From NCBI GenBank assembly GCA_015956445.1, contig WIUZ02000021.1, positions 62,001 to 126,000 on the forward strand: a stretch of DNA of 64,000 nucleotides. The letters run 5' to 3'. Every line of letters begins with the position of its first letter. The first letter of the stretch is position 1. Below the pieces are notes generated by a model that saw nothing but the letters and a program-made list of their open reading frames with translations, was not told the origin of the DNA and did no database searches. Below, piece by piece: positions 1 to 64,000 of this stretch. Made by a program: the position numbers and the translations under genes. The DNA is from Thelephora terrestris (Eukaryota > Basidiomycota > Agaricomycetes > Thelephorales > Thelephoraceae).

Positions 1-469
1 CTGGTTAGTATTACGGCATGCAAGGGGCGCATTTTCTGACTTGTTATCCTAGGAGGCCATGGAGCAGAAGGATCATACCACACCCTCTAAGGACAAACTT
101 GGACCTAAAACTGCAACGATGGCTGCGAATCATGAGAATGCTGCCACTACTCGGTACTTCTCCGAGTCGTCTACCGTTAAGGTCGCACAGGGCGTCTCCG
201 GAGATGTGCAGGACAAGGGGTCTGTCAAAGCCTTCCTGCCGTACCTCTATGCTGGCGTACAGCACTCATTCCAGGATATCGGCGTACGATCCACGAGGGA
301 GCTCAAGGAAAAAGTAATTTCGGGAACGATACGGTTCGAGCTGAGGACCGCCAGCGCCCAAGTCGAAGGAGGCGTTCATGGGTTAAACTCGTAAGTAGCC
401 TCTAAGACCGCCTCTCGCGACACTAACGCCACGCCCATTCCAAGGTATACGAAGAGGCTCTATGCCTGA
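1..469 (+). CDS. IMP dehydrogenase, C-terminal part (5' end outside window)
   Basis: IMP dehydrogenase converts IMP to XMP with NAD+, the first committed step of GTP synthesis in the cytosol. Only the last 121 residues are present. Exons are 1-3, 53-390 and 445-469, with introns 4-52 (gttagt...ctag) and 391-444 (gtaagt...caag); the stop is TGA at 467-469. The translation contains [42 protein letters not shown] and [21 protein letters not shown], the classic C-terminal blocks of the family, including the segment that closes over the active site and binds the monovalent cation. The end KRLYA matches fungal homologues. The upstream catalytic Cys loop and CBS domains lie outside the window. Identification is secure; the first codon of the visible part depends on the short intron at 4-52. 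Confidence 0.93.
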
Positions 470-1291
470 TCTCCCCGATTTCTCAGGCAGGGCGCTATAT
501 CTAGCGGTTTGGTGTGACATAGATCTATTGCCTCCACGGCTCAAATTCACCGGACGAGTTCCTTGCTCATTTTCTCTTAATCGATGTCTTCAGTCGAGTT
601 GTGCTATCACGCTCTTCAAGGATCAGTATCTGAGTCAGAAACTCCTGGGACACGCACACGCCTTCGAGCTTGGACTCGAATATGTGGATACCTACCAATC
701 ATTTCCTCCCTGCCAGTCCCGAAGTACGCGCTATAAAACTATTTCGGCTTTGCATTTTTTACTTTCTCGTTCCTCGACTGTTAGATGGCGATGCCCCAAA
801 ATCAAGTCGGAGTGTGAAGCCCTCCGTCAGATATTGTTTTGGAATTGCGTCGCTGACTTCTACGTCGAGCGGCGATCACTTTTTTTAATAGTAGGTCAAC
901 AACCTTTCCTACGTCCATCAGGTCAGGGAGGAGCTTAAGTCGCGGAGTCGTGGGTATTGAAAACCCAATGACTGCCACTTATTTTCTCATCAATGAAGCC
1001 AGGGCTATCAGAGTCTCTTGGCCATTGCTTCTGACTGTTCATCTCGCAATTCACGCTCGGTCTATCCTTGTAGCGTTCGTCTGCTGGTCCCTATTGTTTC
1101 CTCATCACTCGTGTCCTTACATAATAAAAGTAGATAGTCGCGCACCCGCCGTAGTGGTAAAGTTCACTGCCTGATGTCCCTACCCGCGGGCCGTCGATGT
1201 CACACCCGCCCCGTCACTACACGTGGACTCCCGCGTGCGCCGCAGTGTTACCCACGGGCGCTTACTTTCGTTTCTCAGCTCATCGGAATTG
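470..1291. other. Intergenic region, no gene supported
   Basis: This is the 3' flank of IMP dehydrogenase and the 5' flank of the next gene. Open frames of up to 158 codons occur here but show no family motif and no convincing splice structure. Nothing else was recognised. Confidence 0.5.
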
Positions 1292-4200
1292 ATGGCTGGA
1301 GGCAGTCCCAGCTCTCAAGGAAACCGCTACAATCACAATGACGCCGCATTCGTGGAGTACAATACTCGAATTCAGTCGGGCAATCTCCCAACGTTCACCA
1401 CTGCAGCTTCCAAGTTCACCGAGTGGTTGGGCTCAGACAAGGCGTATTACCCTAACGCAAGAGCCCCAGTGCGTCTACGCTCTTGAATCCTCCAGTAAAC
1501 AGCCCTAATCGTCGAATCTCCTTTAGATTGTCTCCATCATCGAGGTATGCCAATGAAACTACGATTTATTCCTTTCCTGACGACACCATCATCGAGTCTG
1601 CACATGCCACCATCTGCCGCGTTCAAGGAGATCCATCTTCCCCTTTCACGCTAGGCAAGACTCTGCCTGGTCTCGATCCCTGGTATCAACCATACTTTTT
1701 GCTCCTCAAACAAGTCGGGGGTCGCTTGAATCATTTCGAGCCAGAACTCAGAGGTGTTATCCATCCGTCTTCGGTCCTCCCCCTTGCTGACGGTCCCTAT
1801 CGATCAGCACGTTTGCAGCTGTTGGTTGAGAATGCAGGGATAAAGATCGTGCAAGTGCCTACCCTTACGGAGAAGTCCAGTACACTAACAGAACGTGAGT
1901 TTTTACCTCGCTCTACAAATCCTTCACGGATCGCTCTTTCTTCCTCGTTGACAACGACTGTGTGACCCATACAGACGTAAAGGAAGACCCCGCCTTCGTC
2001 AATGCTTCATCGCACGCCGTAGGCCCGAGCAACCAGGGTCAAGAGCCCGAAACAGTCTCATCCGCGAAAATACACGAATCTCAGAGAAAGGGGAGGCGGA
2101 AGTTAAATAATGCCATTTTTGAAGTCGACGCTGCGGCTGCCTTGAGAACCAAGGGGGGATCAGGACGCCGAACGGTGGATAAATCTGAGGTCACCATCAA
2201 ACAGGAGGCCACATGTCCTGTCCAACCACCAGTCCGATTGACTGAGGGCGCCATAGAACGTGCATCGAACGCGGAGGACTCGACGGACGAGCAGCTGCAG
2301 GCGACAAGTAAAGACGTGAGCTATTGCAATTTCTAAAGCACCGTGACTCAGCTGACTAGGACTGAGGCCCACTAGAACGACCTTCCAATAGATATTACGG
2401 TCGCAAGCTCGAGCCACACCAGGATGGAAGATCCTATGCTACCCGAGGTTTGCGTTAACAATGTTTGCGATCGACAGTAAATTCAACCTGTGAAATAGGT
2501 GGGGGGCGTTGAAGTGCCACGTGAAAGACCCTCGATATGCTCACCCGAAGTAGGGCCAACCGATCCGAATGGTCAGCTTGGGCGCCTTCAAGCTCCTGCA
2601 GCCAATTTATCGCCTGAAGAAGTTGAGACTAGAAGTATCGATCAAGATCCTCCAGACGTCCGCCCCGGAACCACCCCTGAACCTATGGCTACGGAACCGT
2701 CCGCCGACTCTCTAATTCCTGTACCTGACTCAGAAGGGACGGAGGCAGCCGAACGAGCGGAGACACAAAAGCAGTCCCAGGATGACTTCTGGACCGCGGA
2801 GGTGCGTCGGCGCTGGATCGAGCGAATAGCTCTATGACTTACGCTTTGGTACATCGCGACAGGGTATAGGTAGAGAGGTTTCCCTACACTCAGGCAATAG
2901 TGATGTACACGGGACTACTCGAAGAAGAAAGGGTCCCGATCCGGTGGACGGGGAGCAGAACAAAACATTCCTGGAGCCTCCTGCCAAGCGTACCCGAACG
3001 GAACTGGAGGCCACTACTGTAGTTGCTCCGTCGATGTCAGCATCACGATCCCCTACACCTAGAGTTCCGACCCGCGAAAGTTCAGCTCGTGCGAAATCGG
3101 TAATAAGGCACAGGGTACAACGGTCCAGCAGTGATATGGTCCTTGAATCTGAGGATCAGGCTCCTCAGACCCCTCAGCCAGACACGGGAGCAGCGGATAA
3201 GAAGAAAAATGACGATAGCAACCCGCTATCCCTCGAACAGCAGCCGTTTACAGAACCACAGACCAGGGCTCTCGCAACGGGGTCTCACGAAGAACAAGTG
3301 ATAGAGGATGTACCAATGCCTCCCATTCAGAATCTATCTCTGACTTCCCCTAAAATCAAGCCAAACCCTTTCACGGCGTGTAGGATCCCCCTCTACTCTC
3401 CAGGCGCACTTCCAGGATTCGTACGATCCACCGTGATACCTGAGGTCGGACCTCTCTCGCTTGACGCACCTGTCTTCGGTCACCCTCTTGGCGATGTGTC
3501 TACAGCGGTCTTACAAACGCCAGATCATAAAACCTATGTCTTTTCCGCTGTCGAAATCCGCACTTTGGTCGCGTCACGGGGATCGGACGAGGACTCTGGC
3601 CCGAGCAAGTTAGTGTTCAACCTCGACTGGGGGGCCATGAACAGGATTACCAAGTGGAGGAATTTCAAAGCTGGTCAAGGGTAGGACCGCTATCTTCCCC
3701 CACATCTACAAAACTACTGATATCGTTTGTATTCTTTTTAGCCCATTGGAGGGTTCTGTCTGTCTTTCTCTCGCGTGTTACCCGGTAGACTCAGTTGCTG
3801 CAATGATGAGCTCGGCTACGGAAAGCCAACCTTTCGATGCGTTGATACGGCAGGCGCGTGTCAAATCCGTTTGGCCGTCTGGCCCTAGGTTCCGTTCCAC
3901 GTTGAAGGATGGCTCGGGAAATTCATACCCCATCCCACCCTTCTCGGTGAGTCTCGACCTCCCCTTCGTCGTACCCATCTGTCGGACGGACGTGTCGACC
4001 AATGGTCATCAATTACAAACTTTCTCAAGGCTTTACAGACAACCGACGATGACTTTATTGACATCTCTGGAAGTGCAATCCCGGGTACGAACACGTACGC
4101 TATCGAAAGCAACGGTCAGAGCCTCTCCGACTGGCTGTTTGCGGTGTACGTTCACTCCCCGACAATAGCATACTTCAATGCCTCCCAAGCGAGAGTCAAT

Positions 4201-4296
4201 AAAGAAAAAGAATGGGTAGACTCGTTATCTTCGTTCGCCACGTATACCTTGCCCGCCACGCACTGGGATACCTTGCAGCCACAAGAACTGGGTTGA
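1292..4296 (+). CDS. Unrecognised 824-residue protein, nine exons
   Basis: No family is recognised. A consistent nine-exon model gives exons 1292-1468, 1527-1544, 1597-1894, 1975-2307, 2392-2447, 2499-2801, 2863-3680, 3742-3946 and 4030-4296, 2475 nt in all with every junction in phase. Donors are GTGCGT, GTATGC, GTGAGT, GTAAAG, GTTTGC, GTGCGT, GTAGGA and GTGAGT; branch-like CTAAT and CTGAC motifs precede several acceptors. The first about 180 residues look folded (VEYNTRIQSGNLPTF, GLDPWYQPYFLLLKQVGGRL). Residues of about 200-560 are rich in Ser, Pro, Thr and Glu and are probably disordered, with a basic KRTRTE stretch that could be a nuclear signal. The last about 170 residues again look structured (LSDWLFAVYVHSPTIAYFNA). 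A nuclear regulatory role would be a guess. The last acceptor could be at 4029 or 4038. Confidence 0.65.
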
Positions 4297-4489
4297 CTCT
4301 TCGATAGATGATACACTTGGCCCATATACTTGTTTGCTGGCCCTGGGTTAATACGTCGCTGCACGCAGTGGAACATCCTCCATCAGCCACCATGCGCGGC
4401 AATCTGACTCTATGTATTATCTCCGAAAGCACACCAATTATCATAGCGGTATATTATGTGTAATGTGATCGTATTGTATGAGTCCCACT

Positions 4490-6670
<2,181 letters not shown>

Positions 6671-6886
6671 GATCAGATTCCGCTCGGAGCTAGAAAAAAA
6701 ATCCATGTCCTCTAGTCGTACGAGCACAAACGTGCCACTAGCTTTTCAGAATAAAACGTAATCAGACTACGCTTTTCTGAGGGTGGACTCGCGTATGCTT
6801 CTAGCATCTAATCGCACGACGAGAAAGAAGAACGGTGTATGCAGAGACGGAAGCTACCACAGAAGTCTGTTGATCGAATGGATAGG

Positions 6887-9800
6887 CTACGAGGCAGTCC
6901 AAAGCGCCCCTTGGCCCCTCCCACGGCCACGGAATCCTCCCCCACCCCTCGCTGGCGGGACGACGCCCCTCCCCCCGGCAAATCCACCCCTTCCGCCCAA
7001 CGAACTACCACCACGGCCGGCACTTCCTCTCGCGAGATGATGTAGCCCCCCACGACCGCGATGATTGAGACCGCCATCACTCATTGTTTGGGGTTCGTCA
7101 GTACCGTTTGCCTGGTGGTTTGAGGAAATTCCAGTGCCTCGTCTTGAGATGGGTGTACCACCCCTGCGTCCGTTCACAGCGCCACCACGGCCACGCTGAG
7201 GGTTCTCCATGATGTGGATAGGGCTATAAGAAAGGTATTTAGCTCGGGCGCTCCGCGTCGGAAATGAACGCCTGACCCTTGGTTTACAGGCGGCTTCCAC
7301 ACAGACGGTGGCGTTTGTCGCTGACCAATCCCTCGCTGCGCGTTGTCATTCGGATGCGATTGCTGTGACTTCGATGGGTTTGTCGAGGTGGAAACCTGAG
7401 GGTTGCTGAGGTTCAGACAAGAGTTGAATTCAACAGTAGCCCCCCGATATTGAGAGCACCTAGAATGCGAGGTCAGTTGACCGGTCCCCCCTCAGACTGT
7501 CTGGATGGGTCACAGACCTATCCCCCAAAGTCGACCCTGACATGAACGAAACATCCCAAACCACATCAAGCGTCTTCGCATTGATTCCGATGACCACCCC
7601 TTTGATTGACAGAGGAACCGAACCAGAATCCTTGACCATCGCAATTCTGTCCCCAATTTCGAATTGCTGGTTTTGTAAACGGTATATCGCATGTGCGGGT
7701 TTGAGGACCGCCTGTCGAGGGATGCCGTTCACAATCACTTTCTTCATCTGCGTGCGCCTCTCTGAAAGCTGATCCACCAGTTCCTCAATTTTCCTGACGG
7801 TTTCCTATCCTCAGTTGTCAAACACCCGAACCGAACCGAAACGAATTCATGACCTTACCTTCCCAACCTTGTCACAATTTAGAGGCACAGGTTCAAAATC
7901 CCGAACGCCTTTTTCTACAAGCCAAGCCTTGAGTTCCTTGACTCTGGCGCCCGAGGTTGGTCCAGGGAACACCTCGGATAACTTGAGGAAATCTAGTGCC
8001 AAAAGTTCTAAACGAACGCGGAAACCATCTGTGTGATAGTGACTCGCCATTTCCGTTCTTTCCGAGGCTCTTCATCACCTCCGGGAATTTCTCCTACGCA
8101 GGCAGGGATCAGAAAGCGGGCGCACAATAGTTTGGTACAAGTTACCTTGTATTCCCTGATAAGATCCACGGTTATCTGACTAAACTCCCAATATCGGTCT
8201 GGCTTGCGGGAATAATCAACAACCTTCTGAGCTCTGCCCTCGAATTTCAAGCTCAATCCAAGGTTCATCTTTCCCGAACGATCCCCGTCCACCGCCATGA
8301 CCCTTGAAGTGAGTTTCGAGACGACTTTTGGCGAGAGTCCGACAATCTCTGCAACATCGCGTAAAGGGTAATAGCTCTCGCTGACTTGTTCCCTGATGAG
8401 ATTTTTGAACTTTTCGTTTTCATCCTTGTCCTGGGCGAAGTACTAGCGTCGACTGGGTTACAACCGATCGATGCCTCATAAGCACGGGAAACAACTCACC
8501 GCGAGGATGACAGATAAGGTTTTGTCTGTGGCCCCCGAGATCTGCGCAGCCGTCCCGTAAGCATGTTCTCCCAAGAAGAATACTTTTGTGCCTATGGGAA
8601 ACTCTTCGCTTAGGGGAGGTGGTACCCTTTCGAGGTAACGAGGGTCTTCGGACGCGACACTCGTGATTGTCAGTTGTGCTGCCTGTTCCGTCTCCTTGTC
8701 CTGAGTTTCGTACTCCTTTATGAACGCGCCGTTATCCAGGGGCTTCATCCCTGGCAATGTTCAATACTTCAACATCAAAACAGAACTTGTCCAACAAACC
8801 TTTCAGGGGCACCACGTGTACCAAGATCTCCACCGAATCTGTAATGACCCCGCATCTTTTCGAATAATGCGTCTCAATCCGTTCCGCTTTCGCCCTCCAC
8901 GTGCCAACACCATGGGGGGGATGGGGATTCTGCACAACCTTTTCTGGGGCTCCCGGTATGATCTCCGCTTTTTCGTATTTGAACAAAGAGTCTGAGACTG
9001 CAGTGACTTTTCCTTCCTGTAAGAAGGGCCATCCGATGAAAACCCGTTGTCCGATCATTTCCTCTGCAACTTCTTGAGTTTTTTTGCCCTCGTGAGGATC
9101 CTTGACGTGGATGACCATAGACTTATTCCGACTCTCTGTCCCGTGGATATTGACCCCGTGGTGCCCAAGCGTTGCATGGTGATGAATTGTCTTGAGGGAA
9201 GGAAATCCAGCCAAAGATTCAGCACCAAGCAGGACACCATCGCATAAACCTTGCACCAAATGTAGACCATCCAGAATTGGGAGATCGTAGGGTTCCATAA
9301 CGCACTGGCATCGATGTATCGCAGGGAAGAATCCAGGAAGAGAGGAAGCATACACCGTTGGAGGCCCAGGATGGAAAGAGAAAGATAGACTCGTTCCGAA
9401 CCTATTTCTTCCGCGTTCTTCCTCAGTGAGCTTATGCTCCTTGGCTTAGTAATTGTTCAGCGGCGAGATAAAATCGGGAAACACAGGGCAGCGTACATGC
9501 CATGGCTTGTAAAAGTCGGTTTTCGTCGATGAAGGGAATCTTCACAACAGCTTCCCACTCTTGTTTCTTACCGTTCAAATCTTGTTCAAAATCTTTCGGG
9601 TAGAAATCAAGAATCGGGGAGTCGACATCGTACATGAGAGGCTGGAGGAAAAAGCATGAGATAATACTCCGCGAGAAAAGTGTACAATACTCACACGGTA
9701 GGGTGGTGGAACGAGCTCCTTGCTAGCCTCTGGCAAAACACCCATCAACTGTTCGAACGGGCGAAAAGGCTTCCCCAACTCAAAGTGGAACACCATTTTG

Positions 9801-12091
9801 TCCACCCCCACGAAGTCTTTTGTCGAGGTAAGAGCGATAAGGCAATGTAGAATTCAGAAATTGGCACATACCCGATATCCGTGGGGCATAATGATAATCG
9901 TAGAACCACCCCCATGAGCACACCCCGCTGTAGTAATAATGCATCACCCACTGCAGGCCCTCAATATAACGGAAAATCAGTGGGTTCATCTGGTCATAGT
10001 CGTCATATGATAGCCTGAGTTTATCCTGAACGGATTGTGAGATAGTACTTCTGAAGCAGGAGAGGGATCAAACCGAATAATATTCTCGCTTCCAATCATC
10101 CATCTTTTGCTTCAGCCTAAGCTGTTCCCGTGCGTCGAAATTGTCTTCGGCGTTTTCCATGAGCATCTTCGCCTTATCGTATTTCTTCAATACCCGATCG
10201 ACCGCAACTGTGGCTGCTTCATCTTGAGAGTCACTTTCGCTTTCCTGTTCATCCAAGGCAGACTCCGGAAAACGCAACACCACAAGGTTCTGATCCTCCT
10301 CATCATACTCATCCCAGGAGAGCGTAAGATGGAGATCGCGCGCGAGATTAGTGAGGAATTCCCGCTCTCTGGCTGAGAACAAGTTAGGCATCGACAACTC
10401 TGCTCTCCTCAGTTCCGATGTGGATGTCGAACGGTTTTCTAGCACAAATGATTTGACTTGGTCAAAAATCATTCTCTGCGACGGCGTCATCACTAGGTGG
10501 ATGGGGTGAGCGTGGGGTGGTAGACGGGAGTGAGATAACGGACCAACTGCAGAATTGCTGCTTGGACCAGGTTTGGAGTGTTTGGATTGTTTTCCCTTGA
10601 TCCAATTCATGTCAGAGTACTCGCGTTGGAAGATTTCCTGTTCCCATTCCTGCATGCGATCGAGGAGTACCTGCAGGCGTACGGTGTCGATAGCGCCGCT
10701 CTCGTTGAGATACCCGTCTAGTAACTGTCAATAACTTCACCTAACCCAGAGATTACAGGGCAACGTACCCAGTGACGGGAGGACCTGCTTGTAGATCTCG
10801 AAGAGGCGCTCAAGTCCATTCTCGTGGATGTGAACATCTGGGAGGTGAGGCAGAAAGTCGTTGCCAACGAAGACCGCGAGTAGAATGAAGTCGTCGATTA
10901 CACGTTCCAAGCTATAGTCAAACGGCAGAATCGTCTCTATTTCGCGAAACTCGAGGTCAAGGTATTCCCTCATAAGCGTCAAATGGAGAAGGTAGAAATT
11001 GATCGATTCTAAACTGGAAGATTCGTAAGATACTGGCAAGATTTTGGCGAACGAGATTTACCCAGCGTTGTGTTTCTTCCTAGCAGGGCCGAATTTGACC
11101 TCTTCGCGCAACAAACAAAAGTGGGGATCGTGGCTCAAAAGTCCCAACATGATGAGGTCTGCATCCAGACCATACAAACAATGTCGAACGTTGGGGTTGT
11201 AATCCGGCTGGGCGCGCGACTTTCGTATGTATTCCATGATCTTGTGTTCCCCCTCCCCCGGCACTTCGTGGCCGGAGAGGATAACCTGGCATTCCCGCCA
11301 GTTCGAATCTTCACTGATCTTCTTGTTCACGAAGTACTTGAGTTGTTCAGAGAGCTTCGCCATGAACACGGTACCTATTTGAATCAGATTTAAAGACGGA
11401 CAAGACGATGGCGCGCGCACACCTGGAGTAATGCAATTGCTGTCGAATGCCCTCTCATCTGGAAGTTTTTCGCCCTTCCTCTCGGCTTTCTCCCTGACTT
11501 CCCTTGCCTCCTTGGCTGTTTTAAACCGTCGACTCCGTTGCTGGTTCATCTTCGCACGTGGGGCAACGCCATCAACAGCCATGAAAAACAGCTTCTTTGG
11601 TTTGATCTTCCCGAATAGATGGTCCACATAAGAGAATATAGAGGTAAAGATCTGCTCCTCCGATAATCTGAAGTGCGCGTCTTCGTCGTTGGGATGTGAG
11701 CCTGAGCGGATCATGTGTTAGCCAACGAGAGATACTCTGAGTGGAAGCCCACAGTTATGGATGATTCCGTTGAAGTCAATATAGAGGTTGTCTGAAGATT
11801 CTCATTAGTTCCTGTGGACCTAGGGATTTAAGGCGGACAAACCGAACTCTGGAATCTTGTTCTCCTCAATCAGTTGAGAGGTCAAAGGGTATCGCTCCCT
11901 ATGACCGCATTGAGAACCAATGCCACAACCCAAAAATGAAGCTCACGAAATGTATCTGAAGAACTAGTCGTATCCAACTCAGTTCATGGAATTCAAGATT
12001 GGCTATCCGAAATGCCCATACCTTGGGGATTCCTGAGCGAAGAACTTTTCGTTAGTGGGGGTTTCCCAGGATGTTAGAAGACCATACCCAT
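6887..12091 (-). CDS. XRN1: 5'-3' exoribonuclease Xrn1
   Basis: Xrn1 degrades decapped, 5'-monophosphate mRNA in the cytoplasm. The gene has many short introns. The start ATGG (12091-12088) is joined to codons for MGIPK, FFRYIS and [18 protein letters not shown], the standard N-terminus. Catalytic motifs follow: [63 protein letters not shown] and GNDFLPHLP, which carry the acidic metal ligands. The SH3-like part is at about 7,780-7,460 ([17 protein letters not shown]). The C-terminus (about 7,210-6,890) is an RGG tail with repeated GRGG and FRGRGRG, typical of RNA-binding low-complexity ends. The total is roughly 1,300-1,400 residues. The intron after HN is best read with donor GTGGGC, giving HNCSHPND. 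The stop chosen is TAG at 6889-6887. Exon edges in the central part are not all resolved. Confidence 0.93.
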
Positions 12092-12238
12092 AATTATGCA
12101 GAGACCAAGAGATGTACAAGGGGATAGAAAGTGTGCGGGCCGCGCGGACTGTCAGAATCAGGATGATATGCAACCACGTGACCCGACCACTCTTTCACCA
12201 CTGCTCGGAGCTCCAGTGCTTGCCCCTCCGGTATCAGG
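12092..12238. promoter_or_regulatory. Divergent promoter between XRN1 and the F-box gene
   Basis: Only 147 bp separate the two start codons, which face away from each other, so the core promoters of both genes must lie here or inside the 5' leaders. No clear TATA box is seen; a CACGTG-like word (cacgtg) lies at about 12,175. This is inference from layout only. Confidence 0.5.
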
Positions 12239-14083
12239 ATGGCTACTGTAAAGGACCTCGACGCCCTTCATGGATGGCTCGAGTCCGCTCAGCGTCACGA
12301 AGCCCACCTTCTTTCCCTCCTTCACGACGCTCAAGCAGAGGTCAATATGATCAAGTCACGTTGCGCTCAGCTTGAAGCCCAGAAATGCCCCATCAACCGT
12401 GTCCCAAACGAACTGCTCATCTCCATCTTCACCTTCTTCGTGCAGGATTTAGACCAAGATGACGCGGAGGCAGAGCACAAATTGTGTCACTGGCGCCCAG
12501 TGGTCTTAAGCCACGTATCCCGCCAATGGCGCATCCTCGCCCTCTCAACGTCCTGTCTTTGGTCGAGAATCGTCTTGTCGAAGGCCTCCCCGGTCTCGGC
12601 ATTTGATCATTTCATTACCCACGCCGGAACTTCGCTCATTGACATCTTTGCGAACGATATCGACGATGATCAATCCACCCGACACGCTCCCCTAGTCAGC
12701 TCGGAGTACCTTCCCCGGTCGAGGACCATCGCGATTACAACGTTGGGACCCCTCTCAATGGTCAATTTTCTTCGATCGCTGTACGACCCCGTCATATTTT
12801 CCCACTTATCGACCCTGAAACTCTCCTGCGACCCCCCGCACCGTGTCTGGGGCACATTCTTCCACGGCTTACCATCTCGTCCAGATGTCCGGTTTCCCGG
12901 TTTGAGGCACGTCCAGCTGGTTGAAGTCCCCATCTACAGTGTCCCCATAGGCGTTTTTCGTAATATTCACACTCTTGAATTGTCGAACCCCAAACAAGGC
13001 CCTTATCCACTCACTCGATTTCATCCTCACTTGTTAAACGTTCTCTCCGCCGCTAGGCGCTTGGAACATCTAATACTCTCGGACTTCACGCCATTCATCG
13101 ACCACGGAACCGATCCAATTGGTGGGGGCAACCCCTTACCAACTATCGCCTTGCCCCTCCTTCAAGAATTTATCTGGTATTATCCAGAAGTGAGGGCATT
13201 ACGGCATTTCTTCTCTCATGTTTCCACTCCACGCCTACGCAATGCCGATTTCTCCGCCAAGTCCAACAGAGGCATGACTCAAAACGTCACTCCTTTCGCG
13301 TTTCGCTTCCCCTTCGTCGACGACCTCACCATCGAGTGCGACACACAGGAAACACTCTATAGCGCCACACGAGAGATGGAGTTCCCAGGGATAAGAAATC
13401 TTATCATACAAACCTCGATAGACAAATGGGACCCCACTTCCTCCCTCCCGGTCTTCCGCTGGTCGGCCATCTTCCGTGATCTTCGGGTACCCTACCTCAC
13501 TCGACTCACACTCTTTCGACTCTCGATCACGTTGGACCACATCGGCGGAGTGTTCCAGTATATGCCTTCGCTAAGGTCGCTGACGTGTGACATGTGCGAC
13601 GGTGTCGCGAACCTGTTATGTGCTCTCAGTGCAGGTGACTGCGCATGTCCTATTGGAAAGTCCATTCACGAGGACCACGGCTTGCTTGAGCTGGAGTCAC
13701 TCACATTTAGAGACTGCGATGGCCTTCGTATTGGGTGCCTCCAGAAGTGGATCTGTGCAAGGAATGGTGACGGAGAATCAAGGCACACTGCTGTCAACCG
13801 TACCCAGGGCCGCTCAGTGGCGCGGAGGAAGATAAAACCGCTGAGCGGAAAGTACAAAAGCAGAGTCCAACGACCAGGCCCTACGCCTACAACAACATCC
13901 ATCGAAAAAGGTCTGGAGGGTTTGTCGTTGGGTCGATCTTCCACTGCGGCTTGTTACATACCGAATTACCTTCGTCAACCTTCAAAGATAACATTCGTCT
14001 CGTTTGACAATTGTAGTGGCATAGTGGAGGCCAATGCGCGTGAACTGCAGCGACTTGGTATAGATACGGTAGAATGGAAGTAG
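12239..14083 (+). CDS. F-box protein of the mushroom type with leucine-rich C-terminal part
   Basis: This is a single-exon gene of 614 codons. Residues of about 10-48 form a short coiled coil (LHGWLESAQRHEAHLLSLL). The F-box follows at about 50-105, with the consensus-like start INRVPNELLISIFTFFV and the end VSRQWRILALSTSCLWSRI. In this family the F-box binds Skp1 of an SCF ubiquitin ligase, and the C-terminal part selects the substrate. The remaining about 480 residues have irregular leucine-rich strands (LRHVQLVEVPIY, IHTLELSNPKQ, LRSLTCDMCDG) as in the LRR-like F-box proteins that are expanded in Agaricomycetes. The substrate is unknown. It shares a very short divergent promoter with XRN1. 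A Cys-rich patch (CALSAGDCACPIG) near residue 460 is unusual for the family. The frame is open throughout. Confidence 0.85.
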   Translation: MATVKDLDALHGWLESAQRHEAHLLSLLHDAQAEVNMIKSRCAQLEAQKCPINRVPNELLISIFTFFVQDLDQDDAEAEHKLCHWRPVVLSHVSRQWRILALSTSCLWSRIVLSKASPVSAFDHFITHAGTSLIDIFANDIDDDQSTRHAPLVSSEYLPRSRTIAITTLGPLSMVNFLRSLYDPVIFSHLSTLKLSCDPPHRVWGTFFHGLPSRPDVRFPGLRHVQLVEVPIYSVPIGVFRNIHTLELSNPKQGPYPLTRFHPHLLNVLSAARRLEHLILSDFTPFIDHGTDPIGGGNPLPTIALPLLQEFIWYYPEVRALRHFFSHVSTPRLRNADFSAKSNRGMTQNVTPFAFRFPFVDDLTIECDTQETLYSATREMEFPGIRNLIIQTSIDKWDPTSSLPVFRWSAIFRDLRVPYLTRLTLFRLSITLDHIGGVFQYMPSLRSLTCDMCDGVANLLCALSAGDCACPIGKSIHEDHGLLELESLTFRDCDGLRIGCLQKWICARNGDGESRHTAVNRTQGRSVARRKIKPLSGKYKSRVQRPGPTPTTTSIEKGLEGLSLGRSSTAACYIPNYLRQPSKITFVSFDNCSGIVEANARELQRLGIDTVEWK

Positions 14084-14218
14084 CTTTACCTCCCCTTTTA
14101 TCAGACCCGTTGTGTTTCGCTCCGAGTTACACCGATGTCGCTCTGTTCCTACGATCACAAGTTACCCGGACCGCCATTTCCGGTAACGCTCTCGCTTTAG
14201 CTTGACCACCATCCCACA

Positions 14219-17003
14219 ATGGATCCCAACAACAAGCCTCGCCCTCGTGTGATGTCCTCACTCTCCATTCCTCGTCCCAGGGCCAAGACCCCTGTGACCT
14301 CTTCCATTCCCAAACCAGCCTCGAACCCTCCAACCCCGTCAAAACCGAAGCTAAAACCGGCGGCACGGCCAACACTTACCACAAAGTCTTCGAATCCACG
14401 TCTCGCTTCGTTCCCCAACAAGTCAGTCGCCCCTCTCCCCCAGAAGGAGCGGAAGGAGGAACTTGATCCTTTGAAACCTGCTCTGAGCTTGAAAGAGGTC
14501 ATTGCCCAGCGGAGAGCAGAGGCGCGGAAGCTCAAATCTACTTCTCCAGCCCTGGGCGGCCTCCCTACGCTTGATGATGATGCAGGCTCCGCGGTCCTGA
14601 GCAAATCTCAGGAAGAAGACATAGACGACCTTGGTCGTTGGTCATTGAGAGAGACCATCGAACGGGCAAGGAGCACGGGTGCGTCAGTTGAGCTTCGTGC
14701 CAGGCTCGTGATTAATGACCTTCAAAGCGCGTTTTAGGTGCCATTAATATCTCTTCCAGAGGTCTTCCCTGTATACCCTCAGCCCTCTTTGAAATCCACT
14801 TGGGCTTGACCCCGGAACCGTTGAGTCTTGTGCCAGACGAACCACCCCTCCCTCAGAATGATTTTGCGGACGCACGGAAAAAGGTTACTACAGACGTTAG
14901 CTGGTACGATGCCAAGGATCTGGAGATCATCAAAGCCTGGAACAACAAGATTGTTGAGCTACAGCCAGAATTGTCACTCTTCGGTTCCCTAAAGATGTTG
15001 GATGTAAGATTATATGCCATCTCATTCGTCTCTGGTTCACTGATTTACTCTCACAATTCCACAATAAAGCTCAATCACAACGACCTTACTTCGTTGCCGG
15101 AGTCCATCTGTGACCTTTCCGCATTATCGTATATCGACCTATCCCACAATTCCTTGGGATCGTTACCAGAAAACTTCTTCGCCCTCCCTGACCTTATGAC
15201 CCTTAAGTTATCGCACAACAAGCTCACTTCATTGCCGTTCGATCATCCATTCGAACCCGCGAATATGCAACGCCTCCGTCAACGCAAGGGAAACGACTTC
15301 TTCAGCCCCGAGATTCGTAGGGCAGACAAACCACTTCCTTCGCTTCTTGTCCTAGAAGCCCCTTTCAACAACTTGACTGCGGCGAGCATCAACCAATCGA
15401 TACCGGTGTCCCTCGTCAAACTCGATCTCTCGTCAAATCCCCTTGGCCCCGAGACCCGACATCTTGTCCTACGATGCAGTCGATTATCAAACCTGAAGGA
15501 ACTTCTTCTTAATCGAGCTGATATAAGCAACGAAGCTTTCCCCGACGACCTATTCTCCAACGCGGTAGAACCGTTACCATACCCACAACTTCAGTCACTC
15601 GATCTCGGCGAAACCAAAGTAACGGAAGTAGCAGTCAGATCTGCCTTTGCCCCTACATCGAAAGTGTTGGACTTCGAGTTAATCAACTCAGCTCAGGAAC
15701 CACCTGAGGGAACGGTCAAGGTTGCCGTTGGGAAAAGGATTGTCAAGGAGGAATGGGAGTTGGAAGTGGAAAGAAGAGTCGACAGACGTCGCGGTCGCGC
15801 GCTTCCACCTGGTTTAGGTTTTCCAGAAGGAGGGAATGATGAAGCACCAAGCTCGAAGTCAATCTTGAATGAGCACGAACCTTCGCGAGTGGAGGGTCAG
15901 CGAGGGTCCGCTCAATCCCGCGCTACTACCCACACAGAAGAATCCAATCGGGCCGTCCGACCCTCCCCCGTTGTAGGCAAGGCTGACCTACTAAAGGAAT
16001 CCTGGGAGGTCGAAGCAGAGGAAGGTTTGACAATAGGTGCGCAGAGGCTCCGCAGGGCCAAACTTGCAGCCAAAGAGGCCGAAGCTTCCGTCAAAGAACC
16101 CAAGATCTCACCGGAGAATCCAGAGACACCTCAACCGCCTCACTCGCTCGATGCATCGAAATATTATGTTGCGGACGAATGCACCCTCGTGCTCCCCCCT
16201 TCATCGGCCCCCACAAAATCCTTCATGCACGCGCGTTCCTTCTCTGTCACTCACACTTTAAAGCTCGGACCCTCATCCGATCTCGCAGTCCCCACTCCCA
16301 CGCTGCCACTGTCATACATTTTGGATAATTTTTCTCTTAGCACCACGCTCCGCGTCCTGAAGCTCGACAAGCGACGGTTGGATCAATCATTCAGCCTCCC
16401 TCCACTGGCTGGTCTCCCTGAGGAAGGCTTGTTACCAAAATTGGAGGAACTCAGCTTCGAAAGCTGTGGTCTCTGCGACACTGTTCCGTATTTTGAGGGA
16501 GACGACACCTTGAACCGAAATTCTGAACCCCTCCTTCCCCTCTTGGCGAAACTTTTTCCGTCAATACTGACACTCAACCTCACGCATAACAGTCTCACCT
16601 CTCACGGTCTGACTGATTCTCATTTGGCTGAACTACTTTTACACAAGAAGGTGCCCCTAAGGCAACTCCAGCTGTCTAGCAACAAACTCACGGATCTCGA
16701 GGGGTTCGTTGGACTCGCGGGGATGTTCAAAGGCAACAGAGAGGTCCAGAGATGGAAAATGGAGACATTGGACCTTCGCGATAACGAGATCGGCAAACTC
16801 CCTGCAGAGTTAGGACTTTTACCGTTGGATGTCTTGCTTGTCGAAGGGAACACGTATGTTTATACCTTCCGTCATAAGCTATAGGAACGGGACTTTCGTT
16901 AACTTATCTGGTATACGATAGGTTCCGGATTCCACCAAGGAGAGTCTGGGAGCGCGAGGGGACAAAGGGACTGTTGGCTTGGCTTCGTGGGAGGCTTGAT
17001 TGA
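14219..17003 (+). CDS. Leucine-rich-repeat protein, LRRC40-like
   Basis: Four exons fit in phase: 14219-14678, 14738-15003, 15070-16853 and 16922-17003, giving 863 residues. The N-terminal about 150 residues are basic and Pro-rich (PRPRAKTPVTSSIPKP) and probably disordered. The first LRR block contains LNHNDLTSLPESICDL, YIDLSHNSLGSLPENFF and LKLSHNKLTSLP. A charged linker with coiled-coil character follows (KESWEVEAEEGLTIGAQRLR). A second LRR block precedes the end sequence GNTFRIPPRRVWEREGTKG, which is the conserved C-terminal signature of LRRC40-type proteins. The molecular role of that group in fungi is not well defined; LRRs mediate protein binding. The intron after MLD removes an in-frame read-through segment and restores the repeat period. 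It ends convergently with ATM1, 327 bp away. Confidence 0.85.
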
Positions 17004-17330
17004 CACCCAGGATTGCATGGGACTGGAGGGAGGCTGTCGTTGTTACTCTCCCAACAAATTACGTCCAAATGGCTTTCCCCCCCTCCGACGTGGATGTGTG
17101 TTTTGTCCGACCAGGGAAACGAGCCGAGGGTCACACGTAACGCGTGCGGCCGCACAACGGCAAAACGCACATGATTTAGAGTGAGGAGATATATAATAGT
17201 AATAAGAGCAATTCACAGGTGTGGCTGCAAGAGATTGTGCACAGTCTAGCGGGAAACTGTACCTGGAAGATGTCGATGAGGACTGAACAGCAATTCCCCG
17301 TCACGCGGAACGGAAAGACTTCTCGGGGGC

Positions 17331-19940
17331 CTATACAGTGGAGTTCGGGAGTGGGTCCACAGGTGACAAGTCGGATGACTGTTGGGTCCACATGCTGGAA
17401 TACAACCCCCCACGCTGAAGCAACTCTTCGTGAGTTCCTTGCTCTACAACGACACCATCTTTGAAGACGAGAATTAAGTCTAAGACAATTCATAGAATGA
17501 GGAACCTTGTCAACCACATGAGTGCGGAAGGGACATGCCTGCTTCCACCACGGTCTTGAGCCGGTGGGCGATAAAAACGCTTGTTCGTGCCTGGCCCTTG
17601 AGTAGACCGTTGATGTTATTCATCAATTCAGACTCCGTGTGGGCATCCAGGGCAGATGTCTAGGGGTTATGAGGTACAGTTGGAACGTGACGGAGGGTAT
17701 ATGGCTCACCGCTTCGTCGAAAAAGAGTATCGGTGGATCTTTCAACAAAACCCTAGCGACCGCTAACCTCTGCTTCTCCCCCCCTGAAATCATTAGCCCC
17801 CTCTCCCCGACAGTAGTGGCGTACCCATCAGATAACCTCATGATCGCATCATGCACCCTTGCTTGTTTCGCAGCGTTGATAACCTCTGCATCGGTTGCAT
17901 TTAACCTCCCATACCGCAGGTTGTGCATTACATCCGCATGGAACAACGGCGTATCTTGCGGGACGACTCCGACCGCTTTCCGCACGCTTTGAAGGGTGAC
18001 GTCGTCAATTGGCTGCCCGTCAATAAGGATTTGGCCTGAGCTGGGGGTGTAGAATCGATAGAGTAGCCGAAAGACGGTGGACTTTCCACACCCCGAAGGA
18101 CCAACGATGGCTACTTTCTTTCCGGCGGGGATAGTGAACGATATCTCCTTGAAGATGGTACGATCCGGGTGGTACCCGAACCTGACCTTGTCAAAAGTGA
18201 TGGAACCGCCCTTCAGCATTAGGTCCTTGGCCCCAACTTTATCCTACGGTAGGGTTGAAAGGCAGTCTGGAGTTTTATCATGCAGATAACCTTACTTTTG
18301 GTGGTTCGTTCTGGGTCTGAATGTTGAACAAGACTTCCATATCCAATAAACTTTGCCTTAATTCCCGATACATCGATCCCAAGAAGTTGAGTGGCAAGGA
18401 AAGTTGGAACACAAGCTGATTGACCATCACGAGGTCGCCCACAGTCATGGTTCCTAAGAGTTGCACAAGCGTTACCCTGTGATCAGCTGAGCGGTAGGGT
18501 GGATAGAGCCCTTACCGTTCAAAACACCTTGGGCGGCGAGGAGCATCATCAGTGTCAGAGCAGATGAAAAAATAATGTTTTGTCCGGAGTTCAGGTAGGC
18601 GAGCGACGTCGCAACCTTGATCGCAGATTTCTCGTATGAGGCAAGATGCTTGTCATACTGTGCGATCTCGTACTTTTCGTTATTGAAGTTCTAAGAAAGT
18701 TTTCATGATGTAAGCTCTACCATTAGATGGACAGGGTGAGATGCATACTTTCACAGCCTCATAGTTGATGAGGGAATCGATCGAAACCGTGGCGGCCTTA
18801 TTGTCAGCTTGGTTGACCGCACGTCTGTACTGTATCCTGAAGTTTGCATTGAGCGTGATGGGATGTACGGATGCCAAGAAAAAAGTGTGCTTGCCTCCTG
18901 GAAGTTGTGCGGACCGTGAACCACGAATACGCGGCCATCGTCAAGACCGTAATGGCGGCGAAGTCCCATCCGAACTTATACGTCTACGGGTGCAGATCAC
19001 TGGGTGAGAGAAAGCACGCAAATAATCGGAGCGTCGCCTACCAGTATTCCGCAAACCAACGAAACCTCAAGCGCGGTTGGAGCAATTCTGAACAATACGG
19101 ATTGTAGAACGAACGTGATTCCTCTGAGGAAAGGTCAGTGGTGTGGGACCAGTAAGCGGGGCACAACACACTTAGTTCCTCGATCGATGGCTCTGGTCAG
19201 CCCGCCTGTGTGTCTGGACAGGTGGAATTTGAGATCGAGGTTGAGGAGGTGTTCGAAAGTTTCCCTCGCAACTTTGCGAACTGCTTGTTGTCCGATACTT
19301 GCAAAGACTGCATTCAGGAGTTCAGAGAAAAGGGTGGCTCCAATTCTGGCTGCGCCGTCTGAAGTAACGCGGGAAATTAGCCCGACTAATGCGAAAATCT
19401 GTCGACACGCAGAGCTCACAGCCGAGGATGAGCGAGCCAGCCACAACCCACACGGTTTCACCCGAAGTTATTTCGAGATTAAGGGTGTCTACTACAGCTT
19501 TAAACAGTGCAGGGACTTGGACGTTTAATAACTAGGAATGTGTGCGATATTTAACGGAGATACAATCAACTGAGTGCATGATTCACCTTTCCACCAACGA
19601 GGAGACCGAGGCCAAGAACTACTCGACCCCGGAAGCCCCAATCCCGAGGCCACATATGTTCCATCATCTTGCGCATGATGCCCCAGTCCTTCTTTCGTTG
19701 CTCCTGAACCGTAACGTCTCCAATAGTTCCAGAGTCATTCCTTTGGCCCCCTTTGTGGTCGCTCAAAGCAGGTGGTTTGAGTTTAACAAATGCGGGAACC
19801 CATTTTGATGAGAGGTAACGAGGATGGCAGCGCGGCAACAAGTTGGGTGATCGATTAGTTGCCTTCAGGGCCCGTATACATGGCTGGAAACGAAGTGGAG
19901 ACTGTCGGATGGTGAGTCTCAGCAAGACCGTTGAGGTCAT
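17331..19940 (-). CDS. ATM1: Mitochondrial ABC half-transporter Atm1 (Fe-S export)
   Basis: Atm1 sits in the inner mitochondrial membrane and exports a glutathione-linked sulfur or Fe-S precursor for cytosolic Fe-S assembly. ATG at 19940 starts an Arg-rich, acid-poor presequence ([20 protein letters not shown]). The membrane domain contains [20 protein letters not shown] and [23 protein letters not shown], hallmark Atm1 blocks. The ATPase domain has Walker [11 protein letters not shown]-loop [13 protein letters not shown], signature [13 protein letters not shown], Walker B ILFFDEA, D-loop [14 protein letters not shown] and H-loop IAHRL. The last exon gives [20 protein letters not shown] and stops at TAG 17333-17331. 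The intron 17538-17480 uses a GC donor (gcatgt). All nucleotide-binding residues are present. Several introns divide the membrane part; exact edges around 18,480-19,110 are less certain. Confidence 0.93.
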
Positions 19941-21374
19941 GAAGAGAGACGGCGAAAGAGTACAATTCTCTCGATCACTGACGTGATACACTTGCAGAGA
20001 AGTCACGTGTGTATTCTTCTGAACTTCAACTTCAAGACACAATCATCAGGCTTTGGGTTGAGGGATATCGATACTTATCGGATGCGCCGAGGGTTTCGTT
20101 CCCATCGACTCCTCCAGCTCCCAAAATTGACAATCTGGATGCCCGTTCCCTCGGTTTTCGTCGCCTGGGGCAGGTTCTGCCGGCCACAGTTTTCTCTCAC
20201 CCTCTTGCTTCACTGGAGTGTGAAATTGTGGAAGCCGGTTGCGCCAGTTGCCGTAATATCGACACGAGTACTCCTGCCTGGGAGCTTGACATGCAGAACT
20301 CCTCATAGCGACCTCCGCTAGCGCACCCATAGCCTTGGCGTATCTCGAGAGACTCGAGATGACATCATCATGGCTACCTGGCCCTATGCTCAAGGATCAC
20401 TTACCCATAAGTTCCAAGGGCACCGTCTTCCGGTTCTACACCTAGCAAGGCCTGGCATAGAGAGGGGTGGTTTTTGTCCCGAGATCAACACCTACACTTG
20501 TTTGAGGGTCAAGGCCATAATTTAGCCTCAGGTCTGCGTTTCTCGGCACCTCTTGATGAAAGGCATCCACCTCTATCCCTAGCATCCCTAGCTCTCGCGT
20601 TATTCTCCATGGGGGGAGGGGGATATACCCGGCAATATTCTTGGTCCACCAAGAGTTAGGAAGTTGTCTCATTGTCGTTCGGCAACTTTTGGAGTCATGT
20701 CCCACCCTAGCTTTGGAACCGGTGCTACCGCAGGCCATGACGTCGAACGTAGCACAAAGCGAGCGACGAGCTACACCTACCACTCTTGGCCAGAATTATC
20801 ACCTTCGATGAGGAACGCGCTGGATGCTCATCTGTCCCTCTTCGCTTGGTTTCCGGTGCCTGTAATCCGCGGATCGCTCAGGGCATGGCCATGGGAACCT
20901 GATGTTCGTTTCGTGAAATAGCCATTTCTGTCTTTAGTCTTAGCCCAGTGCTGACCACACATTTACGCCGGCTTTCGACGGCAAGGTCAGTACAGTCTAT
21001 CCTGACAGATTGACGTTGCAAGGGAAATACGCCAAAGTCCCTCTAAGCACCGGGTATTATGCCATTGAATCCATTCTGTGTGGACGGCGACTGAAGTGTG
21101 ATGGTCTAGAAAGGTCGCACACAAACCCCCAGTCGCCAACGCTGCGGATGATATCGTTGCCGCATTGCATGGCTTCATTCCCGATTAATGCTAGCATTCC
21201 TCGGTGGCCATATCTGACCTCGCCCTCCGAATTTCAAGCTAGTACATAGCACAGCAGCTTCTGATAGAATACCATCACCACATACTGTAGCCGTGATAAT
21301 GAGCGGAAGATGATCAACATAGGCTGGGTTTCCCAGGATCTTGAGGGAGAAACTCTAAATCAACCTTCGATGCA
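19941..21374. other. Intergenic stretch, no gene supported
   Basis: About 1.4 kb between ATM1 and the Rossmann-fold gene. Open frames of 60-115 codons occur on both strands, but none shows a recognisable motif or a splice-consistent extension. It may hold the ATM1 promoter (near 19,950-20,050) and decayed sequence. A small unknown gene cannot be excluded. Confidence 0.4.
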
Positions 21375-22348
21375 ATGTCTCCACCGTCGTCGACTCAGGT
21401 TGAGTTGCTGATCCTCGGTGCGGGCTGGACGTCAAAATTTCTCATCCCACTCCTCGAATCCAATGACGTACCTTTCGCCGCAACCTCGAGGAATGGTCGA
21501 CAGGGCACGATCCCTTTCAACTTCGACCCATCCTCAGAGAACAATGAGCAGTACAGATGCTTGCCCGACGCCACGACTGTTCTGATCACCTTTCCGGTCA
21601 CGGAGAACGTGAAGGCTTTGGTGGATGGCTATCAAAGGGTTAGAAAACATGTTAGCGTGAACTGGATCCAACTCGGCAGCACTGGATCGTTCAAACAGGT
21701 GGATCACTTCCTTCGACCCTTTTGATTACACGCGCTCACGCCGGGGGACGCCGAACAGAGTGCAGGTTGGGTGGACCGGCACGCAGGTATTGAGCACGTC
21801 CCGAGAAGCGTTCAAGAAGGGGAACTGCTAAAGCACGCGTCTGCCACTGTATTGCACCTCGCTGGGCTCTGGGGGTCTGGAAAGAGATATCCAGTTTATT
21901 GGGTTAAAAGGATTGCACCGAATAAGACTGCTCTTGCTGCAAAGGTTGATTTTCGTTCAAACGTTGGGGTTTGCTTATTTCTCATCCCAGAGTTTCATTG
22001 CAGGGCTCCCTTCATCTGATCCACGGAGAGGATGTGGCCCGCGCGATCCTTGCGACCCACCGAAACTTTGGAAAGCTAGCAGGGCAGCGATGGTGTATTT
22101 CGGACTTGCGGGTGTATGATTGGTGGGAGCTTGTTTCCTCATGGGCACCGTCGGTGCAGAACGGCGAGTGTGATACTGCGGAGGACCCTCGACTTTGGGT
22201 GAAGCAACTGATGGGTGAGCGGGGCGTCCGGGCCTTGCCTCGACCTATGGAACAGCTGGGCCGCACCTTGGACTGTTGGGAATTTTGGGAGGTTATTGGG
22301 ATTAGTCCTACTGTGACCCTTCATTCTGCCATAGCTTATACTGCCTAA
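21375..22348 (+). CDS. NAD(P)-binding Rossmann-fold protein, atypical short-chain dehydrogenase/epimerase-like
   Basis: Three exons in phase, 21375-21698, 21759-21944 and 22004-22348, give 284 residues. Near the N-terminus VELLILGAGWTSKFLIPLL is a beta-alpha-beta nucleotide-binding element with a GxGxxxxF pattern, followed by AATSRNGRQG, where the ribose or phosphate would be bound. DATTVLITFPVTENVKALV and VNWIQLGSTGSFK fit the next strands. TVLHLAGLWGSGKRYPVYW and LHLIHGEDVARAILATH match the later part of YeeZ-like or extended atypical SDR proteins, where HGEDVARAI is a common block. The catalytic Tyr-x3-Lys motif is not evident, so enzymatic activity is uncertain. Introns are 21699-21758 (GTGGAT donor) and 21945-22003 (GTTGAT donor). 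The substrate is unknown. Confidence 0.75.
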
Positions 22349-22388
22349 CGAGCAGAACTGACTCAAAATTTAATACCCGAAACCATCA

Positions 22389-22759
22389 TCAGTGTTCCAT
22401 CACAGATGGGCGCTTCGGTGAAGTCCATAAAAATTGCAACCAACCTTGGAGGCCGTCCTCCTCCTTATCCCAATCCACGTCCATGACACAACGCTTTGCA
22501 AAAATCTCTTGGAAATCATCTCTTTGAAAACCTGGTTACAGAACATTGGCTGCAGCCCAACCACCTTGGGGCTCCACCAAGTACGGTCAGTCAACGCCCC
22601 TATTGTTCTCTTCTTTGAGCTTGTCGACCTCTTGTGTCGCAAGTTTTCCTCCAGGCCTCCGACGAATCGCAGAAAGTGCACGATAACCCAATGCGCGAGG
22701 TCGAACGTATCACCCTCTGAACCAATTACCTTGGTGTGCGTGTCTGCTTGGATCATCAT
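22389..22759 (-). CDS. Possible small gene of unknown function, two exons, 105 residues
   Basis: Exons 22759-22585 and 22531-22389 join in phase over a 53-nt GT-AG intron (gtactt...accag) to give 105 residues ending WTSPKRPSVMEH. The second exon reads VMDVDWDKEEDGLQGWLQFL, which has normal-looking composition; the first contains TFDLAHWVIVHFLRFVGG. No family is recognised. The start at ATG 22759 is the first in frame, and an upstream exon is possible. It is divergent from the Cdc20-like gene, with about 530 bp between them. An open frame on the opposite strand (22434-22838) is longer but has no supporting feature. Confidence 0.4.
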
Positions 22760-23286
22760 CCCGGCGGTCCCTCCGATTAGCGATACCCGGCCATCCGCTG
22801 GCCCAACTCCCCATTGTCCACTTGGTACGATAACGTGATAACTATGTTACTTCCCACGCAATGCCCCCATATTTTTTCACGGTGTTCGTCGTCCTCGCCG
22901 CCTCTGTTCCGCTTTGTCATTCTTCTGTCTTCGTTGCACTGGGCCCTCGGCTAACAACATAATTCAACCTGGATAGTCGAACTCCGCGGGACCCCCCATC
23001 CACGTGCACGTGAGTTACCCTTCGATACCTATTCATGATGCACAATTCAACTAATAGGCGCCAAGTAGTCCTTCGGGAGGTTCAGCCGAATCCGACGCGT
23101 TTTTGACGCGTAAGGTCGGCTTAATTTCTAGGTCGTACCACAAGCCTACACGTTACCTACCTCCGTTGACCAGGAGCATCCCAACACAAGGTGAGATCAC
23201 AGGTTGTTCGGTCCCTGGGTGGACCGATCGTCTGACCTCCGTCATGTATCTTTTGTCTTCCTACTCCTTTTTCGAAACAACTAGAT
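22760..23286. other. Intergenic region upstream of the Cdc20-like gene
   Basis: Non-coding by inspection. It lies between two divergent genes and probably holds both promoters. It is pyrimidine-rich just before the ATG at 23287 (ctcctttttcgaaacaac). No defined element was recognised. Confidence 0.4.
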
Positions 23287-24916
23287 ATGTCATTGAAGCG
23301 TGTTCCTAGCGAATCTTCGATTGATCTCCGGCCTACGAAGAAGACCCGTTCAGATGCCAGTTCATATGCACCGTCTGAAGCCAGCATTAGCTCTATCCCG
23401 GAATTCGTTCTCTCAGCGTCAGCCAAACCACTTCTTGTATGTGTCACTTTACCACTCACTGGGTCCTTCCGACTAGCTCACTTTTCCTTCGTAGAGTCGT
23501 GGTTCTTTTTCTTCGGTTTTCTCCACTCCACCCCCATCACCACGCAGGCCCCATGGTGCTAGGCTGCGTTCAATAACCCCTCTTCCCACCCCCATGGACG
23601 AAGCTTTTGCAGATCTCGAGACGTCCATGAGGTCGAGGACATGTACTCCAGCGCCCGAAAACTTCCGCTTCGCCAGCGAGTCGGCCCGGTATAACATGGA
23701 AGTTCAACCCCGCTCCGTCATCGACTTTTCTCTCCCAACTATCCCCGCATCCATTGACGGTTCTGAAGGCGATGTCGAACTCTCCTGCCCGCTGAGCTGG
23801 TCTTCACAAAACATTCTGGCCTTTCCCCGTGGTAATCGCATATATCTAAAGAACATTACTTCCACCGTGGAAGATGTTGGTTATACATTCAAGCCATCGA
23901 AGAAGCACGGCATACTAAGGACGCTTGATTTTTGCCGTGATGTTCCGAATTTACTTGCTTTGGGAACTTCCAACGATAATATCGAACTCTGGGATATCGA
24001 GTCCAAGAAGATGACCCGGAGTTGGACTGCTACTGGAATCACGTGCCTTCAGTGGAACGAAGGGCGAGTCCTCGCTGTCGGCGATAAGAAAGGTTCTATC
24101 CAATACTACGATACTCGCATCGACGATCGGAAGGAGATGAAGATGAAGAAAGGGAAAGTTACGAGGCACGAAGCTCCCATAACTACAATCTCCTGGAATC
24201 GAAAAGACCCCAAGTACCTCGCGAGTGGTGACAAAGATGGAGTGATTTACTATTGGGACAGTCGTCAAGATGCACCACTGAAGGTTGGTGAAATGGTTCA
24301 AAGGCGGAGAAAGATGCAGCATGACCATGCAGTTTCTGTAAGCGCTGTCCCCCTATGTGAACACAAGGCTGACATGCGTTCCAAGGTTATGGGCTGGTGC
24401 AATTCACGGGTGTTAGCCACGGCATCCAATGCGCCAGACAACACAAGCGTACTTCGAGTCTGGACGATGGATGACTATAGCGAAAACATCGAACGTCACG
24501 AATATGATGCGACAGTCGTTGGCGTCCACGCGTCTTGGTGCAGAGAAATCGTCCTTACTCACGGTCCTGGGAAAGTCACCTCTCATCCAAGCAACCTCGC
24601 GGCTCCGATTCCGAGCGCCATAGAAAATTCTGTGGTGGCATACGCCTTGCCATATTTCAAACAAGCAAAGCAAGTTAAATACGTCGAGTCAGGTTCGAGA
24701 AATCTCGGAAGTGTTTTAGACAGAACCGGGACCAGGATGGTGGTTGCTGCCTGCGGGGCCGATGGCGGGACTACGGCGGGCCAACTGCAAGTTTGTGATG
24801 TGTGGGGAAAGAAGACCGCGCCTGTTCCAGAGCCATCTTCAGTCCATGGAGGGTTGGTGCGAAGGCAAAACAGTTTATCAAGTCTATCCCGCCGAGGAAG
24901 TCTCATTATTCGTTGA
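23287..24916 (+). CDS. Cdc20/Fizzy-family WD40 protein (APC/C activator-like)
   Basis: Exons 23287-23436 and 23495-24916 join in phase over a 58-nt intron (GTATGT donor) to give 523 residues. The N-terminal about 120 residues are Ser/Pro-rich with several SP and TP sites (TPPPSPRR, TPLPTP), likely kinase targets. The WD40 propeller follows in Cdc20 order: LSWSSQNILAFPRGNRIYL, LLALGTSNDNIELWDIES, VLAVGDKKGSIQYYDTR, YLASGDKDGVIYYWDSR, ASNAPDNTSVLRVW and CREIVLTHGPG, the last matching the THGY region of the family. The protein ends in Ile-Arg, the IR tail that Cdc20 and Cdh1 use to dock on the APC/C. A canonical C-box (DR[FY]IPxR) and KEN box are not visible, so this is a divergent, perhaps meiotic, member. 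Another WD40 group with a chance IR end is the main alternative. Confidence 0.72.
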
Positions 24917-25344
24917 GGAACTCCATCTTGTTTTATTACACGACTGATTTTTAGTGGGCATACTATCTGGATTTGATGCACATATGTACCTTCCCATCGC
25001 TGTATGATACCTGCAAGTAAAATACTGCATCTCTTTGTATACATGCCATTCTCAGCATCTTTCTCTGGGTGGCGTGAATGAGGGCAAAAATCATATCCAG
25101 TCCCAACAGTGGTGTAACTTGAAACAAGAAAATCTCATTGTGACTTAGTTCACACGAACTAAACTGTTGGGAAAATCAAAGTGTGATTTACTACACTGGG
25201 TGCAAGGAAGGTCAGTAGTCTCCCAGAAATAATTGAGGCCGGTTCTGGATAACTACAGGGAACTTGGGAACCATTGAAACACTAGTTTGGATAATTGAAA
25301 TATAAACTCTGAGAAAACACTGCCTGTGGAACCCACACCAGTTA
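24917..25344. other. 3' flank of the Cdc20-like gene, transition to repeat DNA
   Basis: No gene is seen. Composition shifts here from gene-like to TG- and CA-rich repeat-like sequence. A short imperfect inverted repeat around aacagt...actgtt (about 25,106-25,165) is visible but not assignable to a family. Confidence 0.4.
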
Positions 25345-25970
25345 TGACAGGGAGTCATCTTGGCTCCTGCCGACTCCACCTGGATCAAGATGTTGATCCA
25401 CCTCCCCTCTCCCCTCCCTGGAGTCCTCATGGAGTGGATTTTATGGAGAAGAGGTCAAAGGAGATGAGGCATCAGCCCTGCCATCCAATGCAGCAGATCC
25501 ATATGAAGTTGCAAATGATGATTCCTTACTTGAAGGAGAGGTATGGGGCTTATGTGGCTCAGGATCAGGTGGAGAGAAAGTGGATGAGATGAAAGTAAGT
25601 CTCTTTCACAGTGTGCTGGGATGTTGGGATTGGTCTGTGAGCTCTAACAATGGGGACACTTATTATTGTCTCTGTAGTGTGTACAACCCTTGCCATTTCT
25701 CTCATTGCATCAGCAAACTTCTCACAACCCCAAATAAGTGCCCAATAAGTGTAAATAAGTGGAAAAAGTAAAAAAGTGATCACAGACCCTGGCTTAAATA
25801 AGTAATACTTATGGCAATTTTTGGCACTTATTTCACTTATTTCACTTTGTTGATTGAAATCTACGTTTACTGATGACTTGCTGCCCTTCTGGTCAAGATT
25901 TCTCTTGCAGAGTGGATCTCTTTGTATCTGAATGATAGATTTGTTTGCTCGTAGTTATTGTTGGGGGATT
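25345..25970 (+). pseudogene. Decayed relic of the A-element gene B
   Basis: Segments here still resemble the distal part of gene B of the A elements (for example a VLGCWDW stretch followed by YNPCHFSHC, compared with VLGCRECW and HNPHHFAHRC in good copies). The copy is old, heavily C-to-T decayed and interrupted by a short AT-rich repeat at about 25,712-25,860. No element ends could be recognised, so it predates the neighbouring A insertions. Confidence 0.6.
25712..25860. repeat. Short AT-rich inverted-repeat insertion (MITE-like)
   Basis: AAATAAGTGCC on the left and GGCACTTATTT on the right form an inverted pair, with further AATAAGTG and CACTTATT copies between them. It splits the gene B relic, so it is an insertion. 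Exact ends and target duplication could not be fixed. Confidence 0.4.
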
Positions 25971-26330
25971 GAGGGTTGTAGTATGAGACCCATAGCTCTT
26001 ACTAATCCTGTTGGTTTACTTAGAAGCTAAGTGTTTAGCAACTAAGCAGGCTGGTTGGGAAGTCGTTGATTCTGACTATCAACTCCACAGGTGGGCGGAG
26101 TTTTGTACTTCCCAGCTCCTTGTCCTGATGAGTTTGCTGGAGGAGTTTGTTGGCCCTTCAGATGTGTTTGGAGGGGTCAGTAACCTTTATTGCTATTGCA
26201 CATTTATTCCCAGGTCCAAACACCTAGTAAGAATGTAAAGGGGGTTGCTGATCTTGATAAGAATGGAGTTCCACTCTACACTGATGATTGGGAATGAAGA
26301 TATTGAAGTGTAAAACTGATATGATTGAGG
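25971..26330. other. Unassigned relic sequence left of element A0
   Basis: A frame with a plausible short intron around 26,177-26,213 (gtcagt...cccag) suggests an old coding remnant, but no family is recognised. Sequence to the right of A0 (45,545 onwards) is its original continuation. Confidence 0.35.
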
Positions 26331-26428
26331 CTGTGTGTCACGAACGTGTGACATATTGAGTAAAATCACACAGATTATTCAAGACATTCGTTCCATTTGT
26401 AGTAATAATACAAAACAAAACAAACAAA

Positions 26429-27296
26429 CTAGACAAGAAGAAAAGGGTCTACTTTACAAGCACAGTCCTGGTCCATCGGACAGCAATGGGCAAAGTGAAA
26501 GGGGTTATATATGGACCGAGGACAATAAGAATAATCCTGTGATACCGGATCCACCCAGCAGTCCCAACACCCCAGGACGTTGTGCTCCAGCCCATCAAAC
26601 ATATCCTTCCTCACTCGATCTAGTCCTTCACTCACTAGATCAAACTCATACTTGTCCTGCAGACTTGCCACCTCCAACTTCAACCACATGCGAACCTGTT
26701 GGGCCTTGCTCAACAGACGACACCACTGTCCAGAACGAGCCATTGGACTTTTGTGACTTTTCTTTGAGGTCCTCTCCACCATTTGAAGAACAGGAGCAGG
26801 ACTCCAGGGAGGGGATTGAGGGAGAGGAACCCCTTGATTCTGGCGGTGTCGGAGGGACAAAAGCGGAGGGCTGTGGCATATCCCAGCATTGGACTCCCTT
26901 GCAGTTGTGACCGAAATATCGGTAGAGAGATGCCTGGAAAGGTCCCCAATGTTCCAAGGCAAAGTGAGAGAAGTCTTTGTCCAAACTTCCAAACATGACG
27001 TACATAAGATCCATCCTCTTCTCCAACCTAGCAATCCTATCTTCCCTCTCTCGCTCCATGGCATCCAAAAGACGTGAGGGACCATTGTTCATAACGGTCC
27101 TGTTGGGGTCCTCGTAACCAGCCTGCTCCAAAAACTGAGGAGGAGCCTGGTGTTGGGTGAGGAAGTTGACGGCAACTTCATTGTCGAAAGCAATGTTGGC
27201 AGGGGTGTTGTACAAATGGTTGTCGACATCATAGGGGGTGGCGGCCTCATAAGGAGAGGCAGAGATGAAAGGGGTGGCAGTGGCGTTAAGAGACAT
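26429..27296 (-). CDS. A-element gene B, copy in A0
   Basis: This gene reads towards the TGTCACG end of A0. The first part resembles the other copies (YDVDNHLYNTPANIAFDNEV, then WGPFQASLYRYFGH). The distal part has a Cys/His-rich end (YSYCPRSIYNPFHFAHCCP). Two overlapping open frames cover the gene, as in every other copy. The function is unknown, and no gag, integrase or transposase motif is seen. It is diverged from A1-A4 and is described as a fossil. Confidence 0.55.
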
Positions 27297-27940
27297 AGTG
27301 TCAAAAGTTGTTTATGAGAGGGAGTTGGTTGTAGATTGGTGGGAGTGGAAAAGAGACGATGAAGGGGAAAAGACCAAGGAACCCCACAGGTTAAATACAT
27401 TCAGATCAATGGGACACTCAAAAGGGTAATGACAATAAGCCATTATTCATTGTTATCCTAAAAAGGATAAACAAACCCTCAGCCCCAATCACGATCCCAT
27501 CAATCCTGAGAAATCCCTGTTGATCAGGAGAAATCCCCATCGCCCTTTTATTACTACCGTGAAACCTGAGAAATCCCCATCGCCCTTCTATTACTACCCT
27601 AAAACGTGAGAAATCCCCATTGTGCTCCTATTGACTCATTCCCTATTGTTCCCCTATTTGCATTTACCATCAGTAGTCCTAAGTCCCACTTCTCTGACTC
27701 ATTCACCCTACCCTAAACTATGCACAGACCATGTTGACTCTCGTTTGACTCATTGTACGATTACTAAGCATGTAAAAGATTGGGTATATAAGGAAGAGCG
27801 TTCGCTCCTTTCTATTCCCCATTCTCAATCTCTTCTGTACTCTCCTACCAATTGCTCAAATAAACAAAGTAAGCTGAGGAATTCTCCTTACGTCTTATTC
27901 TTTATCTGACTCTTTCAAGCAGGAATTCTCCTGCTAGCGT
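27297..27940. promoter_or_regulatory. Two-way promoter of A0 with GAGAAATCCC repeats
   Basis: This lies between the divergent genes B and A. It holds four copies of GAGAAATCC(C) (27,509-27,620; GGGATTTCTC on the other strand) and a GGGTATATAAGG TATA box at about 27,782 in front of gene A. Confidence 0.6.
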
Positions 27941-28395
27941 ATGTTCAGCGCTCCTAACCCCTTCCCCTCCACTAGTCCTATTCAATGTCTGGTTATACCC
28001 GACACTCAATGCTCCATCTGGGAGTATAAGCTCATCAGGAGTCTTCAGCTTAATAGGACCTCCGGTCTATTAGCCCATCACCCATATTATCGCCCCTTCG
28101 CTGCCCTCGATGCCGGAGTAACCACTCCTCCGTTCTTACTCGGAGCTGATCACCAGTTCCTCTGGAAATCCGACTTTACTGAGAGCGTGCTAGCCACCAT
28201 CTAGTTCAGTATCAGTCCAGCCTTTTACTTTCCCACTCCCCAAATTCATCTAACTACCAATGTTCACACCCATCGTCCAGCTATCATCGTTCTCTGGTGG
28301 GACATACCAACTGATTTACCCTTTGCTGTTATAGAATATCTCAACAGCTTTGAGTGACTCAGTGATCAAGCTGTTCATTCAACATCTAGTTGAAC
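27941..28395 (+). pseudogene. A-element gene A, copy in A0 (interrupted)
   Basis: It begins MFSAPNPFPSTSP and reads towards the CCTGACA end of A0. It is interrupted by element A1 at 28396 and again by C1 at 34070, so its remaining sequence lies at 33,921-34,069 and 45,498-45,539. It is a broken copy of unknown function. Confidence 0.75.
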
Positions 28396-29322
28396 TGTCA
28401 GGATTGTAGGCCTGCTTACTGTTTGTGGGACGCTAGAGGATTAGCGGATGGATGAGGGGTGTCGGGTCTAACTTGGAAGGGGGTTCTGGGTGTAGAGACG
28501 AGAGGAGGGGGAATATCAAGAGAGAGAGGTGACTCTGTCTGATATGGATGGACGGGCGAGTGGTAGTCTTGGCAGAACTGATTAAGCTGCTGCACAAAAG
28601 GTTCGAAGTCTTGGTCGCTAAGGCGTTCGAAGTTGACGAGATATTCTATAACCGAATAAGGTAATTCAGTTGGGACTTCCCACCAGAGAACGATAATAGC
28701 AGGGGAACGGGTATGGATGTTAGTGGTGAGATGGACACGTGGGGAGGGAAAGTAAAAGGCTGGACTGATACTGAAGTAAACAGTAGCAAGAACGCTCTCT
28801 GTAAGATCCGAATTCCAGAGGAATTGATGATCTGCTCCTAGTGTCAGGGCCACTCTACCCTAACAACTACCAGTGCACTGAGCCGACTCCGCAGAGTACT
28901 CACTAGTCCAACTAGCTTGTGAGAGAACGATCACGTCTCTATTCTTCCGGTAGGTTGTCCGAGGTCACTACAAGTCAGGTCGAAATCCTAAAGAGAAACC
29001 CAACCTAAACCGTACTTCGTTCGGTTTAACAAGCAAGGGTTTATCCCTACAACAGGATTGATGACTCCACCAGTTAATCGACTGGACGCTCGAGGTGTTC
29101 TAATATGACTGCTGGGAGTCTATAGTTACGAGGCGCAGTTGACGCGCAGAGCGGGAGGGAGAGCAGATGGGGATGTCTTGGATCAAACAAGAAACTCTGA
29201 CTTGGCCTTAACTGCAACTGGGCTGAGAAGGGCAGAGGATTTCCTGAGGTAACAAAACTAAGGTACTACGATACAGCCACAGTTGCTACTTATACTAAAG
29301 GAGTGGCCATGACGTCAGTTCC

Positions 29323-29724
29323 CTAATATACCCTTATCAAGTCCGAACAAAGGGAGATAAGGAGTGTGGGAATGCTAAGTAAGGGAAGCGAACAACTATG
29401 ACGCGTGGGAGAATGAAGGACAAAGGGCCTTACTAGCATGTGAAGGATTGCATAAAAGATAAGGAATGTCCGCATGAAACATAGGGGTAAAGATAACACT
29501 AGTCCAAAAAGAAAGGGGAGCATGGGGTCATGAAAGTTCGTACCTGGGGATCTCACCCAAGGGCCAGGTGTCAATCTCCCTTTACATGGCCTCTGCCAGC
29601 TGGATTCGGGAGTAGAGACATTCAACATCCCTTGTTGTCTGTAGGCGGTAACAGCATCACGGACAAGTGGCAACCTCAACGTACGTCCGAACATGAGGAG
29701 GTCGGGCCTAGACTCATGGGACAT
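29323..29724 (-). CDS. Short conserved frame of B elements, copy in B1
   Basis: It begins MSHESRPDLLMFGRTLRLP and is kept open in all three B copies. It is oriented towards the left end of the element, upstream of and overlapping the region before the outward TATA box. There is no recognised domain. It could be a real short gene or conserved leader sequence. Confidence 0.4.
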   Translation of the reverse strand: MSHESRPDLLMFGRTLRLPLVRDAVTAYRQQGMLNVSTPESSWQRPCKGRLTPGPWVRSPGTNFHDPMLPFLFGLVLSLPLCFMRTFLIFYAILHMLVRPFVLHSPTRHSCSLPLLSIPTLLISLCSDLIRVY

Positions 29725-30218
29725 GAGGGATTACAGATTCGCCGGCGTTTCACGCTAACGGCTACTCCACATTCGCTGGGCTAAACAAAAGGAGTCTAAG
29801 GCACTCCTTCCGAATAACGGCGATTCCTTCCTCTGGTTAGGAGACTGTGATGTGACTGTCCACGTGTGTGATCAGGGTCCAGGGTTGATTGTAATCGTAA
29901 AGTCATGAGGGGTCGTAAAAGGGGTTCGTGATGTCATAAAAGGGGTCATCAGGGTCTTGGGACCTATTTTTAGTGCGCACGCGTTCTAGGCGTTCCGGAA
30001 CGAAGTTCTTCCAAGGCCGTCCCGCGGGCCGAGGTGTCAGCTTGATGTAGTAAGCCAACGATGATGGTACAGGGGCGGAACTTGATGTGACCCGGACCAA
30101 TGAGGTTCGTCGAGGTAGGTCACGTGAAGGATCACCGATCTAGGCTATAAGAAGGACGTCTTCTTGGAGCCATCCTTGATCAGCAACACCAGCAACTTCC
30201 CCATCATCTTACCAAAAC

Positions 30219-31823
30219 ATGTCCTTCCCCAACAACCATACCTACAAAGTCGCCAATGGTATCTCCACTATCTCTCGCATCGACCGTCGTGCCGCCGCTC
30301 GCAAGACCTATGCCTGTGCGGCTGGGACTCCCTATACCACGGATGACCAGGTATGGGGGAGACCTAGAGCTTTGTGTGCTAGCACTAACGCCTTCCTCTA
30401 GGTAGAGGTTACGTTCTTTTGGGCGTTGATGTCCAGCTAACGGCTTCTAGATCTTGGAGGTCGTCACGGAAGTGGACGCCGAACGTCTCAGGGAGACGAT
30501 GCCTCATTTGAAGGGATTGACCTGGGACGATGAGCTCTGGGTCCGTACGATCATCGCCGAGAAGGTGGCCTTCCAGATGAGGGGTAGGTTCGGGGAGCTG
30601 GAGCATCCGATCAAGAAGGAGCTCTGGTACACCCTGCAGAGGGGAATCTACGATCAAGACTTGTTGGAACACGGAGCGACCGTTCCTCGGGCCGTCCGCC
30701 ATGCTACCGCTTCCACTAGTCTCTTGTGGTCGCTCGTTCGAGAAGGAGAAAGCCGAGTAGGTTTTCTGTCTGAATATTCGAGTATGACTCTCGACTAACC
30801 AGACTGCCTAGGTTGAACGATTGGAGCGTGAAGTGAAGGAGGCGAAGGCAGACGTCCTTCGTTTGTCGGCGGAGGGTCTTCAGATGAAGGAGACCTTGGC
30901 AGCCTTCCAACAAGGGACCAACGAGGCGTTGGAGGCGATGGTCGCCAACCATCAGGAGTTGATCGCGGGGTTGAAGGTTCGGGACAACAACATCAAGGGG
31001 GCGTTGGCCAGGAGGGATGAAAAGGTAATGCCGCTTTCATCATTTGCTTAGAATGATGGAAGCTGACATTTCCTAGACCGAAGAACTCGAGAACGTAGTG
31101 GCTGTGTTGACAGCGCAGGTCGAGTCCTTGCAGGACAAGACCTGTAACTGTAAGGAGGGTCCCAAATTGGTTGGTCAGGGGACAGCCGATGTTCCGTTCG
31201 AGTTGGAGTACGCCGACGAGGTGGTACTCCCATCGCCTAACCCGTCGTCCTATGCGACGCCTCCGATCGAGAATGCGGTTCCCGTTCCGACTCCAGCTCC
31301 GGCTTCCACTCTGGCTGCTTCCGACAAAGAGAACTGTGGGCGCTGCGTCTTGCAGCCGATCCATCAGTTGGTGAAGATCAAGGATGAGGTCATGGAGGTT
31401 GACCGAGCTGAAGATGCTCCGAGGGTCGCCGAGGTACGTCCGGTGACTAAGGGGCAACGTTGCAAACGCTCTCAACGCCGTCCTGCTCATCGTATGACTG
31501 CGTCGGCTAATCCTTACCCTCAACCAGTTGAGTCGGATGGTGACCTCTCTGGTCGAGGTGGGGGACGAGAGTTCCGCTATCGAGTCAACCGTCCCTACCG
31601 ACAGGTCGAGTCGGAGATCCAGCTTTGCCACCAGCTACGACTCGCAAGACAGGATTCCGCCCAGGGGTCCGATGAGGGAGACGGAGGGTCGCTTGCCGAC
31701 TACGTCAACAGTACTGTCGAGCAGTCACCCGGTGATGGAGATGTGGGACCAGGTGTTCAGCAGTTCGGTGACATCTGGAAGGCTGATCGGTCCGCTCGAA
31801 GGTATCTCTTCCTATCGGCTTGA
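30219..31823 (+). CDS. B-element coiled-coil protein gene, copy in B1
   Basis: This is a multi-exon gene that reads towards the TGTTCCTGACA end. The first exon begins MSFPNNHTYKVANGIST and ends at a GTATGG donor. The next exon carries LTWDDELWVRTIIAEKVAF and YTLQRGIYDQDLLEHGA. A long heptad-type coiled coil follows (VERLEREVKEAKADVLRLSA), then a Pro-rich acidic region, a basic KGQRCKRSQRRPAHRM motif and an acidic tail. The domain with WDDELW and the coiled coil is homologous to the gene of C elements. It looks whole in this copy. No transposase, RT or integrase motif is present. The function is unknown; the basic motif suggests nucleic-acid binding or a nuclear signal. Confidence 0.65.
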
Positions 31824-32920
31824 ACTAGTCGTTCAGCTGAGTGCCGAAGATGGTGACGCCATGTTCGGGGAGGTTCTTGCGAGGAGGGGCCAGCACTACG
31901 ATCTCCGGGATGGACAGTTGATGACCTTCAGGCCTGCCGTAGATAGAGTCGACTTTTGATGGGATTGGGATAGCACTTGTATAGCTCGTTGTGGATTCGC
32001 TGGGAATAGTACGCGCGTGTGTATTTCGAATGATTGGTGTGAAGGATAAGGAGTGTGAAGCATTCAAAACATAAGAATTGGTAAGAAGAGTTCGAAGAAA
32101 GAGCGTGTTATAAAAAGTTTAAAAATACCATGTTCCTGACACCTAGGAGGAATGGAGGAGTGGTGACTCCGGCGTCGAGAGCTGCAAAGGGACGATAATA
32201 AGGGAAATGGGTGAGTAAACCTGCTGTTCGGTTTACTTGGAGACTTCTGATGAGTTTATACTCCCAGATAGATCTTCTGACGTCCGGGATGTTTGGTCGG
32301 AGGACTGGGCTGGTAGAGGGGAAAGGATTTGGGGAACTAAACATACACTAGCAGGAGAATTCCTGCTTGAATGAGTTAGAGAGAGTAAGATGTGAGGAGA
32401 ATTCCTCAGCTTACTTTGTTTATTCAAGTTGTGGGTAGGGGAGTACAGAAGAGATTGAGAATGGGGAAAAGAAAGGAGCGAACACTCTTCCTTATATACC
32501 CAATCCTCTACAGGAGTCATTATTCTACAACGAACCAAACAGGGATCAACATGGTCTGTGCGTAGTTTAGGGCAGGGTAGATGAGTCAGAGGAATGGGAC
32601 TTTGAGAGTGACGAATGATGAAATGAAATAAGGGAACAATAGAGGATGAGTCATTAGGAGTACAATGGGGATTTCTCACGTTTCATGGTAGCAATAGAAG
32701 CGTGATGGGGATTTCTCTAGTTTTGATGGGATCGCGATTGGGGTTGAGGGGTTGTTTATCCTGGGTTTCTAAATAGGTAGTGGTTTATTGTTTCCCCTTT
32801 TGGCGTCCCATTGAGTCAGTTTGTATATAATTCAGGGGCTTATTGGTCTTTTCTTCCCACCGTCTCTTTTCCTCCTCCACAATCTACCACTACTCTCCTC
32901 TCCGAACATCTCTGACTACA

Positions 32921-33815
32921 ATGTCTGCCTATGCCGCCAACAACGCTTTGCTCAACGCCGCTGCCACCCCCTTTGATCTCTCTCCGTCTTTCGAGACGGA
33001 TGCTCCCTTAGACGTGGAGCAACACCTCTACGACACCCCTGCCAACATCGCCCATGACAACCAGGTTGCCGTGGATTTCTTGACTGCTCATAATGCACCT
33101 GCCAAATTCTGGGAGCAGGCAGGGTATGAGGATCCTAATAGGACTCTCAGGTGGGCTCCTGGAGTCACTCCGATGCAGGACGCAATGGAGCAAGAGAGGG
33201 AGGACAGGATCTTGAAATTGGAGAAGAGGATGGACGTTATGTATGTCGTCGTCAACAGTCTTAATGAAGACTTCTCTCACTTTGCTTTGGAACACTGGAA
33301 ACCTTTCCAGGAATCTCTCCTCAGGTACTTCGGTCATCGATGCCATGGAGCGTACTGCACCGATGCAGCTCCTCACTCCCCCGTCGTCCCTCCGTCATTT
33401 TCAAGACCAGGGAGTCCCTCTTCCTCAGTCCCCTCCTTGGAGTCCTGTTCCGAGTCGTCAGTTGGTGGAGAGGACCCAGAAGAAAAGTCGCAAAAGTCCG
33501 ATGACTCGTACTGGACAACGTTGTCGTCCCTCCGACAAGTCACATCAGGTTCGGATGAAGTTGAAGGTGGAGGTAGCGGGTCTCCAGGACCGCTATGGGT
33601 TCGCATTGGTGAGCGCGGCGTTGACGGACGTGAAGCGGGAGATGTATGATAGTTTGTTTCACGGTGTGTTGGGGTGCAGGGAGTGTTGGCAGGATCCGGT
33701 AACGCGAGTATATTCGTACTGTCCTCAGAGCGTACACAACCCCCATCACTTCGCTCATCGTTGTCCGTTTGCTCAGGACTGTGCTTGTGATGTGGACCCT
33801 TTCGTCCTTGTTTAA
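32921..33815 (+). CDS. A-element gene B, copy in A1
   Basis: ATG at 32921 follows a TATA box (GTATATAATTC, about 32,822) at typical spacing. The protein begins MSAYAANNALLNAAATPF and contains DVEQHLYDTPANIAHDNQV, HNAPAKFWEQAGYEDPNR, a short coiled coil (EREDRILKLEKRMDVMYVVV) and FSHFALEHWKPFQESLLRYF. The distal part ends with a Cys/His cluster (YSYCPQSVHNPHHFAHRC, then CACDVDP). Two overlapping sense frames cover the gene. It looks well preserved. No homologue is recognised. Confidence 0.6.
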
Positions 33816-34624
33816 GTTTGTAGTTTTTACCGGTCGTCTTTGTACTTTTACTACTGCAAATAAGACCAATGTCTTGAATTACTTGTGTGATCTTGGCTAC
33901 TATGTCACGCGTTCGTGACATGAACACTGCCAAGACTACAACTCCTCCATCCATCCTTATCAGTCCAAGTCACCACTCGCTCTTGATATCCCTCCTCCTC
34001 TCGTCTCTACTCCAGGAACCCCCTTCCTCAAAACTTGTCTGGACAGTCCCTATCCCGCTAATCCTCTAGTGTCAGCGTGCTGAATTTTATTCCCCTTTTG
34101 AACCATTTTTCACACCCAACTTTCGCCTACTTTCCTTACCCATACCCCTTTCTTATCTTATCTGTCCCCCTTATCACGAACTCACACGTCATCAAAGAAC
34201 ACAGACAAAGGCACAGATGATATTACACACGGACGCGCACACGACGAACAGCCAACGGAGTTGAATCCGCACGGACTCTATGGACGAGGACCAAGGTGTA
34301 CCGACCCTAGTCGTCAAGACCAAGTCTGCCAATACTCCTCAGCACTGGCAACCTCCTCCTCTGTCCCCTCCGAGGCACTCTCGACGACTTCCTCGTCGAC
34401 CATCTCGACGACCCGAGCTTCCTCCAGACGATGAGCTACGGCCAGCTGAACCTCAGCGCGCAGGCGGTTCCTCGCTGAATCGACCATAGTCTGATCCAGA
34501 GTCCTCTGGACTGACCAACCCTCCACTCTCTCGGTCAGTTGAGCCACCAGGCAAACAGCCTCCGCTGCACGCTGGACCAACAAGAGCATAAGGTCGGTTA
34601 AGCCGTTCACGTCGACGGTGACAT

Positions 34625-35634
34625 GCCTCCATTCTCTGGAGTACTCGTCGGTGACATTCCCTACGTCCCTTTCCCTCGGGATGCTTCGCGATGTTTCGCG
34701 ATGTTTCGCGATGTTTCTATACTCTCTATACCTTCCTACCCCCCCCCTATGCATCCCTATACTTCCCTACATACCCATATATCTCCCTTTACCTCACTAC
34801 TCCCTTCCCTATACTAACCTACTCGTCCCGATGCTTCGCGACCTTCCCGATGTTTTAGTATTCTCCCTATCTCTCGCTACCCCCCCCCGACCTCCCTATA
34901 TCCCTCCCAACACTACACCATTCACGACCCCTCCTATATCTTCTCCCGACTTCCCTATACCTTCGCGATATCTCCCTACACCATTCCCCTCGATCTCTCA
35001 ATCCCTATGCTCGATCATTCCCTTTTGGTTCATTTCTCAACCACATCTCTTTCCTTGGTCGTTCCCTTCGATCCCTCGCCCTCCCTATGTCATAGACTCG
35101 TCATTAGGTCTTTTGACATCATTTGGTTCATTCCCTCTTGCTTCCTACATTCTCAGAGCCTCCTAGATTAGTATATAAGCCTCTGTATTCGATAGACTCA
35201 ACAGAGACCAATCCAGGGGACTGATTCCCATGTTTTCCTCTCCCTATCGTTCTCCTCTCGTCGTCGTCGTCTCCCTATAGTCTCCTGCGTCTTCCCTATC
35301 GTTCTCGTCGTCATACCCGCGTCTCTGCGTTCTCGTCGTCATCTCTAGCGTCCTGTCGTCATCCCGAAGATCCCGACCTCCCGAAGTTCTCGTCGTCGTC
35401 CCGAAGTTTTCCCTCGTCGTTCCTTTGTCTGTTTCATTGATTCCCTTCTGTTATCTTTAGTTATCTTTAGTTCCCTCTTGATATCTACTTCTCCCTACAC
35501 GTCCCGACATTCCCGACGTTCCCGACGTTCCACTACATTTCCCTACAGTTCCCTACGTGTCCCTACGGAGCTAGGAGGCATCGTACGACTAAGGACCACC
35601 TTCATCGACGTTGACAGGGCACCCCATCTTCTCC
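34625..35634. other. Pyrimidine-rich segment with a TATA box inside C1
   Basis: A 1-kb stretch rich in ccctat and cttccc words, with tandem gatgtttcgc repeats at 34,690-34,715 and tcgtcgtc runs at 35,255-35,400. A TATA-like AGTATATAAGCC is at about 35,170, followed by a start-site-like region. C2 lacks this block, so it is either an intron-like expansion or a further insertion. No gene is supported. Confidence 0.45.
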
Positions 35635-35637
35635 CCA

Positions 35638-36981
35638 CACTGGGGGCAGAGGTTGGTTTACTGAGTCAGTAAACTGTGAGTAAATCACAAGTAAATGGAA
35701 AAAGAACCTAGCAAAATACTTGCCTGGCAAGCACAAAGCAAATTCACAATTTACTGAGCCAATTTACCTGCAATTTACTGGGTTCAGTATGTGCTCAGTA
35801 TGTTTACAGTTTACTGGGTCATGTGACCACAGTTTCCCCATTAGGTAAACCTCGGAAAAATTCACAATTTACTGAATAAATTTACCTGCAATTTACTGAG
35901 CCACTTGCCCAATCAGTATGTTTTTAATTTGCTGAGTGGTTTGATCATGGTTTACTGAACTCAGTAAACTGGAAAAAAACCAAACTGGTTTACTGACAAC
36001 ATTCCTGATTGGTCAATTCTAAAAATAACCGAAAATTTACCTGGACGTGTCATTGTCAGTAAACTGCAAGTTTTCTTTCAGTAAATTGGAAATACACGTC
36101 AGGTAAACTGGGAAAACACATAATGATTTGATCGTGGTTTACTGGACTCAGTAAATCAGAAAAAAACCTAACCGGTTTACTGACGATGTACCTGATTGGC
36201 TAATTTGAAAATTTACCAGGACGTGTCCTTATCAGTAAACTGCAAGTTTTCTTTCAGTAAATCACAATTACACGTAAAGTAAACCAGAAAACACGTGTAA
36301 ACTGCGAGTAAATCCAAAGTTTACGTGTTTTCTGGTTTACTTTACGTGTAATTGTGATTTACTGAAAGAAAACTTGCAGTTTACTGATAAAGACACGTCC
36401 TGGTAAATTTTCAAATTAGCCAATCAGGTACATCGTCAGTAAACCGGTTAGGTTTTTTTCTGATTTACTGAGTCCAGTAAACCATGATCAAATCATTATG
36501 TGTTTTCCCAGTTTACCTGATGTGTATTTCCAATTTACTGAAAGAAAACTTGCAGTTTACTGACAATGACACGTCCAGGTAAATTTTCGGTTATTTTTAG
36601 AATTGACCAATCAGGAATGTTGTCAGTAAACCAGTTTGGTTTTTTTCCAGTTTACTGAGTCCAGTAAACCATGATCAAACCACTCAGCAAATTAAAAACA
36701 TACTGATTGGGCAAGTGGCTCAGTAAATTGCTGGTAAATTTGTTCAGTAAATTGTGAATTTTTCTGAGGTTTACCTAATGGGGAAACTGTGGTCACATGA
36801 CCCAGTAAACTGCAAACATACTGAGCACATACTGAACCCAGTAAATTGCAGGTAAATTGGCTCAGTAAATTGTGAATTTGCTTTGTGCTTGCCAGGCAAG
36901 TATTTTGCTAGGTTCTTTTTCCATTTACTTGTGATTTACTCACAGTTTACTGACTCAGTAAACCAACCCCTGCCCCCAGTG
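35638..36981. mobile_element. Palindromic CACTG element 1 (CACTA-type, non-autonomous)
   Basis: A 1,344-bp nearly perfect palindrome: the two halves are reverse complements of each other, with the centre near 36,310 (AAACACGTGTAAACTG...). It begins CACTGGGGGC and ends GCCCCCAGTG, with the 3-bp duplication CCA on both sides (35635-35637, 36982-36984). CACTG ends with a 3-bp duplication are the marks of the CACTA (EnSpm) superfamily. It has many internal GTTTACTG and CAGTAAAC words and no coding capacity. Confidence 0.8.
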
Positions 36982-37658
36982 CCATCAGACCATTACTCCC
37001 ATAGCCCCTGTTCAACGGACTCCACCGGAATCAACTCGCCGCGATCCATGCAACACTGCAGCATCGTCGCATCGGAATAGGACGGTGGACTCGATGTCTC
37101 CACCCTGGCGGACAGCGTTGGGATTACTGGGACGCATGCGGTGCGCTGGACGAAGTGCCCCACGATAAGGAACCCAACGACGAGCACGGATAGAACGCTG
37201 CCCATGCACCGGCGAGATCGACGGAGGCGGAACCGGAACAGCCACCTCGTTCTCCCCCGCATACTCCAACTCGGGAGAACTGCTAACCGGATTCACGGCC
37301 GTCTCCTCAGACGTCTCGCGGACGACCTCTTCCCCGCTGTCAGTATGCGCCGGTGTACGGTACGAACCATCGGAGGCTAAAACGGATGTCAGTGGACAAG
37401 CCAAACATGTCAACTGACATCCCACCTATTGGGGAAGCCATCCGATCTGGAATCGACTCATCCTCGGACTCGTCGCGAACCGCAGCTACCGAACGCGTAC
37501 GGCAATGACACAACCACTCGCTCATGGACTCCACCCGAGCACCCAGCAACGGCAAAGCGTCGTCCAACGTGTCAACCTAGAAGTGGTATGAGCTCCCTCG
37601 GATCAAGACCAGGGGAAGGCACACCGACCTTGGTGTCCAACTCATTCAAGGCCCTTCA

Positions 37659-38142
37659 CACTGGGGGCGAGGGGACCTGGAAACAAGTGATTACATGCTG
37701 AAAACATTGTGAGACCAGGTGCACTTCTCTCACAATGTTACCACTGATTATAGATGGGAAACATTTTGAATGTAAACTTAACATGTGACTGAAATGTTTC
37801 CACTGGCAATGGGTTGATTACATTTCAGATGTAACTTTGACATGTGTTTGGGATGTATTCACCAACCCGCATTCAGTTAACATGTGACGCAATTGCCTTA
37901 TAAGGAAATTACGTCACATGTTAACTGAATGCGGGTTGGTGAATACATCCCAAACACATGTCAAAGTTACATCTGAAATGTAATCAACCCATTGCCAGTG
38001 GAAACATTTCAGTCACATGTTAAGTTTACATTCAAAATGTTTCCCATCTATAATCAGTGGTAACATTGTGAGAGAAGTGCACCTGGTCTCACAATGTTTT
38101 CAGCATGTAATCACTTGTTTCCAGGTCCCCTCGCCCCCAGTG
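37659..38142. mobile_element. Palindromic CACTG element 2 (CACTA-type, non-autonomous)
   Basis: A 484-bp full-length palindrome starting CACTGGGGGCGAGG and ending CCTCGCCCCCAGTG, with target duplication TCA (37656-37658, 38143-38145). The centre is near 37,900 (CAATTGCCTTATAAGG). The interior differs from element 1; only the ends are shared. It has no coding capacity. Confidence 0.8.
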
Positions 38143-39219
38143 TCAATGACGGTTGAGCCGTCGGTCGACCTCGATCAGGTCTCGCTGGATGGTGTCGTCC
38201 CGTTCCTTCAACGACTCAACCAGTTGGTTGTGTTCTTTGCGCATTGCCAGCATCTCGCTCTCAAACGTCACGCGGAGCGTATCGTTCATCAGGAGCAGCG
38301 TCTTCTTCGTGTCCAACGCTTCCAAGTACATCCTACGGGCGTCGTCCTTCGCTTCCTTCACTTCACGCTTCAGCCGCTCATTCTACAAGCCTGTCAGTGT
38401 TATCCCACAAGCGGGATGCACAGACCGACTCACCGCTTTTTGTTCTGTCCTCAAAAGGAACCAAAGGCGGTGACCAACGGCTGCTGTGTAATGTTGCGAG
38501 CGAGTCGCTCCTGGCCACCTTCCTTCGCCGTTTCCCAAGTCGTAGATTCCCATCTTCAGAAGACCCCACAACGATGACGCCACCGGAGTCTCCCATGGCA
38601 TACGCAACTCGGTGTCAAACGTGACCCCGCGCATAGACTCCTGTAACTTGTGGTCAATCAAGTTGTGGTACCACAACTCGTCATCCATGGTCAAGTAGTG
38701 GGGAGGCCTGGCGATCGTTGCCTCCAGTTGTCGAGCATCCACCTTATCAGCAACTGCGAAGATCTACGACGCGATGTCAGTTGTTGCCAGCAAACGGCGA
38801 CACGTGACGTCGCACCTCGCGATAACTAGGGTACGCCACATTGGCGTTCGGCAGGAAGTACCCCTTGTTCTGTATGGACCGAGGATCGGTGGACTCGATG
38901 GTAGCGGTGCTGTTCTCAGCACGGAAGACACGATCGGAGATCATGGGCATAGTGGACGAGTAGTTGGTTGGTGGGATTGTTGGTTTGAGAAGAAGGGAGT
39001 TTGATGGATCCAACGGCCGGTTTGCACTATGCTTTATTTGACCACCGACAGCGCTCGCGCCCTATTCGCCATTGGATCGGTCCATCGTTTCACCGGCCCA
39101 GACTCCCCATACATTCGCTTCAACCATTCAAAACCCCACTCGGTCTTTTGTTGTCCCGATCGGACGAGCTGACGCGTCGTCCTCTTATTGGTCAGACTCT
39201 GTCAGGGTTGTAGGCCTGC

Positions 39220-39843
39220 TTACTGTTTGTGGGGCGCTAGAGGATTAGCGGAAGGGTGAGGGGTGTCGGGTCTAGCTTTGAAAGGGGTTCCGGGTGTGGA
39301 AACGAGGGGAGGAGGAATATCAAGAGAGAGGGGTGACTCTGTCTGATAAGGGTGAACAGGTGAGTGGTAGTCTTGGCAGAACTGGTTGAGTTGCTGCACA
39401 AAAGGTTCGAAGTCTTGATCGCTAAGGCGTTCGAAGTTGAAGAGATATTCTATAACTGAATAAGGTAATTCAGTTGGGATTTCCCACCAGAGAACGATAA
39501 TAGCAGGGGAATGGGTATGGATGTTAGTGGTGAGATGGACACGTGGGGAGGGAAAGTAAAAGGCTGGACTGATACTGAAGTAAACAGTAGCAAGAACGCT
39601 CTCTGTAAGATCCGAATTCCAGAGGAATTGATGATCTGCTCCTAGGAGGAATGGAGGAGTGGTGACTCTGGCGTCGAGAGCTGCAAAGGGACGATAGTAA
39701 GGGAAATGGGTGAGTAAACCGGCTGTTCGGTTTACTTGGAGACTTCTGATGAGTTTATACTCCCAGATAGATCTTCTGACGTCCGGGACGTTTGGTCGGA
39801 GGACTGGGCTGGTAGAGGGGAAAGGATTTGGGGAACTAAACAT
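39220..39843 (-). CDS. A-element gene A, copy in A2
   Basis: A 207-codon frame that begins MFSSPNPFPSTSPV and stops about 20 bp inside the element's left end. Conserved blocks are SIWEYKLIRSLQVNRTAGLL, FPYYRPFAALDA, FLLGADHQFLWNSDLTESVL, AFYFPSPRVHLTTNIHTHSP and AIIVLWWEIPTELPYSVIEY. The last part is Pro/Ser-rich. A TATA box (TATATA at about 39,990) lies upstream and reads towards this gene and the element end. Copies in A3 and A4 keep the same frame, which argues for a real protein. The soluble, aromatic-rich fold is not recognised. If the element is an LTR, this gene sits downstream of the transcription start, in R/U5. Confidence 0.65.
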   Translation of the reverse strand: MFSSPNPFPSTSPVLRPNVPDVRRSIWEYKLIRSLQVNRTAGLLTHFPYYRPFAALDARVTTPPFLLGADHQFLWNSDLTESVLATVYFSISPAFYFPSPRVHLTTNIHTHSPAIIVLWWEIPTELPYSVIEYLFNFERLSDQDFEPFVQQLNQFCQDYHSPVHPYQTESPLSLDIPPPLVSTPGTPFKARPDTPHPSANPLAPHKQ

Positions 39844-40501
39844 ACACTAGCAGGAGAATTCCTGCTTGAATGAGTTAGAGAGAGTAAGACGTGAGGAGAA
39901 TTCCTCAGCTTACTTTGTTTATTCAAGTTGTGGGTAGAGGAGTACAGAAGAGATTGAGAATGGGAAAAAGAAGGAGCGAACGCTCTTCCTTATATACCCA
40001 ATCCTCTACAGGAGTCATTATTCTACAACGAGTCAAACAGGAATCAACATGGTCTGTGCGTAGTTTAGGGTAGGGTAGATGAGTCAGAATGAGGGGACTT
40101 AGACGACAGATGGTAATTACTAGTACGGGAACAGTAGAGGCGCGAGTTGATGGAAGCATTCGGGGATTTCTCGTGTTTCATGGTAGTAATAGAAGCGTGG
40201 TGGGGATTTCCCATGATTGATGGGGATTTCTCTGGATCGACGGTAGTAGTAGAAGCGTGGTGGGGATTTCTCATGATCGATGGGGATTTCTCAGGGTTTG
40301 ATGGGATCGCGATCGGGGCTGAGGGTTTGTTTACCCTAATTAGGACTTTAATGGATAATGGGTTATTGTTTTCTCTTTCCGGTTCTTTCCTTGAGTCAGG
40401 ATGTATTTAAGTCAGAGGGATTAATGATCGTTCCCTCCATCGCCTCTTTTCCACCCACAATCACCAGCACTACTCTCTTCTCTCAAATATTCGTTACTAC
40501 T
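39844..40501. promoter_or_regulatory. Two-way promoter of A2 with GGGGATTTCTC repeats
   Basis: TATA boxes face both ways: TATATA at about 39,990 for gene A and GTATTTAAG at about 40,403 for gene B. Between them (40,156-40,300) are five copies of (T/C)GGGGATTTC(T/C)C spaced about 15-60 bp apart, mixed with AGAAGCGTGGTGG repeats. The number of copies varies between elements. Confidence 0.65.
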
Positions 40502-41405
40502 ATGTCTGCCTTCGTTGCCAACAACGCTGTGCTCAGTGCTGCCGCCACCCCCTTTACTCCGTCCTTCGAGACGAATGCTCCCTACGACGTGGAGCAACAT
40601 TTGTATGACTCCCCCGCCAATATCGCCCATGACAACCAAGTCGCCATCGATTTCCTCACCACTCATAATGCTCCCGCCGAGTTCTGGGAACAAGCTGGGT
40701 ACGAAGACCCCAGGCTTTCTAGGCCTCAGGTTCAAGCTAAGCACCCTGGAGCCGTCCTTTTGTTGGACGCCATGGAGAGAGAGAGGGAGGATTGGATCGC
40801 GAAATTGGAGAAGCGTGTGGACCTCATGTACGTCATCATGAACAGTTTGAATGATGACTTCTCTCACTTTGCTTTGGAACATTGGGGACCTTTCCAGGCA
40901 TCTCTCTTCCAATATTTCGGACATCAGTGCCACGGGGCTTATTGCACCGACCCCCCTTGCAAGTCCCCAGTCGTCCCTTCGCCACCGCCAGGATCAGGGC
41001 GTTCCTCTCCCTCCATCCCCTCCCTGGAGTCCTGCCCCAGTTCATCAGATGGTGGAGAGGTCCCAGAAGAAGAAGACCCGCAAAAGTCCGATGACTCGTT
41101 CTGGTCAACACTGTCGTCCCTCCGACAAGTCACGTCAAGTTCGGATGAAGTTGAAGGTGGAAGTGGCGGGTCTCCAAGACTGCTATGGGTTCGCATTAGT
41201 GAGCGCAGCCTTGTTGGACGTGAAGCGGGAGATGCATGATAGTCTATATCATGATGTGTTGGGGTGTAGGGAGTGTTGGCAGGATCCGGTGACGCGGGCG
41301 TATTCGTATTGCCCTGAGAGTATACATAACCCTCACCACTTCGCTCACCGCTGCCCTTTTGCTCAGGACTGTGCTTGTGATGTGGACCCTTTTGTCCTTG
41401 TTTAA
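40502..41405 (+). CDS. A-element gene B, copy in A2
   Basis: It begins MSAFVANNAVLSAAATPF and shares all blocks with the A1 copy: DVEQHLYDSPANIAHDNQV, HNAPAEFWEQAGYEDPR, a coiled coil around EREDWIAKLEKRVDLMYVIM, and LEHWGPFQASLFQYFGHQCH. The distal part carries KVEVAGLQDCYGFALVSAA and the Cys/His end YSYCPESIHNPHHFAHRC. It is covered by two overlapping sense frames, as in all copies. No enzyme motif is seen. The Cys/His end could bind a metal; that is inference. Confidence 0.62.
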
Positions 41406-42362
41406 GTTTGTAGTTTTTATCTGCCGCCTTTGTACTTTTACTACTACGAATAAGACCAATGTCTTGGATTATCTGTGTGATTTTGGCTACTATGTCACGC
41501 GTTCGTGACAGTCTCCGCATGTGATATTATTCTTTGTCATTCCTTTCCCACACGACGTCATGACCCCTTTCTTATTCTCTCACGAACCCTGACCCATTAG
41601 TCATTCTTTTATCATTTCTATTCTCTGTTTCGGGCCGCTTACTGTTCTAGCTTACTCTTGGCCCTTCTTTGCTCCGAGTTATTATTAGATAGGGTTATCT
41701 CTGTCCCGGCCGCTCTCCTATATAGGTACCAGTAGAGTAGCTGAGGACTCCCCATCTTTGATATCTCGGGAAGTCCTCTTCTCCTTGCAGCATCGGTGTA
41801 TTTGCTGTAGGCCACTGAAGAGCTTATCGAGTAACTCTCTGAACACGTTCGCTCTCCTCTCTCTCTCAGCCTTGCGTTAAGAATCGGCTGTCAGGGCCAC
41901 TCTACCCCAACAACTACCAGTGCACTGAGCCGACTCCGCAGAGTGCTCACTAGTCCAACTAGCTTGTGAGAGAACGATCACGTCTCTATTCTTCCGGTAG
42001 GTTGTCCGAGGTCACTACAAGTCAGGTCGAGATCCTAAAGAGAAACCCAACCTAAACCGTACTTTGTTCGGTTTAACAAACAAGGGTTGATCCCTACAAC
42101 AGGATTGATGACTCCACCAGTTGATCGACTGGACGCTCGAGATATTCTAATGTGACTGCGGAGAGTCTATAGTTACGAGGCGTAGTCGACGCGCAGAGCG
42201 GGAGGGAGAGCAGATGGGGGATGTCTTGGATCAAACAAGGAACTCTGACTTGTCCTTAACTGCAACTGGGCTGAGAAGGGCAGAGGATTTCCTGAGGTAA
42301 CAAAACTAAGGTACTACGATACAGCCACAGTTGCTACTTATACTAAAGGAGTGGCCATGACG

Positions 42363-42773
42363 TCAATACCCTAATATACCCTTATCAAGTCCAGAACAAA
42401 GGGAGATAAGGAGTGTGAGAACGCTAAGTAAGGGAAGCGAACAAAGGTGACACGTGGGAGAATAAAAGACAAAGGGCCTTACTAGCGTGTGAAGGATTGC
42501 ATAAAAGATAAGGAATGTCCGCATGAAACATAGGGGTAAAGATAACACTAGTCCAAATGGAAATAGGAGCATGGGGTCGTGAAAGTTCGTACCTGGGGAT
42601 CTCACCCAAGGGCCAGGTGTCAATCTCCCTTTACATGGCCTCTGCCAGCTGGATTCGGGAGTAGAGACATTCAACATCCCTTGTTGTCTGTAGGCGGTAA
42701 CAGCATCACGGACAAGTGGCAACCTCAACGTACGTCCGAACATGAGGAGGTCGGGCCTAGACTCATGGGACAT
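42363..42773 (-). CDS. Short conserved frame of B elements, copy in B2
   Basis: Same start and sequence as in B1 (VRDAVTAYRQQGMLNVSTPE) and open over 136 codons. The 3' half is less protein-like and includes the TATA-bearing region on its strand. A real product is unproven. Confidence 0.4.
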   Translation of the reverse strand: MSHESRPDLLMFGRTLRLPLVRDAVTAYRQQGMLNVSTPESSWQRPCKGRLTPGPWVRSPGTNFHDPMLLFPFGLVLSLPLCFMRTFLIFYAILHTLVRPFVFYSPTCHLCSLPLLSVLTLLISLCSGLDKGILGY

Positions 42774-43266
42774 GAGGGATTACAGATTCGCCGGCGTTTC
42801 ACGCTAACGGCTACTCCACATGCGCTGGGCTAACCAGAAGAATCCTAGGGCGATGCTTCCGAATAGCGGCGAGTCCTTCCTCCGGTTAGGAGACTGTGAT
42901 GTGACTGTCCACGTGTGTGATCAGGGTCCAGGGTTGATCGTAATCGTAAAGTCATGAGGGGTCGTAAAAGGGGTTCGTGATGTCATAAAGGGGTCATCAG
43001 GGTCTTGAGACCTATTTTTAGTGCGCGCGCGTTCTAGGCGTTCCGGAACGAAGTTCTTCCAAGGCCGTCCCGCGGGCCGAGGTGTCAGCTTGATGTAGTA
43101 AGCCAACAATGATGGTACAGGGGCGGAACTTGATGTGACCCGGACCAATGAGGTTCGTCGAGGTAGGTCACGTGAAGGATCACCGATCTAGGCTATAAGA
43201 AGGACGTCTTCTTGGAGCCATCCTTGATCAGCAACACCAGCAACTTCCCCATCATCTTACCAAAAC

Positions 43267-44870
43267 ATGTCCTTCCCCAACAACCATACCTACAAAGTCG
43301 CCAATGGTATCTCCACCATCTCTCGCATCGACCGTCGTGCCGCCGCCCGTAAGTCTTACGCCTGTGCGGCTGGGACTCCCTATACCACGGATGATCAGGT
43401 ATGGGGGAGACCTAGAGCTTCGTGTGTTTGCACTAACGCCTTCCTCTAGGTAGAGGTTACGTTCTTTTGGGCGTAGATGTCCAGCTAACGGCTTCTAGAT
43501 CTTGGAGGTCGTCACGGAAGTGGACGCCGAACGTCTCAGGGAGACGATGCCTCATTTGATGGGGTTGACCTGGGATGACGAGCTCTGGGTCCGCACGATC
43601 ATCGCCGAGAAGGTGGCCTTCCAGATGAGGGGTAGGTTCGGAGAGTTGGAGCATCCAATCAAGAAGGAGCTCTGGTACACCCTGCAAAGGGGAATCTATG
43701 ATCAGGACCTGTTGGAGCACGGAGCGACTGTTCCTCGGGCCGTCCGCCATGCCACTGCTGCTACGTCGTTATTGTGGTCGCTCGTTCGGGAGGGGGAGAG
43801 CAAGGTAGGTTCTCCGTTTGAATATTCGAGTATGACTCTCGACTAATCAAACTGCCTAGGTTGAACGATTGGAGCGTGAGGTGAAGGAGGCGAAGGCAGA
43901 CGTCCTTCGTCTGTCAGCGGAGGGTCTTCAAATGAAGGAGACCTTGGCTGCCTTCCAGCAAGGGACGAACGAGGCGTTGGAGGCGATGGTCGCCAACCAT
44001 CAGGAGTTGATCGCTGGGTTGAAGGTTAGGGATAACAACATTAAGGGGGCGTTGGCCAGGAGGGATGAAAAGGTAATGCCGCTTTCATCATTGCTTAAAA
44101 TGATGAAAGCTGACATTTCCTAGACCGAAGAACTCGAGAACGTGGTGGCTGTGTTGACAGCGCAGGTCGAGTCCTTGCAGGACAAGACCTGTAACTGTAA
44201 GGAGGGTCCCAAATTGGTTGGTCAGGGGACAGCCGATGTTCCGTTCGAGTTGGAGTACGCCGACGAGGTGGTACTCCCATCGCCTAACCCGTCGTCCTAT
44301 GCGACGCCTCCGATCGAGAACGCGATTCCCGTTCCGACTCCAGGTCCGGCTTCCACCTTGGCCCCGTCCGACAAGGAGAACTGTGGGCGTTGCGTCTTGC
44401 AGCCGATCCATCAGTTGGTGAAGATCGAGGATGAGGTCATGGAGGTTGACCGAGCTGAAGATGCTCCGAGGGTCGCCGAGGTACGTCCGGTGACTAAGGG
44501 GCAACGATGCAAACGCTCTCGACGCCGCCCTGCTCATCGCATGGCTCCATCGGCTAATCCCTACCCTCGTCCAGTTGAGTCGGATGGTGACCAGTCTGGT
44601 CGAGGTGGAGGACGAGAGTTCCGCTATCGGGTCAACCGTTCCTACCGACAGGTCGAGTCGGAGATCCAGCTTTGCCACCAGCTTCGACTCGCAAGACAGG
44701 ATCCCACCCAGGGGTCCGACGAGGGAGACGGAGGGTCGCTTGCCGACTACGTCGACAGTACTGTCGAGCAGTCACCCGGTGATGGAGATGTGGGACCAGG
44801 TGTTCAGCAGTTCGGTGACATCTGGGAGGCTGATCGGTCCGCTCGAAGGTATCTCTTCTTATCGGCTTGA
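43267..44870 (+). CDS. B-element coiled-coil protein gene, copy in B2
   Basis: Same exon layout as B1, with short GT-AG introns after the first exon, after the WDDELW domain, after the coiled coil (GTAATG...) and before EELENVVAVLTAQVESLQD. A CxC...C motif (TCNCKEG) and CGRCV lie in the last exon. The end is FLSA followed by TGA. It looks whole. Confidence 0.65.
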
Positions 44871-45539
44871 ACTGGTCGTTCAGCTGAGTGCCGAAGATGG
44901 TGATGCCATGTTCGGGGAGGTCCTAGCAAGGAGGGGCCAGCACTACGATCTCCGAGATGGACAGTTGATGACCTTCAGGCCTGCCGTAGATAGAGTCGAC
45001 TTTTGATGGGATTAGGATAGCACTTGTATAGCTCGTTGTGGATTCGCTGGGAATAGTACGCGCGTGTGTGTGTTTCGAATGATTGGTGTGAAGGATAAGG
45101 AGGGCGAAGCATTCAAAACATAAGGATTGGTAAGAAGAGTTCGAAGAAAGAGCGTGTTATAAAAAGTTTAAAAATACCATGTTCCTGACATCGGCGAACG
45201 CGCTTACAAAAATGAGTTCCTCGCCGCTCTCTTAATCAAGCACCAGTTTGAGGCGCCATCCTCGGGCTCTTATCTCTGCCCTCAGAAGACGATAGGGATT
45301 GATCTGATAGAGGCTCGGCACTCCTGCTGTGAATTCGGACAACCTACCGGAGAACGCTCGTCCATCGCGTTTTGGACCACGTAGACTTTGGGTGGATATA
45401 GGGAAGCCGTTCCCCCTTTGCCCCATTGTTTCTTGTTGGTTGGAGTTGCGACTCACCAACAGCACTGGTACCTGAAGGGCGAAGAGTGGCCCTGACATCT
45501 AGCGCCCCATAATCAGTAAGCAGGTCTTCAACCCTGACA

Positions 45540-46285
45540 CTGTGCATCAGTAACACTGCACTCAACTTATTTTTGACATGACTTTTCTCCCCTTTTCTCT
45601 CACTTATCTGCTGATTAATACCATATTTGGAAGCCCAATTTTTTTAATTCCCTATATAGCTTCTATAAGTTAGCACTTGTCACTTTTTTCCACCTTTTTT
45701 CACAAAAAGTGACAGATAAGTGACAGATAAATATTTTTCAACCCCTCCAGTGTGTATGAGGCTGTGAAGAAGGCTGTGTAGGATGCTGTGAACTGTGGCT
45801 GTGCAAGTGGTTGTGCTGTGGCTGTGCTAATATGTCCAAGTAGTTGTGATGATCGGTTATAATACTACTGAGATGAGTACATCCAAATGCTGCTGAGATA
45901 CATCTGGTAACTTGATACTCCTGAAAGTTGATAACAGACTGCCCCCTTATATTTACTTTTGTACCATTGCCCAGTTGTATACCAATCACCAAAAAAAAAA
46001 CCCTCAGGTAAGCAAAAACACTGGATAAACCATGTTCCTGGTACAGCATGATGTATATTGTTGTTGAAAGGTGAAGAGACGATATCAATACAATTGAAAA
46101 GGGAGAGAAAGTCAGCTGAACAGCCCATTAGGGCAAGTGTTTGATTGGAAGAAGCCACAATAAGGTACAATTTCAAAATCCCACAAATTTAGAGTCGTTG
46201 CACCATTTGCAGATCTAAAAACAACAAGGCCCTCTCCCTTACGGTCGTGGGGATTAATTTTTCCCATGTGTGGTCACATAGGTTG
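45540..46285. other. Old flanking DNA between A0 and E1
   Basis: This begins with the CTGTG duplication of A0 and continues the sequence that lies left of 26,331. It is AT-rich with decayed inverted words (CACTTATCTG and CAGATAAGTG). No gene is supported. Confidence 0.4.
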
Positions 46286-47500
46286 TGTGATGATTTCGCC
46301 GTTTACCCCCTTTTCATTTCCTTTATTTAACGCCTCATCACCACTAAGTCAATTGGTGCCTTGCCCTAAACACAGCGGTAAACTGTTTATTATGCAGTAT
46401 GCCCTATGCTTAACGACTCAAAATCCAATACGTGAAACGTGCTACTAGTCAAGATACCCCAGAAGACCCAAGGTATAATATGTGAACATGTACCGGCAGA
46501 CCTTCATACGAAGATCCCCCCTACCTGGCCCTCTGTTGCCCCTGGACGACTAGTAGATATTCAGGCTACTGACAACAAGGGATGTATTAATAAGTATCGT
46601 GTCACAAACGCGTGACATATTTTCCAAAATCACACAAATAGTTCAAGACATTGTTCGCATTTCTGGTAATAAAAGTACAAAGCGAGTCAACAAGTATTAC
46701 AAAACTAAACCAAGACAAAGGGGTCTATGTCACAAGGACAGTACGAGTACACTCGAGTTACCGGATCCTGCCAACACTCCTTACACCCTAACACATCGTG
46801 AAACAAGCTCTCATGTATCTCCCGCTTCACGTCCGTCAACGTGTCGCTCACCAATACGAACCCATAGCGATCCTGAAGACTCGCTACCTCCACCTTCAAC
46901 TTCATCTGAACCTGACGTGACTTGTCGGACAGACGACAACGCTGACCAGAACGCGTCATCGGATTCTTGCGTGTCTTCTTCTTCTGGGACCTCTCCACCA
47001 TCTGACGAGCTGGGGCAGGACTCCAGGGAGGGGATGGAGGGAGAGGAACGCCCTGATCCTGGTGGCGGCGAACAGACGACTGGGGACTTGCAAGGGGGGT
47101 CGGTGCAGTAGGCCCCTTGACATTTGTGTCCGAAATATCGGAAGAGAGATGCCTGGAAAGGTCCCCAATGTTCCAAAGTGTCAGGAACATGGTATTTTTA
47201 AACTTTTTATAACACGCTCTTTCTTCGAACTCTTCTTATCACTTCTTATGTTTTGAATGCTTCACATTCCTTATCCTTCACACCAATCATTCAAAACACA
47301 CAAACGCGCATACATTCACGGCAATACGAAACAACCTGGCTATACAAATGCTTTTACAACGTCCTCAAAAGTCGACTCTATCTACGGCAGGCCTAAAGGC
47401 CATCAAACGTCCATCCCGGAGATCGTAGTGCTGGCCCCTCCTCGCTAGGACCTCCCCGAACATGGCGTCACCATCTTCGGCACTCAGCTGAACGATTAGT

Positions 47501-49104
47501 TCAAGCCGATAGGAAGAGATACCTTCGAGCGGACCGATCAGTCTCCCAGATGTCACCGAACTGCTGAACACCTGGTCCCACATCTCCATCACTGGGTGAC
47601 TGCTCGACAGTACTGTCGACGTAGTCGGCAAGCGACCCTCCGTCTCCCTCATCGGACCCCTGGGCGGAATCCTGTCTTGCGAGTCGTAGCTGGTGGCGAA
47701 GCTGGATCTCCGACTCGACCTGTCGGTAGGGACGGTTGACCCGATAGCGGAACTCTCGTCCTCCACCTCGACCAGACTGGTCACCATCCGACTCAACTGG
47801 ACGAGGATAGGGATTAGCCGATGGAGCCATGCGATGAGCAGGACGGATTCGAGAGCGTTTGCATCGTTGCCCCGTAGTCACCGGACGTACCTCGGCGACC
47901 CTCGGAGCATCTTCGGCTCGGTCAACCCCCATGACCACATCTTCGATCTTCACCAACTGATGGATCGGCTGCGAGACACAGCGCCCACAGTTCTCCTTGT
48001 CGGAAGCGGCCAACGTAGAAGCCGGAGCCGGAGTCGGAACGGGAACCGCGTTCTCGATCGGAGGCGTCGCGTAGGACGACGGGTTAGGCGATGGCAGTAC
48101 CACCTCGTCGGCGTACTCCAACTCGAACGGAACATCGGCTGTCCCCTGACCAACCAATTTGGGACCCTCCTTACAGTTGCAAGTCTTGTCCTGCAAGGAC
48201 TCGACCTGCGCTGTCAACACAGCCACCACGTTCTCGAGTTCTTCGGTCTAGGAAATGTCAGCTTCCATCATTCTAAGCAATGATGAAAGCGGCATTACCT
48301 TTTCATCCCTCCTGGCCAATGCCCCCTTGATGTTGTTGTCCCTAACCTTCAACCCGGCGATCAACTCCTGATGGTTGGCAACCATTGCCTCCAACGCTTC
48401 GTTCGTCCCCTGCTGGAAGGCAGCTAAGGTCTCCTTCAATTGAAGACCCTCCGCCGACAGACGAAGGACGTCTGCCTTCGCTTCCTTCACCTCGCGCTCC
48501 AAACGTTCAACCTAGGCAGTTTGATTAGTCGAGAGTCATACTCGAATATTCAAACGGAGAACCTACCTTGCTCTCCCCCTCCCGAACGAGCGACCACAAC
48601 AACGACGTGGCGGCAGTAGCATGGCGGACGGCCCGAGGAACGGTTGCTCCGTGCTCCAATAGGTCCTGGTCGTAGATTCCCCTCTGCAGGGTGTACCAGA
48701 GCTCCTTCTTGATCGGATGCTCCAGCTCCCCGAACCTACCCCTCATTCGGAAGGCCACCTTCTCGGCAATGATCGTACGGACCCAGAGCTCATCGTCCCA
48801 GGTCAACCCCACCAAATGAGGCATTGTTTCCCGGAGCTGCTCGGCGTCCACTTCCGTGACGACCTCCAAGATCTAGAAGCCGTTAGCTGGACATCAACGC
48901 CCGAAAGAACGAACCTCTACCTAGAGGAAGGCGTTAGTGCTAGCACATAAAAGCTCTAGGTCTCCCCCATACCTGGTCATCCGTGGTATAGGGAGTCCCA
49001 GCCGCACAGGCGTAGGTCTTGCGAGCGGCGGCACGACGGTCGATGCAAGAGATGGTGGAGATACCATTGGCAACCTTGTAGGTATGGTTGTTGGGGAAGG
49101 ACAT
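47501..49104 (-). CDS. B-element coiled-coil protein gene, copy in B3
   Basis: Same gene as in B1 and B2 with the same start (MSFPNNHTYK) and end (LFLSA). It carries GLTWDDELWVRTIIAEKV, KGQ-like TTGQRCKRSRIRPAHRM, and the acidic tail. It looks whole. Confidence 0.62.
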
Positions 49105-49597
49105 GTTTTGGTAAGATGATGGGGAAGTTGCTGGTGTTGCTGATCAAGGATGGCTCCAAGAAGACGTCCTTCTTATAGCCTAGATCGGTGATCCTTCACG
49201 TGACCTACCTCGACGAACCTCATTGGTCCGGGTCACATCAAGTTCCGCCCCTGTACCATCATCGTTGGCTTACTACATCAAGCTGACACCTCGGCCCGCG
49301 GGACGGCCTTGGAAGAACTTCGTTCCGGAACGCCTAGAACGCGCGCGCACTAAAAATAGGTCTCAAGACCCTGATGACCCCTTTATGACATCACGAACCC
49401 CTTTTACGACCCCTCATGACTTTACGATTACGATCAACCCTGGACCCTGATCACACACGTGGACAGTCACATCACAGTCTCCTAACCGGAGGAAGGAATC
49501 GCCGTTATTCGGAAGGAGTGCCTTAGACTCCTTTTGTTTAGCCCAGCGAATGTGGAGTAGCCGTTAGCGTGAAACGCCGGCGAATCTGTAATCCCTC

Positions 49598-50008
49598 ATG
49601 TCCCATGAGTCTAGGCCCGACCTCCTCATGTTCGGACGTACGTTGAGGTTGCCACTTGTCCGTGATGCTGTTACCGCCTACAGACAACAAGGGATGTTGA
49701 ATGTCTCTACTCCCGAATCCAGCTGGCAGAGGCCATGTAAAGGGAGATTGACACCTGGCCCTTGGGTGAGATCCCCAGGTACGAACTTTCACGACCCCAT
49801 GCTCCTATTTCCATTTGGACTAGTGTTATCTTTACCCCTATGTTTCATGCGGACACTCCTTATCTTTTATGCAATCCTTCACACGCTAGTAAGGCCCTTT
49901 GTCTTTTATTCTCCCACGCGTCACCTTTGTTCACTTCCCTTACTTAGCGTTCTCACACTCCTTATCTCCCTTTGTTCTGGACTTGATAAGGGTATATTAG
50001 GGTATTGA
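49598..50008 (+). CDS. Short conserved frame of B elements, copy in B3
   Basis: The third copy of the 136-codon frame beginning MSHESRPDLLMFGRTLRLP. It is kept open in all three copies, but these copies are too recent for that to prove selection. Confidence 0.38.
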   Translation: MSHESRPDLLMFGRTLRLPLVRDAVTAYRQQGMLNVSTPESSWQRPCKGRLTPGPWVRSPGTNFHDPMLLFPFGLVLSLPLCFMRTLLIFYAILHTLVRPFVFYSPTRHLCSLPLLSVLTLLISLCSGLDKGILGY

Positions 50009-51059
50009 CGTCATGGCCACTCCTTTAGTATAAGTAGCAACTGTGGCTGTATTGTAGTACCTTAGTTTTGTTACCTCAGGAAATCCTCTGCCCTTCTCAG
50101 CCCAGTTGCAGTTAAGGACAAGTCAGAGTTTCTTGTTTGATCCAAGACATCCCCCATCTGCTCTCCCTCCCGCTCTGCGCGTCGACTACGCCTCGTAACT
50201 ATAGACTCTCCGCAGTCACATTAGAATATCTCGAGCGTCCAGTCGATCAACTGGTGGAGTCATCAATCCTGTTGTAGGGATCAACCCTTGTTTGTTAAAC
50301 CGAACAAAGTACGGTTTAGGTTGGGTTTCTCTTTAGGATCTCGACCTGACTTGCAGTGACCTCGGACAACCTACCGGAAGAATAGGGACGTGATCGTTCT
50401 CTCGCAAGCTAGTTGGACTAGTGAGTACTCTGCGGAGTCGGCTCAGCGCACTGGTAGTTGTTGGGGTAGAGTGGCCCTGACACAAAGCAAAGTGAGAGAA
50501 GTCATCATTCAAGCTATTCATGATGACGTACATGAGGCCACATGTTTCTCCAACTTCGCAATTCGATCTTCCCTCTCCCTCTCCATGGCGTCCAACAAGA
50601 GGACGGCTCCAGGGTGCCTAGCCTCAGACTGAGGCCTAGAAAGCCTGGGATCCTCGTACCCAGCTTGCTCCCAGAACTCAGCGGGAGCGTTATGGGCGGT
50701 TAAGAAGTTCACGGCCACTTCATTGTCGTGAGCAATATTGGCGGGGGAGTCGTACAGGTGTTGTCCCATGCCGTAGGGAGCATCCGTCTCGAAGGACGGG
50801 GTAAAGTCGAAGGGGATGGCAGCAGCGTTGAGCATAGCGCTGTTGGTGGCGAAAGCAGACATAGTAGTAAGGTGGTTTGGAGGGTAGTGGTTGATTTGGT
50901 GAGAGTGGGAAAGAGACGATGAGGGAAACAAACATTAATCCCCCTGACTTAAATACATCCTGACTCAAAGAAAACCGAAAAGGGAAAACAATAACCTATT
51001 ACCCACTAACGTCCCAATTAGGGTAAATGAACCCTCAGCCCCAATCGCGATCCCATCAA

Positions 51060-54000
51060 CAACCGTACTTACCCAATCTGTAATACAAACACGGATTGAC
51101 TGCCGCAACTTTCGTGCAACAACTCCGCACATTTGTATATTATTCTAGCCTACTGATATTTGTATATAGCTTGTATATCATCTGTATATACCCCAAACCA
51201 TGAGAACCAGGCTCGGTGACACGTCGGGGGATGATCGGGTGCGCCCTGGGTCTTCCCCCGCCATCACGCGGGTTCCCTGGCCTCCCCTCGCTTCCTTCGA
51301 GCGCCTCCCTCCATCAATACTGCCCCGGGAGGATGCCTGTTTGTGGGAAACCCCTTCCTGGTCCCCCCCTTCCTGGGCACCCACCTGGGGGTCATGCCGC
51401 TCGCCTTGTGTTCATATGTTTTATTTAATTTATATAAAAATGGTTCCACTTCCCGGTTCGAAACATATGACGCTGAAAATTTGTGAAAAAAACTGGAAAA
51501 AATCTACTTTATAGAATACATAAAACGTAGTCCATCCCGCTAGTTTTGACCTTAAACGGATGAGAATTGAGCTCACAATGTTCGATTTTTGTGCCAGGAT
51601 GTGCCAGCTCACCACCCGAATTGATCGGGCCTTCCTTTTTGGGAATGCTCACGCCGCGGCCTCCCTGCTGGCCTGCGCCTGCGGTGCAGCCCCTCCCCTC
51701 GTGTTTTGGGTCCTTCCAGGTAAGTAGGGCCCTAGTCCTCATACACACTAACTATTCTATGATATATTTAGGTTCTAAAACCCATTTTGGGTCACCCAGC
51801 ACGAGTCCGGGTACCATCGCCCCCTGGGTGGGTAGGGCGGGACACAAATCCCCCTGTGCGCACTGCTACAGGTGAGTAATGCATCTTATATTGGAGATAT
51901 GTACTCTACTGACATAGACCACCTAGGAAAACACCATGTGAACGTGTTTTACACGCTTTTGACTGCCATGTGCAGGGGTCAAAACGCAAAAATTGTGATT
52001 TCTCCTGAACATATGCTTCAATTGTTTCGCGATTTTGGGAGTGCATTTATGTGCATATCTTCATGTGATTTGCACTCCTCCTTTGCTGTTGTGTTCGTGT
52101 TTCCCACCTTAGGAGATATGGATGCATTTCCAACCATTTCTCGCCCTCAGTCTTGGTACGTTGCCCCCCACTATTTGATACTCTGATAACACATTTATTA
52201 CATCTCTTAGAGTCGATTAAGCCCCCCACGGCACTATTAGCATTCCTAGGTGCAGCTTTGTAAACCTCGCCTTGCATGTTGGACAGATCCAGCTCTGGAT
52301 CGCTCCAACTGTTCCACCCCTATGCAAGCACATTTGGAGCTTTTATTGGTGTGTAATCCCTAGGGATCCCGTGCATTTTTACGCATCTGGGGTAATTATT
52401 TCTTGTCCTATTGATGATGCTCACTAAATCCGTCTCCCACTCTACCAGCTTTTATCTTCACTTCCCTGACTCTTTCTGCCTTTTTCCCGGGTGGTTTCTA
52501 TGCCTAGTACATGCTCCCAAAATCTCTCTTACAGGGGATCAGTGATTGGTAAGTTATTTTTATTTTTGTGTTTCATCCCCCCATCTAATACACCATGGGG
52601 ATTTTCGCCGTTTCCGTCATGTTAGGGGTGATAGTACATGTAGCGGGGGGCTATATAATACATATTACATGCTACTTATGTGTGCTAGCACTTCCTTTCT
52701 CTTAACATATTGGTTTTTTGATGATCAACAGGGGAGAAATGTGCGCCTTGAATGGGACAGTTCTCGAGTGCTGGGAACTGTAATATTTACCTGGCTGGGC
52801 TGTAAACGTAGGAATATACCAGTGTACAAGTAAATAAAGTATCTCCAAGAATTCAGAATGAATGGATAAGTATTTATGTTCGTTCCCCAGGCCACCCCCC
52901 TCTTTAGGTCCGGAGTTGACAAGTGGTCATTTCGAGAACAGAGTAGGGGACCAGTAGCGGGACATTTGCAACTCAAAATTGACATCATAGGTGATGCAAT
53001 TCCAATTGTTTCTACAGTATGATATGTCACACACAATTGCCGGTATCCAAAACTTGCCCATTCCATGGCACATCCCTCTCCCTTGTATATCATAATAAAT
53101 ACCGCTCAATTTGTGTACCCACAGTGCTAGAGTGTATGTATTACATCTAAATAAACTGTAACTAGGCTCCCAAACATAAATTGTGGCTCAAAATGCGGCG
53201 AAACAAGAAAAAACACATAGGGTATCTCTGAGAGAGGAAAGAAACACAAAAGTTTAAATAACATATCAATCATTGTGCCAGGCTACGATAAATTTCTGGG
53301 ACGTATATTAGATATATATACCACCCAGAAAACGGTTAGAAGAAGCTGAAAAAAGTGATAGGGAAGGTAGAAAAGCGGGTGGGAGGTTGAGTGAATGATA
53401 GAGATACAGAAGCAAATACTCACTTTGAACGCACAAAAATGTACAGAATCCTGAAGTGATAGACATTACTATAAGTTCCAATGTTACTTGTGCAAGGGTG
53501 AACAGGTGGGACCTTTCTGGGGGCAGATCTGGAATGAGTAAGGTGAGAGGCACGCACCAGTGTCCCCTGCAGTACGGGTGGGGTACAAGTGGGTTTGTTC
53601 CACTCACATCATAGAGTAGAATGGGTGGGCAAAGCACCAAATCAGGGAATAGAATGTACCATGAGTGGGAGAGAAAGAGAGGTAGGAATACATCCCTATC
53701 TCCCAAGGCAGGAAACACAAGTGTGACAGTGCAGGAGGAATGCAAGCCACATGAGAATATACACATGAATGTGCTCCTGAAAGCGCGAAATGATTGAACC
53801 CCACATTCTGGAGAAATCGTAATTTTCGCATTTTGACCCCTGTAGAAGGCGGTCAAAAAGCGCACAAAACACACTCACATCATGTTTTCCTAGGTGGTCT
53901 ATGTCAGTAGAATATATATCTCCAATATAAGATACATTGCTCACCTGCAGCAGCGTGCACAAGGGGATCTGTACCCCCACCCTACCCCACCCAGGGGGCG

Positions 54001-54789
54001 ATGGTACCCGGACTCGTGCTGGGTGACCCAAAATGGGTTTTAGAACCTAAATATATCATAGAATAGTTAGTGTGTATGAGGACTAGGGCCCTACTTACCT
54101 GGAAGGACCCAAAACACGAGGGGAGGGGCTGCACCGCAGGCGCAGGCCAGCAGGGAGGCCGCGGCGTGAGCATTCCCAAAAAGGAAGGCCCGATCAATTC
54201 GGGTGGTGAGCTGGCACATCCTGGCACAAAAATCGAACATTGTGAGCTCAATTCTCATCCGTTTAAGGTCAAAACTAGCGGGATGGACTACGTTTTATGT
54301 ATTCTATAAAGTAGATTTTTTCCAGTTTTTTTCACAAATTTTCAGCGTCATATGTTTCGAACCGGGAAGTGGAACCATTTTTATATAAATTAAATAAAAC
54401 ATATGAACACAAGGCGAGCGGCATGACCCCCAGGTGGGTGCCCAGGAAGGGGGGGACCAGGAAGGGGTTTCCCACAAACAGGCATCCTCCCGGGGCAGTA
54501 TTGATGGAGGGAGGCGCTCGAAGGAAGCGAGGGGAGGCCAGGGAACCCGCGTGATGGCGGTATTTGTCGCGGTTCCATCATTTGATGGCGGGGGAAGACC
54601 CAGGGCGCACCCGATCATCCCCCGACGTGTCACCGAGCCTGGTTCTCATGGTTTGGGGTATATACAGATGATATACAAGCTATATACAAATATCAGTAGG
54701 CTAGAATAATATACAAATGTGCGGAGTTGTTGCACGAAAGTTGCGGCAGTCAATCCGTGTTTGTATTACAGATTGGGTAAGTACGGTTG
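51060..54789. mobile_element. Element D: long-inverted-repeat (foldback) transposon in the promoter of A3
   Basis: D is 3,730 bp. It starts CAACCGTACTTACCC and ends GGGTAAGTACGGTTG, with the 7-bp duplication CCATCAA (51053-51059, 54790-54796). The arms run to about 52,190 and 53,610. The outer about 770 bp of the arms are nearly identical apart from a roughly 30-bp difference near 54,560; the inner about 360 bp are clearly diverged. The central about 1.4 kb (52,190-53,610) has no recognisable gene. It looks like a non-autonomous DNA transposon; the superfamily is not assigned (a hAT or Mutator relative would be guesses). Confidence 0.8.
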
Positions 54790-55132
54790 CCATCAAACCC
54801 CAAGAAATCCCCATTGTGCTCCTAATGACTCATTCACTATTATTCCCCTAGTTCATTTCGTTCTTGTTGTTCTAAAGTCCCACTCCTCTGACTCATCTAC
54901 CCTGCCCTAAACTACGCACAGATCATGTTGATCCCTGTTTGGTTCATTGTAGAATAATGACTCCTGTAGAGGATTGGGTATATAAGGAAGAGCGTTCGCT
55001 CCTTTCTTTTCCCCATTCTCAATCTCTTCTGTACTCCTCTACCCACAACTTGAATAAATAAAGTAAGCTGAGGAATCCTCCTCACGCCTTATTCCCTTCT
55101 AACTCATTCAGCAGGAATTCTCCTGCTAGTGT

Positions 55133-55822
55133 ATGTTCCAGGCCCCAAACCCTTTCCACTCTACTGGTCCAGTCCAGCGACCAGTTGTCCCAGACGCCAG
55201 GAGATCTATTTGGGAGTATAAACTCATCAGGAGTCTCCAAGTAAACCGAACAGCCGGTTTACTCACTCACTTCCCTTACTATCGTCCCTTCGCAGCCCTC
55301 GACGCCAGAGTTACCACCCCCCCTTTCCTCTTAGGAGCTGATCATCAATTCCTCTGGAATTCAGACCTTACTGAGAGTGTCCTAGCAGCTGTCTACTTCA
55401 GTATAAGTCCAGCCTTCTATTTTCCCAACCCGCGCATCCATCTCACCACTAACATCCATACCCATTCCCCTGCTATTATCGTTCTCTGGTGGGAAGTACC
55501 AACTGAATTGCCTTATTCGGTTATAGAATACCTCGCCAACTTCGAACGTCTTAGCGACCAAGACTTCGAACCGTTTATACAGCAACTGAGTCAGTTCTGT
55601 CAGGATTACCATTTGCCCGTCCACCCCTATCAAACAGAGTTTTCACTCTTGCTCGATATCCCTCCTCCTCTCACATCTACACCCGGCACCCTGTTCAAAA
55701 CCCGACCTGACACTCCTCACCCGTCCGCTAATCCTCTAGCGCCCCCACAAACAGTAAGCAGGCCCACAACCCTGACATATCGCGCTGACCTCTCGCAGAA
55801 GTCAACCGGCTTATTAATCTGA
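55133..55822 (+). CDS. A-element gene A, copy in A3
   Basis: It begins MFQAPNPFHSTGPV and keeps all conserved blocks of gene A (SIWEYKLIRSLQVNRTAGLL, ADHQFLWNSDLTESVL, IIVLWWEVPTELPYSVIEY). The frame runs past the CCTGACA end of A3 into the flanking E1 sequence. A GGGTATATAAGG TATA box is at about 54,976. The function is unknown. Confidence 0.6.
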   Translation: MFQAPNPFHSTGPVQRPVVPDARRSIWEYKLIRSLQVNRTAGLLTHFPYYRPFAALDARVTTPPFLLGADHQFLWNSDLTESVLAAVYFSISPAFYFPNPRIHLTTNIHTHSPAIIVLWWEVPTELPYSVIEYLANFERLSDQDFEPFIQQLSQFCQDYHLPVHPYQTEFSLLLDIPPPLTSTPGTLFKTRPDTPHPSANPLAPPQTVSRPTTLTYRADLSQKSTGLLI

Positions 55823-55926
55823 CCCTTGGATTGGACTCATGAAAACCATTATGTTTTACGACTCATGGATCACACGCAATAAACAAGATAGAATATGGAT
55901 TCCAAGGAGCAGTACAAAAGAGTTAT

Positions 55927-57126
55927 TTAATCAATATCTCTGCGAATCCTTTGTACTGTCTCCAAGGCCGACCTCACCAACTCTTCGTTCGCCCAGTTCT
56001 GCTCCCTAATCTCGTTCGGATCTACATCGGACAAGTCATTGTAATTAGGGAGATCCTCCGTATCAGAATTCGGTTCCGAGTCAGGAACAAACTCAGCGTA
56101 CGGATCAAAGTCCTGGACTGGCCATCGTCCCCTCTGCTGAGTGGTGTCCGTCACGGTAATGAGAGGAGTCAACCTCCTAACCGGATGAGGAGTATCCCTA
56201 CAGACAACTCCAACATTTCGGTAGAACTCCTCCTCTCGAATCTCCACCACCTCATCGTCAATTGGAACCAACCGGTTTTCATACTGGACCAAAAGGCGAG
56301 CAGGCGGAGACTCGGCCCACTCCGGAACCTCCAACTCTTCTTCCTCAACTCGAACCTCCGGTTCGTTACACCTCCTCTGGAGATCCCGGACTTCTCCGGT
56401 CAACTTGGAGACACGATGAGTAAGGTGAACCTAAAGGAACAGGGTTAGAAGAAACCAATTATCTTCGATCCCTGCCCCTGTACCTTATCGTCCTCCAATT
56501 CTCCGGTCTTAGTGACCAGACTCCGGATCAAATCCTTGAGAGTAACGAACTCTCCCTTCAGCATATCAATATCGGCACCCTGCTGAATGATCACATCCTC
56601 TTGTCCTTGCATAATATCTTGAGCGGTCCCCTTCCATTCTTCAAGCTTAGCAATGTCCTCCTTCTTACTGTTAACTCAGGCCTGAACATAGGCCAACTCA
56701 TCCATCAACATAGTACCAACATTACTCGTATGAATAACGCTGGCCTCGAGGATCGAGTTATAGGTCTCGTTTGTTTCAGTAACGAACTCAACCCCACGAG
56801 TCAGGAGTTCTTCTGCATAAGGGTTGGTCTTGATACACGCCAACTTGCGCCGAGACACCCTTCGAGAAGCTTGGATGAAATTCCTGAAACCTAAAACGGA
56901 ACGTCAGTAGACATGCCAAATATGTCAACCGACATCCCGAACCTAAGTCAGTAAAACCCTCATTAGGGTCAGCGGTGGCGGAACGATCCATGACGTTCCC
57001 AAGAGTGGAATAAGGGCAGGACCGATCACAACGAGCATGAGAGAAACAGTCGATGTTGAAATTGTTCTCCATAACAGGAGAGACGGAAGCACGACAAGAG
57101 GTAGAACAGATGTTGGCACGAGGCAT
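55927..57126 (-). pseudogene. E-element coiled-coil gene, copy in E1 (decayed)
   Basis: It begins MPRANICST at 57126 and has the same exon order as the E2 copy: an N-terminal Ser/Arg-rich exon, a helical part with RRVSRRKLACIKTNPYAEEL, a coiled coil, and an acidic C-terminus (DPYAEFVPDSEPNSDTED, then VQRIRRDID). Compared with E2 it shows many C-to-T type differences, including Arg-to-Cys replacements. Fossil; broken by a small number of changes. Confidence 0.6.
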
Positions 57127-58102
57127 GTTGGCTGTGTGTAACAAAGGTGGGTTTGTTGAGAGACCTAGTCATCCAACCCCCTTTGGTTATATACCAAATG
57201 CCACGCCCCTTCCATGACTCAGGAGTTGAGTCATCTTTGCTATTGTTTACTGCGCATGACCCACATGACATCATATGCCCCTATTTCTTAGTCATATGCT
57301 CCCCTTTTGCCATTGGCTGTTAATCAGCCATACCCACATTCCTTCCGAACATTCTCAGGATACGTCATGCTTTGTAACTGCTTTGTAATGCTCTAAAATT
57401 GCTATTGGCCGCCACACCTTTGTTTATCAGCTGATAATTTGTAGCATTAGTCACCACGTAATGCACAGACCATGCAGTGCTGCGCACGGACCATGTTTGT
57501 CTGTGTTTGTATCTTTAGTGTAGTTACTTGTCACTGTCACGTCACAAATCTAAGTAGTATATATACTCAGAGTAGTTTAGCCTGTACTCCTTAGATTTGT
57601 TATCATCAGACTCTCCGTGACCTCTACTGCTGTGTGCTTAGAGCAAGAGTGCCTGAAGACCCTTGTCTCCTTCTTTCTCCTTCTCTCCATCTCTAGTCTG
57701 TGAAGAGACTTCCGATATCCCTGGGTTTGCAACAGGGAGATTACTGTGTGTTTGACCCCTGAGTGTGATAGGTTTGGATAGCAAGAGTGCTATTGAACTG
57801 TAGAGGTCGTGTCGGCCTGACATCTGGTGGTGTCAGCATTGTGGGGTCTTCTGCGGATGGGGATCTATGACCTGGGAAACAGTGAAGGAAGGTGGCCTGG
57901 AGCTACTCGCTCTCAACACTACACAGCAGCCGTTGGTCACCATCTCTGGTTCCTATTGCAGATGGAACAGAAAGCGGTGAGTCGGTCTGTGCGTCCCACT
58001 TGTGGGATAACGCTGATTGGCTCTGTAGAATGAACATCTGAAGCGCGAGGTGAAGGAAGCAAAGGACGACGCTTGCAGGATGTACTCGGAGATGCTGGAC
58101 AC

Positions 58103-60521
58103 TGTCAGGCCGACGTGACCTCTACAGTTCAATAGCACTCTTGCTATCCAAACCTATCACACTCAGGGGTCAAACACACAGTTATAACCCTGTTGCAAAC
58201 CCAGGGATATCGGAAGTCTCTTCACAGACTAGATTGGAGAGGGGGAGAAAGAAGGAAACAAGGGTCTTCAAACACTCTTGCTCTAAGCACACAGCAGTAG
58301 AGGTCACAGAGAGTCTGATGATAACAAATCTAAGGAGTACAGGCTAAACTACTCTGAGTATATATACTACTTAGATTTGTGATGTGACCGTCACATGTAA
58401 CTACACTATGGATACAAACACAGACAAACATGGTCCGTGCGCAGCACTGCATGGTCTGTGCGTTACGTGGTGACTAATGCTACAAATTATCAGCTGATAA
58501 ACGAAAGTGTGGCGGCCAATAGCAATTTGAGAGCATTACAGAGCAATTACAAAGCATGACGTATCCTGAGAATGTTCGGAAGGAATGTGGGTATGACTGA
58601 CTAACAGCCAATGGCAAAAGGGGAGCATATGACTAAAGATAGGGGCATATGATGTCATGTGGGTCATGCGCAGTAAACAATAGAAATGATGACTCAACTC
58701 CTGAGTCGTGGAAGGGGCGTGGCATTTGGTATATAACCAAAGGGGGTTGGATGACTGGTCTTCCAACAAACCCACCTTTGTTACACAGACAACATGCCTC
58801 GTGCCTCTACTCGCAATCCCACTCGTCGTTCCTCCTCCTACTCTCCTGTTCAGGAGAACAATTACAACATCGACCGCTTCTCCCATGCCCGCCGTGATCC
58901 GTCCCGCCCTTATCCTACTTTGGGAGCGGTTATGGACCGGACCGCCACCGCCGACCCTAATGAGGGGTTCTCTGATTTAGGTGGGGGCCCTGCTTGCGAA
59001 TTCCGATTTAGGAAGCCAAGCTAACTCCTTTTAGGTTTCAGGGACTTTCTCCAAGCTGCTCGTAGGGTGTCTCGGCGCAAGTTGGCGCGCATCGAGACCA
59101 ACCCTTATGCGAACGAACTCCTTAATAGGGGTGTTGAGTTCGTGACCGAGGCCAACGAGACCTTCAACTCCGTGTTGGAGGCCAGCGTTCTCCATACGGG
59201 GAACGTTGGGTCCATGTTAATGGACGAAGTGGCTCATGTCAATGAGCGTATTGATGGTCGTCGTGAGGAGATAGAAGCGTTGGAGAATTGGAAGGAAGAC
59301 ATGCAGGGAGTTATTCACGGACAGGAAGATAGCGTTGTTCGGCAGGGGGCCGATATCGATTTGTTAAAGGTAAATGTGGGGTCGGGAGATATTTGACTTT
59401 TCTAACCCAACATTTCCTTTAGGGAGAGGTGACTACTTTGAAGGACTTGGTCCGGGCTCTGGTTACCAAGACTGGAGAATTGGAGGATGATAAGGTAAGG
59501 GGTAGGGGTTGAAGGTTTTCGATATCTTCTAACCCTATTCCTTTAGGTTCGCCTTACTCGTCGTGTCTCCGAGTTAACCGGAGAAGTCTGGGATCTCCAG
59601 AGGAGGTGTAACGAGCCAGAGGTCCGAGTCGAAGAAGAGGAGGGAGAGGAGGTTCTGCATCGGGCCGGGTCGCCGATAATTCCCAATCGGGCTGAGTCGC
59701 CACCCGCTCGTTTATTGGTTCGTCACGAAAATAGGTTGGTTCCCGTCGACGATGAGGTCATTGAAATCGGGAGCGACGAATTCTATCAGAACGTAGGAGT
59801 CGTCCGTAGGGACACTCCTCGTCCTGAGTTCGTTTCTACTCCTTGGGGTAGTCGCCGTCAATGGCCTGCTCTGGAGTATGATCCGTACGCCGAGTTCGTT
59901 CCCGATAGTGAACCAAACTCTGATACGGAGCTTCCAGATTACGAAGACCTGTCGGACGTAGACCCGAACGAGATCCGGGAGCAGAACTGGCTGAATGAGG
60001 AGTTGGTGAGGTCGGCATTGGAAGTAGTACAAAGGATCCGAAGAGATATTGATTAGATAACTCTTTTGTACTGTTGGCTTCCAATGAATCTTCTTTCTAT
60101 TTTGTCTATTGCGTGTGATCCATGAGTCGTAAAGCATAATGATTTTCATAAGTCCAATCCAAGGGTCAGATTAATAAGCCGGTTGACTTCTGCGAGAGGT
60201 CAGCGCGCGACGCTTATTAATACATCCCTTGTTGTCGGTAGCCTGAATATCTACTAGTCGTCCAGGGGCAACGGAGGGCCAGGTAGGGGGGATCTTCGTA
60301 TGAAGGTCCGCCGGTACATGTTCACGTATTATACCTCGGGTCTTCTGGGGTATCTTGACTAGTAGCACATTCCACGTATTGGACTTTGAGTCGTTTAGGC
60401 ATAGGGCATACTGCATAATAAACAGTTTACCGCCGTGTTTAGGGCAGGGCACCAACTGACTTAGTGGTGATGAGGCGTTAAATAAAGGAAATGAAAGGGG
60501 GTAAACGGCGAAATCATCACA
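58103..60521 (+). mobile_element. E-type element E2, inserted in C2
   Basis: E2 is 2,419 bp, starts TGTCAGGCCGACGTGACC and ends GGCGAAATCATCACA, with the 5-bp duplication GACAC (58098-58102, 60522-60526). It looks whole. An outward TATA box (TATATATACT at about 58,359) faces the left end. Its main gene is 58794-60056. On the minus strand, 60,171 to about 60,420 is a second open segment (WPSVAPGRLVDIQATDNKG) which may be a short convergent gene. Confidence 0.9.
58794..60056 (+). CDS. E-element coiled-coil protein gene, copy in E2
   Basis: ATG at 58794 lies about 65 bp after a TATA-like TATATAACC (about 58,730). The first exon reads MPRASTRNPTRRSSSYSPVQ and ends near LG at about 58,981. Further exons start at about 59,039, 59,423 and 59,548 and have GT-AG borders (GTGGGG, GTAAAT, GTAAGG donors). 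The middle is a long coiled coil (IDGRREEIEALENWKEDM, LVTKTGELEDDKV), and the end is acidic (DPYAEFVPDSEPNSDTELPD, then VVQRIRRDID). Overall plan, coiled coil then acidic tail, parallels B and C genes, but no close sequence match is seen. It looks whole; function unknown. Confidence 0.65.
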
Positions 60522-61086
60522 GACACCGAGAAGACTCTCCTCTTGATGAATGACACACTTCGTGTGACATTCGAGAGTGAGATGCTGGCGATGCGAGAGG
60601 AACACAACTGACTAGTTGAGTCCTTGAGGGAACAAGACGACACCATCCAGAGGGACTTGATTGAGGTCGACTGACGACTCAACCGTCATAGAAGGGCTTT
60701 GAACGAGTTGGACACCAAGGTTGGCGTGATGTTCCCCCGTGATGATCGGAGGAAACTCATTCCACTTCTAGGTTGATACGTTGGATGATGCCTTGCCACT
60801 GCTGGGTGCTTGGGTTGAGTCCATGAGCGAGCGGTTGTGCCATTGCCGCACTTGTTCGGTGGCTGCCGTCCGTGATGAGTCCGATGACGAGTCAATTCCA
60901 GACAGGATGGCTTCGCCAGCCTCTGGCGGTTCGTACCACACGCCAGCATGTACCGATGGCGGGGAGGAGGTTATCCGTGAGACGTCTGAGGAGACGGCGA
61001 TCAACCCGGTTAGTAGTTCGCCCGAGTTGGAGTACGCGGGGGAGAATGAGGTGGCCGTTCCGGTTCCTCCTCCTTCGATCTCTCCG

Positions 61087-61926
61087 CACTGGGGGCAAGG
61101 GGTCACTTACCCAGCAATTACATTGTGATTACATTGTGATTTTTTAGACAATGTGTCCAGCCTGTGGCCAGGAGGTACATGCTGAGTTCTTTTACAAAGT
61201 ACCCATCAATGTGATCACAATGTGGCCAGTGGGTCCAACTTGATCACCTTTACAAAGTACCCATCAATTCGATCACAATGTGCCCTGTGGGTCCATGCAG
61301 GATACATTGTAAAAGTATTCATCAAAGTGGCCACTGGGCACTTTGTGAAAGAAACACCTGGGTTCTTTCACAATTTTGCTTACAATGTATCCAGCATCCA
61401 CCTGAGCCACTCATTGAAAGTTCTTTCATAAAGTATCCAGCAATGTGTCCACAAAGTATTCAACCAGATACTCAATGGTTTCTTTGAGAGTTTGTTGTGA
61501 AATCCAACCACATTGAGAGTTCATTGTGAAAACATTAAGAAGAACCTCCTGGGGACATTGTGGTCACATTGCTGGTTACTTTTTGAAAGAACTCTCAATG
61601 AGTGGCTCAGGCACCCAGTAGGATAAATTGTAAATAATATTGTGAAAGAAAACCCTGGTTTCTTTCACAAAGTGCCTGGTGGCCACTTTGATGAATACTT
61701 TTACAATGTATCCTGCATAGGCCCACAGGGCACATTGTGATCGAATTGATGGGTACTTTGTAAAAGTGATCAAGATGGACCCGCTGGCCACATTGTGATC
61801 ACATTGATGGGTACTTTGTAAAAGAACTCAGTATGTACCTCCTGGCCACAGGCTGGACACATTGTCTAAAAAATCACAATGTAATCACAATGTAATCGCT
61901 GGGTAAGTGACCCCTTGCCCCCAGTG
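61087..61926. mobile_element. Palindromic CACTG element 3 (CACTA-type, non-autonomous)
   Basis: An 840-bp palindrome starting CACTGGGGGCAAGGGG and ending CCCTTGCCCCCAGTG, flanked by CCG and CCA (two of three positions match). The interior is rich in CACAATGT and TTTACAAAGTACCC words. Its halves are reverse complements with small differences. It interrupts the C2 gene. Confidence 0.75.
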
Positions 61927-62465
61927 CCAGTGCGTAGATAATGTTCCATTCGTGCCTGTCAATGGGTTCCTTACAACGGCGCTCGTCGTCCAGCCCATCG
62001 AATGTGTCCCAGTAATCTCAACATCGTCCGACAGGGAGGAGACATCAAGTCCACCATCCTATTCCGACGCGACGATGTTGCAGTGTTGCCTGGATCGTGG
62101 CGAGCTAATCCCCGTGGAGTCCGTCGACATGAACAGGTTAATGAACCTTATGCTCTTGTCAGTCCGGCGTGCAGCGGAGGCCGTGAGGTTGGTGACTCAA
62201 CTGACCGAGAGGATGGAGGGCTGGTCAGTGCAGAGGACTCGGGATCAGACTATGGTCGATTCAGCGAGGAGCCGCCTTCGTGCTGAAGTTCAGCTGGCCA
62301 TAGCTCATCGTCTGGAGGAAGCTTGGGTCATAGAGATGGTCGATGAGGAAGTCACCGAGAGTGCCTTGGAGGGGACAGAGGAGGAGGAGGTTGCCAGTGC
62401 TGAGGAGTACTGGCAGACCAGGTCTTGATGACTAGGGCTTGTACACCTTAGTTCTTGTCCATAGT

Positions 62466-62519
62466 GTCAGGCCGACGTGACCTCTACAGTTCAATAGCAC
62501 TCTTGCTATCCAAACCTTT
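62466..62519 (+). mobile_element. E-type element E3, left tip only
   Basis: TGTCAGGCCGACGTGACC and the following 36 bp are identical in kind to the E2 left end, then A4 begins. E3 presumably continues beyond A4, outside the window. Confidence 0.7.
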
Positions 62520-62539
62520 TGTCAGGGTTGTGGGCCTGC

Positions 62540-63163
62540 TTACTGTTTGTGGGGCGCTAGAGGATTAGTGGACGGGTGGGGAGTGTCGGGTCGGGTTTTA
62601 AAAGGGGTTCCGGGTGTGGGAGTGAGGAATGGAGGGATACCAAGAGCGAGTGGTGACTTGGTTTGATAAGGGTGAACGGGCGAGTGGTAGTCTTGGCAAA
62701 ACTGACTTAGTTGCTGAACAAACGGTTCGAAGTCTTGGTCACTGAGACGTTCGAAGTTTACGGGGTATTCTATAACCGAGTAAGGTAATTCAGTTGGGAC
62801 TTCCCACCAAAGGACAATGATAGCAGGGGAGTGAGTATGAATGTTAGTGGTGAGATGAACGCGAGGATTCGGGAAGTAGAAAGCCGGACTTATACTGAAG
62901 TGGACCATTGCTAGAACGCTCTTAGTAAGGTCTGAGTTCCAAAGGAACTGATGATCGGCTCCTAAGAGGAAAGGGGGAGTGGTGACTCCGGCGTCGAGGG
63001 CTGCAAAGGGGCAATAATAAGGTAAATGAGTGAGTAAACCGGTGGTTCGGTTTACTTGGAGACTTCTGATGAGTTTATACTCCCAGATAGATCTCCTGGC
63101 GTCTGGTACGACTGGGCGTTGGATGGGACTAGTAGAGGGAAAAGGGTCGGGGGGACTGAACAT
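62540..63163 (-). CDS. A-element gene A, copy in A4
   Basis: It begins MFSPPDPFPSTSPIQRP and is collinear with the A2 copy over its whole length (about 207 codons), stopping about 20 bp inside the element end. The frame is also open upstream of this ATG to 63385, but that part overlaps the TATA region and is unlikely to be translated. Confidence 0.62.
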   Translation of the reverse strand: MFSPPDPFPSTSPIQRPVVPDARRSIWEYKLIRSLQVNRTTGLLTHLPYYCPFAALDAGVTTPPFLLGADHQFLWNSDLTKSVLAMVHFSISPAFYFPNPRVHLTTNIHTHSPAIIVLWWEVPTELPYSVIEYPVNFERLSDQDFEPFVQQLSQFCQDYHSPVHPYQTKSPLALGIPPFLTPTPGTPFKTRPDTPHPSTNPLAPHKQ

Positions 63164-63767
63164 ACACTGGCAGGAGAATTCCTGCTTGAATGAGTCAGAA
63201 AAGAGTAAGACGTGAAGAGTATTCTTCAGCTTACTTTGTTTATTGAGGTTATGGGTAGAGGAGTACAGAAGAGATTGAGAATGGGGAAAAGAAAGGAGCG
63301 AACACTCTTCCTTATATACCCAGTCCTCAACAGGAGTCATTATTCTACAACAAACCAAACAGGGGTCAACGTGGTCTGTGCGCACTTTAGGGTAGGGTAA
63401 ACGAGTCAGAGAAGTGGAACTTAGAACGACAGATATCGAGTGCGAAATAGGGGAACAATAGCGAATGAGTCATTTAGGAGTTTGGTGGGGATTTCTCCCG
63501 TTTCATGGTAGTAATAGAAGAGTGATGGGGATTTCTCTTGATCGATGGGGATTTCTCTAGATTTGATGGGATCGCGATTGGGGTTAAGGGTTCGTTTGTC
63601 CTAATTGGGTTTTAAATGGATGATGGTTCATTGTCTTCCCCTTTTGGCGCCTTATTGAGTCAGTTGTATATAATCCAGGGGGATTATTGGTCTTTTCCTC
63701 CCATCGTCTCTTTTCCTCTCCCACAATTACCACTACCACCCTTTCCTCTGAAACATCTTCTACTACT

Positions 63768-64000
63768 ATGTCTGCCTACGTTGCCAACAACGCTGTGCTC
63801 AACGCTGCCGCCACCCCCTTCGACTTCTCTCTGTCTTTTGAGACGGATGCTCCCTATGACGTGGAGCAACACCTTTATGATACCCCTGCCAACATTGCTC
63901 ACGACAATCAAGTGGCCGTGAACTTCCTAACCGCTCACAATGCTCCCGCCGAGTTCTGGGAACAAGCCGGATACGAGGACCCCAGGGCTTCTAGGCCTCG
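63768..64000 (+). CDS. A-element gene B, copy in A4, 5' part
   Basis: It begins MSAYVANNAVLNAAATPF at ATG 63768, downstream of a GTATATAATCC TATA box (about 63,665). It is cut by the window edge after AEFWEQAGYEDPR. Confidence 0.6.
   Translation, partial: MSAYVANNAVLNAAATPFDFSLSFETDAPYDVEQHLYDTPANIAHDNQVAVNFLTAHNAPAEFWEQAGYEDPRASRP

Follow-up and report, generated by a model that had tools for sequence, protein, structure and literature searches.

A nested stack of gene-bearing elements occupies much of the 64,000-nucleotide window analyzed here (the whole stretch of Thelephora terrestris DNA). We consider it somewhat probable that its three families (A, B/C, and E) are non-autonomous elements inserted by a Ty3/gypsy-type integrase that none of them encodes.

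Nested insertions and their ends

Ten complete elements have both ends inside the window (A1 to A4, B1 to B3, C1, E1, and E2), each insertion consisting of a single unit. Their sizes range from 2.3 to 5.8 kb, C1 being inflated by fold-back inserts. Self-similarity analysis (matches of at least 60 bp, E <= 1e-5) detected no copy in the first 26 kb of the window. Within the window, it also revealed no LTR pair or internal region for any of the ten, and no direct pair of element copies was present around gag-pol. The complete and partial copies, with selected genes, are as follows:

A3, 26336..45539, minus strand: outermost element; CTGTG flanks at 26331-26335 and 45540-45544; contains A2 and C1; gene 1 broken
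A2, 28396..33920, plus strand: within A3; target duplication TGAAC; gene 1 interrupted by B1
B1, 28842..32141, plus strand: 3,300 bp, within A2; target duplication CCTAG; spliced gene model open, 465 codons
C1, 34070..45497, minus strand: within A3; target duplication TCTAG; contains A1, B2, and two fold-back inserts; B-homologous gene
A1, 39200..41510, plus strand: 2,311 bp, uninterrupted, within C1; flanks GACTC/GTCTC, 4/5 bases equal
A1 gene 1, 39220..39843, minus strand: 207 aa, intronless; stop codon formed by element bases 21-23
A1 gene 2, 40502..41405, plus strand: outer limits, intron placement provisional; last exon Cys/His-rich
B2, 41889..45190, plus strand: within C1; target duplication TCGGC; spliced gene model open
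E1, 46286..57822, minus strand: contains A4; unequal flanks GGTTG/TCTGG; gene with at least one internal stop and without intron 2
A4, 46600..55777, minus strand: within E1; target duplication TATCG; contains B3 and D
B3, 47179..50482, minus strand: within A4; target duplication CAAAG; spliced gene model open
C2, 57823..62464, minus strand: partial C copy, interrupted by E2 and one fold-back insert
E2, 58103..60521, plus strand: 2,419 bp, within C2; target duplication GACAC; TGTCA..TCACA ends; spliced gene model, 367 codons
E3, 62465..62519, plus strand: first 55 bp of another E copy, cut by A5
A5, 62520..64000, plus strand: partial, runs off the window; gene 1 open

Direct reading of the termini agreed with the original prediction: all families start with TGTCA, A, B, and C end with TGACA, and E ends with TCACA. 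These ends fit the pattern TGTNR...YNACA, including that of E, which reads TGTGA inward and is still TGTNR. Inverted similarity between the two ends of an element stops after 3 to 7 bp, with none beyond base 7 in A1, B2, C1, and E2 (A1 within 250 bp was borderline, p 0.055). In A1, B2, and E2, the ends also have no subterminal similarity to each other, inverted or direct. The ends of C1 share one short direct match, not inverted, beyond what shuffles explain.

The 5-bp target duplication, read directly, is exact in 8 of the 10 complete elements. The predicted sequences CTGTG, TGAAC, CCTAG, TCTAG, TCGGC, TATCG, CAAAG, and GACAC were all recovered, at A3, A2, B1, C1, B2, A4, B3, and E2, respectively. 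The absence of one at E1 suggests that this element arose by recombination of two insertions, so that copies probably recombine with each other. A refuting outcome named beforehand was that the duplications are chance matches. Among 2,839 TGTCA/TGACA pairs more than 300 bp apart, the 5-bp flanks agreed in only seven (against an expectation of 2.8 at 1/1024), each of them an element already defined by homology; E2 falls outside this count because it ends with TCACA. The binomial P for eight exact duplications out of ten is 4e-23. Empty sites with a single 5-mer were seen for B1, C1, and B3 against uninterrupted copies (A1 compared), and those of A4 (against E2) and E2 (against C1) are also visible, in diverged sequence; for A2 in A3, the sequence was too diverged to display one. 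Eight units delimited by homology thus have exact duplications right at their outer ends, and together with the empty sites this led us to reject chance and supports A, B, C, and E as genuine insertions.

A, B, C, and E had been listed under separate letters. The proteins of B and C are homologous (41% identity), leaving three families. The view that they form one mobilisation group fits the features common to the families, namely TGTCAGG at the start, a 5-bp duplication, and two short motifs (one shared by A and E, one by B and E), but not the rest of their ends: beyond 7 bp, no relationship remains among those of A, B/C, and E, and a common enzyme is therefore not needed.

Genes carried by the elements

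Purifying selection acts on the genes of A and B (dN/dS about 0.08-0.30), in keeping with their predicted conservation between copies. The values were 0.09-0.14 for A gene 1 and 0.08-0.30 for A gene 2, while the open gene models of B1, B2, and B3 gave 0.11-0.13, with 0-0.11 for exons 2 and 3. Two divergent genes take up the whole of element A, and one of them stops 20 bp short of the terminus; in A4, gene 2 is broken and gene 1 is open but runs beyond the element end. The B and E genes contain introns, which lie in the same orientation as the gene; C has one at the matching place. The silent-site divergence of B exons is several times that of the introns and 5' flank, which would point to spliced-copy exchange or escape from mRNA-directed silencing. 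Intron 2 of E2 is missing, exactly, from E1. We rejected this as proof of an RNA intermediate, since intron gain is as likely as loss: E2 intron 2 is similar to introns 1 and 3 of E (3 of 36 comparisons at about p 0.003 or less, using shuffles).

The absence of a recognizable mobility enzyme was also borne out, as Pfam frame scans (stops read as serine; six frames, except 45191-46598 in four of six) detected no RT, RNase H, integrase, or transposase (DDE, hAT) domain. Two matches below the cut-off were to 12TM_1 and LapA_dom. Pfam searches with ten single ORFs gave nothing above the cut-off, and the Pfam check proposed earlier for the cargo proteins, run on five proteins or exons with E up to 10, returned no family above it and no Gag. 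Matches below the cut-off numbered ten for B and five for E, mostly to coiled-coil families, and our impression from the sequences is that much of the B and E proteins may be disordered. A PDB sequence search with alignments of A gene 1, B/C, and A gene 2 yielded, with E allowed up to 1, no match, two, and two, respectively (best E 0.2), none of them credible. Structure models were too poor to use (mean pLDDT 33 for A gene 1 and 55 for B exon 2), and Foldseek with the latter found 0 matches at E <= 0.001. No relatives were found in viral_contigs or, with A gene 1 as the only query, in genome_contigs; these are viral and prokaryotic collections and therefore have no bearing on fungi. At the RNA level, all five Rfam matches were below the cut-off, four of them in fold-back repeats, and no structure signal was detected in the B 5' flank (40 shuffles per scanned segment). 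Some segments of B and E coding sequence reached z -3 to -5 with the same number of shuffles.

Mobilization of the elements

Single units with such ends and duplications usually originate as solo LTRs. We infer that linear DNA with TGTCA...TGACA ends would be inserted at a 5-bp staggered cut by an integrase of Ty3/gypsy type (retroviral fold), presumably supplied in trans from outside the elements; an enzyme encoded elsewhere is our best inference. The most economical anatomy would be that of solo LTRs left by retrotransposons with very long, gene-carrying LTRs, the internal pol region having been lost through LTR-LTR recombination. Alternatively, stand-alone units may borrow such an integrase. 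The exact duplications and empty sites argue for an integrase, and the TGTNR ends without inverted similarity past 7 bp, as in LTRs, and the probable recombination seen at E1 point the same way. The fungal Ty3/gypsy element TCN3, with its 5-bp duplications and solo LTRs, offers a parallel, and non-autonomous gene carriers would account for the selected genes of A and B and for the lack of any enzyme in the Pfam frame scans. Against an LTR origin, all ten complete elements lack an LTR pair or internal region, sense introns should vanish on copying of a sense genomic RNA, and the short direct match of the C1 ends is unexplained by shuffles. Moreover, a fungal LTR of 2.3-5.8 kb would be very long, and the gene-filled A leaves little room for LTR signals. 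Against an integrase, none was seen in the Pfam frame scans. The genes are probably of use to the element, perhaps in a coiled-coil, Gag-like, or regulatory role, as selection against amino acid change is still evident between copies.

The elements could instead be DNA transposons of the cut-and-paste kind whose inverted ends are very short, mobilized by the transposase of a relative elsewhere in the genome and carrying accessory or cargo genes. We regard this as rather unlikely, although it would suit the compact, gene-filled A with its two divergent genes, the intron-bearing genes of B, E, and partly C, and the single unit at all ten insertions. Fungal DNA transposons do carry cargo genes, and PlavakaA has TGT..ACA ends, though 2-bp duplications (2-5 bp for the CMCT clade overall), but according to the same source CMCT elements mostly end with CA..TG (PMC12730594). 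The ends of A1, B2, and E2, devoid of subterminal similarity, the direct rather than inverted match in C1, and the lack of a DDE or other transposase domain in the Pfam scans also weigh against it.

It is improbable that the proteins include an unrecognized recombinase or transposase making the elements autonomous. The genes are conserved (A gene 1, B exons 2 and 3) and the lack of a Pfam family leaves room for a new fold, but such an activity would have to reside in each of three unrelated sets of proteins, the subthreshold matches of the B and E proteins are mostly to coiled-coil families, and the quality of the structure models does not permit a judgment. Ordinary host gene families lying in repeats by chance, with chance duplications, are very improbable: the proteins do lack transposon domains, but the eight exact duplications (P about 4e-23) and the empty sites already refute the insertion part of this explanation, a verdict that does not extend to the origin of the genes themselves.

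Returning to integrase-inserted, LTR-like units, we tentatively suggest a possible fungal class in which the whole mobile unit would be a cassette resembling an LTR, with ends of the integrase type, one or two genes under selection, and no pol, representing either LTRs turned gene carriers (as solo LTRs) or satellites whose coiled-coil proteins recruit gypsy integrase. Among the literature matches listed (titles and abstract beginnings), there was no description of gene-bearing solo LTRs in fungi. If LTRs or LTR-like units do carry selected, intron-bearing genes and move singly, annotation that discards solo LTRs or "unknown" repeats would hide element-borne genes, and one may ask how an integrase obtains a linear substrate not produced by ordinary reverse transcription.

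Comparison with known elements

The elements do not correspond to complete Ty3/gypsy retrotransposons, as RT, RNase H, and integrase domains were absent from the Pfam frame scans. LARD and TR-GAG elements have two LTRs, with a Gag domain in TR-GAG. The present elements would resemble both in being non-autonomous, with enzymes from elsewhere, and TR-GAG in that it carries one gene, but they have no long terminal direct repeats (only the short C1 match) and no Gag match (for LARDs, see PMC3411680).

As far as the accessible text describes them, Gypsy LTRs and Ginger share the TGTNR end pattern, and Ginger elements have terminal inverted repeats of 40-270 bp (Ginger1) or about 50-180 bp (Ginger2), mostly 4-bp duplications, and a Gypsy-integrase-like DDE transposase, TDD-4 and TDD-5 of the Ginger2 group having 5-bp duplications (PMC2836005). 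Our elements are like Ginger in their TGTNR ends and, as in TDD-4 and TDD-5, their 5-bp duplication. The Ginger-type mover entertained in the original prediction was nevertheless rejected, as neither such inverted repeats nor a DDE transposase (Pfam scans) were present.

TCN3, a Ty3/gypsy element of the fungus Cryptococcus neoformans, has 5-bp duplications, occurs as solo LTRs, and has LTRs of 606 bp (accessible text of PMC12810828). Our elements are like Ty3/gypsy solo LTRs in their TGTNR-type ends, their duplication of about 5 bp, their single unit without an internal region, and their lack of long inverted repeats. They are unlike them in carrying selected genes, in the introns of B and E, and in having no full-length partner in the window, and at 2.3-5.8 kb (C1 inflated) they also differ from the TCN3 LTRs.

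For hAT5, the 5-bp duplication (PMC12730594, accessible text) fits but no hAT domain was found in the Pfam scans, while for PlavakaA the termini fit but the duplication here is 5 bp. Finally, our elements share an extra gene aboard with gene-carrying fungal transposase elements, which differ in encoding a recognizable transposase and in their duplications, named as 2, 3, 6, 7, or 8 bp in the accessible text.

A nested stack of insertions

By self-comparison of the window and direct reading of the junctions, we found that nested elements begin at 26,331. They belong to families A, B, C and E, which are gene-bearing and have TGTCA ends, and are arranged as follows:

A3, outermost element, contains A2 (which contains B1) and C1 (which contains A1 and B2)
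E1, adjoining the A3 stack, contains A4, which contains B3 and the class II element D
C2, located after E1, contains E2
E3, located after C2, is interrupted by A5

The self-comparison revealed no element copies in the first 26 kb (1-26 kb), where seven of ten ORFs tested matched a Pfam family (XRN1 domains, P450, LRR and WD40 above the cut-off, F-box below it).

The original prediction that these are genuine insertions was borne out by exact 5-bp target duplications at eight of the ten complete elements (A1-A4, B1-B3, C1, E1, E2). Nor are the duplications chance matches, as equal 5-bp flanks were found in only 7 of 2,839 TGTCA/TGACA pairs, all of them elements identified by homology. Insert-free copies have the duplicated bases once at the empty sites of B1, C1 and B3, as well as at those of A4 and E2, although for these two the comparison copy has diverged. 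The flanks of A1 agree at four of five bases and those of E1 at none. The E1 flanks differ and each comes from a different sequence context; we infer that E1 is best read as the recombination product of two E insertions.

Element D (51060-54789, within A4) is 3.73 kb long with a 7-bp duplication (CCATCAA) and inverted repeats of about 1.1 kb, matching at 91% overall with long stretches at 100%; it had no match in Pfam. Fold-back inserts with ends CACTGGGGGC...GCCCCCAGTG, which we take to resemble CACTA-type ends, were observed in C1 and C2 (35638-36981, 37655-38146, 61086-61927). The two C1 inserts are each flanked by a 3-bp repeat, CCA for one and TCA for the other, and the C2 insert has no exact one.

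Genes carried by the elements

Family A carries two divergent genes. The gene 1 product is 207 aa long and its frame is open in A1, in A5 and, if read across B1, in A2; it is also open in A4, yet continues beyond the element end, and is broken in A3. Its dN/dS was 0.09-0.14 in six pairs (A1, A2, A4 and A5, leaving out A3). For gene 2, dN/dS was 0.25-0.30 in the first part and 0.08-0.24 in the Cys/His-rich last exon, using A1, A2 and A3 and leaving out A4 (frame broken) and A5 (cut).

The B gene was modeled with four exons and 465 codons, with an open frame in all three copies and a dN/dS of 0.11-0.13. Its 100-bp intron 1 could be two abutting introns instead of one. The C gene, interrupted by the fold-back inserts, is homologous to that of B and has an intron where B has its intron 2. 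The E2 gene model has four exons and 367 codons. Its 53-bp intron 2, similar to other E introns, is exactly missing in E1, which has at least one internal stop; either gain by copying or precise loss could explain this difference. The E gene differences are greatest at third positions (145/355 vs. 80/356 and 41/355 at the others).

As anticipated, no recognisable mobility enzyme was detected: Pfam searches with the A, B, C and E proteins gave nothing above the cut-off, and neither did frame scans covering one copy of each element's sequence (six frames each; four of six for 45191-46598, a stretch that takes in 302 bp from the end of C1 upstream of its gene).

Mosaic divergence between copies

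The element copies are mosaics. Per 100 bp, A1 and A2 diverge by 1-13% in the gene 1 half and by 9-34% in gene 2. Copies of B differ by 12-14% at exonic third positions vs. 3-5% in introns (Fisher p 0.011, 2e-5 and 6e-4 for the three pairs; for B2-B3, 34/173 in exons 2 and 3 vs. 8/205 in introns), by 1.7-3.6% in the 5' flank (1.38 kb) and by 3.5-10.4% in the 3' flank. Across these copies (28842-32141, 41889-45190, 47179-50482), exonic silent sites are thus several-fold more divergent than introns and 5' flank. One idea for the exon excess would be exchange with spliced copies, another selection to escape mRNA-directed silencing. The clustering of B2 differences near 934-985 shows local exchange there. 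For E, the differences amount to 4-5% over most of the flank, 11% directly after the gene, 41% at third positions, and 48% and 19% in introns 1 and 3. The E gene is divergent throughout, introns included, which does not fit exon-limited exchange.

Element ends, common motifs and mode of insertion

Two short motifs recur in otherwise unrelated families, their totals counting copies rather than independent events. Families A and E have CATGGTCTGTGCG in common (9 matches vs. 0.07 expected, at most one mismatch), and families B and E have ACATCCCTTGTTGTCNGTAG (5 vs. 0.01 expected, at most three mismatches).

40048-40060, 32550-32562 and 58450-58462, among others: CATGGTCTGTGCG, in otherwise unrelated sequence
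29625-29644 and 60222-60241, among others: ACATCCCTTGTTGTCNGTAG, in otherwise unrelated sequence

Such sharing hints that the families have a regulator or machinery in common.

TGTCAGG opens every family, at the end that in B, C and E lies upstream of the gene. Read inward, the opposite end is TGTCACG or TGTCACA in A, TGTCAGG in B, TGTCAGC in C and TGTGATG in E, giving uninterrupted inverted matches of 5, 7, 6 and 3 bp, respectively. When the left end was compared with the inverted right end in A1, B2, C1 and E2, similarity beyond seven bases did not exceed that of shuffles, with a borderline signal within 250 bp in A1 (p 0.055). The two ends of C1 have a single direct match exceeding shuffles, and comparison of ends between families revealed no relation apart from that between the 5' ends of B and C.

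The main rival explanation is a cut-and-paste transposon whose enzyme is distant. Given the ends, the duplication length and the lack of inverted repeats, a gypsy-type integrase is preferred and is the best fit as inserter of the elements. Its linear substrate may come from a solo LTR or from a stand-alone unit. Solo LTRs are the commonest source of such single units, but the introns and the gene-filled A argue against that origin. For the gypsy-type integrase, the closest parallel is Ty3/gypsy LTRs, which have the same kind of ends with 5-bp duplications: a TGTNR end pattern is described in PMC2836005, and PMC12810828 reports 5-bp duplications and occurrence as solo LTRs for TCN3.
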